Source: Thraustochytrium sp. TN22
Taxonomy: Eukaryota; Sar; Bigyra; Thraustochytrida; Thraustochytriidae
Assembly (NCBI GenBank): GCA_013306675.1
Contig: JABLUY010000134.1
Span: 29,473 to 93,472, forward strand
DNA length: 64,000 bases
Direction: 5' to 3'
This document shows, piece after piece, positions 1 through 64,000 of the stretch (position 1 is its first letter; every line of letters starts with the position of its first letter). The notes below the pieces were generated by a model that saw nothing but the letters and a program-made list of their open reading frames with translations, was not told the origin of the DNA and made no database searches. A program made the position numbers and the translations under genes.

Positions 1-1400
1 GGGTTGGCTGCTACGAAGCAGGCCTGCCGTGCCTGACGAGCTGGCCGCGCCCATGCGTAATCATCACATGAGATGGACCGCCGGCCCGTGCATTCTTTCA
101 GAGGCTGCCAGAGGAGGAAATAAAGCGAGAACTCACTACAGCTCAGCCAGCTTGCACTGGCCGCTCTCAAGTGCTCGCGCCAGCGCTTCAGCGCCCGCGG
201 AGCCGATTTTGTTGGATGGAATGCTGCGCTTCAGCAAGGCGCGTCGTCAGCTTGGCTTCTAGTTCTCCACGTCAGGCTAGGCATGGCCAGGCCTGCACGT
301 GTCGTCCAAGAGCCCGGTGGCTGGCTAGCTGCTACGAAGCAGACCTGCCGTCTCTGATAAGCTGGCCGCGCCCATGCACAATCACCACATGTGATGGACT
401 ACTGGCTTGTGTGTTCAGAGGCTGCCGGACGGGAGAAGGAAACGAGGAACTCACTCCAGCGTCGTCAGCGTGCACTGGCCGCTCTCCAGCGCTCGCGCCA
501 GCGCTTCAGCGCCCGCGGAGCCGATCTTGTTTCGTCCAAGGCTGCGTTAAGCATGGCGCGTCGTCAGCTTGACATGACCCTCCAGGCCAGGCCAGGCCAG
601 GCCAGGCCAGGCCAGGCCAGGCCGGGCCAGGCCAGGCCTGCCTGCATGTGTCGTCCGAGAGCCCGGTGGCTGGCTGCCACGAAGCAAGCCTACCGTGCCT
701 GGCGAGCTGGCCGCGCCCATGCGTAATCATCACATGAGATGGACCGCTGGCCCGTGCTTTCAGAGGCTGCCGGACGGGAGAAGGAAACGAGGAACTCACG
801 AAAGCGTCGTCAGCCTGCACTGGCCGCTCTCCAGCGCTCGCGCCAGCGCTTCAGCGCCCGCGGAGCCGATCTTGTTGAAAGCAAGGCTGCGGTTTAGCAA
901 AGCAAGTCGTCAGCTTATCAAGTCCTCTGGGTCAGGCCAAGCCAGGCCAGGCCCGTCTGAACGTGTCGTCCAAGAGCCCGGTGGCTGGATGCTAAGAAGC
1001 AGGCCTGCGGTGCCTGACGAGCTGGCCATGCGCGATCATCATAAGAAATGCACAGGCGCCGGGAAGGCTTCTCCTTTGCACATACCGTAGCTTTGTCGCG
1101 CCATTCTCAATCTTGCGGATGGCATCCTCCACCGTGACGATGGCGCGCACCTGGTCACTCATGAAGGGTTCCGCTGCGAAAGAAAAGCTGCGGTTTAGCA
1201 AGGCAAGTCGTCAGTTTATCATGATCCCCTAGGCCAGGCCAAGCTAGGCCAGGCCTGTTTGAACGTGTCGTCCAAGAGCCCGGTGGCTGGATGCTACGAA
1301 GCAGGCCTGCTGTGCCTGACGAGCTGGCCGCGCCCATGCGCAATCATCATGTGAAGTGCGCAGGCGCCGAGAAGGCTTCTCCTTTGCACATACGGTCGCT
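1..1400. repeat. degenerate tandem repeat, ~300-345 bp unit, five copies
   Basis: The block GTCGTCCAAGAGCCCGGTGG, followed by GCTACGAAGCAGGCCTGC and a GAGCTGGCCGCGCCCATGCG-type segment, recurs near 1 (partial), 301, 650, 965 and 1268. The early copies share a segment running into TTTCAGAGGCTGCC. The last two share a segment around CTTCTCCTTTGCACATAC. The copies differ by substitutions and small indels, so they are old. Position at the window edge and the gene-poor setting would fit subtelomeric sequence, but no telomere repeat is visible. Open frames here are short and shift between copies, and I call no gene. Confidence 0.8.
572..640. repeat. GGCCA-type short tandem repeat
   Basis: A run of GGCCAGGCCA units sits inside the third repeat copy. 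Shorter versions of the same run occur near 930 and 1235 at equivalent places in later copies, so it is a variable internal part of the long repeat. Confidence 0.75.
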
Positions 1401-3753
1401 TCCTAGATATAAGATCTTCAGCGAAGCAAATGAGATGGTCCATTTCATCCTCGATGGCGCGCATTTGGTCATCCGAGTCCATGACACTCGAAACCCTTTG
1501 CCCAGCTGTGCCGCACGTCAGAAGCGACCGCACCCGGCCGGCGTGCCACAGTGTCTGGCGCGGTCCCGCACGAGCAGCCCGAGCGCCGCACGGTAGCTGC
1601 CCGCGCGGAGCAGCACGCTGTCGCGCCGCGCCGCGCCGCCGCGCCGCGTCCAAGTCGCGCCGCGCGGCGGTGACCAGGGTCGCGCCGCTTCGGCAAGGCG
1701 GGTTTGCTCGCGCTCGTGCCGCTCTGGCGCCCGCCCGATTGCAGATCACGCTCGCCCGGCCTGGCCGCGAACTCTCTTGAGCAAGGGCGACCGCGCGACG
1801 GCGGTGGTGGTGGCGGCGGCGGTGGCGGCGGCGGTGGCGGCGGCGGTCACCGCGCCCTCTTCAGTCCGTGAGCAGCACTCAAGCTGTCTTGTGTCTCTTG
1901 TTGAGGAGCCGCGTAGCTGAGGAGCTCCCACGCCGTCCAGCAGCTGCCGAGCACGGCATCGCCGAGCGTGCGCGGGGTGGCCGACAGCCTGACAGTTAGA
2001 GCTCGCACAGCTCGTGTGGAGCGTGACGCGGCGCGGCCTGGCACGTGCAGCGCACAAGGGCTTTCTACGTGCGGCATGTCGTTACGCGGAGCAGTGCGGC
2101 ACGCAGTGCAACCATGCATAGGCCATCTCGCTACAGCAGCGCGTGCGTCACGACTGGACTCAAGAGGGATCTTGCATCGAACCTTGAACAATGAAGAGAT
2201 GGAGATGGCGCGCCGGACCGCCAGAGCTCGTTGCGCAAGACTCTGGCGTGCCTTGAACCATTCGCCTCAACTTTGGCTCAGATGAGCTCGCTCATCTTGG
2301 CGCGAGCCCTTTTCGCGCGTGCCGCGCATCAGTCGCATCATTGACCTTGGGTTCGGCGAGCTCGCTCATCAGTTTGGCGCGTGCTCTCCGTGGCACGTGC
2401 TTGTGATGGTCGTTGTGGTCCCTAGTCCTCGGGCGAGGCCACACTAAGCGGTTCACCTTGCGCGCGAGGGGCATCTCGCATGGCTTTGTCGACGGCTGCT
2501 CGAGTCTTGGGAGAGCGGCCACCTCCTCAAGCTGCAGCTCCAGTGCGAGAAAGCTCTTTTGGTGCCGTGTTTCTGTGCGATGCGGCGAACGGAGCGTCGC
2601 TGCTTGACATTGCCGCGCTGGAGGTTGCAGCGGACGGCAACGTGAGCCGCTTGGAGAGGTTGTCTCCTGATTGGGTGTTAACGGTGCTTAAGAGTCTGGT
2701 CGCGGATTGGCATTAAAGGTTACTGGCCATCAAAAGAACGATGCCTCTCGTCTTGAAAGGGCATTTTGAAAGCCAGAAGCGAAATTTGTCAAAGACGGAT
2801 GAGATGCATCTTGTCCACTTGCCCCCAGGCATCATCTGGGCTATGTCCTCGCTATGCTCACCGTGTCAGGGCTCGGTCCTGGCCTCGTGCTCCAGCCCGG
2901 GACTCGGAGGCCAAGGAAGTGGTCCTGCTGAGCAGGGGGCAGTGCTTCTGTCTCGCGGTCCTGCTGAGCATGGGGGCAGTGCATCTGTCTCGCGGTCCTG
3001 CTGAGCATGGGGTCAGTGCTTCTGTCGAGCAGCCCAGTCTCCTTGCCATCCTCGCCTTGAACGCGCGAGAGTTCTTGCAGCCGCGCGCCAGACCCACGGA
3101 GACGTGCGCATACCTCGTGCACAACCTCCTTCACCACTGTCAAGCCTTGCCGCTGCCGCGACCTCCTCAACCGCACCCTCGGCAAGCACAGCTCCACGCC
3201 CCGGTGCCTCCTCTCCCGGCAAGCACGGCGCGTCCTGCCCGAGATCTTCCTCCCCGCCACATCAATCTCGAGCCCGCACGTGCTCTTCATGTGCAACACG
3301 CCCAAACCCTGCCCGGCTGCCTGGCTGCCTGAAGAGCAGCGGCTGCGCTCGGCGCGGCGCGGTCCTGGGCTCCCGGCCCTGCGCTGCCGGGCCCTGGCCG
3401 AGGCACCTCGCGCGGCGCCGCCGCCGGGCGCCGCGGCGGCGTTTTTGGCTGGGCTCGTACCGCTCGTGGCTGCCGGACCTGGACTTGGACTCGGGCGCGG
3501 CCTCGAGCGCCGCCTCGTCGCGCGCCCAAAGCCGAGTCGGGGCGCGCGGGCGGCGGCGCGCGGGCGCGGCGGGGCGGCACGGGCGGCGCGGGCGGGCCCG
3601 GCGCGCGGCGAGGCCGCCCGGCGCGCGGCGGCGCGGCGGCGCGCGGCGCAGCGCGGCGGCGGCGCGAGGATGGCGCGGCATGGCGGGCGCTCGGGCGCGC
3701 GAGGACGCGTGCGCGCGGACGCGGCCTCGCGGCTGCGCGGCGCGCGGCGGGCG
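1401..3753. other. gene-poor region upstream of HRD3
   Basis: No convincing gene is seen. Positions 1798-1850 are a GGCGGCGGT-type triplet repeat. Positions 2921-3030 are a short tandem repeat listed separately. A 78-codon plus-strand frame at 2480-2716 ends in a plausible globular stretch (DWVLTVLKSLVADWH) but has no recognised family; it could be a gene fragment. The open frame of the next gene reaches back to 3280. Its first ~158 codons are an Arg/Ala/Gly-rich GC run that looks untranslated. Confidence 0.5.
2921..3030. repeat. three-copy ~37 bp tandem repeat
   Basis: GGTCCTGCTGAGCA, then a G-rich stretch, CAGTGC and TCTGTCTCGC, is repeated from 2921, 2957 and 2994 with few changes. It is non-coding as far as can be judged. 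Confidence 0.75.
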
Positions 3754-6258
3754 ATGGCGCGCGCGGCGGCGCGCGCGGCGATGGCCCTCGTGGTGGTGCT
3801 GGCGCTCGTGAGCGGCGCAGCGGCAGAGGAGGAGGAGGTGGGCGTGACGGTCCAGGCCGAGGCGCTCGCCAGCGTGGCCCTGGACACGAGGCGGCCGGCG
3901 CCGGAGCGCGGCGCAGCGGCCACGGAGCTCGGCATGGCGCTGGAGAACGTCTTCCTCTCGTTCGCGACGCGCAGCGTGCTCAAGCCGCGGGCGTCGTCCT
4001 TCCCGAGCGCGCTGCTGTCGCCGTTCGCGGCGGCCACGGCGGCCTCGTCGTCGGCGGCGGCCGGGGCGGCGGCTGCCGTGTCCTCGAGCAGGTCGGCGCC
4101 GCTGCTGTCGGCGGACGAGCTGGCGCAGCCGGGGCGCAGGGTCGTGCCTGCGCGCGAGCACCCTCTGCTCAACAGGACGCGCGCCGTGGAAATGTACGAG
4201 CTGGGCGCCTCGCTGGGCAACGCGACGGCGCAGTTCCGCATGGCCACGCTGTACGCCACGGGCGCGCTCGGCGTGCAGCAGGACCAGGTGCAGATGGCGC
4301 TGCACTACTACTTTGCGGCGGTGGGCGGCAGCGTCGAGGCCCAGATGGCGCTCGGGTTTCGCCACAGCCTTGGGCTGGGCGTGCCGGCCAGCTGCGAGAG
4401 CGCCGTGCTGTACTACGAGCTGGCGGCGAATGCGGCCGTGGAGCAGATCGAGGCGGTGGGCGTGGGCCCGCTCAACGAGCGCGAGCGCCTCAGCCTCGAC
4501 AAGAAGAGCTTCACCTTTTCTGGGCGCCGCGCCATGCGGTCCGAATCGGACGAGATCTATGACTACTACCTCGCGGCGGCGTCCAAGGGCGACACGGCCG
4601 CGCTGCTCGCGCTGGGCCAGCTGTACTACTACGGCGCGCGCGGCGTGGAGCGCGACCACGTGGCGGCCGCGCGGCTCTTCGCGCGCGCCGCGGCCAAGGG
4701 CGATCCGGTCGCGCAGTCCAGCCTCGGCCACATGCTGCTGCGCGGCATGGGCATCCAGCAGGACCTGCGCGCGGCGTACGGGAACTTCTCGGCGGCCGCC
4801 GAGGCCGGGGCGGCCGCGGCCATCAACGGCCTGGCCTATATGTCGCTGCTGGGCCTGGGACCCGCCAAGGAGGATGCGCAGCGCGCCTTCAAGATGTTCA
4901 ACGACGCGGCCGAGATGGGCAACGCCGAGGGCCTCTACAACCTCGGCGCGCTCTACCTCTCGGGCGTCTCGGTGCGCCGCCGCAGCTACAACACCGCGCT
5001 CCAGTACCTGCAGTTGGCCGCGCAGCAGGGCCACCTCTTGGCCATGCACAAGCTGGCGCAAATGCACCTGCACGGCATCGGGACGCCGCGCAACTGCGAC
5101 GCGGCGCTCCAGCTCTTCAAGGCCGTCGCCGAGCGCGGCGAGAGCATCACGTTGCTCGGCCGCGCGTACTCGCTCTGGGACTCCTTCGACGACATCGACA
5201 GCGCGCTGCAAATTTACCTCGTCGCTTCAGAGCTCGGTTACGAGGTCGCGCAGAGCAATGCGGCCTGGCTTCTCGACAACGGCGCCGACATTCGCGGCGG
5301 CGTGCGCTCCGCGGCCGAGGCCGAGGCCGAGGCCGAAGCGGCGGCGGCCGAGGCCGCCGTCGCGCCTGCGGGCGACGCGGAAGCGCTGGCGCTCTCTTCG
5401 GACCCGGGCTCCGGTCTACTGCGCTTCGTGGAGCAGCTCTGGGGCTCCAAGCTGCGCTGGCTTGGCCGCACAGAGGGCTCCGTGCACGCGCTTCGCCTCT
5501 ACGAGCTCGCCGCCGAGCAGGACAATGTCGAGGCGCGCCTCAAGATCGGCGACTACATGTACTACGGGCTCGGCGGCATGGACGGGCCCGACTACGAGAT
5601 GGCCGTCTTTCACTATAAAAAGGCCAGCAACCGGCGCTCCAGCCAGGCCTATTTCAACCTTGGCCTGCTCTACCAACACGGCCTCGGCGTCGTCGAGGTA
5701 GACTACCACCTGGCCAAGCGCTACCTGGACCTTGCTGAGGGCGCCAGCGCCGAGGCCAGGATCCCCGTCGCGCTTGCGCTCACAGGCCTCAAGATCCACC
5801 GCATCTACCGGGCCATCGTCTACGGCGAGAGCGCCGCAGACCTTCCGGGCTTTGTGCCTTTTCTCGCGCGCTGGTACGCCTTCTTTGCCGGCGTCCAGGC
5901 CCCGCCTCCGCCAGCAAGCGCTGATTCCTCCTCCTCCTCCTCCTCAGCATCAGCATCAGCATCAGCATCGTCGTCCTCGATGCAGAACGCTGCAGACTCG
6001 ACCGCGGCCGCCGAGACGACCCTCGTCGGGGCCGTCGAGGACACCAGTTCATGGGACCCGCTTGCCATGGCCGCTGACCTCGAGGACGACACTATCGTCG
6101 CCATCGTCCTCTCCATTCTCCTCGTCATTGTCCTCGTCATGCGCTCCCGTGAGCAGCAGCGCCGCCGTGAGCGCCGCCGCGAGCGCCACCGTGAGCGCGC
6201 TGCCTCGTCCTCTTCCACAGACGCCGCCGCTGCCGTGGCCCATCCCCACCAGGACTGA
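3754..6258 (+). CDS. HRD3: SEL1L/HRD3-type ERAD receptor, Sel1-repeat membrane protein
   Basis: The predicted 834-residue protein matches the SEL1L/Hrd3 family, which partners the Hrd1 ubiquitin ligase in the ER membrane and receives misfolded glycoproteins for degradation. The ATG at 3754 gives a good signal peptide: an Arg-rich start, then ALVVVLALVSGAAA. ATG 3781 is an alternative. Many Sel1-like repeats run from about residue 143 to 662 (for example ALGQLYYYGARGVERD and LAQMHLHGIGTPRNCDAALQ). The family block GVPASCESAVLYYELAAN is present. An Ala/Glu low-complexity insert near residues 520-550 separates the repeat groups. A Ser-rich stretch precedes one transmembrane segment (residues ~779-796, TIVAIVLSILLVIVLVM) and a short Arg-rich cytosolic tail. 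This is the topology expected of Hrd3/SEL1L. No intron is needed. Confidence 0.92.
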   Translation: MARAAARAAMALVVVLALVSGAAAEEEEVGVTVQAEALASVALDTRRPAPERGAAATELGMALENVFLSFATRSVLKPRASSFPSALLSPFAAATAASSSAAAGAAAAVSSSRSAPLLSADELAQPGRRVVPAREHPLLNRTRAVEMYELGASLGNATAQFRMATLYATGALGVQQDQVQMALHYYFAAVGGSVEAQMALGFRHSLGLGVPASCESAVLYYELAANAAVEQIEAVGVGPLNERERLSLDKKSFTFSGRRAMRSESDEIYDYYLAAASKGDTAALLALGQLYYYGARGVERDHVAAARLFARAAAKGDPVAQSSLGHMLLRGMGIQQDLRAAYGNFSAAAEAGAAAAINGLAYMSLLGLGPAKEDAQRAFKMFNDAAEMGNAEGLYNLGALYLSGVSVRRRSYNTALQYLQLAAQQGHLLAMHKLAQMHLHGIGTPRNCDAALQLFKAVAERGESITLLGRAYSLWDSFDDIDSALQIYLVASELGYEVAQSNAAWLLDNGADIRGGVRSAAEAEAEAEAAAAEAAVAPAGDAEALALSSDPGSGLLRFVEQLWGSKLRWLGRTEGSVHALRLYELAAEQDNVEARLKIGDYMYYGLGGMDGPDYEMAVFHYKKASNRRSSQAYFNLGLLYQHGLGVVEVDYHLAKRYLDLAEGASAEARIPVALALTGLKIHRIYRAIVYGESAADLPGFVPFLARWYAFFAGVQAPPPPASADSSSSSSSASASASASSSSMQNAADSTAAAETTLVGAVEDTSSWDPLAMAADLEDDTIVAIVLSILLVIVLVMRSREQQRRRERRRERHRERAASSSSTDAAAAVAHPHQD

Positions 6259-6513
6259 CAGTGCAGTGAGCGCCGCGCGCGTACACGGGCCTGCGCTTCT
6301 GTCACATCTCCTCCTCCAGGCCTGGGCTACTGCACTGCCTGGAAGCCGAGCGAGCGCGGTCCGTAACGGCACAGGTGGTGTTGTGAGTTGTACTCCTCCG
6401 AGTCGCGGCGCGTGTAGCAGCAGCGTGCAGCGCGACAAGAACCTCAACCAGCCCACGTCTCCTCTCCGCCGGCCGCACGGCAGCGGCAGGGGCGCGGGCG
6501 CGGGCGCGCGCTA

Positions 6514-7326
6514 ATGTGGCCGCGCCGCAGACCCCGCGCGCCGGCGGCGCAGGCGGCAGCAGTGGCGCAAGAGGGCCATGGCGCCGCGGATGCGCACTCG
6601 CTCACGCTCGCGCAGGAGCGCAGGCAGGCGCAGGAGCAGCTAGGCGTCAGACAGCGCAGGCGCGCAGGCGGCGGCAAGGGCGCGCGGAGGAGGTCGGCGG
6701 AGGTAGCCATGCAGCGTGCGCAGCGCAAGGGCCGGCCGGCGCGGCCGCGGGCCCCGCTGCCCGAGACGGTGGCGGACCCCGACGCGGAGGACCGGGACGA
6801 AGACGCCGACGCCTCCGTGCCTGCATTTCGCCCGCCGCCGAGCAGAGCGGAGCGGGAGGCAGCTGTCGCGGCCTGGCTGCTGCGGCTGGACGCCCTGCAG
6901 GAGGTCAAGCGCAAGCAGGGTGACCTGGAGGCGCGCGCCGCTCGGGTGTTCGCGTCCAGCGCCGAGCTGGATGTTACCAGCGTCAAGAGCGGCAGCTCCA
7001 AGATGATCGCGCAGCGCTACAAGTGTGATCGCCTCACGCGCTGCCCTTATTGCGTGGGCGCTTCGAGCTGGTGCCCGTTTCATGCCAGCACGCAGCGCGC
7101 AGCCTCACAGCCCAAGCTCGCGAGCCATTCGCCAGCGCCCATTGACCTGCCATCCCTCGATTCCGACGACGACAATCAAGCGGGGGCTCTTCATGACGGC
7201 GGGCCCTTTTCTAAGCAAGCCGTTTCGGAGACGGCCCAGCCTCCCGAGCCCCCCTCGGACGCCGGCTTCTTTATGTCTCTCTCCGAATTTAGTCAGCAAC
7301 TTCTCGAATCGACCAAACAGGTGTGA
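6514..7326 (+). CDS. unrecognised basic protein with a Cys/His cluster
   Basis: The 270-residue frame has coding character: an Arg/Gln-rich, probably helical N-terminal third, an acidic patch (DPDAEDRDEDAD), a helical segment (EAAVAAWLLRLDALQEVKRK) and a compact cluster, CDRLTRCPYC followed by WCPFH. The cluster spacing (C-x5-C-x2-C-x6-C-x2-H, near residues 170-190) could bind a metal. The C-terminal third is Ser/Pro-rich and ends in a short helix-like segment (FFMSLSEFSQQLLEST). I recognise no family. It lies 255 bp downstream of HRD3 on the same strand and converges on the giant gene. The first ~60 residues are low complexity, so the start could lie further in, for example at the Met near 6709. 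Confidence 0.55.
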   Translation: MWPRRRPRAPAAQAAAVAQEGHGAADAHSLTLAQERRQAQEQLGVRQRRRAGGGKGARRRSAEVAMQRAQRKGRPARPRAPLPETVADPDAEDRDEDADASVPAFRPPPSRAEREAAVAAWLLRLDALQEVKRKQGDLEARAARVFASSAELDVTSVKSGSSKMIAQRYKCDRLTRCPYCVGASSWCPFHASTQRAASQPKLASHSPAPIDLPSLDSDDDNQAGALHDGGPFSKQAVSETAQPPEPPSDAGFFMSLSEFSQQLLESTKQV

Positions 7327-7334
7327 ACAAGTTC

Positions 7335-7685
7335 TTTTGTGAGATACTTGAGCATCAGGGCGCTGCTCTTTGGATTGCTGGAGCGCAGTTGATGTCCTCC
7401 GGCGCATAGCTGTGCGACATGCTGGAGCGCAACTGAACAAAAGATACTTGAGCGTCACTGACTCACTGCAGGTCAGGGCGTTGCTGTATGGATTGCTGGA
7501 GCGCAACTTGTGTCATCCGTCCGTCAAGTTCGCAAATGGCTGCGCGACATGCTGGAGCGCAAATGGTACCGTATGAGATACTTCGCGAGCGCGACAGGGC
7601 GTTGCTGTGTGAAAGGCTGGAGCGCACATATTGTCGGGTACTCTACTCCGCAACATGCTGAAGCGCAATTGAAATCAAATCAAAC
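7335..7685. repeat. degenerate ~110-130 bp repeat, three copies
   Basis: A unit with GAGATACTTGAGC, CAGGGCGTTGCTGT, GGATTGCTGGAGCGCA and GCGACATGCTGGAGCGCAA recurs near 7341, 7444 and 7575. The copies are diverged. The block fills the space between two convergent genes and ends just before the stop of the giant gene. No gene is seen in it. Confidence 0.7.
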
Positions 7686-7724
7686 GTCTCATTTTCATAC
7701 TGCAAATGACTTGTTTGCGTATTC

Positions 7725-10700
7725 TTACTGCTTGTTGGCGTTGGGCTTGAGGGCGGCTGCCTCGCAAAGAACCTCCTCGGCCTGCTCGGCCTTGGCGTAG
7801 AGCTTGGCGCCGCGGCGGCGCACGTCCTTGAACCACTCGTCCTGGAACTCGAATTGGTGCTGGCCCTTGCCGTTCTTGGCGCTGCTCTTCTTCTTGCGCG
7901 CGATCTTGAGGTTGCTTTCCTTGACGTTGGCCTCAAAGTCGCCGTCGTCGTAGTCAATGTCATACGTGCGCACGATACGGCCCTTCTTGTCGGTCTTGGC
8001 GTTGACAGCCTTGACACGGCCGGCGTACCAGCTGTTGCCGCCGCGCCACTTGGCCTTGACGAGCTCGCCGACGATGTACTCCTTGGCGGGCCCGGGCGGC
8101 GCCGCGAGGTCGAGCGCGATGGCGGCCGACTTGTCGAGGTCACGGATCTGCTCCGCGAGGAGGAGACCCGGAGGCTTGCCCTTGCCGTCCGAGTCGAAGC
8201 CGGGCAGGCGCATGACGCCGTGCTCGTCCTCCCCAGCGGACCGCCAGAGCTTGGCCACGACGGCGTGGATGCGAGGGCCGTTGCGGAACGCCTCCAGCAC
8301 GGCCGCATCGCTGTCGACGATCTGCACCTGGATACCGACGCTGCGCATGTCCTTCATGATGATCTTGTCGTCCTTGGTGTCGGGCTGCGTCCGGAGCCAG
8401 ACGATGCGCTTGCCGGCGTCCTGCGCCAGCTGCTGCGCCTGCTCCTGGATCTCCTCCAGCGTGAGAGCGCGGTTGTGCAGGATGAGCCGCCGGATGGACC
8501 CACCACGCATGTCGCGCTGCTGGGCGCCGCCAAACACGGAGATCTGGTGCTGCAGCTCGATGTCCTCGCTGCTGAGGCCGGTGAACTCGCACGAGCTCAC
8601 GCCGTCAACGTAGGTGGTCATGCGTCGCTCGTTGCCATCCACCACCACGGTCACCACATGCCACTTGGCGGGCTTGACGGCGCCGTGCCACGGCTTGCTC
8701 GCATCGGCCTTTTCCTTCTCCTTCTTGTCATCGTCCTCGCTGTCGTCGTCCCTGCGGCTGGCGGACTTCGCCTTCTCGTCCTCGTCGTCCTCCTCCTCCT
8801 CCTCTGCGTCGTCATCATCCGAATCCATCGTCGTCTTGCTCCTGCTCGCTTGCTTCTGCTTCTGCTTCTTCTGCTTCTGTCGCTGCTTGGACGGCTCCTT
8901 CTCGGCGTCCTCGTCGTGGTCCTCGGCCCGGTCCTCCTCGGTGTCCGACTGGAAAAGGGAAAGCTCACTCTGGCCCTGATCCGGATCAGCCGGCGCGTCC
9001 GGAGGGAGAGAGAGATCCTCAAGCTCCTTCTTGGCCACCGCCTTCTTCATCTTGGTCGGCTTCTTCAGGTCCACTGCCTGCTCGGTGTCCAGCGCCTTCT
9101 CGTCTTCAGAGGGGTTGTCGGCCTTGCTGACCGTCGTCTCCTGGTCCTGGTCTTGGACAATTTCCTCCTCCTTCTTGGACACCTCGTTCTCCTCGTCGTC
9201 CTCCTCCTCCAGCTTGGGGAGTGCAGCGCTGCCGTTGGTGATGCGACCGTGCTCGTCCATGTACACGCTGGCCTTGCTGCGGCGGTGCTTGTTGCGGCCG
9301 CTGGCGACGGAGAACTTGGCGAGCGCGTGCTTGGCGCCCTTGGGCGGAAGACGCTCGACGCGCATGAGCATGGTGAAGGAGTACACGGACTTGACCGCCT
9401 TGTTCGCGTCGGCCGTGCCGGTCGCGCCAGCCGCGCCAGCCGCGGTAGTACGGCAGCTGTCGGTGATGGCGGTGGGCACCTGGAGGGACAAGGAGCCACC
9501 GCCGGCGCAGTTGAAGTAGGTGAGCTGCTTGGAAAGGTCCTCGCGCTCGCGCTTCCTGGCCTCAAGCGCGGTCGTGTGGCAGCGCGAGCAAATGTGGTAG
9601 CGGCACGAGTAGTGGGGACACTCGTAGCGCACGTTGCCGTGACTACCGCAGGCAACGCACTTGCGCCACGAGTACCAGGTGGTGCGCAGCTCGTGGCCCA
9701 GTCGGCACGTGGCCTTGGTCATGGACTCCGTGGCGCGCGGCGTCGTGTAGAGCGTGTGCTCTGGGACGAACTTTCCGTGGCCCGCATTGGTGGTGCGCAG
9801 AGGGCGCTCGTTGCTCACGAACGAGTACTCGCAGGCGAGCGCGCCCGAGGCCAGCGTGCGCAGGAGCGGGTTGGCGCCACCCTCGCGCGACTTGGACGCC
9901 TCGAGCTCCTCCTCGAAGACCTTGATGTCAAAGGCGCGGTTGTACGCCTCGCGGCGGATGCGCTCCTCCTCCTGGCGCTGCATCTCCTCGCGCGCGCGCT
10001 GCACCATGACCTCGCGGAGAATGTCGGCGCCATACGGTTCGACGAGCGGCTTGGCGTGCGGCAGCGCGCCGTCTGCCTGCAGCGTCTGCTCCACCGCGTC
10101 CTCGTCTCGCTCCTCGGCGGCCTGCGCGTCCTCCTCGCCGGCGAGGAAGACGATGTACTCCTTGTAGTCGATCATGCCATCGCGGTTGCGGTCGGCCACC
10201 TCGAACATGTCGATGACGTCGTTCGGGGTCAGGTTGGGCACGCCGAGCCAGCGCAGCGCGCCGTACCACTCAGCCGGGCTGAGCAGGCCGTTGTCGTCCG
10301 AATCGAAGGCGGTAAAGGCCTCCCACTCGGTGAGGCGCTTGCCGCGGATGGACTCGCGCACGAAGACGGCCTGCGCGCGCTGCTTGAAGGCGCACCATTC
10401 GTCCTGCACCGAGAAGATCTTGGCCAGGGGCGTCTCGGTCCACTTGCGGTCCATGCGCCGCTTGCAGCCCATGGTCTGCTGGAAGAACAGCTCGCGGGCG
10501 TGCATGGTGTTGCGCTGCAGCGCGCACAGCAGCACGTTCAGGTCCACCGCACGAAAGTGCATGTTGCAGTCCAGGAACCGCGCGCACGTGTGCGCGACGG
10601 CCGCCTGGAAGCTCGGCGCGCCGGTCTCGCACGAGACGCCGTCTGCGCCGCGCCACCGCCGCGAGGCGTCCAGGATAATGCCGTACTCGACGCGCGGCCT

Positions 10701-13700
10701 GTCACCGCGGCCCGTCGTGCTGCCGCCGCTGCTGCTGCTGCCGCCGCCGCCGCCGCCACCGCCCAGCCGCTTGGCTGCCGGCAGGGTCAGCGCCTCGTCC
10801 AGGCCGTCCAGGCTGCTGTTGCCATCGTCGTCGACGCCGGCCCCGCCGGCGGCCGCCGCCGCGGCCGCCGCCTCGGCCGCGACGGCGCCCTCCGCGGATC
10901 CCATGGTGGACAGCGGCGTGTAACGCAGCGCGATCTCCGTGTCGCTCCCGGTGATGACCACATCCTCGCGCGCCGCGCGCAGGTGCAGGATGCGGCGAAT
11001 GGTCTCGGCCTCGGCGAGCGAGACCACGACGTAGTTGCGGCCCTGCTCCACGGACCGCAGACGCCCGCGCGTGAGCAGGCGGCGCAGGCCGTCGAGCGTC
11101 AGGCTGCCACGCTCCGTGCCGTACTCGGAGATGACGTCCGCCACCTCGAGCTCCGAAAGGCGAATGTCCGTGGCCGCCCACACCGCCTGCATGACGTCCT
11201 CCGGCCCGAGCTCACCGGTGCGCACCGAGAGCAGCTCGTACGCCTTTTCCAGGGAACGCTGCGCCTCGCCCTGGATCGGGTGCATGGCGGCCGATTCCTC
11301 AGGACCCAGCGTGCGCACCTTGGCCGTCGAGGGCGCCCACTCGAGCACCATGATGACGTTCTTGACGCGCCGCAGGCCGTTCCACTGCGGGTTGAAGTAG
11401 TTGCGCGAAAAGTACATAAAGTCCGGGAACTCGAGCGGCTCCTGGTGGCGCAGCTTAAAGTCCGACAGCGGGTAGAACGGGTAGTCCTCGTCCGCCACCT
11501 TGCTCGTCTTGCCCCGCACGCGCTGCGGGTCGCGCGACAGCAGGCGGAACGGCCAGGCGCGGGGGTGCTCGTCGGCGCGCGAGTACTCGCGGTCGACGAA
11601 CTTCTCCACCTCAATCTGCTGCTCACGCTTGGCGCGCACCTCCTTCTCCTGCTCCTGCTCCTGCTCGCGCTCCTGCTCCGACTCCAGCTTCTGCGCCGAG
11701 GTCTCCTCGGACGAGCCCGAGTACAGCTTCACCTCGTGCAGGACGTCCATGCCGATCTTCGCCTCGGCCTCATTCATGATGAAGCCGCTGTGGTCCTCAA
11801 TCATGTTCTCCAGCCGCTTGCTAAACGGCAGCGGGTCCGGAACGTTGCCCTCCAAGGCAAAGTCCACGCTCTCGCGGAAGACGTCCAGCGCCTCGCGCGA
11901 GTCCTCCGCGCCCTCCAGCCGGTGCGCGTTCTCGCGCATGAGCTGCCGCAACGCGTTCTTGCGGTACACGTTGGAGACGTTCTGCATACAGAGCATGCTC
12001 CACTGCACCTGCTCGGACCGCATCGAGTTGATCACCAGCCACGCCACGATGTCCACCAGCGTGCGATCCTGCGTTGCGCTCGAGTACGACCCGCGCGCCA
12101 CGCCGGCCGCCACCAGCTCGCGCTTCATCAGCTCCTGCACCTCCGGGATGATGTAGGCGCAGATCGTCTGACCCTTGCCGATGCCGCGCATGCGAAAGGC
12201 GCCCTGCACGTAGTCGCGGAAGACCATGTCCTTGCCCAGCGTGATGACCGCGCGCGCGTTCACCACGTGCTTGATGTCCATGCCCGTGGTGTGGATCTGG
12301 TCGTAAAATGCGAACCGCCGCTCCAGCGGCACGCCGCACTGGTTCGCGCTGATGACGCGGCCCGTGGCGCGCACGAGGACCTGCTGCTTGTCGTCGTCGT
12401 CCAGGAAGACGACGCCATCGCACCACGTCAGCCCGAGGTCCAGCAGCTTGCGCGCCACCTGCTTGTTCGAGTAGCCCGTGATGAGGGCGCCCGTGTCGAT
12501 GAGCGCGTGGTAACGCGGCTCCTCGGCCTGCGCGATGCCCTTGAGCAGGTCCTCCACGTTCCAGTTCGACTTGATGTACTCGAAGCTGGTCGTGTCCGTG
12601 TCCAGCACCGTGCTCAGCATCTTGCCGTCGTCGCCCGTCTCGTAGTCGCACCGGCCCAGCTCCTTGGGCAGCAGGTCGCTCGGCGTACCACTAAAGCCGA
12701 CGCGGCGCCCAAAGAGCATCTCGCCGCCCACCGCCTGGCCGGACGCCGAGATCTTCACCTTTTGCGACCGCATGTGCGCCGGCAGCACCGTGTGGCTCAG
12801 GTAGTGGTGGATCACCAGCGGCTCGAACTTCCACAGCTTGTACAGCTTCTGCATCTGCTCCCGGTTGCTCTTTTGCAGGTACTTGAGCTGCACCACCTCC
12901 TTCTCCTCCGCCTCCATGCGTTCGCGCGCCGCCTCGGCCTCGGCCGCCGCGCCACCGTGGCCACCGTGGCCGCCGCCGCTCGCGCGCCGCGCGGTGCTGG
13001 CGGCGCCGCCAAAGTGCGAGCCGGCCACCGAGGCCGCGGCCGTCGCGGCCGGCGTCGCGCCGGCCAGGTCCCGCACGCCGCGCAGCGAGCCGCCCGACTC
13101 CGAGACCCACTGCTCGTAGCGCTGGCTCGACTTGCGCTCGCGCGCCGGCCCGATCTCGCGCGCGAACTCCGCCGTGATCTCATCCACCACCGTCTCAAAG
13201 TCCGACTCGCGCAGCCCGCTGTACCGGTAGCCCAGGATCGTGAGCCCGATGGTGATGTCCGGGTGCGCGAACTCCGAAGAGGAGCTCGGCACGTCCTTGC
13301 CCACGAACGGGACGGCTAGCTTCAGGCGCGACCGCGGCATCAGCGGGTCCTCCTGCAGCGCGCGCTTGCAGTCCTCGTCATTGAGCAGGCCAAACGACAC
13401 GCGGTTGATCTTGCCCAGGCAGTGCGGCAGAAACGTGCGCAGCCAGTCGCGCGTCAGGTTGAGCAGCTTCTTGTGCTGCGGCGACACGCGCGCCACAATC
13501 TTGGCCGCCAGGCTCTGCCGCTTGAGCGACCTGAGCGCCGCAGCCAGCGACCGGTACGCAGCCTCGGCCTCGGCCTCGTCCTGCTTGCTCGCGCCGCCGC
13601 TCTCGGCGCGCGCGAGCCACGCCAGCGCGCGCACCTGGCCACTGCCCAGCTGCCGCGGGTGCACATAGCTGTCCTCACCGCCCAGGTCCGCGTCCACCCG

Positions 13701-16700
13701 CTTCTTGGCATCCTCGCTTAGGAGGCCGCGCGGGATGCGCTGGATCGCCACCTTGGTGTTGGTGCGAACCTTGTCGAGCTCCGTCTGCAGCTTGTTACGG
13801 GCCGCCAGCACCTTCTCGCGAAAGCGCTGGCGCTCCTCCTCGTCCTCCTCGGTAATCTCGCCCTTTGCGAACTCCAGCGCCTCCAGCTTGCGCCGCAGCC
13901 ACTGCAGCTCACGCGAGCCCGCGGCGTTGGCCGCCGGGATGGACGGCGAAACGTCCTCGTCGTCCGCGCCGCCGCGCACCGCCTCGCCCTTCTTGTCGCC
14001 GCTGCCCGTGTCCAGCTTGCGGCCTTCCGCAGTGCGGCCCAGCGTCTCGCGCAAGAAGACAATGTCAGCATCGTCGGCGTCAGCCGCAAAGGCGACCGCC
14101 TCGTCGGCATCCTCCTTGTGCTCCTCGTCTTCCAGCTCGCGTTTCGCCTTGCCGGCGTCCTCGCGCTCGTAGTCCTGGATCTCCTCCACCACCTTGGCGA
14201 GGTCCTCGGCCGAGTCGATCACCGTCACGCCCATGGCCCAGAGCGCCATGCGCTCCTCCTCGTCAATGTGGCAGTGCGCCGCGAACACGAAGATGCGCTC
14301 CGCCGGGACCTTGAGCGAGCGTTCACCCTCAACCAGGTCGCTCACCAGGTCCAGCACCTCGTACACCTCCTCCGAGTCCTCCGGCGGAAAGGACCCGCGG
14401 CCGCCATTGCCAGCCGAGCAGGTGTGGCCCGAGTGGGAGCCCCAGTCCTTGTTGCAGCGCAGGCAGATGCTGTTGTGGTGGTTCTCGCAGTCCGGCCCGC
14501 AGCCCACGCGCGACTCGTCACCGCCAATGATGACGCAGCGCAGCTGCTTGGCGCCCAGGAGGTCCTTGGCGCGGCGCAGCGTCTCATCCTCCTCCTCGCA
14601 CCGCTTGATGGTCAGGCCCGACTCCTCGAACTTGGCGCACTGCGAGAGCACCGAGCCCTGGTGGACGGCGCGCCCGCCGCCGCGCTGCAGGTCAAAGGCC
14701 ACCGAGAGCCACACGATGATGTTGTTGTCCAGCGAGTCGTCGCGCGGGTACTGCGCCTCCTCGACGCGCTTCGACAGCTGCGCGATGCGCTGCTGCAACT
14801 GGCCCAGCAGCTCGCTGCTGCGCGAGATGTGCTCCACCAGCTCGGCCTCCGCGCCGTAGAGCTCCTCGGTGAGCGCGTACGCCTGGCGCGCCTGCGAGAC
14901 AAAGTCCGCCACGGCCTCCTTCGCCTCCGTCTCCTCGCTCGCCGCCTTCTCAGCGCCCTCCAGCATCACCTGCGCGTGCGACCGCGGCTCGCCGCCGTCC
15001 ACCACGAAGCGGATCGCCTCCGCGTGGTCGATGCCGTGCAGATGGTGCTTCTGCAGCCACAGGTAGGCCCACTCCGCCATGATGGGCCGCAGCTCGCGCT
15101 GGTAAAAGTCCAGGTTGAGCAGCGTGATGTGCGGCAGCTGCTGCAGGGCGCGGCACGCGTAGCCCTGCTCGATGGCCGCGCTGAGCCGCTTGAGAATGTC
15201 CAGCGCCTGGCCGCGCTGCTCGAAGGTCGACACCTTGCCGCGCTCCGTGTAGAAGATGGCGTCCAGCAGGTGCGTCGGCAGGCTCCAGCGCTCGCCCTGC
15301 TGCGAGCAGTCAAGGTCGAACTTCTCCCCCATGGGGAAGTTGAGCTCGCTCTTGAGCGGGTGCAGAATGAGATCCACCTCGTCCAGCAGAATGGACCCGC
15401 GCCGGAAGATGGCCAGAATCTTCTGTAGCTCGGCCGCCTGCTCGTCCAGCGAGAGCGTCTTCCCGCTGTCCTTCTCGCCCTTGCCGGTATCGCCCTTCTT
15501 GCTGTCCGGCTCGTTCTGCGCGGCCTCCGCCTTCTTGCGGTCCGCCGCGCCGCGCACGGGCGCCTCGCCGGCCGCGGCCGCGGCCGTGCGCAGACTCATG
15601 CCCTGCTCCTTGGCCACGGTGATCTTGTTGAGCGTCTCCACGTAGGCCAGCATGACGCTCTTGACCGTGGTAGGCGTCGCCACCACGATGCCGCGGTTGC
15701 GCACCGCGTTCTCCAGGCCCTGCCGCATCGACGGGTGCACCGTGGTGCTGCGGTCGAACTGCAGCGTGTAGATGCGCTTCTGCATGATGGTCGCGAAGGT
15801 CTCGCGCATGCGCGTCCGTGACATCTCGAGCAGCGCCTTGGGCACCACGCTCATGACCAGGCTCTCGCCGTCCGCCAGCATGAGCGCCAACAGCGGCGCC
15901 ACCACGGTCGTCTTGCCGGCGCCCATGATCATCTGCTTCACCTTGCTCACGTCGCGCTCCAGGTTGCCCATGAACATGTCGACGATCTCCACCTGCTTGC
16001 GCCGAAGCAGCAGGTTCCAGGTAAACTCGAAGAGCAAGAAGCGCGGGTCAAAGCCCAGGCCGTCCTCGCGGATGAAGTGCCGGCCGTCCGCGAGCGCCTC
16101 GCCCAGCGACTCGCTCATCTGCGAAATGGACAGCACCAGCTCGTGCGCGCGCCGCGTGCGCTCCGCAGGCGTCAGCTCCAGGAGCGACCGCAGCTTGGCG
16201 CGCAGCCGGATGCTCAGCCCGATGCACCGGCTCGCGTGGCCCACGCGGTTTGCGCGCAGCAGAACCACCGTCACCACCTTCAGCAGCGTGCGCACGCGCT
16301 CCGTCGACAGGTACGGGTTGAGCCGCTGGATGTCCTCCACGGCGCTCGTCGACAGCAGCGCGCCAAAGAGAAACTCGACCCAGATGTAGGTCTCCTGGCC
16401 CGACTCGCGCCGCAGCAGGTGCACGATCTTCTCCGTCTTGGCCTCGCCGCTGCGGCGTCCCAGCTGGATGTGGTTCGCCGCCTCCGTCAGCAGCGGCAGC
16501 ATGCGCTCCACCACCGTCGCGTCGCGCTCGCGCAGCGCGCGCAGGTCCGCCAGCAGCGCCGAGATGCCCTCGAGCGCCGCCTCGATGGCCGCCGGATCGC
16601 CGTCCGGCGTGCAAAAGGCCGCCAGCGTCTTGCGCGGCAGCGCCTTGAGTCCCACCGACTGCTTTGCGTTCGCCGATGACGACCACGACTTGACATCGTC

Positions 16701-19158
16701 CTCCATGCGCCGCAGCATCGACTTGGCCACCGCGTTGCCCGCCGCCTCGTGCGCGTTCACCTTGAACGGGATCTCGTCGTTCACCTCCGCCAGGCCCAGC
16801 TCGCTGCGCGTCGACCACAAGAGGTACTTTTGCACCGCCGCCAGCGGCGCCGTGGCCAGCACGCGCAGCTCCTCCTCGTCCGTGCCCAGGTCCACCTCCG
16901 CCGCCTCGCCGGCCGCCTCGTCCGTCGCGCCCGCCTCGTCGCCGTCGCGCGTGCGATCTTGCTCCTCGCGGAAGCGGTCCACGGCCGTGCGCTCGTCCTC
17001 CGTGAGCATTTCGCGAACGGTCGCCTCCAGCGTCGCCGGCATATCCTCGCTCATGCCCGTCAGCGTGGCCAGGCAGTGGTCCGGCGTCGCGCCGCCGCGG
17101 AAGATCTTGACCACCGGCAGCTTGTGGATGTCAAAGAGGTTGCCCAGCATGTCGCACTCATCCACGTCGACGCGCAGGAACCGAACGCCTGGCGTGCTGC
17201 GGCTCAACGAGAGCACCGTGGGCGACAGCGCCTTGCAAGGCTGGCACCACTCCGCGTGGAACTGGACCACCACCAGGCGGCCCGCCTGGGCGAGCGCCTC
17301 CATGACGCGCTCGAAGTGGTCCTCGTCCTCCACGTCCAGGGGAGCCTCCACGCGGAAGCGCACCTCGGCCGCCGCCGTCAGGCGCAGACCCACCGTCGAC
17401 GCCAGCTCCGCAATCTCCGCGTTCGACACGGGCTCCAGCACGCGCTTGGAGCACGACAGGTTCGTCAGCTCCGGCCGGCGAAACGGCCGCCCGTCCGGCG
17501 TCTGCAGCGCCGTGGAGCGCTGCAGGGCGTACTCCTTCGGCGGCGCCTCCAGCTCCGGGTGCGGCGGCGGCGGCGGGAACTGCATGGCGCCACGCTTGCG
17601 CTTGAGCGCCTGCAGCGAGGGCACCACCTGGGACATGAGGTCCGCCAGCGGCGACCGCATCTCGCGCTCGTCCGTCCAGCCGTTGAACACCTTGGACCGC
17701 TTGAACTTGCGCGTGTCCTTGAACTCCGGCATGCGCGAGCAAAGCTGCCGGTTCTGGATCAGCACGTTCACAATCGACGCCGGCACCGACTTGAGCCGCC
17801 GGTCCTTGTACAGCTGCGCCAGGAGCGTCGCGAACCGGTGCGAGTCCGACTTGCCCGCGGCCGACGAGCCCCAGTCGCCCCAGCCGCCAAAGCCGCCAAA
17901 GCCGCCGAAGCCACCAAAGCCACCAAAGCCGCCGAAGCCGCCAAAGCCGAAGCCGCCAAAGCCGCCGCCAGCCACACGGCAACGCAGCTTGCCTTGCAGG
18001 AGCCCATACAGGAACAGAAATCCGTACCCGCACTTGCGCCCGTCCATCGTCTCGCCGCGCGCCCAGACGCGCTCCAGAACGTCCAGGGCCGACTGCCCGT
18101 ACAGCGTCATGGGCGGGTCGTAATTGAGGCTCAGCGTCTCCCAGCCCGCCGTGATGCCCTTGCCCACCACCTGCCGGCGCACGCGCATCTTGTCCCCGCT
18201 CGACCCGCTGCGCATCTGCTCGCCCACCTCCTGCGCGGCCGCGTTGTCGGCCTTGCGGAAGCGCACCAGCATGCGCTCGCCGTCCAGGGTCAGCTCGCAC
18301 TCCTTGGCACCGGCGCGCCGTGCGCGCTCCAGCTTCTCCGCTGCTTCTGTCTCATAGCGAATCCAGCGGCTGTCCGTCTGGTACATCCACACGCACCTCC
18401 GGATCGGCACCTTGTTCGCATCATCGCGCTTTGCGCCGCCGTCGCCATCCTTCTTGCCCTTTTTGGTACCGCCGCGCCGCTTGCGCGTCGCGCCCTCCTC
18501 GGACCCGGACTCGCCCTCCTCCTCGTCGTCGTCATTTTCCTCGCTGTCACCGTCCGGCTCATCCTCGTCCTCGTCCATTTCAGACTCCTCCGACTCGGAC
18601 TCCTCCGATCCGGACTCCTCCGATCCGGACCCGGACGAGGCCGACTTGCGCTCCGCGCCATCGCCGTCACCGTCCTCGCCAGAGCCCCGCTTCCCACCGC
18701 CGGCCGCGCCGCTCGCCTCGGCTTCCAGCGTGTGCTCCGTGACCAGACTTACGGACGGCTCCGCCGACTGCATCTTGAGCAGGTCGTCCGCGCGCGCCGC
18801 CAGCTTCTGCAGCTTCTCTGTGTTGCACGCCTTGAGTGTCGCCAGATCCAGGCCGGTCTGCAGCGAGAGCGCCTTGAGCAGTGCCTTGCGCTCCTCGTCG
18901 TCTTCCTCCTCTTCCTCCTCCTCGTCCTGATCTTCTTCCTCCTCCTCCTCCTCGTCGTCGTCCTCGCCCGGCTCCTGCTTCTTCTTCTTCTTCTCCTCCT
19001 TCTCCGGCTCGGTCTCTTCACTGCCCTTCTCCTTGGCGGCCTTCTTGACCTTCTTGGTCGCCTTGGTCTCCTTCTTCTCCTTGGCGCCATCGTCGGCGTC
19101 CGCCGCCTTGGCCTCCTGCTCCCCTCCATCCTCGTCCCCGTCCTTCGCTGCCTGCTGC

Positions 19159-19202
<44 letters not shown>

Positions 19203-22200
19203 CTGGGGTACGTCGAAAGGAGCCAACGAGACGCACGGGTACACGACGTGGGCGCCAAGGATGTTAAAGACACCCTTGACCTCGCAGTCCAGCGCCACCC
19301 CGTCAATTTGGAAAGTGAGCACGCCTTCTTCGCGGTCAGTGTCGAGGACGCACGTGATGCGAGAGCCCTTGCCCCACAGACCAACCGCCTCGCCCTGCGT
19401 CAGGCGTGCCATCGTGCCCAGAATGCCCTGGGCCTGTGCGAGCACGGGGAGGAGCTCGTCGTCACCCTTGCGCCGCTTGATGCGCCGCACCGAACGACCG
19501 CCGGGGCTCGGCTTGCCATCCTCCTCCTCCTCCTCAACGTCCTTGAAGGCGTTCACGAGCTTCTGCCGCGTCTTGAACATGCTCAAGCCAAGCTTGCGCC
19601 AGTCTTGATGCGTGAGCGCCTTGACGCGCTTAAATGACTTGATGCCCAGCTCCTTGAACTTGTCGAAGTAGTGCTCCATTTTAATCTGAAGAAACACTGA
19701 CCGAATCTCGTCCAGCTCGTCTGGTTCCTCCTCGGCGTCCTCCTCGGCCTCGGGAACATCCTCAGCCTTCTCGACCTCCGCCTCGGCCTCGGCCTCGTCC
19801 TCGGCAGCCGTGCCCTCCTCCTCGCCGTCCACGCCGTCCGTCTTGTTGTCGGTCTCCTCGTCACCAGCAGCCCCGCTCCCGCCGGCCTTGTCCGCAGGCG
19901 GCTCCTGCGTCGCGCGCAGACGCGAGCCCAGGTCCACGAGCGGCTTGCCGCGATGGAAGAGCTTGCCGTTCGCGTAAAGGGCCAGGCTGGAGGAGTCGGC
20001 GGCGTTGCCCATGAGCGGCGCGGGGCCCGGCCCGAACTCCTCAAAGTTCTCCGAGCAAAGGCCGACTGCGTCGCCCTCACCGTTGCGCGAAGGCTCGTGC
20101 ATCCAGTCCAGGGACCACTCGTGCACCCCACTAAAGGGCACAAAGCCCACCGTGCCGCGAATGCCCTCGTTGTCCTTGCCACGCCGCTCCTCCATCATCT
20201 GGCGCTTGTAGCGCTCACGGTACTCGCGCTCGCGGCGCAGCTGCTCGTCGCGCATCTTGCGCTCTGGGGAGGGCTCCGGCTCGCCCGGTACCGGCACGCG
20301 CGCGCCCACGCGAATCACCTGAATGTACTCGCGCGGGTCCTGGAGACGGCCGCGAAAGGTCGACACCTTGTAGTCGTCGATCTGCACGTTGCCGTCAGAC
20401 CAGATCTCCATCTTGCGCCCGCCGTTGCGCCCGCGCTCCAGCGTCAGCGTAGACCCGCGGTACAGGTCGCCCGCCAGGTACATGAGCTCCAGCTTCTTGT
20501 TCTGGTCCGGCGGAAGCTTGGTCCAGTTGCGCCCGTCGTACTCGTTCGACCACTCCCACGAGGCGTCCGAGCCGTCCATGTCCTCGGCGCGAAGGGTCGC
20601 CTGCATGCCGAGGTTCTCGAGCTGCAGCGACTGACCGCCGGACTCATCGTCCCACGTCCACTGCAGGTCCTCGTCGTCAAAGTCGCTCTCATCGTTGTCC
20701 GAGTCAAGCTGCGCCAGCTGTAGCTCTAGGGCGCGCTTGGCATTGGCGCTGCCCGAGCCCTCGGCGCCGGCGCCGCTCTCGCCAGCGCCGCCGTCCGAGC
20801 TGCCACGCCGGCGGCCGCCCTTGCCCCTGCGGCCGCCCTTGCCCTTGCCCTTGGAGGTCTTGCCCGCCGCGTCCTTGCCGGCGTCTGCCTCGCCTGCGCC
20901 GTCCTCGTCGCCATCCGCCTCGAACTTGCCCAGCGTAATGCGCAGACGCTCGCGCGTGACGCGCCGCTCGGACCGCAGCACCTCGGCATAGGCTGCCTCG
21001 TCGGCGGGGGTGACATGCTCCCTGAGCGCACTCACGAGAGACTCAGAGATGCGCTCCTCGACCGCGATGCGGGCGTCCGTGATCTCCTCGCCACCGCGCA
21101 AAATGACAAAGGTCGGGAAGGACTTGATCTTGAGGTCGCGCGCCAGTGTGCCGAGCTCCAGCGAGTCGGCGCGGACGCTCACAAAGGCGCAGCTGGGGAA
21201 GACGGGCGCCACCTCCGCCACGCTCTGCATCGCCTTGACGCACGAGGGCTTCCACAGCACGTGGAAGCAGGCCACGACAAGCCAGCCGCCCTCGGGCGCC
21301 TCCACGGACGGGAACTCGATCCCGGCCAGGAGCGGGTCGCGGTCCGCCTCGGCGTCGTCCTCATCGAGGCCGAGCGCGCGCGCGCGCACCGCGTGCTCCA
21401 CGCCGCCCACGCGCAACACGTCCCAGTGCTCCACGTCCTTGACGATGCTCACCTCCTGGTACGTCTCGCCGAAGACCGTCTTGTCCACGTAGTACGGCCA
21501 GCTCGTCGACGGCCCGCGCGGCGGCACCCAGCACTGCGCGTACACCGTGTCGGCAGCGTGCTTGGCGGCGGTCGCCGCCGCCAAAGACGCCTTTTCCTCC
21601 GTCTCCATTTTCTCCTCCGTGACGGTGATGGCCACGGTGACGCCAGCGGCGCCGTCCTGGGCGCCGCCCTCCTCGAGGCGGCCAAACTGCGCCTTGAGCG
21701 CGTGCTGGCGGTTCTTGACGAGCGTCATGATGTAGTCCGTGTGAATCGAGTCCACGTAGAACTTGTGCTTCTTGTCGGTGATGATGAAGCGCTCGGTCTG
21801 CAGAATCTGCAGCTCCTCCTCCAGCGACACACGGCAGCTCGCGCTCACGTGCGGCAGCTTGACCGCATACCGCGCGCACTGCGTGGTGAGGTCCCACGGC
21901 AGCAGGACGCCAGCGCTGAGCGTGACGAGCGAGATCTTGAGCCGGCACGCGTGCGCGTCCGGGTGCCAGTCGTCATTGGCGTTCTCAAAGTAGTTGAAGA
22001 TGGTCTCCGCTGTCTCGCCCAGGTGCGTGTCGGTGGCCACCGAGTCCGTGAGCCGGAACACCTGATCGTAGTCGCGATGCAAAAAGCGCAGCAGCATCAG
22101 GTACATGGCCGACTCCAGGCCGCGCGTCTCCAAAAAGGAGAGTGACACGTGCACCGGGTACAAAAAGTACCGCTGCGAGATGCTCGTGTTCCACACGCCG

Positions 22201-25200
22201 TTGTCGCGCTCCAGCACGAGCGCCGTGGAAAAGGGCTGCGAGCGCACCACGGGCCGCACGACCGCCACCAGCGGCACGAGCACCTGCAGCTCGCCCTGCG
22301 TGTTGCTCATGAGCAGCGAATGCGGGATGCCGCGCAGCATGCGGCTCGTCGAGGCGTCGCGGTCGTTGCACACGTACAGGTCGGCGTGGTCCATGCTGTA
22401 CATGCGCAGTTCGCCGTCAAAGTCCTCACGCACCGTGAAGGCCAGCTTCAGCCGCGGCAACTCCACCAGGTCGATGGGCGCGCAGCCGCGGAGCGGCAGC
22501 GTCGGCGCGACGCTGGCACCGTAGCGAAGCGCCATCTCGTGCTCCCAGACCGCCAGGTTCGACTTCTTGGTCCACGCACACATGTGCGAGAGGTTCTCGA
22601 TGCGGGTCAGCGTCTTGGCCACCGAGAAGAGCCGCGACCCGCGCGGCGCGTACAGCAGGTTCAGCATGACCATGGCGGACGCCTCCAGGTCCGGAACGGC
22701 AGCCGCGCTCGCCGGGCCCTCCTCGCCGCCCGTCTTGGTCTCCACGGCCAGCAGCTCGCCCGAGCCCGCCTCCAACTCGCGCGTCTCCGCGGCCTTCGCC
22801 TCCAGCTTCTCCAGCTCGGCGCGCGGCACGCGCTGGCCGTCCGGCCCGAGCGCAAAGGCGGCATGGTCGGCGCGCGCGGCCTTGACGGCCAGCGCGAGCG
22901 ACTCCACGTCCGGGAAGCTCACACCCGGGACGCTCGAGATGCGGTACAGGAGGTCCATGCACAGGTTCGGGTCGCGGTCCGCGGCCTCCAGCACGAGGTC
23001 CAGCACGAGGAACTGCTGAAAGGAGAGCGAGGCGCGGCTCCGGTTGCCGTCGTCCTCCTCTCCGCCCTCGCCCTCGCTGGCGTCTTCCGTCTTCTTGGTC
23101 TTCTTCTTCTTGGTGCGCACCACCTTGGCCTTCTTGGTCTTCTTGGCCTTGGCGTTGAGCAACAGACCGTCGTCATCCTCATCGTCCTGGCCCGCGCCCG
23201 CAGCACCCTCCTCCTCCTCCTCCTCATCATCATCATCCGAGTCGTCGCTGGCCGAGTCCCAGTCCGCGTCCTCCTCGTCGCTCATGCCTTCCCAATGCCA
23301 CACATCGTCGCCGCGGTCCATGGCACGCGGGCGCGTCTTGTGCAGGTCCCTGCCCTCAACACGCTCCAGCACCATGCCAGCGCTGGCGCCACGCATGCCC
23401 TTGACGTCATAGGTGCTGTCCGGGTTGCGCGCGAGGATGACCACGTCCACAAAGCGGCCGCGCTTCACCATGAATTTGACCTGGTCGCCAACGTTGAGCT
23501 CGTACTGGTGGCCCGACGGGTTCACGTCGTAATCCGTGCCCAGCAGGTTGCTGCCCTCCTCGGTGAGCGCGGAGGTACCGGCGAGCGCGCTGATAGCGGC
23601 ACCCGCCGCCAGCTTGGCGGCCGCGGCGTTCTTGCTCTTGGCCTTGCTCTTGGACATCTTCTTGATGCGGTCAGCCGCCTTGCGCTGGCGGCGCTCGAGG
23701 TGAGCGCGCGTCTTGGCCTCGAACGGGTCGTTGGACCTGTCCTTGATGAGGTCCAGCGTCTCCAGGAGGAGCGCCACGTTCTGCTTGTCCTGAAAGCGCT
23801 TCGCGTACGCCGCCTTGTCATAGCGCGTGATGCGCATCACGGCGCCAGGCAAGCCGCCGAGCGCCTCAATGCCCGTGTCGCTGGCGGCGCCCGCCTCCCC
23901 GGGCTTGCGGCGCATAATTTCCAGCCAGGAGCCGATGCCCTGAGCCTCCGCCACGATGATGTGCTCGCCATCCTCGTCCTTGGGGTAGCCGCGCAGCATC
24001 TGCACGACGCGGTAGCCCTCTCGCGCCTGCTCCTGCGCGCGGCGCGCCGCCTTGGCGGCCCACGGCTTGGGCGGGCCGCCGGCGCCCGGTTCGCCCTGGT
24101 CCTGACCCCGTGCCCCGCCCAGGTCCGTCGGGGCCTCGTCCGCCGCGGCCTCGCCCCGGAACAGGTTGTTGGGCACGCGGACCGGCTCCGAGGTGTTCCA
24201 GGACTCGTCGAACCAGAACTGGTAGGCGTCCAGCAGGCACTGCGGCAGCGCGCCAAAGAGGAGGCGCGACGGCACGTAGGTCTCGCGGCCGCCGCTGAGG
24301 TTCTCCTTGTGACCCGCCTCGCGCACGATGACGACGGAGCGCTCGGGCGAGCTGATGTAGCGATCGCCCTGCACGCGGTTCATGAGGCAATCCGTCATGC
24401 CGTTCGGGTACGGCACGCCGGCGCCCTGCTCCCACCACTTCGGGTTCGGCTTGTTGCGCGGATCCGGGCTGCACTGGAGCTCGCGCAGGCTGAAGCGCAC
24501 GTCGGTGGTCAGGTGCAGCGAGTACCACCACTGGCGGCCGTGCGAGAGGCACTCATACACGTGAACGCAGCGCAGGCGGCGGAAGAGGTAGACGAGCTTG
24601 AAGGGCCCGCCCATGTGCTGGTGCAGGCCGAGCAAGACGGCCACCTCGGCGTCCTCCGGCAGCGCCCACTCGGGCATGAGAAAGTGCATGGCGGGCGGCT
24701 GCGGCCCGTCAAAGAAGCTGCGGCGCACCGGCTCAAAGAGGAAGGGGATCCAGCTCTCCGACGGGAAGAGCTCGGCCGGGTCGTAGTCGCGCTCCCACTC
24801 GTCGCCCAGCGGCGGGCACTCCTGGTGCGCCGACACCCAGTGCTCGATGTCGTGCTGCAGGCCGACGAGTCGGTAGCGGTCGCGGTGCTCCGCGCGCTCG
24901 AGCAGCGAGACCTGGAGCGTGCCGTTGCCGAAGAGGTCCTTCATGTCCGGGTGGTTGCTGATCTCGGTGCGCAGCGCGCTCAGGTGACGGCTGCGCAGCG
25001 TCATTTGGCCGATCTGCAGGTCCATCTCCACGCCGAACATCTCCTGGTCCGAAATCTCGTCCACCTGGTTGTTGAAGGACTTCTCGCGCAGGAGATGGAT
25101 GCGCGAGGGCGAGGCGCCGGACCGGCCCGGCGTGCTGCCGTCGTCCGAGGTGGCGGCGTCGCCGTCATCACCGCCGCTCCCGCCCTCGCCCGGCGGCGGC

Positions 25201-28200
25201 GTGACGTTGCCCGTCGCGCTCCCCTCGGCCGGCCCGGTCATGCGCGTCGACGAGACCGCGTAGCGGCCGACGCTGCGCAGGCCGGCGATGCGGCTCCAGC
25301 GGTTGGGCGCCGAGAGGAAGTCGTCCGTGGACCCGAGGCTGCCGCTCGTGCTGGTGGACACCTGCAGCGCGTACTGCATGACGCGGTCGAGCTGGCCCTG
25401 GCGAAGGTGGCGGCACCAGTTGACCAGCGTGCGGCGCTGCACCTGGAGCACCTCGTAGAGTTCGAACTCCGGAATGAGCAGACGACCGTGCTCGCGCTGC
25501 TGGCGGTTCCACGTGTGCCGCGTGGTGAGGTAGATGAAGCTGCCGATGAGCGTCTGCGCGACGCGCACCTTCATGTCCTCCTCCGAAATGTTGCGGCACA
25601 TGAGCAGGAGGTGCGCATGCAGGTCGCAAGCAAGCCGCGAGTTGCGCCGGATGAGCTCCTCGTCGGTCGGGTCCTTGCGCGTCTGGTCGTCTAGCTTCTG
25701 CAGGTAGTCGCGGAAGAGGTCCGTGAGCGCGCCCTGCAGCAGACCGCGCACCTGGATCATGCCCTCCTCGAGCTTGCTCACGCACTCGGCGCTCAGCGAG
25801 GTGTCGCGGAGCGCACTGGCGGCGCCCGGGTCCGCCGAGGCGCGGGCGCGCCGCACGAGAAAGGACAGGTAGTTCTCCATGCGCGACGCGAGGCGCGCCG
25901 TGAAGAGGATGATCTGCACGCTCGTGTTGAAGTCCTCGGCGCCAATGTCGCAGACCGACCCGGTGTCGAGCGCCAGCGCGTCGCGGATGAGCGCCAGCGT
26001 GGCGCGCAGCACCGTGTCTGGGCTCGAGCAGAGCTCGTTGATGAAGGCGCCGTACGGCGTGGCCAGCAGCTCCTTGTACGGCGTCGGCACGAGCACGGGC
26101 TCCACGCCGCGCAGCTTGAGCGAGAGGTACCGGCCGGGCTCGAAGACCACCGAGTCCAAAATGTCGCGCAGGCGCTCGCTCTGCAGCTTGTGCAGGCGGT
26201 CGTCGCTGGCGAAGAACGTGAGCACCAGCGGCAGGCGAATGTACGGCACAGTCAGGTAGGAGAGGAGGAGCTCTGAGTCGTGCTGGCCGAGCACCTGCGT
26301 CTTGGTCGTCGTGGTGCCCCCGCCCCGCTTGGTGCCCGGCGTGCCGGAGCCTGGCTCGTCATCGTCGTCGCCGCCGCCACCGCGGCCGCGCGCAGCGCGC
26401 CGTGCCGCGGCCGACACCTTGATTTGGTCGTCCTCGGTGGGCGCCGTGTGCTGCTCAAAGGTCTCCTCAAAGGCCGGCAGGCTCGGGCGGTAGATGATGT
26501 CATCCTCCGTGTACACGGGCGGGTCGCTCAGGTAGAACGAGGGCGTCGCCGTGGACGGGAAGCGGTGCTTGGGCGGCTGGTGCTCCTTCTCGTGCGAGAC
26601 GCCGGCGTGGTTGACGTCTGGGAAGGGGCGGCAGCGCAGCTGGCGGTTCTGGAAGGCGCGCACCTCGTACGAGAAGGTGTCGCTGTGCCAGCGCCAGTTG
26701 AGCTGCGCCATCATGCGGTCCTGGCGGCCTACGTCGCGGCCCTCGCGGCCCGCGTAGTTGGGGAAGGCCGTGATGTCCGGGTTGAGGAAGTACTTCCACA
26801 TGAAGGTGATGTCGCGGAACGCCTCGAGCTCAGGGAAGTTCTTGAGCAGGCGCGAGGACTTGGGCGACTGGTCCAGCAGCAGCAGGTGAACGGCGTTGGC
26901 CTCGGTGGCCGCCACCTCGCGGCACACGTTGCGCAGGTAGCGGATGAGCGAGGGGTTGGGCTTGACGTCAGGCGCCGACTCCCAGGTAAAGATCTTGAAG
27001 AGGCGGCGCTGCGCCGGGCTCTCAAAGTAGTCCAGCACCGCGGCACGCGCCACGTTGAGCTCCGGCGTGTGCACCTCGATGGTCTCGGTCTGGTCCGCAA
27101 AGGTGGACACGCTGAGACCAAAGCCCGGCACGCCCAGCTGACGCCCGCTGCGCGTCTGGCCCATGAGGTGCGTGCAGACCTCCGAGGGCGTGTCGTAGGC
27201 GCGCTGCCGCATGACACAGTCCGCAACGGCGGCGATGCAGCCGGGCACGATCAGGCAGACGGCGTCCAGCGGCCGGCACTGCTGGAGCGAGAAGGCCGCG
27301 GCCGCAAAGTGCTCCATGAGCCGCTGCAGCGTCAGCAGAAGCTCCACCTGGAGCGCGTAGTCGATCGGCTCGCAGTCCCAGATGCACGAGCGCGACGCAG
27401 CGGCCGCCTCTGCGCGCTTGCCGTTCTCCAGGCTCGGCCGCAGGTTCTCCGGCTTGACTGCCTCGGCGTCAGCCTCGGACTCGGCCTTGGCCTCGGCGTC
27501 TTCGGCCTCGGCGTCATCGCCTGCCTTCTTCTTCTCCATGGCCTCAGCCTTGCTGGTGAGCGAGGCGACGAGCGCCTTGAGCGCCGTCTCGAGGCGCGCG
27601 TAGAACCGCGTCGTGACGCGCACGCGCTCCTCCTTGGACCGGTGCACGCGGGGCGCGAAGATGCTGCGCACAGCGGAACGCGGCACCTTGTCCTCCGTGT
27701 CGCCGTCATCGTAGACGACAAAGAAGGTGCCGTTGTCGTTGAGGCGCGCCACCGTGCCCGAATACCAGATGCCGAACTCGCCGGCGAAGCGCACCCGCAC
27801 GCGCTGGCCGAGGCCGGGCTGAAAGCGGTCGTCGTCCAGAAAGTCCACCGTAAGCTCGTCCGCCTCCGAGGCGCCCTGGGCCTCCACCTCGGCGAGAGCC
27901 GCCTTCTTTTCTGCGGGCAGCGCCTCCAGGAGTTCCTTGGCGCGGCCCAAGTCGGCGCTGCGCAGGTTCTCCACCTCGAGCTTCTTGGCAAGCTCCGCCT
28001 CAATGTTGGTGCTATCCAGCTCATCGTCCAGGCCGGCGTCCTCGTCGTCCTCGTCGGAGTCGGAGCCCGCCTTGCGCGGGGCAAAGGCGTCGTCGTCCTG
28101 GTTCTCCTGCGCGTCGCGCTGACGGCGGTGGCGCCGGCTCACATACTCACCAATGTCCGAGTCCCACTCCTCGGAGCCGCCGCTCGAGTTGGACGCCTCA

Positions 28201-31200
28201 TTCCAGTCCGAGTCCGAGTCGCGGTCGTCGTCCGCGGCGGCCGCCGTGGCGGCAGCAGCGGCAGCGGCGTCGGAGCCCTTGTCCTTCTTCGTCTTGCCGT
28301 CTTCGTCCGCGCCGGCCTCCTCGCCCTCCTCCAGGCGACGTACCTGCTCCGCGATGGCCTTGGCCTCCTTGCGCTGGCGGCGCTTCTGGCGCCGGTAGGC
28401 GCGCTCGGAGCGGCGCTTGGAGAGCGCGTCGCGCGGCTCGTCACGCGGCGCCGGCAGTGGGATGAGCTGCGTCATGACGTACTGGATGAGGTTGAGGATG
28501 AGCAGCTTCTCGTTCTTGATGCAATGCGTCTGGTTGTCCAGGAGCGAGCAGAGCTTGTCGGTCATGCGCAGCGTGTCGACGGCCTCGGCGCGGCTGAGGA
28601 TGCGCTCGGGGAGCTGGCAAAAGTCCAACGCCACGTACTTCTTCAGCGCCGACGCCTGGCCCGGGTTGGGTACGTTCATGGACACGGACCACACGGGCAT
28701 GTCGCAAAACTGGACCATCTGGCGCACGCGCTCGCGGGCGTCCTCGGGCGACTCGGTCGCCGTCGCGCCTTCGCCCGCGGCGGTCGTCTTGTCGGAGAGC
28801 GCGGACTTGCGCTTGGCCTTGGACTCGGACGCCGCGTCGGGGCCCTCCTTGCCGATGACCTTGGTCACGGCCAGGTGGACCACCTTGCCGGAGGACGTCA
28901 GCTTGTAGTCGGCGAGCGACTTGGACGGGTCCAACATCTTGCCTAGGAAGATGAGGCGCTGCTTGTCCTGCGGCACGCCGGCGGCATTCTCCACGTGCGC
29001 AAAGAGCTGCGACACCAGGCCGGTGCTATCAATGACAAACTCGAACGGAAGCCGGTCGCGCCGCGGCAGCGTGTGCTTGACCTTGACGGTGATGGCGTTC
29101 GCGTCGCCGGCCTTGATGGTCGGCACCGCCGTCGCCGTCGCCGTCACCGTCGCCGGCGCGGGCCGGCTCGTCTCCGGCGAGCCACTGGCTTCCGCCTCGG
29201 CGCCCGTGGCAGGCGTTTGCGCAGGCGCGGAAGCGGCGGATGCGCCAGCGGATGCGCCGGCGTTGGCGCTGGCAGCCGGCGGCGCCTCGAAGCGCGGCTT
29301 GCTGAGCTCCAGGAGTGCGGGGAGCTCCACGGAGTCGTCCTCGCAGGCCTTGACCTTATCCAGCACACGGAACGCGAGGCGCTTGCACTCCTCGAGCATG
29401 AGCTGACGGCAGGCCTCGGCGCGGCGGCGGCGCTTGGCGTGGCGGCGCGCAGTGGCCTCAGCCTCGGTCTCTGCGGCGGGCGGCGTCGGGTCCAGGGCGT
29501 CGCCGGCCTCATCGCCCTGCGCCTGCGCCTGCGCCTTCGCCGCCTCCTCGTCGTCCTCGTCGTCCTCGTCATCCTCCGCCTCGCGGGCGGTCCGATCCTC
29601 GCCGCCTTCGTTGTCAGCGGCGGCCGCCTCGTCGCGCAGCTTGTCGGCGAGCTTGACGGTCGCGTAGGCGAGCTGCGAGCAGGCCATGCGGCAGACGCGC
29701 ACGCCATTCTCGTTCGGGTGCACAAAGTCCATGTCGTTGGCGATCATCTTGACGAACTGCGCACGGATGGCGAGCGTGACGAGCTTGGCACGCAGCTCGC
29801 CGAGGCCCTTCTCACGCAGCACAAAGTGCAGCGCCTCGAGCAGACAGCGCACGTACGCGGTGTGCGAGCGCTGCGGCGAGCGATAGGCGCCGGCGCCGCC
29901 GTTGCCGGCGTTGTGGTCGGCCTGCATCTCGGCCTCGACGAGCGAGGTCTCGAGCGGCTTGCCGGTGAGAAAGGGCAGGAGGATGTCGTAGAAGCGCTCC
30001 GTGTCGCGCTTGTGGGTGTGGATGGACAGGTTGTAGACGGCGAGCCAGAAGACGTTGTCGAGCGCGTTCTTCTTGGGCACATTGTTGAGCACCATGCAGG
30101 TGCGGTACTTGAGCTTGGGCGGGCCAGCGACCGGCGAGACGGCGTGGTAGCGCAGGCCGTTGAGCGGGTCGGTGTTGACCACGACGAAGCGAAAGCGCTG
30201 GTCCTCGGTGCGCGTCATGACGATGACGAGCTCGCAGTTGTCGACCAGCACAGGCAGGATGATGGTGTCCCCGACTTCGAGATCGCCGAGGACCGAACGC
30301 AGCTTGCGCAGAAAGGCCATCAGCTGCGTCTTGTTGCGGTGGCGCAGCAGCTTGATCATCTGGCGCATCATCACGCCGCTGCGCGAGAAGATGAAGGCGG
30401 CGTCGCTGAGCGAGCCGCGCTCCGACCGCGAGAGCGCGCCCAAAAAGGGCGCCATCTCGTGCAGCGCGCGCGAGAGCGTGTAGTTGAGCACCGTATAGGA
30501 CCAACTGAGCAGGCTGGAGGCCTCGAGCGCCGTACCCTCGATGTAGGCGTCGCCGAAGGTGCCCGTCAGCGCCGGCGCCGTCCACACCGGTCGCGGCTTG
30601 GGGAAGAGCACAGCAAGGCTGAGGCCCTTGCGCTGCTCATTGACCTCATCCTTGCGCTCCTCCTCGTACATGGAGATGAGCTTGTCGCGTGCGCGCTGCT
30701 CGCGCACCATGCGGCTGTCGGCGAAGCTGGCGTCCACCCGCACGTGGCGCACCGCGATGTGGCCCGGCATCATGCTGTGGTTCTTGGAGGAGAAGAGGTA
30801 GAGCGCGTCCGGGTCGATGGCGAAGCGACCGTCCTTGAGCACCTCCTCGTGAGAGAAACTGGCGCACGGCACCGAGTCCACCCAGGTGCGCACCTGGCCC
30901 TTGCCCTCCTCGTCGCCGCAGCTCACGGCGACGACAATGCGCGTCCAGCGGCCCTTCTTCACCTTGGCCTTGGTCACGTCGCCGTACGACCCGAGGATGC
31001 CCACGCCGCCCTCGCTGTTCACCATGCACTCGCCATCCGACTGCTTGACGCGCTTCTTCCCGGTACGCTGGTTCTCCTCCACGTGCACGAGGCGCGTCTG
31101 GAAGAGCGACAGCCCGTTGCGGGGCGGCTCGTACTCGAACTTGACGTCCATGGTGATGGTGTACTGGTTCACGTACGTCTTGAACATGGACCCGAAGCCG

Positions 31201-32444
31201 CCAAAGCCGCCGAAGCCGCCAAAGCCCGTGTCCGTGCCGGTGCCGCCCGTCATGAAGGCGCTGTCGTCCCAGCGGACGCCACCTCGGCCACCGCCGCCAC
31301 CGCCGCCGCCGCCGCCGCCGCCCATCATGACGATGGAGCCATCGTCCGAGTCGCGGCCGAGATCGTCATCGTCGTCGTCGTCGAGCCCGCCGAAGAGGTC
31401 ATCGGCGCCCACCATGACGTCGTCATCGTCGCTGTCGCTGTCGCGCAGGCCGCCGCGCCGCTCCTCCGCAGCCTCGGCCTCAGCCTTGGCCACAGCGGCC
31501 TCCACGGCCGCGAGATCGGCGCCGGCGCGACGCGCCGCCTCGCGCGCCATGGCGGCCTGCCGCTTCAGCCCGCGCTTGTGCAGCGCCTCGCGGCGCTTCG
31601 CCTCCTTGCGCGTGCGCGCGCGCGCCTTGGAGCTCGCGCCATACGACGTCAGGCCCTCCAGGTCCAGCTTGAGCCGCTGCCCGGGCAGCAGCACGAGCGC
31701 CGTGCTATGGTCCTTGAGCGTCTCGAAGCTTGCCGTCTGCGGCGCCAGGTTGAAGAGCGGGTCGTCCAGCGCGCGATCGTCCGCGACGACCGCCGTGCCA
31801 GCCGCGGCCGCCCCGGCCGCCGATGAGGCCGCGCCCATGCCATCCTTGGCCGCTGAGGCGCCCATGCTGCCGCCGCCGCTCGGGCCGACCGGGCCCATGA
31901 CACTGCCGCCCCACGGCCCCACCGGCCCGTGCATGACCTCGTGCTGCGAGTCAGCCGCGCTCATGGCGGCGCTCGCGTAGCTCGTGCCCATGCTGGTGCC
32001 GGTGCCGGTGCCCGCTTCGCGCGTGCCGCCGCCAGCCGTGTTCCCGGACATGGAGCTGTACATGCCGCCGAGCGCGGCCCACGGGTCGTCCGCGACGGCA
32101 TTGCCGGTTCCGCTCGAGGCCGCAGCGCGCGTCTCCTGCGCGTGCTGCTCGGCCTTCTTGATGAGCTCCTCGGCCTTCTTCTCGTCGATCAGTTCACAGC
32201 CCTCGGGCCAGCGCGACGGCCCGCGCCGAAAGTCAAAGGTCGCCGAGTACACCTTGGAGTCCTTGGTGTTCTTGCGCTGCGCGCGGCCCAGCGTGCGCCG
32301 GCCCACCTTGCGCCGGCCATCATCATCCGAGCCGTCCTCCTCCTCCTCCTTGGCGTCGCCCGGCTCCTCCCAGAGCACGTCCTGCGCCAGGTTATCATAG
32401 TCCTCCTCATGGTTCTGCACCTCCGTCACAAACGGCGTCGACAT
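7725..32444 (-). CDS. giant 8,239-residue multidomain protein with DUF3638/DUF3645-like P-loop core
   Basis: One uninterrupted 24.7 kb frame encodes ~0.9 MDa. Regions seen, in order with rough residues: acidic N-terminus and poly-Gly; LamG-like fold 418-565; conserved globular block 618-826; ubiquitin-like domain 1117-1197; Tudor-like domain 1541-1590; second Tudor-like region ~2981-3038; thioredoxin-like fold 3720-3790 with WKPSC; SPRY-like region 4095-4410 containing a SAM-like insert 4242-4305; poly-Gln ~4414-4431; WWE 4682-4755; GGF repeats ~4823-4853; thioredoxin domain 5052-5130 with WCQPC. The core has Walker A (MGAGKTT, ~5506), a DEVD box (~5688), a Cys/His cluster (~5980-6009), a DUF3645-like block (~6395) and a helicase-like QGAFRMRGIGKG motif (~6750). 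Two EF-hands follow (7379-7434), then a ZZ-like zinc cluster (7579-7623), a split LamG (7684-7995) and a final Tudor-like domain (8124-8185). Relatives of the DUF3638/DUF3645 core are large fungal and protist proteins often labelled ubiquitin thioesterase-like; their function is poorly known. A role in ubiquitin signalling is inference. The start is uncertain: the frame stays open ~36 Arg/Glu-rich codons upstream of this ATG without another ATG. Confidence 0.88.
19152..19206 (-). repeat. CAG-type triplet run encoding poly-Gln in the giant gene
   Basis: About 18 consecutive CAG/CAA codons (read on the minus strand) follow the SPRY-like region and precede a long Lys/Glu-rich linker. The mix of CAG and CAA suggests an interrupted, fairly stable repeat. 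Confidence 0.85.
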
Positions 32445-33531
32445 GTTCTCGCACAGCCAAGTCCACGCCTCGTCCCGCTGCTTTTGCGCGCGCTCGCGCT
32501 CGTACGCGCGCTCCCTCGCCGGTCTCGCACCCCGCCTTGGATCCTGCGCCGTTCAAAATCTGCCAGCGCTTCCAGGCCCGCGAGCCGCCGGGCGGCCCGC
32601 GCCGCCGCGCCCTCGCCGCCGGCCCACCCGCGCCGCCGCGCCCGCGCTCCTCGCGTCGCTCCGCCGCGCGCGCTCGCGCGGATCCTCGTTGCCGCTCTGC
32701 CGCCGCGGCACCCTCTCGCGGCTGCGCGCGGCCGCTGGCCCGGGGGGCGGGCTGCGCCTCTCTGCGCTGCCGCCCTCGCCTTCCCCTCTGCGCCCTCTCC
32801 CTGCCTAGCCTCCCCTGCGCAACGCCCGCGTCATACAGGTACCAAATTGTGGAATTTACACGTGCTAGCGACCGAGAGCCGGAGCGCGGGAGGCGCCGGT
32901 CCCGGGGGTGGGGAGGGAGTCTACCGGGGGAGGGAAGCGCGGGACGCGGGCCCGGCGAGCGCGGCATTACTCGTGCTCTGCCCCTATCCCCCCAAGTTGC
33001 AGAACCCCGTGCACGTCCGGCGAACGTGCTACTACTCTCTCGCGGATCATAGGCTCTTGCTAGAGCTGACTCATCAGAGCTGCTGTGGAGCGCCCGTGCT
33101 CGTGCCTCGTGCCCCGGCCCCACCGCCAGCGCTCGATTGGAGCGTGGGCTGCGCGTGGGCCGCTGGGCTCCAACTCTCCGTGTTCACGCGCTCGTGCCCA
33201 CTGCTTGAAAAAGATCAGCCGCCGCCTGGCTGATGAGCGGAGGCGGCAGTGCGCCAGCGCAGCGCCGACATGACATGACATGAGAGTCGACGCAATACTA
33301 CACGGCGCCCGGCCCGGCAGGGAGAACAGCGCAGAGAACAGCGCGGAGAACAGAGCATGAGAGCATGAGAGCATTCGCAGCCATTCGCAGCCATTCGCAG
33401 GCCATGCGCAGCAGTCGCAGCCCGTTCCGTGCGCGAGCCGGGGCCGGGCCGGAAGGCCGCGTCATAGTGGTTACGGTCTCGGCGCGTGCTTGCCAGTGGT
33501 GAACACCGGCACCACCCCGCTACTTTAGTGT
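32445..33531. other. upstream region of the giant gene
   Basis: Very GC-rich sequence between the giant gene start and the CDIN1 stop, both on the minus strand. The first ~110 bp upstream of the giant ATG stay open in its frame and read Arg/Glu-rich, so part of this may be coding or a spliced 5' exon. Positions 33319-33356 carry short GAGAACAGCGC tandem units. Positions 33357-33415 carry GAGCATGA and CATTCGCAGC tandem units. No separate gene is convincing. Confidence 0.5.
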
Positions 33532-34422
33532 TCACGGTGGTGGGGTTGGTGGTGCCGGTACCTGAACCGCGCGTTCTTGCGGGCGGCCCTCCAGCTGAAG
33601 ACGTGGCAGGCTGGCAAAGTGGAGCGGGAGATCGTCCGCTAGCAGAATGTCCTCGTGCGAATTGAGGCTTGCCACGAAGCCGAGCCAGTAGACGACAAGC
33701 CCAGGGCCGAAGCGGTGCACGTAGGCCTCGAGCTGTGCCATATTGTCGCGGTGCGTGGTCGGGTCGCCGAACATGGCCTTGGAGTCAATCCAGAAGATGG
33801 GCCGCGGCTCGCCGTGTGGGCCGGCCACGGCAATGGGCGTCTCGAGCAAGAAGTCCACGGTCTTGGCAAAGCCGCGGTCGCGCAGCGCGCCCTCCGCCAC
33901 AAAGGGCACCGCGAGCGCCGCCAGACGCCGGCCCAGGACGTACTCGTACTCGTCGCCTGCCACGTCGCGGCACCGGTCGTGGCCCGGCGAATACTGCGTG
34001 TCCTCCTGCGTGCAGCACAGTGCGTTCGCGCGCAAGTAAGGGTCGTCGATTAATCGCTCCGGGTCCCGCATCACGCGCGCCAGCTCCTTCTTGACGATGC
34101 GATAGCGGTCGCCTACCACGAGCCGCGCCAGCAGGAACGGCGAGAAGCGCAGCTCGCGTGCCTGCGCCAGCAGCACCGTGTCGCGCCCCGACGCGCGCTC
34201 GCGCTCGAACCGTCGCACCACCTGCGCCAGCTGCCGCCGCACCACCGGCGTCTGGCGCATGATGTGCTCCTTGTACAGCCGCGAGAAGACGCTGCTTGCC
34301 ACGTCCCAGCTCACGCCCCACGCGTCCAGGTCCTTTTCGCGAACCTCCTCGCGCAGCGTCCTGCCACGCTTCACGGCCTGCGCCAGCCGCGCCTCCATGG
34401 CGCCGTACGTCTCTCCCTGCAT
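33532..34422 (-). CDS. CDIN1: CDIN1/C15orf41-type PD-(D/E)XK nuclease
   Basis: The 296-residue protein matches the CDIN1 family (human C15orf41, about 281 residues), the codanin-1-interacting restriction-endonuclease-fold protein linked to chromatin assembly and erythroid disease in humans. An N-terminal helical DNA-binding-like region (LYKEHIMRQTPVVRRQLAQ) is followed by the nuclease core. Core elements are GHDRCRDVAGDEYEYVL, the motif-II-like aspartate in KTVDFLLE (~residue 190), WIDSKAMFGD (D-x-K, ~212) and the family block RFGPGLVVYWLGF. Catalytic Asp and Lys positions appear intact. The last ~25 residues are Pro-rich and not conserved. Length and start agree with relatives. The substrate and partner in this organism are not known from sequence. 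Confidence 0.9.
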   Translation of the reverse strand: MQGETYGAMEARLAQAVKRGRTLREEVREKDLDAWGVSWDVASSVFSRLYKEHIMRQTPVVRRQLAQVVRRFERERASGRDTVLLAQARELRFSPFLLARLVVGDRYRIVKKELARVMRDPERLIDDPYLRANALCCTQEDTQYSPGHDRCRDVAGDEYEYVLGRRLAALAVPFVAEGALRDRGFAKTVDFLLETPIAVAGPHGEPRPIFWIDSKAMFGDPTTHRDNMAQLEAYVHRFGPGLVVYWLGFVASLNSHEDILLADDLPLHFASLPRLQLEGRPQERAVQVPAPPTPPP

Positions 34423-34423
34423 G

Positions 34424-34690
34424 CTACGTCGCCCTCCGCCGCGCGGCAGACGGGGCGCGGCTGGTCGTGGGCGCGGCAGCTCTGTCCGCGGCAGCCGCCG
34501 CCGCCGGCGCTGCAGCCACCACCGCCCTGCGCTTGCGCGACTTGAGAGCCTGACGTTTTGCTTCGTCGTCGCCGTACAGCGTCGTGGTCACGGCGGCCAA
34601 GAAGGGAAGGAGGAGCCCAAGGCCCAGGACAATGTGCTCTTCTTGCACCGGCACTGCGCTGGGCTTTGTGTGCATCGTTGACGCGGCCAC
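34424..34690 (-). CDS. possible small single-pass membrane protein
   Basis: An 88-codon frame has one clear hydrophobic segment (HIVLGLGLLLPFLAAVTTTL, residues ~20-39), then a charged stretch (YGDDEAKRQALKSRKRR) and an Ala-rich tail. The pattern is that of a small tail- or signal-anchored protein. No family is recognised. Its stop lies one base before the CDIN1 start on the same strand. It could therefore be an independent gene with a very short spacer, the translated leader of a shared transcript, or chance. Confidence 0.38.
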   Translation of the reverse strand: MAASTMHTKPSAVPVQEEHIVLGLGLLLPFLAAVTTTLYGDDEAKRQALKSRKRRAVVAAAPAAAAAADRAAAPTTSRAPSAARRRAT

Positions 34691-34827
34691 GCAGCCACGC
34701 AGCCACCAAGAACCAAGATGCAGGCTACTGGCTACGGACAGCTACGTGCAGCTACGGGAACGAGCCCCTGTTCTGCATTCATTGCACGCGACTCGACTGC
34801 GCTTCTGGCGTTGCTTGCTGGAGCTAG

Positions 34828-34860
34828 CTAGCACCCTCTGCCTGTAAGAGAGTACCAAAC
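34828..34860 (+). repeat. left terminal inverted repeat
   Basis: Reads CTAGCACCCTCTGCCTGTAA and continues with close similarity for about 11 more bases. It pairs with 37072-37104 on the opposite strand; the first 22 bases are identical. Confidence 0.88.
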
Positions 34861-35100
34861 CTGACGGAGGTTGTCCAAAATATCATCCGCGCGCCACGCC
34901 GCGGCGAGGAAGCAGCCAGCGGGAATTCCCGCCGAGGCCAGGAGACGGCGGTTGGTAGCCTAACCATCGTCGCCGAGCGCGTGGTTGTTGCAAAAGTAGT
35001 TGGCGCGGGGTCGGGCGGGCTTCAGAGGGGTCAGGCGCGCCGCCTGGCAGCGGCGCCTGGTGCTGGCGCTGCGAAGCCGCGCCAGCGCAGCGCCTGATCG

Positions 35101-35955
35101 GTGTCTGCAGGCGGTCTTACCATGCCTTTGACCTGCACGTGCAGGAAAGGCGTCTGCGAGAAGCACGAGGACCAGTGCCGCGGATGCTGCCCAACGTGCT
35201 TGCCGGGAGGCAAGCGTAAGCCAGGGCGGCAGAAGGGCTCCAAGAACTCGGCGTCGATGGGGCTCTTGCGGACTCGGCAAGCACCAAAGCGTGCCGCAGC
35301 TCCGGCCCCTGGCGCCGCTGTCGAGGTCAAGGACGACAGCGACCTCATCTACAAGCCGGAGGAGCTCACCATCATGAAGCTGGGCACCCTTCGCAGCTTG
35401 TTCCACCAGTTCGAGCTCCCTGAGGGCACCTTGCACGGCATGCCGGGTGTCGTGGACCGCTTCAACGGCCAGGATGGCGTCGGCAAGGTCGCCTGGGGCA
35501 GGCTCCTTAGCGTCGCCACGCAGGTCCTGCAGCAGACGTGCGCAGTCATCTGTGGCCCGCACGCGATGGAGCTCATGCTGGGCGTAGCGTCAAAGATCGT
35601 CGCGAAAGGCGCGAAGTCGCCCGAAGACTTCAAGACAACGGTCGCCCATCTGTTCAAGCTCGAGTCCATGACCAAGAGGGGGTCTCTCGCGCGACGCGTT
35701 CTACGGGCAGTCCTCGCGCCGCTCATGAACCGCAGGGAGATCCAGCGAGTCAGCGAGCATCTCCTGGAGGCTCCCGCTCCAACCTGGAACCATCGTGCTC
35801 ATAGGCAAGCTCTGGATGACGCCGAGCAACTTGCTGCCGGGAACGAGCTCAAGAAGCTCAAGCACGTCAGGAAGAAGTACCGCGAGGAGACCGTGCTCGA
35901 CGCGCTTCGCTTCTTCCTCAACGATCCTTCGAGAGGGCAACCACATGGTGCGTGA
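35101..35955 (+). CDS. element-encoded Cys-rich protein, first frame
   Basis: 284 codons. The N-terminus has a dense cysteine cluster, CTCRKGVCEKHEDQC followed by GCCPTC, and a basic AT-hook-like patch (KPGRQKGSKN). Together these suggest DNA binding. A mostly helical domain follows, with no catalytic triad I can identify. The frame ends at 35955 but overlaps a second frame from 35795 that continues the coding character. The switch is in the overlap near 35930, with no room for an intron, so a single-base change or a sequencing error is likely. ATG 35122 is an alternative start. It could be the element's transposase or an accessory DNA-binding protein; I cannot tell which. Confidence 0.6.
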   Translation: MSAGGLTMPLTCTCRKGVCEKHEDQCRGCCPTCLPGGKRKPGRQKGSKNSASMGLLRTRQAPKRAAAPAPGAAVEVKDDSDLIYKPEELTIMKLGTLRSLFHQFELPEGTLHGMPGVVDRFNGQDGVGKVAWGRLLSVATQVLQQTCAVICGPHAMELMLGVASKIVAKGAKSPEDFKTTVAHLFKLESMTKRGSLARRVLRAVLAPLMNRREIQRVSEHLLEAPAPTWNHRAHRQALDDAEQLAAGNELKKLKHVRKKYREETVLDALRFFLNDPSRGQPHGA

Positions 35956-36817
35956 CGGCAACGCGGACATGCAGGAGTATCTGCAGGCGGCAAACTACAA
36001 CGCAAGCGCGAAACTCCTGCCTCCCGGGTACGCCCGCCGTGTGCGAGTTGGCTACCGCGCCGGTGCAACCCTTGCCGCGCCGTATCGCAGACGCCTCGCC
36101 GAGTGGTTCCAGGCGGAGGGCGATAGCAAGCTCCACGCAGCCTGGATGCTTGAGCGGTTGCGGGAGGATCCAACGCTTCGCTACAACCTCGACCTGCCCT
36201 CCGAGAAGGATGTCAAAGCCGAAATCATGCGCTACGTCAACCTTCGGAAGAGGCACATCAAGTTGAAGCTACCCCCACCGGATTATGTCGCCTACGCCGA
36301 GTCCCTGGCAGAGCCTTTCCCCCTCGTCTTCGTTGACTTCATCCAGGCGGCTCTAAACCGGGACCCAAGCTGCATGCCCGCCGCGATCCTGGAGGCGGCC
36401 ATTGAGCGCTTCGACGGCTCTTCCACTCCCCTCGACGACGCGAAGCTCCAGATGACTTTCAAAGCGCGCTTCTCATCCATGAAGACCAGCATCCGCACAC
36501 AGCTCGGCTATACGACGAAGTCTCGCGCTGCGCCTCATCCCAGCAGCACCACTGCTGCCGAGAACCGCGGAGCAGAGTGTAGCGCTGGCCGAGGCAAAGT
36601 TCATGGCATCCACAAGGAGTTCCTCATCAGAATGGTCGAGGAGCACAACAAGACTGCAGGCCGCGCATACGAGGCGTGGGTCAAGCGCTTTCGCACCGCA
36701 GATGGCGACTTTCCTGATGACTCGCCGACCAAAAAGCAGCTCGTGAACTTCGTCAACAACCGACGAGCGCAAATCAAGCGCCCATTGACAAATCCAGACG
36801 CTGGCACGACCGCTTGA
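35795..36817 (+). CDS. element-encoded protein, second frame, with repeated helical motif
   Basis: Coding character begins around codon 45 (near 35930), just where the first frame ends. Three related segments occur: EKDVKAEIMRYVNLRKRHIK, LDDAKLQMTFKARFSSMKTS and TKKQLVNFVNNRRAQIKRP. They are spaced by 100-150 residues, and each couples an acidic start to a basic amphipathic helix. This could be a repeated SANT/homeodomain-like DNA-binding unit, but I recognise no named family. The frame ends 284 bp before the right inverted repeat. It is most simply read as the rest of the protein begun in the overlapping frame. Confidence 0.55.
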   Translation: MLIGKLWMTPSNLLPGTSSRSSSTSGRSTARRPCSTRFASSSTILREGNHMVRDGNADMQEYLQAANYNASAKLLPPGYARRVRVGYRAGATLAAPYRRRLAEWFQAEGDSKLHAAWMLERLREDPTLRYNLDLPSEKDVKAEIMRYVNLRKRHIKLKLPPPDYVAYAESLAEPFPLVFVDFIQAALNRDPSCMPAAILEAAIERFDGSSTPLDDAKLQMTFKARFSSMKTSIRTQLGYTTKSRAAPHPSSTTAAENRGAECSAGRGKVHGIHKEFLIRMVEEHNKTAGRAYEAWVKRFRTADGDFPDDSPTKKQLVNFVNNRRAQIKRPLTNPDAGTTA

Positions 36818-37071
36818 GTCGCTTCACCACGCACAGGCGCAACCCAGCGACCCTCGACAACTGTCCCCCGGGACCCTCACGTTTGGTCCCCCCTATATAG
36901 GCACAATATGGCAGAATCAAAGTGCGCGCAGCTCATCAACCACTTGGACATCTCACTTGCCGCTTCAGCGGGGCAAGCGAAATAGAGCCCTTGTGCGATT
37001 GCCGCCCGCACTTTGGGCAAAAGTGGTCGGACGCGGATGAAAAAAGGTCCATCAGATGTCAAAAATCCCCC

Positions 37072-37104
37072 TATTGGTGCTTTCTTACAGGCAGAGGGTG
37101 CTAG
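37072..37104 (-). repeat. right terminal inverted repeat
   Basis: On the minus strand it starts CTAGCACCCTCTGCCTGTAA, the same as the left end at 34828. A stem-loop-like stretch (CTTGCCGC and GCGGGGCAAG around TTCA) lies inside the element at 36948-36977. Confidence 0.88.
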
Positions 37105-37940
37105 AGTGCGTCACGTCAAGAAGTATTTGACGGTGCGTGCTGACAGTCAGCCAGTGGCTGCCAAGCGATCTTGACGCGGCCAAAGCGGCCAAAGCGCGGT
37201 GCGGTGGAGCGCCATGAAACGAGCACCCCGGTGTGTGCCATTTGCGAGCCGGCTTGGGCCAAGGCCCTCCCTGCAAGTTGCGCCGCAAACGCCCAGGGCG
37301 GCCGACGTTGGCGTGGTGGATCTTCTCTGAGCCAGAATCTTTGGCAATTTTGCTCGCCGCGGCAGCACAAGCGTTTGGTTTGGCGTGCCTCACGCGAGTC
37401 ACTCACCGCCTGGCTCTCTGATCAGCGGGGCGTGGCACCATGTTCGTGCAGTTCTGCCTTGCTCAACCGACCCGCGCCTCAGGCGCAGTCGGTCAGTCTC
37501 CAGACGCGGTGCGAGGAGCAGCCAGACGCGAACCAGACGCGAAGCGGCACAGCGCGCGCGCGCGGCATTGTCGTGGTCCGGGAGGCGTTCCTTGCGCAGT
37601 GGATAAACGAACGTCGGAAACACGCCCAGGACCCGTTTGGGGCGTTTGGGGCTTGGCCGCTTGGCTTGCTTGCCTTGCGCTTGCTTGGCCGACCCAAGGT
37701 GGCTGGGGCCAGTGGGGCGGCTCGCCGCGCCGCAGGCGGACGCCGACCGCGCAGCAGGCACACGACTAACAAATACCACCAGAGGCCGCACCCGACTGCA
37801 AATTCGCTCGGCCTTGCACGCTCGCTCGTCCCCCGCGCGCTCGCTCGCAGGCAGGCACGCAAAACAAGCAAGCCGTACTAGAGTACTAGAGCAAGCTCAA
37901 GCTAGTAGCTAGCTTACGCGCGAGCGAGCGCATTGTCAGC
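37105..37940. other. intergenic region upstream of the BART gene
   Basis: GC-rich sequence. A 236-codon plus-strand frame (37171-37881) has composition typical of random GC-rich sequence and no domain. A direct duplication GCGGCCAAAGCGGCCAAAGC lies near 37178. GTACTAGAGTACTAGAGC at 37876 and TAGTAGCTAGC at 37904 sit just before the BART start and may be promoter-proximal. Confidence 0.5.
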
Positions 37941-38384
37941 ATGGCGCCCAGCAAGGAGGAGAAGATCATCAGCTCGGTGGCGCAGATGCTGGTGTCCAAG
38001 CCGTTCCGTGAGGGCGTCTTCCGGTTCATGGAGGAGCACGCGGCTTCGTTCGCGACGCAGACGCCGGAGGAGGCCAAGGCGCGCGCGTCCGAGTTCGAGC
38101 ACCCGCTCGAGTACAAGGAGGTGCACGCGCAGTTCGCCGGCAAGTTCGAGGCGCAGATCGAGGACCACGTCAAGAAGCTGGGCTCGAGTCGCCAGGAGAT
38201 GTATCACTACCTGCGCGAGCAGGAGGAGTCCAAGACCGGCGATGCGGGCGCCGTGGCGCTCGTGCAGACGCTGCTGACCATCTTCGAGTACGAGACCTTC
38301 GTGGAGGTGATGCGCGACGAGGAGCGCCGCAAGTACCTGGAGCACATCACGCGGTCGTGGGCGGCAACCTTGGAGAGTTCATAA
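37941..38384 (+). CDS. BART-domain protein, ARL2BP/CFAP36-like
   Basis: The 147-residue protein is almost entirely a BART domain, the helical module of ARL2BP (BART) and CFAP36 that binds GTP-loaded ARL2/ARL3 small GTPases. Supporting blocks are FRFMEEHAASF, an EYKEVHAQFAGKFEAQIE helix and TLLTIFEYETFVEVMRDEE. The last matches the conserved C-terminal LTF.DF..FKE.M..Y region of the family. Size fits ARL2BP (about 163 residues) better than longer CFAP36. In other eukaryotes these proteins act at cilia, centrosomes or mitochondria, so the gene hints at a flagellated stage. The ATG is preceded by AGC and lies close to the likely promoter. Confidence 0.82.
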   Translation: MAPSKEEKIISSVAQMLVSKPFREGVFRFMEEHAASFATQTPEEAKARASEFEHPLEYKEVHAQFAGKFEAQIEDHVKKLGSSRQEMYHYLREQEESKTGDAGAVALVQTLLTIFEYETFVEVMRDEERRKYLEHITRSWAATLESS

Positions 38385-38514
38385 ACACAGGGATTCACAC
38401 ATGTTTTTTAGACTTTGTTCCGTATCATGCAAGAAGAGGGCGAGGGCGCGCGAGGGCGAGAGGCTGAACCCAGGACGCCGAGCACGCTCGCGCTTGGGTT
38501 CGCTTTCGCACGGC

Positions 38515-40527
38515 CTACTCGATCTGGTCCCAGAGGCGCGACTGATTGTTGCGATTGATGGTGAGCTGCTTGCCGTCGAACAAGGTGCGGTCGCGCTTGC
38601 GGTCGCGGCGTGAGGCAATGCTCTGGATTTGACGTGCTATGGAGCGGGGCCGGTTCCGCTCCTCTGGGTCGTACGGGCCGATCTCTTCGAGGACCTTGGC
38701 AAAATCGTCCGAAACTTCGAATCGCGCAAAGTTGTCGCCGGCCATGAGTTTGTAAATGGCGTCCTTGGCGGGCGAAAACATCTCATACGAGTACTCCTCG
38801 GCGGCGAAGAGGGCCGTGAGCTCCTCGCGCAGGTGCGAGTCGATATTTACGCACTTGGCTCCGGCCGGGTCGATGAACTCGTCAAAGATGTCCTGCGCCG
38901 TCTCCACGAGCTGCTGGAAGCGCGCGCGAACCACAGCGTGGAGATCGTAGCCGAGCGAGGTGAGCACTTCCTTGCGCACGCGGTGCATGCCGAGGGCCTC
39001 GAGCTCTTCGACCGCAAAGTAGAAATTCACATTCTCAGCGGCGACCTCCTTCTCGCAGTGACGCAAGAAAACCTTGCGGCAGTCCTTCTGATAGAGGACG
39101 TCACGCAGGTTGCACTCTTTGCCAAGCACGCGGATGCGCAGCTCGGCGTAGACGGTGGGCTCGTCCAGAAAGACGCGCGTGAAGTCTTCCTCGGTGACGG
39201 CGAGACAGACGACGCCGCGCGGGCCGGCGCGCACCGTGGCGGAGTGCGGGTGGCCCGTGACGAGCGCGAGCTCGCCAAAGTACTCGCCGGTCTGCAGGAT
39301 GCGCACCTTCTCGTCGATGCCTTCCTCGTCCGCCTTGATGACCTCGGCCAGACCCTCGGCAACGAGGTAAAAGGTCTTGTGGTGCAGCGTGCCCTCCACC
39401 ATGATGGCCTGGCCGGGCTGGAAGACGACGGGCGACGCCATGGTAGCGAGCATCTCGATCTTCTCCGGCGTCAAAAAGCGCGTGAACTTGGACGACTCAG
39501 GGTTGACCGTGAGCAGCGTGCGCGCGCGCATCGCGTTGGTGACCTCGGTGTACATCTCGGGCGCCGTGCCCTTGAGACGCTCAAAGGCGGAGCGGTCCAG
39601 CTCCAGGAGGACTACATCCGTGAGCGTGCTCACCGTGTAGGGCTGCAGGGGCGACTTGTTCTTGCTGATGATGGCGGCTTCGCCGAAGGCCTCACCGAGC
39701 GTCAGGCGCTTGAGCTCCGTGACGGTAAAGGCCGTCTCATCGGCATCCTCCAGCATCGAGGCCACGGCCGTGCCCTGCGCCACCACGTACCACTTGGTTG
39801 CTGCTTGGCCGGTCGTAAAGACGCGTTCGTTTGCCTCGACGCGGCGCACGCGGAAGAGCCCAGCCGCGTTGCTCAGGTGCTGCTTCGCCTCGTCGCTCAG
39901 AACCTCGACCTCGGCGAGCACCTCAGCCACCCACGCGCTGCCGCGCTCGCTCAGGTGCGCGGCGAGCCCGCTCAGGCCGACCGGAGGCCGCCCCGACGGT
40001 CCTGACCGCATCAACGCGCGCGACACGCGCACCAGGTAGCTGTCGGTCTGCGCCACGTAGGACGCCAGGTAGCACAGGTTGTGCCTGAACTCGGCAGCGC
40101 CCACCGCCTCGTTCTGACGCAGCACCGTGGTGCGCGTATCGTCCTCGGTGAGCCGAGTCACCGCGCCGTGCACGATCACGGCGGTCTCGTCCGCCGGCTC
40201 ACCCTCCGCGTAGATCGTGTCACCCGCCTTGACCATGTCAATCTCGAGCAGACCGTCCACGGACCTGAACGACATGCTCATCTTGCGACTCGAGGCCTTT
40301 TGCGAGAACAGCGGGCACTGGGCCAAGAAGGACTGCAGCATCACGCCGTGGTCCTCCTCCACGATGACGGTCGATTCGCCCGAGCTCGACAGCGTATCCG
40401 CATGCTCACGCTCGCGCTGCAGCTGCAGCTGCGACGCATGCTGCGCTGCCTCCTGCTCTTGCGCATCCCGGCCCGCCCGGCGGTCGACCGCCAAGGCGTC
40501 GGCCTGGCTTGAGCTCGCGCAGCCCAT
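38515..40527 (-). CDS. acylated triple cyclic-nucleotide-binding-fold protein with RGS domain
   Basis: 670 residues. The N-terminus MGCASSS is a textbook N-myristoylation signal with an adjacent palmitoylatable Cys, predicting membrane attachment. Three CNB-like beta-roll units follow (~70-175, 205-330, 340-460). The third has the clearest phosphate-binding-cassette shape (GEYFGELALVTGHPHSATV), but His replaces the usual arginine. The second (GEAFGEAAII) also lacks it, so classical cAMP/cGMP binding is doubtful. Residues ~480-600 form an RGS domain (CRKVFLRHCEKEVAAENVNF, then the DSHLREELTALF and YEMFSPAKDAIYKLM helices), normally a GTPase-activating domain for G-alpha subunits. The tail is basic. 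The combination suggests a membrane-tethered regulator linking nucleotide or ligand signals to G-protein signalling; this is inference. Confidence 0.87.
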   Translation of the reverse strand: MGCASSSQADALAVDRRAGRDAQEQEAAQHASQLQLQREREHADTLSSSGESTVIVEEDHGVMLQSFLAQCPLFSQKASSRKMSMSFRSVDGLLEIDMVKAGDTIYAEGEPADETAVIVHGAVTRLTEDDTRTTVLRQNEAVGAAEFRHNLCYLASYVAQTDSYLVRVSRALMRSGPSGRPPVGLSGLAAHLSERGSAWVAEVLAEVEVLSDEAKQHLSNAAGLFRVRRVEANERVFTTGQAATKWYVVAQGTAVASMLEDADETAFTVTELKRLTLGEAFGEAAIISKNKSPLQPYTVSTLTDVVLLELDRSAFERLKGTAPEMYTEVTNAMRARTLLTVNPESSKFTRFLTPEKIEMLATMASPVVFQPGQAIMVEGTLHHKTFYLVAEGLAEVIKADEEGIDEKVRILQTGEYFGELALVTGHPHSATVRAGPRGVVCLAVTEEDFTRVFLDEPTVYAELRIRVLGKECNLRDVLYQKDCRKVFLRHCEKEVAAENVNFYFAVEELEALGMHRVRKEVLTSLGYDLHAVVRARFQQLVETAQDIFDEFIDPAGAKCVNIDSHLREELTALFAAEEYSYEMFSPAKDAIYKLMAGDNFARFEVSDDFAKVLEEIGPYDPEERNRPRSIARQIQSIASRRDRKRDRTLFDGKQLTINRNNQSRLWDQIE

Positions 40528-41493
40528 CCTTGCTCTCTCGACAAGGATGCTGTTGGGGGTTTACTCGTACCACCTTCCCGTGCCGCGAGAGGTGGTACGA
40601 CGGGCCCGTGCTGGGAAGCTCGTGCAAAGTGTTCTTCGGCGAACTGGACAGGGCCTTGTCCGTGTGCCGCAAGTGTAAGTCCGTCATGGGCGAAGAGCCA
40701 TCGGCCGCTTTGTCCTGCTAACAAGAAGGGCTCACGAATTGCAGCGAAATGTATCCCTCGCTCGCGTGCGCGCTCGAGTGCGCGCGCTGCCCGGCCATGG
40801 GTCCTCGCCGCGATTTCTGCCAAGGAGGGGGAGAGCACGCGATTGCGAAGTGCATCCACGGACATGCGGAGTCCGCTCCTCAAGCGCCCGATGGAGACCC
40901 CCGCCCACCGATGGCAAGCGACGCGAGCGCCCGCGACCAAGGCCCCAGGAAGTGAGATCGCGCTGGCCGCAGGGCCGGGGACCCGAGCGCAGCACCGCAG
41001 GAATTGGACTCGCTTAGTCAGTCGTCCTGTATTTCGCGGCTTCTTGGCAAGCTGCGTCAGCCGGCACCAGCACCTGCACCACCAGACTGCGCTCCTCCGG
41101 CTGTGTCCATTCCGCGAAGCCTTCGTCCACCCCCCCCTCCCCCGGCTCAAACGGTGTGTACCTCTAGCTAGCCGCCGCGGGCCGGGTCCCTTGGCCGGCC
41201 GCTGGGTCCAAGTTGAACTTCAGGTTGCCCGCCACCCGGACTCGGTCAGCCTGTACGAGGACGCGCGGACTCGGGCTCGTCGCAGCGCAGCCCGCATCGA
41301 CCTCGGAGCTGCCGCAGACGCGCGAAGACATGACGTGCACGCGCAGCGCGCCGGCCGAGTGGGCCGCCGCAGTGGCGAGGCCAACCATCACTGCACCACA
41401 AGTTGCGCTCGCGCCACCAGCAATCAAGGCGGGGCAGGGCAACTGAAGGCAAGGCCCGGCGGCGCGCGCGAGAGGGGTCCCGCGCGCGCGAGG
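40528..41493. promoter_or_regulatory. divergent intergenic region between CNB-RGS and exonuclease genes
   Basis: About 970 bp between two divergently starting genes. Both promoters are expected here. A perfect 11-bp inverted repeat lies 38 bp from the CNB-RGS start (listed separately). The open frame of the exonuclease gene extends back to 40843, but that part lacks coding character, and a presequence-like start is found at 41494. No other gene is seen. Confidence 0.5.
40565..40600. promoter_or_regulatory. perfect 11-bp stem inverted repeat
   Basis: TCGTACCACCT at 40565-40575 pairs exactly with AGGTGGTACGA at 40590-40600 across a 14-base loop. It lies just upstream of the CNB-RGS start codon (40527), in its presumed 5' leader or core promoter. 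It could be an RNA hairpin or a dimeric protein-binding site. Confidence 0.55.
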
Positions 41494-44217
41494 ATGCTGG
41501 CCGCAGGCGCGCTGCGGCGCGCGTGCTGCGGCGCGGCCCGCCAGCATGCGGCGGCCGACGCGCTGCGAGGAGCGGCGGCGGCATCGGCATGGGGCGCCAG
41601 TCGCGGCGGCGGCAGCGGCCGCGGCGGCGGCCTCTCGCTCGTGGCGGCGGCCGGCGCGAGGGCGGCGCGCGGCGACCTGGTACAGATCGCGGCGCCCGTG
41701 CCGGCCGCGCGAGGGCTGGCGACCAAGACGGCGGCCGAAACGACCACCAAGAGCGCGGTCACGGCGAAGGCGGCCAAGAGCACGGCTGAAAAGAGCACGC
41801 CTAGCACGAACAAGAAGGCTGCGCGCGGTACGGCCGGAAAGACCTCAAGCAGTACGGGTAAAAAGACCGCGAGCACCACGCAAGGCGGCAAGAACTCCCG
41901 AACCGCGAAGAGCAGCACGGCTGGAAAGGCTGCGAGCACCACGAGGCGCAGAGGGCCCACGAAGACAGCGAGCACCACGAGCAAAACGCCTACAAGCACG
42001 GCAAAGAAGACCGCAGCCAACACAGGAGGAAAGACAGCGAGTCAGGGGGGTGCAGCATCACCAGCGGTGAGTGAGCAGGTGGGCAAACAGACGAAGCAGA
42101 CCGCGAGCACCGCGAGCAAAACGACCACAAGCACGGCAAAGGAGACCGCAGCCAATACAGGAGACAAGACAGCGAGTGAGCAGGTGGCCAAACAGACGAA
42201 GCAGACCGCGAGCACCGCGAGCAAAACGACCACAAGCACGGCAAAGAAGACCGCAGCCAATACAGGAGACGAGACAGCGACTCAGGGGGGTGCAGCAGCA
42301 CCAGCGGCGATAGAGCAGGTGGCCAAGCCGGAGAGAACGAGTGTGGCTTCCGACGCTGTACCTGAAGCTGTGGACGCCGCGGTATTGGCCGCAGCGGCCA
42401 ATCGGGCCGAGATCGAAGAACGGTTGGGAAAGCTGAGTGCGGAACTGGAGGCGGCCAAGGCCGCGGAACTGGAGGCGGCCAAGGCCGCGGAGAAGGCCGC
42501 GGAGAAGGCCGCCATTGACGCGGCGCGCCTGAAGGCTCTGGAGGTGTCTTTTCTGCCCATGACTCCGGCTTCCGTACGCAATGCCACAGGCAGCAAGCCC
42601 CTCTGCCTGGCGTTCGACACGGAGTACAGCAAGCTGCCCAAGGCATTTCTCAAGACACAAGGCGACTTCGAGGCGCATGACGTACGCATGGCCAGCATCG
42701 GCTGGGCTGTCTTTGGCGAGAAAGAGGCTTTGGTTGGCACCATGTGTCATGCGATCGTGCGGCCAGATGACTTTGTCATTGAAAGAGAAGCGAGCGAGCT
42801 TCACCACATCTCGCACGAGCTCGCCATGGAAAAAGGGCGGGCCCGCCACGAGGTCATCACGAGTTTCCTCCAAGTGTGCGGAGTCATACACCGGAGTGGC
42901 GGCACCGTGGTCGGTCATTCCCTGTCGGGCGACGTGGCGCTCGTGCTCTCGGACGCACTGCGTGTTCTGAAGAGCGAAGAGTTCCGGACCTTGCCCGACA
43001 AGAGCAGGTCCCTCATGCTCGATGGTTTGCGCCTCCTCACCAAGGGCCCATTGGTTTGCACGCTGGAGCCGTCCGGGGAGTTTAACCGACGGAAGACCAA
43101 GGGAGGGAACTCCAAGTACTTGAGTCTGAAAGACCTGTACGAAGAGACGAAGGACCAGGGCCAGAAGAAGCGGGTCAAGGACCACATCGCCGCGACGCTC
43201 ACGGACTTTTGGCACAACGCAGCCGCTGACGCCACGATGGCAGGAATCTGTTACTTTGAGCTCAAGAGCGCCGGCATCCCGTTGCCTCCGATGCCGTCGC
43301 CGGCCAGCCAGGAGACTCTTGACCTCCTCGACCAGTTGACTGGTGGCCAGGAGACACGTGCAAGTGCGGGCTGTGAAATCGAGACGCCGCCGGATGGCGC
43401 GCCCCCAAACGAGCCCGCAGTGGACTTCCAGGTGGCGCTGAAACGACTCACGAACGACTTGGACGTGAGCTTGCCGCAGGGCGCGATTGTCTCGTTCCTC
43501 ATGAACCCCCCCGAAAGGCACTTCATGCGGCAGCTTGGCAAACAAGAGAATTCCACCATCGGCTACGACACCAAGCCGTGGAACGTGACGCTGATCTTTG
43601 ACGGCGATCAGGCTGACGCTCCGAGCGCCCTGGCGACTGAGCTCGACCAAGACGGCCGCCCCATCTTCAACACCACGGCGCTGGTCCCGCTCGATACCAC
43701 ACAGCGCAAAGTGCTACTGTCCGCGCACCGCCAATTCTTTTGCTTGCTGACCGACAGACTTGGGCACGACATGCTCGGCAGCGCCCGTCATAATGTGCTG
43801 CAGACCTTCCCGGCGTACTATGATGTAGTGAAGCAAGACTGGTTTCTCGTGGCCAGCCCGGACACCGCTGTGCGTGGACTCGACAGCTCGTTCTTCCCCG
43901 TCGTGCAGCGCGTCAGGTTCCGCCAAAGCGGCCCCATCCCAAGCACGGGCAACGATGACCCCATTGAACGATTGAGGAATCGGCTCAAACCCCGTTGGGA
44001 CCCGGGTACCGGCTCCTGGCACGTCACTACCTTCGGATTGAGAGACGACCCACTCTCCGCATTCAGGATCGCTCGCTGGATTCACAAAACGGAGCTCACA
44101 TCCCTGCGCGAGGCCGTCGGAATGTTCCAGGAAACCGACCCTGCCGGCACCATCTACCTGGACGAGCCTCTCGACCTGCTCGCTATGCGCGAGAACTTCC
44201 TCAGCCCGCCCTTTTGA
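41494..44217 (+). CDS. probable mitochondrial DEDDh 3'-5' exonuclease with basic repeats
   Basis: 907 residues from ATG 41494. The N-terminus (MLAAGALRRACCGAARQHAA, later PAARGLATK) is Arg-rich, lacks acids and reads as a mitochondrial presequence. Residues ~80-270 are Lys/Thr/Ala/Ser-rich, like histone H1 tails or LEA proteins, and include exact 35-residue repeats. A helical Ala/Lys/Glu linker follows. Residues ~365-590 look like a DnaQ/DEDDh exonuclease: AFDTEYSKL (Exo I, Asp and Glu), GHSLSGDVALVL (Exo II, Asp) and HNAAADATMAG (Exo III, His and Asp five apart). All catalytic residues are present. About 300 further C-terminal residues (from PAVDFQVALKRL) are well-formed but unrecognised. 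It could act in organelle DNA or RNA maintenance, with the basic repeats binding nucleic acid; this is inference. The 3' end is partly duplicated downstream. Confidence 0.75.
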   Translation: MLAAGALRRACCGAARQHAAADALRGAAAASAWGASRGGGSGRGGGLSLVAAAGARAARGDLVQIAAPVPAARGLATKTAAETTTKSAVTAKAAKSTAEKSTPSTNKKAARGTAGKTSSSTGKKTASTTQGGKNSRTAKSSTAGKAASTTRRRGPTKTASTTSKTPTSTAKKTAANTGGKTASQGGAASPAVSEQVGKQTKQTASTASKTTTSTAKETAANTGDKTASEQVAKQTKQTASTASKTTTSTAKKTAANTGDETATQGGAAAPAAIEQVAKPERTSVASDAVPEAVDAAVLAAAANRAEIEERLGKLSAELEAAKAAELEAAKAAEKAAEKAAIDAARLKALEVSFLPMTPASVRNATGSKPLCLAFDTEYSKLPKAFLKTQGDFEAHDVRMASIGWAVFGEKEALVGTMCHAIVRPDDFVIEREASELHHISHELAMEKGRARHEVITSFLQVCGVIHRSGGTVVGHSLSGDVALVLSDALRVLKSEEFRTLPDKSRSLMLDGLRLLTKGPLVCTLEPSGEFNRRKTKGGNSKYLSLKDLYEETKDQGQKKRVKDHIAATLTDFWHNAAADATMAGICYFELKSAGIPLPPMPSPASQETLDLLDQLTGGQETRASAGCEIETPPDGAPPNEPAVDFQVALKRLTNDLDVSLPQGAIVSFLMNPPERHFMRQLGKQENSTIGYDTKPWNVTLIFDGDQADAPSALATELDQDGRPIFNTTALVPLDTTQRKVLLSAHRQFFCLLTDRLGHDMLGSARHNVLQTFPAYYDVVKQDWFLVASPDTAVRGLDSSFFPVVQRVRFRQSGPIPSTGNDDPIERLRNRLKPRWDPGTGSWHVTTFGLRDDPLSAFRIARWIHKTELTSLREAVGMFQETDPAGTIYLDEPLDLLAMRENFLSPPF
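41960..42290 (+). repeat. in-frame 105-bp tandem repeat
   Basis: Two near-identical 105-bp units start at 42071 and 42176 (GTGAGCAGGTGG). A related, more diverged unit lies at ~41960-42060. Each encodes 35 residues with TKQTASTASKTTTSTAK and a TAANTGD-type end. The exact codon multiple keeps the frame open, and the high identity indicates recent expansion. Confidence 0.88.
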
Positions 44218-44560
44218 TGATGATGAAGAAGAAAACAAATTGACGGTCGTTGCAGTGGCTCGGAACTGACAGTGAGAGCAAGAAAAAAAGGGGAAATTGT
44301 TCAAATCTGGTCCATACAGAGGATCACGGCCGGGGAAGCGCCGCGCCAGCTATGCGCGAGAACTTCCTCAGCCCGCCCTTTTGAAGAAGGACAACAAGAA
44401 GAAGAACTACAAGAAGAACAACAACAAGAAGAAGAAAACAAATTGATGGTGGTTGCAGTGGCTCGGAACTTTGCAGCTGAGCCTGCCAGTGAGAGAAACA
44501 AAAAAAGAGGAAATTGTTCAAACCTGGTCCATACAAAGGGTCACGGGGAGCGCCGCGCCA
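44183..44560 (+). repeat. tandem duplication of the exonuclease 3' end and its UTR
   Basis: The stretch from GCTATGCGCGAGAACTTCCT through the stop codon and about 130 bp of 3' flank (to the GCCGCGCCAG near 44348) reappears from 44349. The second copy repeats the last codons and stop, then a longer GAAGAAGAAC-type purine run, GTTGCAGTGGCTCGGAACT, and GGAAATTGTTCAAA with CTGGTCCATACA. Copies differ mainly in the GAA/CAA-rich run. The second copy is a 3'-end remnant without a gene body. Confidence 0.82.
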
Positions 44561-44799
44561 GGTCAAGTGTACGAAGACCGCCAAAACTAACGAATAAGAC
44601 GCGAGGCGAAGAGAAAAGTAGGAGAAGAGAGAGAAGGTCGCAGCCATGAATGCTCGACGGCATGAGGAGCCCACACCGCGTCCTCGTCGCGAGCACGCCG
44701 TCGCCAAAACTGGCCTCCTGAACGCGTTGCTCGCGAGCGCTCTGAGGCTAGGGTCGCGCGCCGGGCGCTGCATCGCTTGCTTGCTTGCTCGCCGCATAC

Positions 44800-45129
44800 T
44801 CACAGAATCATGTGGCGATTGGTACGCATCGCCACGTCCAGCACGCGCAGCGAAGGCGCAAGCGCAAGCAGCACGCGCTTGACGAGCCCCGGCGCCGCGC
44901 GCGCGGGCGCCGCCTCGCCCAGCACCTGCGCCGCCGCCGCCGCCGCCGCCGCGGGCGCCTCCGCCTCGGCCGTGCGCGCCTCCGCCAGCCGCTTCGCCGC
45001 CTTGGCCTCCGTCGTGCACGTCCTGCGCGCCGCCCATGTCGCCGCCGTCGACGTCGACGTCGTCGTCGTCGTCGCGGCCGCCGCCGAGCGCAGCGCGCCC
45101 GCGCGCGCCAGCGCCGCCGCCGCCATCAT
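44800..45129 (-). CDS. possible small mitochondrial-type protein, weak
   Basis: A 109-codon frame from ATG 45129 begins MMAAAALARAGALRSAAAA, which resembles an organelle presequence. It continues with a helical KAAKRLAEARTAEAEAP segment, an Ala run, and ends APSLRVLDVAMRTNRHMIL. The stop codon overlaps GTGAGT, a consensus 5' splice donor, so the gene may continue through a short intron. A CAG acceptor lies ~70 bases further on the minus strand, near 44740. No family is recognised. GC-driven Ala-rich frames are common here, so it may be spurious. Confidence 0.3.
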   Translation of the reverse strand: MMAAAALARAGALRSAAAATTTTTSTSTAATWAARRTCTTEAKAAKRLAEARTAEAEAPAAAAAAAAQVLGEAAPARAAPGLVKRVLLALAPSLRVLDVAMRTNRHMIL

Positions 45130-46276
45130 GCTCGCCTCGCCTCGCTCGCCGCGCCGCGCCGCCGCTCTGCCGCGCCGCGCCGCGCCGCTCGCTGGCCGGC
45201 GCCCAAGGGCGGATGGATTGAATGAATGATCAGATTCGTCGATTGATGGCAACCAGCCCCTGCCTGGGCCTGCGCTGCCCGTGCGCGCTGCCTCCGCGCT
45301 GCCGCGGCTGCCGCCGCTCGCGCCGCGCGCCGGCCGCCGGGCCCCGCCTGCCTCCTCCGCCCTCCGCGCTCCGTCGCGACGCCGGCGTCGAAGCAGGTCT
45401 GCCGCGCGAGGCGCGCGCAGGCCGCGCGAGCGCTGGCCGCGCTTGCTTCCGCGCGGAAGTCTCCGAGAAGCGGCACTGTCTCAGACTCTCTCTGACTCAG
45501 TCTGTCTTCTCTCTGTCTGTCTGTCTGATGACTGACTGTCTGTGCTCCACAGGCAGGCTCTGCGCCTTGGACACGCCACGCCGCGCTCGCCGCCGTGATC
45601 GCTGCCAGGCTGCGGCTTCTCGCAAGCCTGGAGGCCCCCAGAAGACGCAGAGGCTGCTCAGCCCGCGCCGAGCTGCGCTGCGCTTGCAGAGCCTGAGCGA
45701 GCAGCGCGGCGCAGCGCGGCGTCAGGGCAGTGCCAGCGCCGCGCACGATGCGCCGTCACTGTGAGCTCAGCTGTGATGCGATGCGCAGGCTCGGGTCACC
45801 GCAGTTCGCGGCTCGGCGCACAGCGGCTGCGGTGCCGGGCGAGCTGAGCTGGCTGGCAGCCCGGCCACGCGGCTCAGCGAGCCTCAGCTCTGCGCGCGGG
45901 CATCGGCCCTGACGGACGCTCGCGGCCAGGCCGCCTTCCGCGCAGAGGCCGGCCACGGGCCTTGCGGCAACTTGAGAAGGCAGCGGCGGCGCCCCCACTG
46001 CAGTCGTTCTTTAGGGCGCGAGAACGATGGAACGGGAGGCTCAGCTCACTGCACTGGCAGCTCAGCTCAGCGTACCGGAACGGGAAACGGAACGGCGGCG
46101 GTTCGCGGCGCGGCCGCGGGCAGGTTGCGGGGAGGGCGGTTACGGAGAGACGGGCGTGGAGTGCGCGGCGCAGTGGCGGCGGCAGTGACCGGTGGCAGGG
46201 CGGGGCGGCGGGGCGCGGGGCGCGGCCAGAGCGAGCGGCCGCGCGGGCGGCGAGACGGAAGGGCCCCGCGGCGGCG
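45130..46276. other. GC-rich intergenic region before the methyltransferase-Rit1 gene
   Basis: Several short frames occur on both strands, but none has domain-like sequence. A CTCTCTCTGACT/CTGTCTGTCTG simple repeat spans 45483-45545. CGAGCTGAGCTGGCTGGCAGC and related AGCTCAG repeats lie near 45760-46070. The frame of the downstream gene is open from 45962, but its first 105 codons look untranslated. Confidence 0.5.
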
Positions 46277-48835
46277 ATGGAGGGCCCCGAGGAAGACGGC
46301 GGCGACGGGGAGGGAGAGCTCTTCGGCGCGGCCGGCCTGCGCGAGCTCTTCGAGATGAACCTGCCCGAGGTGGGCGTCACGCAGCGCGTCAGGGCCAGGC
46401 CGCTCGGCAGGCGCCACAGGGCCAAGCAGCAGCAGCAGCAGCAGGAGCAGCAGGAGCAGCAGGAGGAGGAAGAGCTCGAGCTGGAGGACGACGACTCGGA
46501 GGAGCCGCAGGGAAAACTTAAAGTCTCGGCCGCCGCTGCCGCCGAAGACGGCTCCCGCGGCGCGGAGGCCGCAGGGGAGGCCGCCGGCGGCGCCAACGGC
46601 AGCGGGAAGGACAGCGGAACCAGCGCGGCGCCGGCGGAGGACGAGGATGGCGAGGGCCCGCCGCTGGCTGCGGAGGACCTGGAGGTCGAGGTGCTGTGCG
46701 CGGAGATGGACCCAGGGTCCGGCTGGCAGTGCGGCAAGTTCGTGTGGCCCGCAGCGCGTGCCCTGTGCGAGTTCCTGGGCAGCGACGAGTTCGTGGAGGA
46801 CACGCTGCGGCGCGGCGACCGCATCACGCGCGTGCTGGAGCTCGGCGCAGGCTCCGGGCTCGTGGGCATCTTCCTGGCCCGCCTCCAGGCGCGCCTGCAC
46901 AAGCGCCGCGGCTACGTGGTCATGACGGACCGCGACCCATACCTCCTGGACATGATCCAGCGCAGCGTCAAGCAGAACGCCGAGCCCATGCTGCCCACCG
47001 AGACCGCCGAGCTGAGCTGGGGCGCCGAGGAGGCCACCCTCCGCAGCTTCTTGGAGCGCTTCTCGCGGCGGCCCTTCGACCTCATCGTGGGCGCCGACCT
47101 CACGTACTCCACGCTGGTGGTGCGTCTGCTCCTGGAGACCGTGGACCAGATGCTGCGCCACGCGGAGTCGCGCGGCGTGCAGACGCAGTTCGTGCTATGC
47201 TCAAGCTTCCGCGTGCAGGCCACCACCAACATCATCTTGGAGCAGTGCGCGCGCCTCGGGCTGGAGCGCGAGCAGCTGCGCGACGAGATCGCGCAAGGCG
47301 GCGTCGTCATCGAGCGCTTCGTGCGCGCCCCCAAAGTGGGCGTCTCGAGCGGCCTGCGCCTCCAGCAGACGCTGCGCGCGCTGCAGCGCGACGAGTACGG
47401 CCTCTTCGCCAGGGTGCAGTCCATCAACGCGGACGCCGGCTTCGTGCGCCACCTCTGCAGCGAGGTGCTTGGCGACGCGCTTCCGGTCTTCGCGAACCTG
47501 CGCAACGGCGCCTGGTACACGCAGCAGGCCGGCTGCTACTTTCGCAGCTCCGACGGCCACGTGACACGCCCGGGCTTTGCCGCTCGCCGTCTCAACGTGA
47601 ACGTGCTCCAGGCCGCCTGCGCCTGCGAGAGTGCCGGCGCCGAGGCCGGCCTCAGCGTCTTCCCCGACAGCTACCGCGGTGGCGCCATCATCGTGGACGC
47701 CACGCGCCGCGGCAAGCGCTTCCCGGATTCCTTCACGCGCACCGTGCCCATCTGGTGCTTCGTCATGAACCACGTCGCCGGCCATCGCGGCACCCCGCTC
47801 GACCTGCCCCCCTGGGTCCCGGCCTCGGAGCGCCGCCCGCTCGAGGCGCAGCTCGAGGCCTGGGCTGCCACCGTGCCGGCGCCCGCCCAGGACGCCGTGC
47901 GCGCCGCGCTCGCCGACCGTCCGCCGCTGCGCCCAGTCTGGGTCTGCTGCGACCCGGACCAGGACTGGTCCGAGGACGCGCGCAGCACGGAGATGACGCT
48001 GCCCACCGCGGACCCGGACGCGCCCTGCACGCCCATCGTCTGCCTCAGCGCCTCGGTCGCCATCGCCTCTGGCACCGAGCGCGTCTTCCGCCGTGCCTGG
48101 CGCTACATCCCCGGCGCCGGCGACGACCACGACCTCTGGGCCGGCGCCCTGACGCCGGAGCTCTTTTGGGCGCACCGCGAGGCCCTGGTCGCCTGCCGCG
48201 ACAACGACGAGGTCGCTGACCTCCTCGCCACGCTGCATGAGGCGGACGACGGGGCCATCGCCGCCACCGCCGCTTCCGACGCGGACGCCTGCATCCAACT
48301 GACCCGCGAGGCCTGCCCCAAGGCGCTCGCGGACCTCGCGCTCGCGGACGAAGCCTTCGTGTCGCAGCTCGACCCGGCCCGCCACGTCCTCGTGGACCTT
48401 CGCCACGAGGCGGACGCGGACGCGGACGCGCGCTGGGAAAAGGCGCTCCCCGCGGCGCAGACCTTTGTGCTGCCGGCCTCGCCCAAGGAGCTCGCCAACC
48501 GCGCCTTTTGGCAGTCCATCTGTCTGCCCGCCGCGCACCGCGCAAGCGTGCTGGCCCGCGACCGCGGGCTCACCTGCGTGCTGCGCGCCTCGCCGCTGAC
48601 GCCAGAGCGCCTCTCGCTCGCCGTGGCCATGGCCTGCTTCGCGCTGGACCCGCGCGACGACATCAAGGCCGAGGTCAACGCCACTCTGTATCGCGTTACC
48701 GACGGCCTTGGCGCACGCGCGCCGGGCCAACCGCCAGGCCGCAAGACGCTCAAGAACCTCATCATCTTCTTGCATTCTCTACGCATCGCCAAGAAGGACG
48801 GCGGTGGCGAAGGAGCAGGTGCAGGAGGAAACTGA
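46277..48835 (+). CDS. fusion of a METTL21-like methyltransferase with Rit1 initiator-tRNA ribosyl transferase
   Basis: 852 residues. After an acidic, Gln-rich N-terminus (CAG run near 46430), residues ~140-340 form a class I SAM-dependent methyltransferase of the METTL21/Methyltransf_16 type. Its motif I is ELGAGSGLVGI (188-198), then VMTDRDPYLLDMI (~217), and FDLIVGADLTYS (~267-279) replaces the D-x-x-Y motif. From ~382 the protein matches Rit1, which adds 2'-O-ribosyl phosphate to A64 of initiator tRNA so that it is kept out of elongation. Rit1 blocks are SINADAGFVRHL, FANLRNGAWYT, IIVDATRRGKRFPDSF, RTVPIWC and, in the C-terminal phosphatase-like part, YIPGAGDDHDLWAGALTPELFW. Both halves keep their key motifs in one continuous frame with no stop between them. 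Sel. of start: ATG 46277 begins the acidic segment. Rit1 is known from fungi and plants; fusion to a methyltransferase is unusual to my knowledge. The methyltransferase substrate is unknown; a protein lysine or the same tRNA pathway are both possible. Confidence 0.88.
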   Translation: MEGPEEDGGDGEGELFGAAGLRELFEMNLPEVGVTQRVRARPLGRRHRAKQQQQQQEQQEQQEEEELELEDDDSEEPQGKLKVSAAAAAEDGSRGAEAAGEAAGGANGSGKDSGTSAAPAEDEDGEGPPLAAEDLEVEVLCAEMDPGSGWQCGKFVWPAARALCEFLGSDEFVEDTLRRGDRITRVLELGAGSGLVGIFLARLQARLHKRRGYVVMTDRDPYLLDMIQRSVKQNAEPMLPTETAELSWGAEEATLRSFLERFSRRPFDLIVGADLTYSTLVVRLLLETVDQMLRHAESRGVQTQFVLCSSFRVQATTNIILEQCARLGLEREQLRDEIAQGGVVIERFVRAPKVGVSSGLRLQQTLRALQRDEYGLFARVQSINADAGFVRHLCSEVLGDALPVFANLRNGAWYTQQAGCYFRSSDGHVTRPGFAARRLNVNVLQAACACESAGAEAGLSVFPDSYRGGAIIVDATRRGKRFPDSFTRTVPIWCFVMNHVAGHRGTPLDLPPWVPASERRPLEAQLEAWAATVPAPAQDAVRAALADRPPLRPVWVCCDPDQDWSEDARSTEMTLPTADPDAPCTPIVCLSASVAIASGTERVFRRAWRYIPGAGDDHDLWAGALTPELFWAHREALVACRDNDEVADLLATLHEADDGAIAATAASDADACIQLTREACPKALADLALADEAFVSQLDPARHVLVDLRHEADADADARWEKALPAAQTFVLPASPKELANRAFWQSICLPAAHRASVLARDRGLTCVLRASPLTPERLSLAVAMACFALDPRDDIKAEVNATLYRVTDGLGARAPGQPPGRKTLKNLIIFLHSLRIAKKDGGGEGAGAGGN

Positions 48836-49143
48836 AATGCTGCCATGCACGGCCTGTGAAAATGAGACGAGATGCTTCTTCGCTGACATGCATGGCCTGT
48901 GAAAATAGGATGAGATGCCTTCTTCGTGTACAAGTCGCCTTTCCATCTTTACGCACGCGCCAAGACGTCAAGACGCGATCTAGCTGGCTAGTTATGCGCT
49001 CAAGGTCACTTGCTAGCTAGCTAGCAACGAAGTCCTGATGTGTCATTGTCAAACTAGCCAACTTAAGTTAGAGCAACGGAGTCCTGTTGCGTCAGAGCAA
49101 CGAAGTCCTGTTGCGTCATTGTCAATCGCAGCTAGCTTACATC
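48836..49143. other. convergent 3' region with two short direct repeats
   Basis: Two copies of an ATGCACGGCCTGTGAAAAT-type unit (~56 bp apart, near 48844 and 48889) are followed by three copies of GAGCAACGAAGTCCTGTTGC-type units (49022, 49071, 49097). GCTAGCTAGC runs occur at 49012-49025 and 49131. This is the shared 3' flank of two convergent genes; no gene is seen. Confidence 0.65.
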
Positions 49144-50448
49144 TTATGATGTTGCTGGGTTCCCGTGTTTCTCCTCCTTGACGGGCACGGAGAGCGCGGC
49201 AGTCCGAGTCTGCAGGCAGGTCGGGCACTGGTGCAAGCTCTCGTGAATGACCTGCTCGCAGGTGTCGCACACGTAGGTGGAACACCTAGGGCACTGGTAC
49301 AGCGCCTCGACAGGGGCCTTTAGAAAGGAGACGGAGCAGGCACCACAGTTGGACGCGGTCTTGAGCACCTCGGCGAGCTTGACCTCGCGGAAACGCGGCA
49401 CGGGAAAGAGGTGATGGTAAGACCGCGACAGGTGCGCCGAGGCGATGAGCTCAAGCTCGCATATTGGGCAGTTGCCCGGGAGCTCGGTCACGATGGTGGC
49501 GCAACGCGGGCAAGCGTAGCCCGTGGCCGTGATCTCGTGCGTGTCGGCGGCGAGGGCCTTGCTGGCGGTGACAGCCTGCGAGGCTGCGCCGTTGCCGGCG
49601 CCGGCAGCGCCGTTCACGGTGCCGGCGCCGTCCTGCGCCGCGAGCTGCGAGGGGAAGCCCATGCGCACAAAGGTGCAGCGCAGGCCGTTGCGGCTGTCGG
49701 CGAGCGCCGGCGCGGGCGGTACGTGGCTCTGCAGGAGCTGGCGGAAGTGCTCGCGCGAGGTGATGACGTCGTGGCGGCCGCGTGTGCTCTCCGCGAGGTT
49801 CTTGGCCACGTACACCTCGGCCGCGAGCCCAATGACCGAGGCGCGCGCCTTGGACCGCTCCAGCTTCTCGATCGTCTCGAAGATGTCGCCCTGGTCGCAC
49901 GTGCTGAGCGAGGACATGATGACGAGCACCTCGCGGCTGCCGTGTTGCGGCACGCTCTGCAGCGCGGCGTGCGCGAGCTCCAGCGCGTTCTGCAGCGAGA
50001 AGTCGCCGCCCTCGGCGAGCATGCTCAGCGCCGCCAAGTGCCGCGCTGCGCTGGCTGACATGTCCGTGAGCTTCTGCGCCACGCCGTCGCGCGACACCAC
50101 GATGCTCATGTTGCTCAGCGGGTTCTCGTCAAAGAACGCCACGATGAAGTCGCGCAGCAGCTCCGCTGTCACCACGCGCCTCGACGGCCGCAGATCGCTC
50201 TCCTTCATGGATTGCGACACGTCCACCACCACCACCAGGTACCGGATCATGTTCCTGCTCAGCGTGCCCTCCGGCCCGCTCAGCCGCAGTCGCCCGCTGC
50301 CGCCGCCGCCGCCCAGGCGCTCCTCCGCGCCGCGCGCGCCGCCGCCGCCATCGCCTTCGCCGGCCGCCACGCGCAGGACGCCATGCTGGTCCTCCTCCAG
50401 CGCCTCCCAGCTCCGCGCCAGGTTCGTCTCCCACGCGTAGCTCGCCAT
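49144..50448 (-). CDS. GTF2H2: TFIIH core subunit p44/Ssl1
   Basis: 434 residues matching p44/Ssl1, the TFIIH subunit that stimulates XPD helicase in nucleotide excision repair and transcription initiation. The N-terminus keeps the family block WETNLARSWEALEEDQHG. A Gly/Arg-rich insert follows, then the von Willebrand A domain (~66-245) with YLVVVVDVSQSMKESDL and the blocks SREVLVIMSSLSTCD and ASVIGLAAEVYVAK. A C4 zinc element (CPRC...CPIC, ~315) and the C-terminal RING-like C4C4 domain (CGAC...CPRC...CDTC...CPTC, ~378-420) are complete. Compared with human p44 (395 residues), the extra length lies in the N-terminal Gly insert and an Ala-rich linker near 280. The frame is intact. Confidence 0.95.
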   Translation of the reverse strand: MASYAWETNLARSWEALEEDQHGVLRVAAGEGDGGGGARGAEERLGGGGGSGRLRLSGPEGTLSRNMIRYLVVVVDVSQSMKESDLRPSRRVVTAELLRDFIVAFFDENPLSNMSIVVSRDGVAQKLTDMSASAARHLAALSMLAEGGDFSLQNALELAHAALQSVPQHGSREVLVIMSSLSTCDQGDIFETIEKLERSKARASVIGLAAEVYVAKNLAESTRGRHDVITSREHFRQLLQSHVPPAPALADSRNGLRCTFVRMGFPSQLAAQDGAGTVNGAAGAGNGAASQAVTASKALAADTHEITATGYACPRCATIVTELPGNCPICELELIASAHLSRSYHHLFPVPRFREVKLAEVLKTASNCGACSVSFLKAPVEALYQCPRCSTYVCDTCEQVIHESLHQCPTCLQTRTAALSVPVKEEKHGNPATS

Positions 50449-51041
50449 CGCGCTGCCGCTGCCGCCGCCGCTGCCGCCGCCGCCGCCGCGCCCAGCCCCG
50501 CGCGCGCGCGCGCTGCGCTCCTGGTCTGCTGCGCTTCGTCGTGCTCAACGGGGAGGTGAACGAGGACGAGGACGAGGACAAGGACGCGAGGACGAGGAAC
50601 ATGACGTGAGGACGAGGACCATGACATGAGGACGAGGACCATGACGTGCGGACGAGGACCATGACGAGGACGAGTACGAGGGAATGGCAAGGGGGAAGGA
50701 AGCCTTGACGCCAAGGGCCAATGCGAGGATGAAACCCTTCCTTGACGACGAGGCGCCTGGGGGACTCGAAGAGAATGGCATCGGTGAGGGACTCGAAGAG
50801 ATTGGCCTCGGCGAACCGCATGCAATTGGCGTGTGACGGCTTGCGTTCGTTTGATTGATGACTTGCGCTCGTCTGCTGCTTGTGGAGTCTGCCTTGATGG
50901 TGGTGTTACGGCGGACCTCACAGCGGTCGCGACTGTGAGCGGCAGTTGACAAGATGACACAAGATCCTTGCTGTTACCTACCATCAGCCGCATCACCAAC
51001 TGTATCTCACAGCAAGATCGACATGTTTTTGGCATCAGGCC
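50449..51041. other. intergenic region with GAGGACGAGG minisatellite
   Basis: Positions 50555-50680 are built from GAGGACGAGGACCATGAC-type units of about 24 bp, at least four copies, degenerate. A weaker duplication of GGGACTCGAAGAGA lies at 50759-50800. The region separates the p44 start from the stop of the kinase gene; both genes are on the minus strand. No gene is seen. Confidence 0.6.
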
Positions 51042-52173
51042 CTAGCACAGCTTGGCAAGCTGATTGCGAAGTGCCTCGACCGAAGGTCGGCGCGTGGCAT
51101 CGAGACGCATGGTCTGCTTGAGGAGCTTGGCAAAGGGCTCGGAGTAGAGCGACTTGGTGTTTGCAGGAAAGCGCACGTTCGCCTGACGAATGGCGAGCGT
51201 GAGCACGCCCTGCGTGGGGCTCTCGAAAGGTGACCACATGCGGCCGTAGGTCATGGCGAAGAGCGTGGTGCCAATGGACCAGACGTCGATGGCGGCGCCA
51301 AAGTCGTAGGGCAAGGAGGGCACCTCCATGAGCTCGGGCGCGCGGTAGGGCGCGCTGCAGTGCACGCTGGCCTCGTCGACGGCCATGCTGGCCTCGGCGC
51401 GCGTGGTGACACGCGCGTTCAGCGGGGCGCAGGAACCAAGGTCCATGAGCACTGGCTGAATGTCGTTGATGGCGGCTGGGAGCTGCGCAGGCCCGCCGCC
51501 GCGCACGTTGAGGAGAATGTTGTGAGGCTTGATGTCGCGGTGCGCAAAGCCGGCGGCATGCAGTGCGTCGAGGCCGTCGAGCACGCCGACCATGATGCGC
51601 GCCGCAACGGGCTCGGGGAAGGGCCAGGGCTGGGCGTCGGGCGTCTCGGAGATGGCGAACATGACGTCAAAGACAGAGCCACCCGTGTAGAGCGGGAAGA
51701 GCATGTGGAACTCGCGCGCGCCGGAGAGGCGGCGCGACTCGGCGTCCATGACGTCGACGAGCTTCATGACGTAGTCACTGCGCACCTTTTGGTGCACGGC
51801 GACCTCGCGGCGCAGGGCGTGCTCGTCCTCGCGCGACTGCGCCAAGCAGCGCTTGAGCGCGAGCTCGCGGCCCGACTGCTGGTCGGCGACGAGGAAGACT
51901 TCCGAGAAGCCGCCGTCGGCGATCTTGCGGCGCACGTCGACCGCGCACGAAGGAAACTCCACCGTCTCGGAGGTCTGGATGGCGTCGCTGGCCGCGGCAA
52001 TGCCGCGCTTGGCCCAGGACGCGAAGCGACCTAGGTTGCTCGCCATGCCTTGCGAGGTCTTTTGGAAGGTGTCCTGAACGTTGAGCGAGGACAGCCGATC
52101 GCTGAGCCCCTTGGCGGCGTTGGCGGCCGCCTCGCGCGCGCCGGCGGCCATGGCGGCGCGCGCCGCGCTCGCA

Positions 52174-52206
<33 letters not shown>

Positions 52207-52709
52207 TGTTGCTGCTGGTGGGTCTGCGCATGACCCTGCTGACGTCGCTGCGCCTTGGCGGGCGAGGTGGTTGTGCCCGCGGCTCCTCCTGATCCTGCCG
52301 CCGCCGGCGCTGCCGTCTGCGCCCACCAGGCGTCGTCCTCAGGGTGCGCGGCGAGGCAGGGGAACTCGTCGCGCATGGCGACCTGCACGTGGAGCGCGAA
52401 CCCATCGTCGAGCGTGAGCTGCTCGTGCGGCGAGTCGACGAGCAGCCACATGAAGCGCCCCTCCGCGCGCGGCACGGGCTGTCGCACGAAGAACCGCACG
52501 CCGTCGTCGGCGGCGGGGAATCCCTCCAGCAGCACGCGCGCCGCGACGAGCGTCTGCTGCTTGACGCGCACCAGGTCGTCGTCGGCGGCGGCCAGCACGA
52601 CCGCGTTGGGCCGCGGCCGCACCCGCGGCGAGGCCGGCGCCGCCCGCCGCGCGGCCTGCGCGCCGCGCAGCTCGCCCGCGCCGGCGTACAGCACCGTCAC
52701 GCCCGCCAT
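51042..52709 (-). CDS. NAK-family Ser/Thr kinase, STK16-like, with extra N-terminal domain
   Basis: 555 residues from ATG 52709. Residues ~280-555 form a complete protein kinase domain of the NAK/STK16 type: Gly loop IADGGFSEVFLV, ALKRC lysine, HRDIKPHNIL catalytic loop, MDLGSC in place of DFG (DLG is typical of this family), YRAPEL and DVWSIGTTLFAM. STK16-like kinases are acylated Golgi/trans-Golgi kinases in secretion. Residues 1-130 form an unrecognised globular region (LLEGFPAADDGVRFFVRQP, MWLLVDSPHEQLTLDDGF). A poly-Gln run (52176-52220) and an Ala-rich amphipathic segment link it to the kinase. No MGC acylation signal is present at the chosen start. The frame stays open on the minus strand back to 53804, but that stretch is antisense to the syntaxin and not coding. 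It is transcribed divergently from a syntaxin. Confidence 0.88.
52176..52220 (-). repeat. CAG triplet run encoding poly-Gln in the kinase gene
   Basis: About ten consecutive CAG codons on the minus strand, then an interrupted Gln stretch, between the N-terminal region and the kinase domain. Confidence 0.85.
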
Positions 52710-53018
52710 GCCGCCGCGGCTCGCCGCCCGCGCCCGCGCGCGGCCTCGGCTCCGGCTCCGGCTTGGCGCTCTGCGCGGCGGCGAGCGCGGCCGTGCCGAG
52801 CGGCTCGCCGCCGCCGGCCATGACCAGCGCAGCGGCGTTGCCGGACTTGGAGCGCGAGCAGAACCTCGACGCCGCCGCGGGCGCGCGCGGGGCGGGCGGC
52901 GGGCGGCGGCGGCGGCGTGGCGCGGGGCGGCGCGGCGCGGGTCGGCGCGGCCTGGCGCGGCCTGGCGCGGCCTGGCGCGGCCTGGCGCGGGCGGCGGCGC
53001 GGAGCTCGCGGCGGCGGG
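52710..53018. promoter_or_regulatory. 309-bp divergent promoter region of kinase and syntaxin
   Basis: Lies between two divergent start codons. It contains five adjacent CCTGGCGCGG decamers at about 52951-52990, preceded by related GGCGCGG units (from ~52918). No TATA box is visible. The repeats could be GC-box-like factor sites or simply GC-rich slippage. Shared control of two membrane-traffic genes is plausible but unproven. Confidence 0.5.
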
Positions 53019-53936
53019 ATGCACAGCCGGTTGTCGGACGTGCTGCCGGGCGGCGGCGGCGGCGGCGGCGGCGGGGAGAATGGCGCGGGCGAGACGGCGA
53101 TGGTGCTGGAGGGCGACGTGGAGATGGGGGCCGTGACGTCCAAGAGCATGCGCGCGTTCTTCGCGCAGGTGGAGCAGATCAAGGACACCATCGCGTACGT
53201 CAAGTCGCGCACGAGCGAGGTGAACCGCCTGCAGGACGAGGCGGTGAACGCCGTGCGCACCGAGGACCAGAACAAGACTAGCGAGGAGCTCGACCGCGTG
53301 CTGTCGGACGTGAACAAGCGCTGCGCGGAGGCCAAGCAGCTGCTCACCAGCATCAAGGCCGAGACGGACGAGATCGAGAAGAAGTCCAGCGCGCCCGCCT
53401 CCGAGCTGCGCATCCGCAAGAACATGTATAACTCCACCACGCAGAACTTTGTCAGCGCAGTGCGCGCCTTCCAGCAGGCGCAGCAGACCTACAAGAGCCG
53501 CATGAAGGAGAAGGTTGCGCGCCAGGTGCGCTACGTCAAGGAGGACGCCACCTACGAGGAGATCGATACCGCCATGCGCTCCGGCGACCCCAACGCCATC
53601 TACCGCGCCGCCATTCTCAATCAGGGCAGCGACCCGGTGGCCCAGGCCTTTATGGACGTGCAGGCCAAGTACCAGGACGTGCTGCGTCTCGAGGAGAGCG
53701 TCCGCGCGCTCCATCAAATGTTCCAGGACCTCGCCATGCTTGTCGAGACGCAGGGCGAGATGCTGGATCAGATTGAGATCTCCGTCAACCAGACCGTCGA
53801 GCATGTCGAGAAGGGCAACGTCGAGCTGAAAAAGGCGCTCAAGGCGCGCAAGAGCATCCGCAAGAAGTACATTTGGATCGCCCTCATCGTCATCATCATC
53901 ATCATCGTCATTGTGCTCGTCGTCATTCGGCCCTGA
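53019..53936 (+). CDS. plasma-membrane-type syntaxin (Qa-SNARE)
   Basis: 305 residues from ATG 53019 (MHSRLSDVLPGG). After a Gly run comes a three-helix Habc domain (~40-165; MRAFFAQVEQIKDTIAYV, then an LRIRKNMYNSTTQNFVSAV helix), as in syntaxin 1/SSO1. A linker leads to the SNARE motif (~195-265) with LHQMFQDLAMLVETQGEM; Q in VETQGE is the zero-layer glutamine. A basic juxtamembrane patch (KKALKARKSIRKKY) precedes one C-terminal Ile/Val-rich membrane anchor (residues ~282-303). It mediates vesicle fusion, most likely at the plasma membrane given the SSO1/syntaxin-1 resemblance. An upstream in-frame ATG (52917) would only add Arg/Gly-rich sequence. Confidence 0.93.
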   Translation: MHSRLSDVLPGGGGGGGGGENGAGETAMVLEGDVEMGAVTSKSMRAFFAQVEQIKDTIAYVKSRTSEVNRLQDEAVNAVRTEDQNKTSEELDRVLSDVNKRCAEAKQLLTSIKAETDEIEKKSSAPASELRIRKNMYNSTTQNFVSAVRAFQQAQQTYKSRMKEKVARQVRYVKEDATYEEIDTAMRSGDPNAIYRAAILNQGSDPVAQAFMDVQAKYQDVLRLEESVRALHQMFQDLAMLVETQGEMLDQIEISVNQTVEHVEKGNVELKKALKARKSIRKKYIWIALIVIIIIIVIVLVVIRP

Positions 53937-54229
53937 TTCGGAGGTGCCCTGCGCGGCCCCAGCTCAGACCTTTGCAAGAGCGATCACACCCACTTTCAAG
54001 GATCGGCGCTGGCATCATCCTCGCCAACAACACCACCAACAACCAACAACAACCAACAACTCAACAGCCACGTTTCGATCGGGTCCTCGTGCGGCCCCGA
54101 GGTGCCGGGCGCCACCTCGGGCTGACTTACAAAGGGATGAGCGAGCGAGCTCGGCTCCTGCGGCTCCTGCTCCTGCTGATGATAGAAAATTCTTCCAAAA
54201 ATGCTTTCACGACAGGAACCTCGTACCAC

Positions 54230-55516
54230 TTACATCTCCAGCTTCTTGACTACGTTGCGGAGCTGAACGTCGACACGCACGCGGCTCAGGGGCTCTGCCA
54301 TGCCCAAGACCAAAAACATGACACTCTGTGCGGCCATGGCGAGCGACAGCGACTCGAGCTGCGCGTGCACGAGCGAGCCTCCCAGGGCCAGGCACGCGAG
54401 CAGCAAGGCAAGTGCGCGCACACCCACCGACCACAGAGCACCCAGCGCATAATTCGCGTAGACGAAGAGCTCGACGCCGGCTACCACCGCGAGCGCGGCG
54501 CACACCATTCCCAGGTCGCCCTGGCCCGCGCCATCCGCGTCGGCGACGAGGTGCGCAAGCGCTTGGACGAAGACCAGCACCGCAGCGGCCAACTCGAGGC
54601 GGCGCCAGCCCCGCGCAATCCGGCGCATCTTCGCGTCGAGCACCACATAGTGTAGCGCGTAGACGGCAGCGAGACAAATCCAGAGCAGATGCGCGACGAA
54701 GCGCATCGTGGAAGGCAGCTCAGACTCCAAGGTCACCTGGAGCAGGCCGCCGTGCAGACCCGCCTCGACCGCCACGAGCAGGCCCATGTACGCAAAGATG
54801 CGCAGCGGGTAGAGCTCCACATAGACCTCACGCATCGCGCGGCGGTCGACAAAGGCAGGCTGCGCCAGCTCGTTCTCGAACTCCTCGACGCGGCGCAGCT
54901 TGCGGCGCTCCACCTCGGCGGACCGCAGCGCGCGGATCGATCGCAAGCGTGCCGACAGCTGCGTGCTCACAGTCATGACCGCGAACTCTGCCTCCTTGGC
55001 ATCGCGCACCAGCTGCGTGAGCTCCTCCTGCGCCTTATCAAAGGGCTGGCGCGCCGGGTCGCGCCAGCGTCGTGCCACCTCGTCCGCCTGGGCGATGTTC
55101 TTGTCCAGCTTCTTGATGATCTTGCGCATCGCCGTGCGATTCGTCACGCAGAATTTGAGCAAGCTCGCCGCCTTCTCGGACCAATACACGAAGCCCTCCA
55201 GCGCCTGATGGTCGCTCTCCCCGGTGAGCTCCCCGTTCGCACCGGGGTGCCGCACCTCCCGCACGGCGGCCAGCACGTCTTGTCTCCTCGCACGCATCTC
55301 CGCCAGCAGGCCCGACGCAAAGGCCTCGGCGGCCGCGAGATTCGCGTCCAACCTCGCGAAGAACTGCGCACGTAGCACCTCCACCTCCGCGGCGCGGCCC
55401 TCCTGCTGCGCCGTGGCCATGGCCGAGACCACCTTCTTCAGCCCGTGGTACTGCACGTAGTACATCTCCCACCCTGGCTCCATGAGCTCCTCGAGCAACC
55501 TGCGTCCGAACTTCAT
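54230..55516 (-). CDS. SPX-domain membrane protein with about six C-terminal membrane segments
   Basis: 428 residues. The N-terminal SPX domain (1 to ~200) senses inositol pyrophosphates in phosphate homeostasis. It shows MKFGRRLLEE, YHGLKKVV, FVYWSEKAASLLKF and the basic helix MRKIIKKLDKN that forms the ligand pocket. A short linker (ELYPLRIF) leads into about six hydrophobic segments between residues ~240 and 410 (for example VRALALLLACLALGGSLV). The membrane part lacks EXS-domain motifs of XPR1/PHO1, and there is no VTC polymerase domain or MFS-length transporter, so it does not fit the usual SPX subfamilies. It could be a VTC1-like (DUF202-type) or new transporter domain. The start is firm, because SPX proteins begin MKF. 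Confidence 0.85.
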   Translation of the reverse strand: MKFGRRLLEELMEPGWEMYYVQYHGLKKVVSAMATAQQEGRAAEVEVLRAQFFARLDANLAAAEAFASGLLAEMRARRQDVLAAVREVRHPGANGELTGESDHQALEGFVYWSEKAASLLKFCVTNRTAMRKIIKKLDKNIAQADEVARRWRDPARQPFDKAQEELTQLVRDAKEAEFAVMTVSTQLSARLRSIRALRSAEVERRKLRRVEEFENELAQPAFVDRRAMREVYVELYPLRIFAYMGLLVAVEAGLHGGLLQVTLESELPSTMRFVAHLLWICLAAVYALHYVVLDAKMRRIARGWRRLELAAAVLVFVQALAHLVADADGAGQGDLGMVCAALAVVAGVELFVYANYALGALWSVGVRALALLLACLALGGSLVHAQLESLSLAMAAQSVMFLVLGMAEPLSRVRVDVQLRNVVKKLEM

Positions 55517-56229
55517 TTTCGCCTGCGGCTCGCTCGCGTTTCCTCGAAGGAGGGGCTGTCACGCACGTGTCCGTCTCCACGTCGCGGAGCGCGGGAGTTT
55601 TGCTCCCGGCTCGCCTCCGCGTCGTCGTTGCGGTCCGCTGCGTCCGAGCCGCTCGGGTCGCCAGGCCCGCTCGTGGTCGCGCGCGTCCCGCCTCCGCAGG
55701 AACCCGGACCCAGCCTGGGCTGACGCACGCCCGGCACAGCGAGATCGGCCGCGGGAGGCCGCCCGCGCGCGCGGCGGAGGCCAGGGGGCGCCGCGAGCGC
55801 CGCCCCGAGCGCGTCGCCGCCCTCGAAGCGCCTCTGCGCGGCCCACGCGCGGCGGTCGCGGCGGCCTGCGCAGAGCTCCTACGCGCTCAAGATGCGGTGC
55901 GACCAGCACTGCAGCATGAGAGCAACTCCAAGGTCGAGCGCTCCTGCCGGCCACGGTCGGCCGCCGAGGGGAGGGCGTCTCTCGCCTGCGCGAAGCAAGC
56001 ACAGAAGCAACAGCACTGTCATTCAGGTGTCAGGCTGACCGTGACAGGCATTGTTCAAAGTGACTTAAAATTAAGCCAGCTAGCTAGACGCACAAGCGAA
56101 GAGTGACGCTGGACGTCGCTCAGCGTCGACCTTGGTATGGCCATCGTCGTACTCACGGCCAGCGCCACACTGGCAGTGCGGCGAGCCGGCCCGGTTCGGG
56201 TCAGCCGCACCTGCTGAGCCCGCTATTTG
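55517..56229. other. intergenic region upstream of the SPX gene
   Basis: GC-rich next to the SPX start, less so from 55980. Frames of 147-179 codons on both strands read as Arg/Ala/Pro-rich noise. Positions 56060-56085 hold a TGACTTAAAATTAAGCC stretch followed by AGCTAGCTAGA. No gene is called. Confidence 0.5.
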
Positions 56230-57918
56230 TCATGGGATAGCGAACCAGCGGCGGCGCCAGCCATCCTGGGCGAGCTGCGAGGGGAGCGGCGCGCCATCGG
56301 CTAGCAAGAACTTGCACACGCCACTGTGCCAAGGCTCGCGGATGTGCAGAATGACGGCCTTCGCGTTGGAGACGGTGCGCTGCTTGACACTGCCCCCTGT
56401 GATGATGTGCGTGGAGATCACGGCGCTCATGAGCTCGTTGCGGAAGCGTGGCAGGTTTAGCAACAGCTTGCGGCGTCCTTGGAAGTAGGTCACGTCCAAC
56501 TTTGACACCATAAATCGGTCCACGAGGGCACGGAACGACGGCCCCGAGGCTGCACTCTTGTCCGGAGCGCAATACAACGTGTGCACCAGCACACTTTCAA
56601 ACCAAAGGGCCGTGGCGTCGCTCTGCGCCTCGCGCACCACGTCCATTACACTAGGTTCGGTCTCATTGGCGGGCATTAAAAGCTCGTCAAAGTCCAGCAG
56701 TGCAAGCCAGCGGGTCTTGGACGCCAGGGCCCGCAGCACGCAGTCCGTGATGATGGGCTTCTGCGCCGGAGCACCGGTGAGATCTCTGGTAAAGGTCCTC
56801 TCAAAGGCTTCGTCGCCCACCACGCGAAGCACACGGGGATCCAAGCCCGCGTAAAACGACGGAGAGCTCTGCGCCACGGCTGCGGCCAGCGACTGGCCTC
56901 GCTCGTACATGTATACCCGTTTGAAGCCCTGCGACGCGTAGTGATAGAGAAAGTACTCCACCATCGCCGGCGGCATCTCGCCCAAGCTTGTGTCTGGATA
57001 GTACATTCCGTGCACACAGACCGCCGCTTCCACGGGGCTGTCGGCTGGCTCGACCGGAATGACCACGGGCCCATGCGCGCCAATCGAAAAGGCAACGCGG
57101 AGCGAGGTCCACTCGCGATGCTCCGGCACTGTGGCGCACCCGGTGCCCTCCTCAGGCACCAGCTCGCACACCACCATCGCCTCCGCACCGGTGCGATGCT
57201 GGCAGCGGCAAGCGCACCGCTCTTGTCTGAGCGAAAAGGCTTCACATGAGGACACCTCGAACCTGCCCAGCGCACGACCTCGCTGTAGCTCACGGCCACG
57301 CAGAATGAGCCCTGCAGCAACCTCGAAGGGGGAAATTACGTGTGCGCTCCGAACCCAGACCTCGCCCATGACGTGGCGGACCCCTTGGCGCGAAATGTCT
57401 ACGTACTCGTACAGAGGTGCGCTGTCGGACGCGGACGCGTCTTCCGCTTCCTCCTGCTTCGAGTCTGGTTCCAGCTGCGCCGGCGGCTGCATTTGCGGCC
57501 GCGACTGCGACTGCGGCTGCGGCTGCGGCTGCGGCTGCGGCTGCGGCTGCGGCTGCGGCTGCGGCTGCGGCTGCGGCTGCGGCTGCAGCTCCTTGTGTTT
57601 GGCCCGCTCCTGCGCAGCACGCTCCTGCGCCGCCCGCTCCTGCGCCGCCCGCTTCCGCGCAGCACGCTCGAGCTGCTCCCGTGCCGCCCGCTCCTGCGCC
57701 GCCCGCTCCTGCGCAGCACGCTCGAGCTGCTCCTGCATCTCCCGCTCGAGCTGCTCCTGCATCTCCCGGTTCCTGGCCGCCAGGTCGCCTCGCGCCATGG
57801 CGTCCTCCACGGACGTCCTGGAGAGCAGGACGCTCAAATTCGCCGCCACCGCCACGACCGCGAGCACCGCGAGCGCCCACACGGCGCCCTGCAGACGCCA
57901 CCGCCGGTCGCGAGCCAT
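56230..57918 (-). CDS. type II membrane glycosyltransferase, GT92-like
   Basis: 562 residues from ATG 57918 (MARDRRWRLQG), giving a short basic cytosolic end and a signal anchor (~9-32, GAVWALAVLAVVAVAANLSV), as expected for a Golgi glycosyltransferase. A stem follows, made of AAQER/EQLER coiled-coil-like repeats and a Gln-Pro run of about 14 units. A Cys-containing region (~230-290) precedes the catalytic part. From ~302 the sequence resembles GT92 (DUF23): VCVHGMYYPD, MVEYFLYHYASQGFKRVYMY, IITDCVLRAL and the D-x-D-like LLDFDELLMP (~405), then a C-terminal HIREPW. The acceptor is unknown; animal and plant GT92 enzymes are galactosyltransferases. Upstream in-frame codons to 58344 are Arg/Ala/Gly-rich and unlikely to be translated. 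Confidence 0.8.
   Translation of the reverse strand: MARDRRWRLQGAVWALAVLAVVAVAANLSVLLSRTSVEDAMARGDLAARNREMQEQLEREMQEQLERAAQERAAQERAAREQLERAARKRAAQERAAQERAAQERAKHKELQPQPQPQPQPQPQPQPQPQPQPQPQSQSRPQMQPPAQLEPDSKQEEAEDASASDSAPLYEYVDISRQGVRHVMGEVWVRSAHVISPFEVAAGLILRGRELQRGRALGRFEVSSCEAFSLRQERCACRCQHRTGAEAMVVCELVPEEGTGCATVPEHREWTSLRVAFSIGAHGPVVIPVEPADSPVEAAVCVHGMYYPDTSLGEMPPAMVEYFLYHYASQGFKRVYMYERGQSLAAAVAQSSPSFYAGLDPRVLRVVGDEAFERTFTRDLTGAPAQKPIITDCVLRALASKTRWLALLDFDELLMPANETEPSVMDVVREAQSDATALWFESVLVHTLYCAPDKSAASGPSFRALVDRFMVSKLDVTYFQGRRKLLLNLPRFRNELMSAVISTHIITGGSVKQRTVSNAKAVILHIREPWHSGVCKFLLADGAPLPSQLAQDGWRRRWFAIP
57512..57780 (-). repeat. coding minisatellites in the glycosyltransferase stem
   Basis: Positions 57512-57585 are about 12-14 GGCTGC hexamers (Gln-Pro when read on the minus strand). 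Positions 57600-57780 are 15-bp units such as CGCTCCTGCGCCGCC (A-A-Q-E-R) and GAGCTGCTCCTGCATCTC variants. Both keep the frame. Confidence 0.85.
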
Positions 57919-57923
57919 GCCGC

Positions 57924-57955
<32 letters not shown>

Positions 57956-58484
57956 CCCGCTGCAGCTCCCGCGCGCGGGCCTCGTGGCCGCCCTCCTTGC
58001 GCGCCGTGGTCGCCGCCTGCGCGCGCCCCAGCCCGCCCGGCCGCGCGCGCCGCATGCGCCGCGACGCCGGCGGCGCGGGCCGGAGCGGCGCGAGCGGCGG
58101 CGCCTCCGCGCGCGCGCGCCCGCGCGCCGCGCAGCCGCGCGCCCGCGCTGCCGCCGCGGCCTGCCGGCGGGGCGTTAGGGTCTGGCGCCATGCGCCGCGC
58201 CATGCAGTGCGAGCCGTGCCATCCGCGCCGTGCCATCCCGCCGCGCCGCGCGGCGCCGGCAGAGCGCGCGCCCCGGCGCCGGGGCCCCGGCGCCGCCGCC
58301 CCGCGGCACGGCGCGGCGCGGCGCGGCATGGCACGGCTTGGCATGGCGCGACAGCGGCGCGACGACCATGTCGCGAACGCGCTGTCGCATGGGACGCGCG
58401 CGCGCGCGCGGCTGGCGCCGCGCGGCAGAGCGCGCGGCGGCGGCGGCGGCGTGAGGCGGGCACGCGCGGCGCGCGGCCGGCGCC
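57919..58484. promoter_or_regulatory. divergent intergenic region, glycosyltransferase and unknown gene
   Basis: 566 bp of extreme GC content between two divergent starts, with CGCCCGCGCC tandem units at 57925-57955 and GGCACGGCGCGG-type units at 58310-58345. An in-frame stop at 58452 upstream of the right-hand gene supports its ATG at 58485. No other gene is seen. Confidence 0.5.
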
Positions 58485-61400
58485 ATGGCGTCCAGGGCCT
58501 TCGCGGAGGTGGCGCGGGACCTGCGGGACGGGCTCGCGCTCGAGGAGGCGCTCGAGGAGGCGCGCGTCAAGCGCGGGTACAGCCCCACGGAGCAGGAGCG
58601 GGCGCGCCTGGAGCTGCTCGCCAGGAGCAGCGCGGCGGCGGCCAAGCCTGAGGGGCGAGGCGGCGCCGAAGAGGGCCAGCGCGAGACGCTGGCCAAGCTG
58701 CAGCGGTTCGCGGCCATGGCGCGCGCCGGCGTGCCGCTCGGGAGCGTGGAGCAGAGCATGCGCATCGGCAAGATCAGCGAGCCGCACGTGCTGGCGTTCC
58801 GCAAGTGGTACACGGACGCGGTCGGCGACGCGGTCGGCGGGCCGCGCGCCGCCGAGCGCCTCGTCAACGCGCAGCTGCACCTTGACCCGGCGCTCCTGGA
58901 GGCCGGCGAAGAGGCTCCCGCCGCAGTCAGGCCTGCGCGCCGCGCCCAGCTTCCTCCGGCGTCCGCCCCGAGCGAGGCGGAGATGCTGCAGGAGCTCGGC
59001 ATCGGCGACTCCCTCGCGCTGCTTGCGGATGGTTTCAATGCGATGCGCGAGAAGACCGGGGTCGATGTGCGCGCGCAATACCAGCTGGCCAAGTGGGTCT
59101 CGGAGGCGAGCGCGTCGGGGCAGGCGACTGTGCCTTTGCCGCGACCGGCGCCGCAGGAGCTGCGCGTGTCCAGCACGCTCGCTCAAGCGGTGCTGCTGGA
59201 CCCGTTCCAGCCGCTCTCGGATGCGGTGGAGGGCCTCGGCGATCTCCTCGTCCTCGTCGATCTGCTGTGCGATCTCGTCGACGAGGGCGCCCTCGCGCTG
59301 CTCGCATCGGCGCTGGCGTGGTGGGGCCTCGTGGACGATGCTGAGGGCGACGCGCTCGCGCTGGCCAAGGCCATGCACGCGTACCTCGCTGGCCTGCGCG
59401 GCGTCGCGCTCTTGCCGCTGCGCTGCGCCGGCTCGCAGGATGTCGTCGGCCTTCTTGTCGCGCCAGACCAGGACCCGGATGCAACCGCACCGGGCCGCGC
59501 CACCTTCTCCGTCAAGGTGCTCAACAAGCACCAGGCCGCCTACCACCCACAGCGGTTCGACCCCGAGGCTGACGGCGCCTTGCGCGTGTGTCCAGTACTG
59601 GCGCTCGACGCTGTGCCCCGTCTGCGACTGCTAGACCCGAGCTTTGCGCTCCTCCTCGCCAGGCTCCAAGTGGACGCCTCGAGCCAGCTGCACTCGCCGC
59701 GCCTCCTCTACGAGGTGCTGCTACCCTTTCTCGTCGGCAGCCAGCCCCTCCACGTCGCGGCCGCGGCCACGTACTCGGGCGACCAGGTCCCGTTCTGGAC
59801 CAAGGCCGGCCGTGGGCGGCCTACGCTAGCAAGCGCGGCGCTTCTCGGCCTCCGGTACGCCGCCTTTGCGGACCGCCCTGCCGCGTGGAAGGCGCTGAAG
59901 CTCGAGCTGCGATGCCGCGTGGCGTGCGGCCTCTTGGCCCAGGACGAACCTCTACCCGCAGCGTCCTGGGCTGCCGTGGGCGTGCAGCTCGCGAGGGCCG
60001 CCCTGCGCCGCCGCTCCCAAGACTCGGTGCAGGGCCTCGTGGCGGATCTCGTGCAGCGAGCCGACGCCGCCCGCCAAGAAGAGGCACGCGCCGAACGCGA
60101 ACGCGCTGAGGCATTCTGTCCGGGGCTTGCGCCGTCGCCCCTGGTTCGGGACGTCCTGGATGAAAACGCAGCCTACAAGCACATCTGTGCGCTCGCTTCT
60201 GGCGAACTCGCGCCTCATCACGGGGCGAACCGCCCCGACCCGGAGCTTCGTCTGCAACTCTTGCGCGCGGCGCAAGACCAGAATGAGGCGCTTCTAGACC
60301 GCTTGCAGGCGCTGCACGACCTGTGCGAGGCGTACCAAGGCCCTGCGGTTCTCGCACTAGTTTCGGAGGCGCTCGCGGGCGCCTGGCTGCCCATCGACCC
60401 GGACGAGTGGATGCGAGGCGACAAGAATGCGTGGGCGGACGCCACGGCGCAAGACACCGCTGCCAGAGCGCTCTTGCACCTCGCAAAGTGGACGCTTGCG
60501 GGTGCCGCGCAGGAGACTGGTGCCACGGGTGACCGCGTCGTGGTCGTGGCGGCGCTCTACGCCTTCGCCAACGCAATTGTCCTCGCCCCGGACGGGGGCA
60601 GCGCGCTCAGCGCGCATCTACGCAGCCTCGAGGACGAGATCTGGATAAGCAGCCGCGCGCTTAACGGCGCTGATCTCAATGAGGTCACCGCCGCGCTCCA
60701 CATCAGCGCTTGGCTCCTTCCGGTTCGCGGCTGCGTCGTGCGCTTCCTCTGCGCGGCAAACTCGGACGGCGCCTTACGGCTCTGGGACTTTGCGCACATG
60801 GGCACGCGGCGGGCCGCGCCAGAGTTCACCTTGCAGGTCGCGGCGCACGTGGCGGGCGTCGAGGCGGGCAACGCGCTGGCAGCCGCCCAGGCCTTTAGCC
60901 GGGGCAGCGGCGACGGCACCTTTTCCGCCGTCAGGGACCTGGCGCTGCTCTTCGCGTGGGCCTGCGTGCCCCTTCCTCCTCGTGTCAGCGAGGTGGCAAT
61001 CGCGTGCGAGGCAGTCCCGGCAGGCAAGGACGAAGTACTGACGCGAGTCTTCATTGATGGCGAGGACATCTTTCACGACGGCGCTGTGCGCCGTCGCCGC
61101 TACAGGCCCGCTGCGGACGCCGCGCGCTATGTAGATGTGCTCGCCACCCAGGTGGACGAGGACACCCTCATGCGCGCCATGGACGTGCCCACATTTGCCG
61201 GCTACATGAGCGAGGAGGACGCCGAGCGGCTGCTCTCGTACTTGTGCGCACCATACGTGCGCATTCCGGGTATCCTCGCCTTCTTTGCAGCGCCGGGCCG
61301 CGCGGCGCTTCTGCTCAACGCAGACATTCGGCGCATCTTCGTCGCTTCGCTGCTCGACCCACTGCCGCTCGCGTTGGATGACGCGACACCCTCCCTTGAC

Positions 61401-64000
61401 CAGCTCACGTGTCCAGACGAGGCAAGAGGCCACTCGGTGCACGGCGCGGACTCGATCCTGGCGCTTGAACTGCGCGCGACGGGCGGCGCGCCCTCGCTGT
61501 TGGTCGATCTGCTGTGTCAGGTGCTGCAAGAACTCCTGCGGGCCTGCCGCCGCGTCCTCCCAGCGCCCGCAGACCTGGTCGACGCGCTCGGCGACCTCGC
61601 CATGCTTGGAGCGCAGGTCGAGGCGCTCGCCGACGAGGCAGCAGGTCTCGCGAGCTTGCTCCGCGGGGACTGTCTGCGCTTCCTGCGTGACCACGGGAGA
61701 CTCGACCTGTGCGCCGCGCTTTACGCGACGGTGCCCGTCGCGGAGTGGGGCCGGTCGGTGGACGAGGTCGTGGGCTGGGCCGTGCGCGCGATCCAGGGGC
61801 CGCGACCACCCAACGCCCTGGCGCGCCGCACGCTCGTTGCGCACGCAACGAGCTTGGCGGACGCCCGGTTAACCAACGCTTCGGTCACTGCGCTCGCATC
61901 CTTTGCACTTGGAAGCGCAGTCGACGCTGGCTCTTGGGCGGCTTGCGGGATATCGCGCTGCAGAGGGAACGTGGAAATCGACCTGCTGGCCGGCGACGTG
62001 CGCGTGCAGGGCGCCCTCCCGCAGCGCGGGCTTCCCGAGCACGTTCTCCAGGACCCCGAGGTCGCTGCGATGCTCGCAGGACTCGGCATCGAGTCGACAC
62101 AGGGCTGTGTCCGCCTAGCGCAGGAGACCTGGGCCCTGCAGCTCGCGACGCCAGACCGGCAGCTCGTGCTCTCTCTCAACCAGGAGGCCGCGGTTCTCCC
62201 GGTGGATGCGGGTTGGACTGAAAGCGCTCACGGCGTCTCGTATACGCAGCTTGCGTGCGGGCTGGCCGTGCCGGAGAGCTCGTCAAACTGGGCCGCGAGC
62301 CCGTTCTCGCGCGCTCAGGCGGACGCCTGTAAGGCAGGAATGGCCGGCAAGCTTGCCGCCGTTGTGGCGTGGCCTGCGCACTCGGAGAACCTGTGGTGCT
62401 ACGTGCCGTCGTGGATGCTGGCAGCGAGCATGCCTGCGGCGCTGTGGACAGGGCAGGTTTTTTGGCTCGAGCGAGGCACCAGCAACGTCACAGCGTGCGC
62501 ACCGGGTGCCCGCAACTTGAAGGAGGACGCCGCCGTCTGCGTGAATCTGGATTCCGGCATTGTCTCCCGTGGGCGCTGGGTGCTCGAACGCGAGCCGCCG
62601 CAGGCGCTGGTGCGACCGCTAAAGCGCCTCGAGGACGCCGCACACCTGCTCTTTTGGCGCGACGGCATCGACGGGCCGATCGTGCTCGTGGAGCTGACCC
62701 GCCGTGGTCTGCGCTTCACGCGGCGGCCGGAGTCCGGCCACCTACATCTGGAAGGCAACGACGACCTCTTTTTGGATGTGGAGCAGGCCACCGCGACGTG
62801 CCCGGCACTGCGCGGGCTGACGCGCTTCCTCATTTTGCGCAGCGAGGCCGATGAGGAGGTCGCCCTCGTGGGCTCAGTTGCCACGGACGCCTACGCGCTG
62901 GCGCGCCTCGACCCGGCGCGCACGAGCTTGCTGCCCTCGGAGAGGCATGCTGCGCTGGTGATTGCCGTCGCGAAGCTGGCCGGCTGTGACTTTCGCGGCG
63001 TCGTTCACCTCGCGCCCCTGGCGGCCACGGACGAGGCGCTCACGGAAGCGGAGGCGACGGAGCTCGCGCTTCTGGCGACGCTCAGCACGTCGCGGGATCC
63101 AGACGCGCTCGCGGCGCGCCTCTGGTTGATGGAGGCCACGGTCCTCCGCGGAGGGTCCGTCCTCCCCAAGCACGTGGCGTTGGCCAGGGATGCCGTGCAG
63201 TACCTGCACGTTCTGCCGATGGTGGACCCCAAGCTCCGCCTGCCGCCCAGTGTGGCGCGGACCGTCTTTCGCGCCGCGCTCCAGGCTGGCAAGGCGCGTC
63301 GCGCCGTCTGGCGGAACTGCGCGACGACGGAGGGCGACGAGGCGACGGCCAGCACGGACGTGAACGTGCAGTTGCTGACGCTCTTCTTCGAGCACTACCG
63401 TTGCGAGGGCGAGGAGGGGCAGGCGCGCACGCACGAGATCATCCCCCTTCACGGTGGCGGCGGCTGGCACCGCCTCAAGGAGGGCGCCCTCCGCTGGGCA
63501 GACGAGGTGCTGGACGACGAAGCAGGCGCGTGGTTCGCGAAGTCGCAACTCCCGCGCTTCTCGCGTGACGTAGAGCTTGAGGCCGATGCTGGCTGGGCCG
63601 GCCTAGACCGCGCGGTGGAAGGGGCGCTCAAGGTGGGCTGGGCCGACCCGTGGCTAGCGAGTGCCCTGGACATCGTCTCGGCGGAGACCGCGAGCGGGAC
63701 CGGCTTGGCCCTGGTCGAGCTGCTTGCCGCGCGGGCGTACCTCTTCCAGCAGGCGGTTCAAGGCACGAAGCAGTTTGAGTCGACCACGATCCGTGTCCTC
63801 TGCCTGCTGGCCACGGGGACGCACCTGGACGGGCTTTATGTGCCGCGTCCGGACGTGGGTCAGCACCCTACGCGCCAGGTACGTGCCGCGATTCGTCTGC
63901 TCGAGTCGCTGCGCGGCTCCGCGGTGGTCCGGCGCTGGGCAGGCCGGGACAAGGTGCAGCTGCCGCGGTTGCGAACCAGATTCGGGACGGGCGCTCTGCG
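58485..64000 (+). CDS. large protein of unknown family, open at the right edge
   Basis: The frame from ATG 58485 stays open to the last base: at least 1,838 codons with no stop. The nearest upstream in-frame stop is at 58452, so the start is well supported (MASRAFAEVARDLRDGLALE). The N-terminal ~170 residues are helical and charged. The rest alternates Leu/Ala-rich helical stretches (LLVLVDLLCDLVDEGALALL) with beta-rich segments (LEGNDDLFLDVE). Trp is conspicuous (AWWGLVDD, WAAVGVQL, WLEREP-like stretches), and Cys residues are scattered without zinc spacing. No catalytic or repeat signature is recognised. Alpha-solenoid scaffolding is one possibility, but this is a guess. The C-terminus lies outside the window. 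Shorter frames on the opposite strand are shadows. Confidence 0.82.
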   Translation, partial: MASRAFAEVARDLRDGLALEEALEEARVKRGYSPTEQERARLELLARSSAAAAKPEGRGGAEEGQRETLAKLQRFAAMARAGVPLGSVEQSMRIGKISEPHVLAFRKWYTDAVGDAVGGPRAAERLVNAQLHLDPALLEAGEEAPAAVRPARRAQLPPASAPSEAEMLQELGIGDSLALLADGFNAMREKTGVDVRAQYQLAKWVSEASASGQATVPLPRPAPQELRVSSTLAQAVLLDPFQPLSDAVEGLGDLLVLVDLLCDLVDEGALALLASALAWWGLVDDAEGDALALAKAMHAYLAGLRGVALLPLRCAGSQDVVGLLVAPDQDPDATAPGRATFSVKVLNKHQAAYHPQRFDPEADGALRVCPVLALDAVPRLRLLDPSFALLLARLQVDASSQLHSPRLLYEVLLPFLVGSQPLHVAAAATYSGDQVPFWTKAGRGRPTLASAALLGLRYAAFADRPAAWKALKLELRCRVACGLLAQDEPLPAASWAAVGVQLARAALRRRSQDSVQGLVADLVQRADAARQEEARAERERAEAFCPGLAPSPLVRDVLDENAAYKHICALASGELAPHHGANRPDPELRLQLLRAAQDQNEALLDRLQALHDLCEAYQGPAVLALVSEALAGAWLPIDPDEWMRGDKNAWADATAQDTAARALLHLAKWTLAGAAQETGATGDRVVVVAALYAFANAIVLAPDGGSALSAHLRSLEDEIWISSRALNGADLNEVTAALHISAWLLPVRGCVVRFLCAANSDGALRLWDFAHMGTRRAAPEFTLQVAAHVAGVEAGNALAAAQAFSRGSGDGTFSAVRDLALLFAWACVPLPPRVSEVAIACEAVPAGKDEVLTRVFIDGEDIFHDGAVRRRRYRPAADAARYVDVLATQVDEDTLMRAMDVPTFAGYMSEEDAERLLSYLCAPYVRIPGILAFFAAPGRAALLLNADIRRIFVASLLDPLPLALDDATPSLDQLTCPDEARGHSVHGADSILALELRATGGAPSLLVDLLCQVLQELLRACRRVLPAPADLVDALGDLAMLGAQVEALADEAAGLASLLRGDCLRFLRDHGRLDLCAALYATVPVAEWGRSVDEVVGWAVRAIQGPRPPNALARRTLVAHATSLADARLTNASVTALASFALGSAVDAGSWAACGISRCRGNVEIDLLAGDVRVQGALPQRGLPEHVLQDPEVAAMLAGLGIESTQGCVRLAQETWALQLATPDRQLVLSLNQEAAVLPVDAGWTESAHGVSYTQLACGLAVPESSSNWAASPFSRAQADACKAGMAGKLAAVVAWPAHSENLWCYVPSWMLAASMPAALWTGQVFWLERGTSNVTACAPGARNLKEDAAVCVNLDSGIVSRGRWVLEREPPQALVRPLKRLEDAAHLLFWRDGIDGPIVLVELTRRGLRFTRRPESGHLHLEGNDDLFLDVEQATATCPALRGLTRFLILRSEADEEVALVGSVATDAYALARLDPARTSLLPSERHAALVIAVAKLAGCDFRGVVHLAPLAATDEALTEAEATELALLATLSTSRDPDALAARLWLMEATVLRGGSVLPKHVALARDAVQYLHVLPMVDPKLRLPPSVARTVFRAALQAGKARRAVWRNCATTEGDEATASTDVNVQLLTLFFEHYRCEGEEGQARTHEIIPLHGGGGWHRLKEGALRWADEVLDDEAGAWFAKSQLPRFSRDVELEADAGWAGLDRAVEGALKVGWADPWLASALDIVSAETASGTGLALVELLAARAYLFQQAVQGTKQFESTTIRVLCLLATGTHLDGLYVPRPDVGQHPTRQVRAAIRLLESLRGSAVVRRWAGRDKVQLPRLRTRFGTGAL

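Follow-up and report, generated by a model that had tools for sequence, protein, structure and literature searches.

A thraustochytrid protein of about 8,200 residues appears to join a predicted DUF3638/DUF3645 motor to many binding modules

In extracts of the published literature, DUF3638 is said to occur widely in eukaryotic proteins and to lack a defined mechanism (PMC12615304), its genes are one of the top five expanded groups by abundance in Hypomyces (PMC6627653), it is included in a table of lineage-specific genes of A. oryzae (PMC6237848), and it is named among the large gene families of microsporidia (PMC5423893). No function for the family was found in the parts of the literature that were searched, and a literature search for the domain set described below found nothing. 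The protein analysed here is a giant variant of this known, uncharacterised DUF3638/DUF3645 family: both models match it in order, and its core is common to a metagenome contig (L012) and to a second relative that we take to be fungal (L003). RNF213-type giant motors, in which an AAA+ core is combined with E3 fingers, are similar by description, being giant polypeptides with an ATPase and ubiquitin-related parts, whereas the core here looks like that of superfamily 2 (SF2) and no E3 domain lies above cut-off.

The window, the whole stretch of 64,000 nucleotides of Thraustochytrium sp. TN22 DNA that was analysed, gave empty results in both Rfam (gathering scores) and tRNA scans. ORF and coding statistics identify one full open frame of 8,239 codons, from an ATG through a single stop (residues 1-8239 plus stop; 7725..32444, minus strand), and, read on the plus strand, this interval contains stops. 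The original prediction had placed an intron-free gene for an 8,239-residue protein here; the frame is real, its strand is corrected to minus, and the gene is still predicted to be intron-free. All features below are likewise on the minus strand. Judged from its sequence, the product appears to be one huge protist polypeptide of about 8,200 residues with a predicted motor and many binding modules.

DUF3638 (PF12340) occupies residues 5463-5720 (15285..16058), the putative first motor domain, with an E-value of 8.5e-29 against the whole protein and 1.1e-31 in the tile (110.4 bits against a cut-off of 31), and motif I (GAGKTT) is found at 5508 and motif II (DEVD) at 5688. Downstream of it, DUF3645 (PF12359) lies within an insert at residues 6370-6402 (13239..13337; E 5.4e-14, 51.7 bits against a cut-off of 25), so that the DUF3638/DUF3645 core originally proposed is borne out by two models above cut-off and in order. 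A second motor domain may be placed at residues 6575-6800 (12045..12722) from its motifs (GFSGT at 6583, HTTGMDIK at 6718 and RMRGIG at 6751) and its identity with L012; it matches no Pfam family and no PDB sequence at E up to 10. AlphaFold gave a pLDDT of 34 for the whole core and 46 for the second motor domain, and a Foldseek search with this low-pLDDT model of the second domain returned nothing at E up to 0.001, only noise. A PADLOC match to Cas12c within the core (residues 5716-5783, E 0.0068) was dismissed as probably due to chance or composition.

The metagenome contig carries one open frame of 3,315 codons, collinear with residues 2596-6868 of the window protein. Common blocks were found by BLASTP at residues 2596-2780 (24105..24659; E 5.9e-28, 38% identity), at 3236-3588 (21681..22739; E 4.8e-66, 45% identity), which Pfam leaves unassigned at E up to 10, and at 6515-6868 (E 1.2e-110, 54% identical), with a weak last block reaching residue 6888 (E 0.015); in all five aligned blocks the first two codon positions show higher nucleotide identity than the third. 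L012 has the motifs GGGKTT and DEVD, and L003 has DESD, with its motif I cut by the frame end. In the pieces of both relatives, which are incomplete, DUF3638 and DUF3645 alone pass cut-offs, and the blocks shared with L012 upstream of the core (residues 2500-3600) have no counterpart in the upstream frame of L003. Within the stretch that L012 covers, which excludes the regions holding the ubiquitin-like (UBL), Tudor-like, EF-hand and LamG domains, thioredoxin, WWE and SAM all go unmatched in the contig, and the window protein thus adds these three; by this comparison the SAM, WWE and thioredoxin modules vary around a conserved predicted motor and would be unneeded for the role of the family core, whatever that is.

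Searches for further relatives yielded little. Back-translated patterns found none among genome contigs or viral contigs, and DNA patterns of the GFSGTP and EFAHPD types found nothing among viral contigs; the EFAHPD-type pattern did hit six loci among genome contigs, and two of their six genomes hold DUF3638. At E up to 0.1 a core profile matched one of the 52 genomes in the phylum of G003, namely G003 itself, and none of the 51 others, and tblastn with the core of L005 gave no match among plasmids or phages.

DUF3638 itself matches superfamily-2 helicases weakly but repeatedly at the level of sequence. In the phylum of G001 the Pfam model matched in 148 of 296 genomes at E up to 0.1 and above cut-off in none of the 296; five of 14 control genomes also matched at E up to 0.1. 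Among the best 20 sub-threshold loci, those that were inspected, 16 carry P-loop helicase motifs by reading and four do not, the 16 being presumably ten RecG-like, two PriA-like, one Mfd-like, one HsdR-like and two SF1-like. Dozens of sub-threshold rows begin only past the P-loop region, from profile position 100 onwards, and many of these lie in frames of about 190-330 codons. In hhalign, the core aligned with RecG over the P-loop region at E 0.0033 (0.4 and 0.44 for two reversed controls) and with ClpX at 0.64, the reversed core reaching 0.021 against ClpX; this last value, and a SecA comparison no better than its reversed control, indicate that the E scale is noisy, and the SF2 matches have probabilities of at most 9.8%. 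The rows of these comparison sets are the longest frame per locus, so a few may be neighbouring genes; one SecA row (L065) has no SecA motif and one ClpX row is 684 residues long. The best PDB sequence match of the first domain is HamB (E 0.28), with motifs I, Ia and TPE in register, and Pfam ResIII matches below cut-off (E 0.039). RecG, PriA, Mfd, HsdR and HamB share with DUF3638 a P-loop region in register, and RecG and HamB share motif Ia too. The SF2-like motifs and these weak, repeated matches strengthen the NTPase reading of the original prediction.

From the same matches it is possible, though on balance unlikely, that the protein is a nucleic-acid helicase or sensor, whose SF2 core would travel on foreign RNA or DNA in the manner of antiviral helicases while the other domains serve as effectors or scaffolds. 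The matched proteins are nucleic-acid helicases (RecG, PriA, Mfd and HsdR types, and HamB, which we take to be a phage-defence helicase), and the DUF3638 genes named for fungi and microsporidia in the extracts above could fit a role in conflict. However, the long stretch that separates motif II from motif III is unlike the short spacing of the measurable RecG rows (25-26 residues in 5/11) and HsdR rows (39-43 in 2/11), and, besides SAM, which binds RNA in some proteins, no nucleic-acid-binding domain was found at Pfam cut-off, the Tudor-like matches falling below it.

Motifs II and III are 895 residues apart in the window protein, 411 in L012 and 315 in L003, and SecA has 269-316 in 22 of 24 rows (for SecA, RecG and HsdR, uncounted rows lacked a motif by the patterns used). 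In SecA the protein-clamping domain occupies the same place, and by analogy the layout of the DUF3645-holding insert recalls SecA, as do the DEVD motif II and the GFSGT/GMTGT motif III; unlike SecA, the insert is a different one and the window protein is a eukaryotic giant. Within this insert, residues 5976-6009 (14418..14519) may form an IBR-like Cys/His-rich motif, tentatively, from a match below cut-off (E 0.033) in a segment where L012 is gapped. A PADLOC match to DrmD (residues 5833-5917, E 3.9e-4) falls in insert sequence absent from the relative and was likewise put down to probable chance or composition. We regard it as doubtful that DUF3638 and DUF3645 together form a eukaryotic protein translocase of SF2 type and SecA-type layout that has gone unrecognised, with the giant form an unfoldase in which UBL, WWE and SPRY would select modified clients and thioredoxin and EF-hand would add redox and calcium control. 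Beyond the layout, hhalign of the core against SecA gave E 0.066 and 0.08 (reversed SecA control 0.078), no SecA profile match beat its controls, and no NCBIfam SecA model matched at E up to 1.

It is improbable that the frame represents not one protein but several genes or exons sharing a single long GC-rich frame. Other long frames do occur in such coding DNA, and the opposite strand, for instance, has one of 1,821 codons, but GC by codon position is even along all 8,239 codons (first 0.58-0.74, second 0.33-0.55, third 0.83-0.97; 28 bins of 300 codons, the final bin shorter), and first-order Markov simulations of the window (n=100) gave longest open frames with a mean of 480 codons and never above 707. 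L012 is moreover uninterrupted across the counterpart of residues 2596-6868, and since it is open and collinear there, that stretch at minimum is one gene; for residues 1-2595 and 6889-8239 the evidence consists of codon statistics and domains.

Above cut-off, Pfam recognises DUF3638, DUF3645, ubiquitin, WWE, SAM_2, thioredoxin, EF-hand and Laminin_G_3, and below it SPRY, Tudor and another thioredoxin that is degenerate. From the N-terminus, a tentative concanavalin/LamG-like region placed by eye at about residues 425-585 (30690..31172; Polysacc_lyase below cut-off at 490-526, E 2.1e-4) is followed by a ubiquitin-like domain at 1133-1194 (28863..29048; PF00240, E 9.1e-9, above cut-off), a Tudor-like match at 1546-1585 (27690..27809; PF21743, E 9.3e-5, below cut-off) and the degenerate thioredoxin fold at about 3715-3810 (21015..21302; PF00085, tile E 3.4e-4, below cut-off). 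SAM (4253-4303, 19536..19688; PF07647, E 1.2e-4, above cut-off) appears to be nested within SPRY, whose halves at 4091-4174 (19923..20174) and 4348-4411 (19212..19403; E 0.041 unjoined) cover model positions 2-109 of 121 when joined and fall just under cut-off (E 3.3e-5). Another stretch that looks WWE-like by eye, at 3935-4064, found no WWE support in Pfam; the WWE domain lies at 4685-4757 (18174..18392; PF02825, E 6.2e-8, above cut-off). The Gly/Phe/Trp-rich repeat at 4826-4860 (17865..17969), read from the sequence, resembles a stretch of L012 that there comes after the block matching 4868-4937 and not before it as in the window protein. The thioredoxin fold at 5049-5123 (17076..17300; PF00085, tile E 2.1e-16) keeps its CxxC (WCQPC), and the degenerate fold (WKPSC) is one cysteine short. 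Beyond the core lie an EF-hand pair at 7375-7434 (10143..10322; PF13499, E 3.6e-7, and PF00036, E 1.4e-7, above cut-off), a Cys/His-rich motif seen by eye at 7577-7625 (9570..9716), a C-terminal LamG at 7922-8000 (8445..8681; PF13385, E 1.7e-6, tile 1.3e-7, above cut-off) and a Tudor-like match at 8119-8179 (7908..8090; PF09465, E 7.7e-4, below cut-off).

The domain list originally drawn up by reading therefore stands in Pfam for UBL, WWE, SAM, LamG, EF-hand and thioredoxin, with SPRY and the Tudor-like regions below cut-off; the HMM searches it called for accept DUF3638/DUF3645, UBL and WWE, all above cut-off, and its zinc region may be the Cys/His-rich motif at about 7577-7625, for which Pfam has no match. 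That the protein is a deubiquitinase or ubiquitin ligase is very improbable, since the UBL and WWE domains and the weak IBR-like signal, in a segment absent from L012, are accompanied by no OTU, UCH, USP, RING or HECT match in the Pfam scan of the whole protein at E up to 1, which also returned no family of E3 ligases, peptidases or deubiquitinases, although some DUF3638 proteins presumably carry the database name ubiquitinyl hydrolase 1. The earlier proposal of a ubiquitin/ADP-ribose, redox- and calcium-sensing quality-control machine can, given this result and the lack of thioredoxin, WWE and SAM matches in L012, be put forward as a suggestion at most.

The reading that we favour, and hold to be somewhat probable, is one giant DUF3638/DUF3645-family protein in which a two-domain ATPase motor of SF2 type is combined with adaptors and uses ATP to remodel or unfold a recruited target. 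It builds on the frame, the domains, the conservation, the motif order and the insert. The conserved centre, about residues 5460-6870, would be the motor: DUF3638 would form the first RecA-like domain, bearing motifs I, Ia and II, and the second, for which Pfam has no model, would bear motifs V and VI. The adaptors (SAM in SPRY, WWE, thioredoxin, UBL, Tudor-like, LamG and EF-hand) most probably recruit a modified protein or nucleoprotein, which the motor would then unfold or remodel at the expense of ATP, possibly under regulation.

To read DUF3638 as a motor of SF2 type whose insert is SecA-like would offer a concrete and testable biochemical hypothesis, and the giant form would reveal which adaptor modules evolution has joined to that motor. 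DUF3638 would then mark a neglected, probably ATP-driven motor family that merits laboratory testing.

The minus strand of the window carries an open frame of 8,239 codons (7725–32444), a real and very large gene which is built around a conserved motor, probably of the SF2 type. The original prediction of an intron-free gene is borne out as an open frame, as no frame longer than 707 codons arose when the window was simulated 100 times with a first-order Markov model, and GC per codon position is uniform along the whole frame. Length alone is not the argument for the gene, since the opposite strand also has a frame of 1,821 codons, which is not unusual in GC-rich coding DNA. A degenerate repeat of about 120 bases, present in three copies (7355–7671), lies just downstream of the stop codon.

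The window is judged to be eukaryotic because neighbouring frames match the Ssl1 (a TFIIH subunit), Rit1, SPX, RGS and protein kinase families; a tRNA scan of the window found none, nor did any Rfam family reach its gathering score there. A single protein at 38515–40527 (minus strand) combines an RGS domain with cyclic-nucleotide-binding stretches, three in number, to our knowledge an unusual pairing, and one frame at 45962–48835 (plus strand) is matched by both Methyltransf_16 and Rit1_C and is possibly a fusion of lysine methyltransferase-like and tRNA-modifying domains. Two 105-base tandem copies, 97% matching, are found at 42069–42280, and an open-ended frame of 1,838 codons at 58485–63998 (plus strand), for which no Pfam family scored above cut-off, starts within 58001–60000, where GC content is higher than in any other 2-kb step.

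The giant protein was scanned with Pfam in three overlapping pieces, together spanning all residues. Much of the domain set first proposed was recovered above cut-off, namely DUF3638 (E 8.5e-29), DUF3645 (5.4e-14), ubiquitin (9.1e-9), WWE (6.2e-8), Laminin_G_3 (1.7e-6), SAM_2 (1.2e-4), EF-hands and a clear second thioredoxin fold with WCQPC (2.1e-16 on a shorter tile), whereas the SPRY match (0.041) and Tudor-like pieces fell below it. Also below cut-off were a weak first thioredoxin fold with WKPSC (3.4e-4 on its tile) and an N-terminal concanavalin-like region. Once the intervening stretch is removed and the two SPRY-like halves are fused, they match SPRY positions 2–109 of 121 (E 3.3e-5; 24.4 bits, still just below the cut-off of 26.3), and SAM therefore appears to be nested inside SPRY.

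Relatives were sought by a DNA pattern made from the DUF3645 motif, which gave six loci, with DUF3638 in two of their six genomes. The first, L005, comes from a MAG titled Anaerolineaceae (contig PABI01000099.1). The 9,947-base contig holding it (L012) consists of one uninterrupted frame, 3,315 codons long, which runs off both ends; it is taken to be a eukaryotic contaminant because this MAG alone, among 400 genomes of its phylum, exceeds the DUF3638 cut-off. This frame contains DUF3638 and DUF3645 and is collinear with residues 2596–6868 of the window protein over seven BLASTP blocks, of which the three core blocks have 43%, 60% and 54% identity; an eighth block, to residue 6888, is weak (E 0.015). 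Thioredoxin, WWE and SAM have no match in it at E up to 1, about 120 of its residues stand opposite window residues 3589–4867, and it stops short of counterparts of the UBL, EF-hand and LamG parts. Directly after the motor it has some 940 residues of its own (about 2281–3225), with no Pfam family above cut-off, where the window protein, judging from the weak last block, has almost none. The second relative (L003), in a MAG titled Deltaproteobacteria, has a DUF3638 gene split over several frames, with pieces matching DUF3638 (E 9.4e-62) and DUF3645 (3.2e-17), and is taken to be a putative fungal contaminant with introns.

Several weak matches together point to SF2 for the core (about residues 5460–6870), short of proof. 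Among 296 genomes of the phylum of a MAG titled Flavobacteriales, none exceeded the DUF3638 cut-off and 148 had sub-threshold matches at E up to 0.1, as did 5 of 14 control genomes. By their motifs, the 20 best sub-threshold loci comprise 16 of P-loop helicase type, which we take to be RecG-like (10), PriA-like (2), Mfd-like (1), HsdR-like (1) and SF1-like (2), and four that were not recognised; in dozens of weaker rows the matched part of the profile begins at about position 100 or later and so misses the P-loop region, and these rows count against a helicase reading of such matches. Of the 400 genomes mentioned, two reach an E of 0.001 or lower, one through the contaminant and the other through a RecG-like protein. 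With hhalign, using the longest frame per locus as comparison rows (a few perhaps neighbouring genes), a three-row core profile matched RecG with the P-loop region in register (E 0.0033; reversed controls 0.4 and 0.44) and HsdR at GFTGTP (0.023; reversed 0.42 and 0.46), although these values are rough, because the reversed core gave 0.021 against ClpX (forward 0.64). For the putative first motor domain, the best PDB sequence match was HamB (E 0.28), with motif I, motif Ia and TPE all aligned in register, and Pfam ResIII was below cut-off (0.039). The putative second motor domain had no Pfam or PDB sequence match; AlphaFold on the three-row alignment gave a mean pLDDT of 33.8 for the core and 46.2 for this domain, and Foldseek with the latter, low-confidence model gave no match at E up to 0.001.

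The order of parts in the core resembles SecA. The window protein has 895 residues from motif II (DEVD) to motif III (GFSGT), whereas this interval, which contains the DUF3645 motif, spans 411 residues in L012 and 315 in L003, and in SecA, where the preprotein cross-linking domain sits between these motifs, the spacing is 269–316 (22 of 24 rows, two lacking a motif by the patterns used; one more locus, L049, was excluded beforehand). The measured spacing is short, in contrast, in RecG (25–26; 5 of 11 rows) and HsdR (39–43; 2 of 11), the other rows lacking a motif by those patterns. Membership of SecA is not supported, however, as the profile matches at DEVD and GEGKT (E 0.066 and 0.08) are no better than reversed SecA (0.078).

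In the papers found to name it, one of which names DUF3645 as well, DUF3638 is described as widely distributed with an undefined mechanism (PMC12615304), and appears among expanded genes (PMC6627653), in a gene table (PMC6237848) and in a figure legend (PMC5423893). Four accession numbers tried in a full-text search, mainly of open-access papers, returned no citation. The specific quality-control role originally proposed is possible, though conjectural. Several adaptor domains differ between the relatives, around a conserved motor, and the likeliest mechanism for the giant protein is one of remodelling, in which the motor would act on clients recruited to it.
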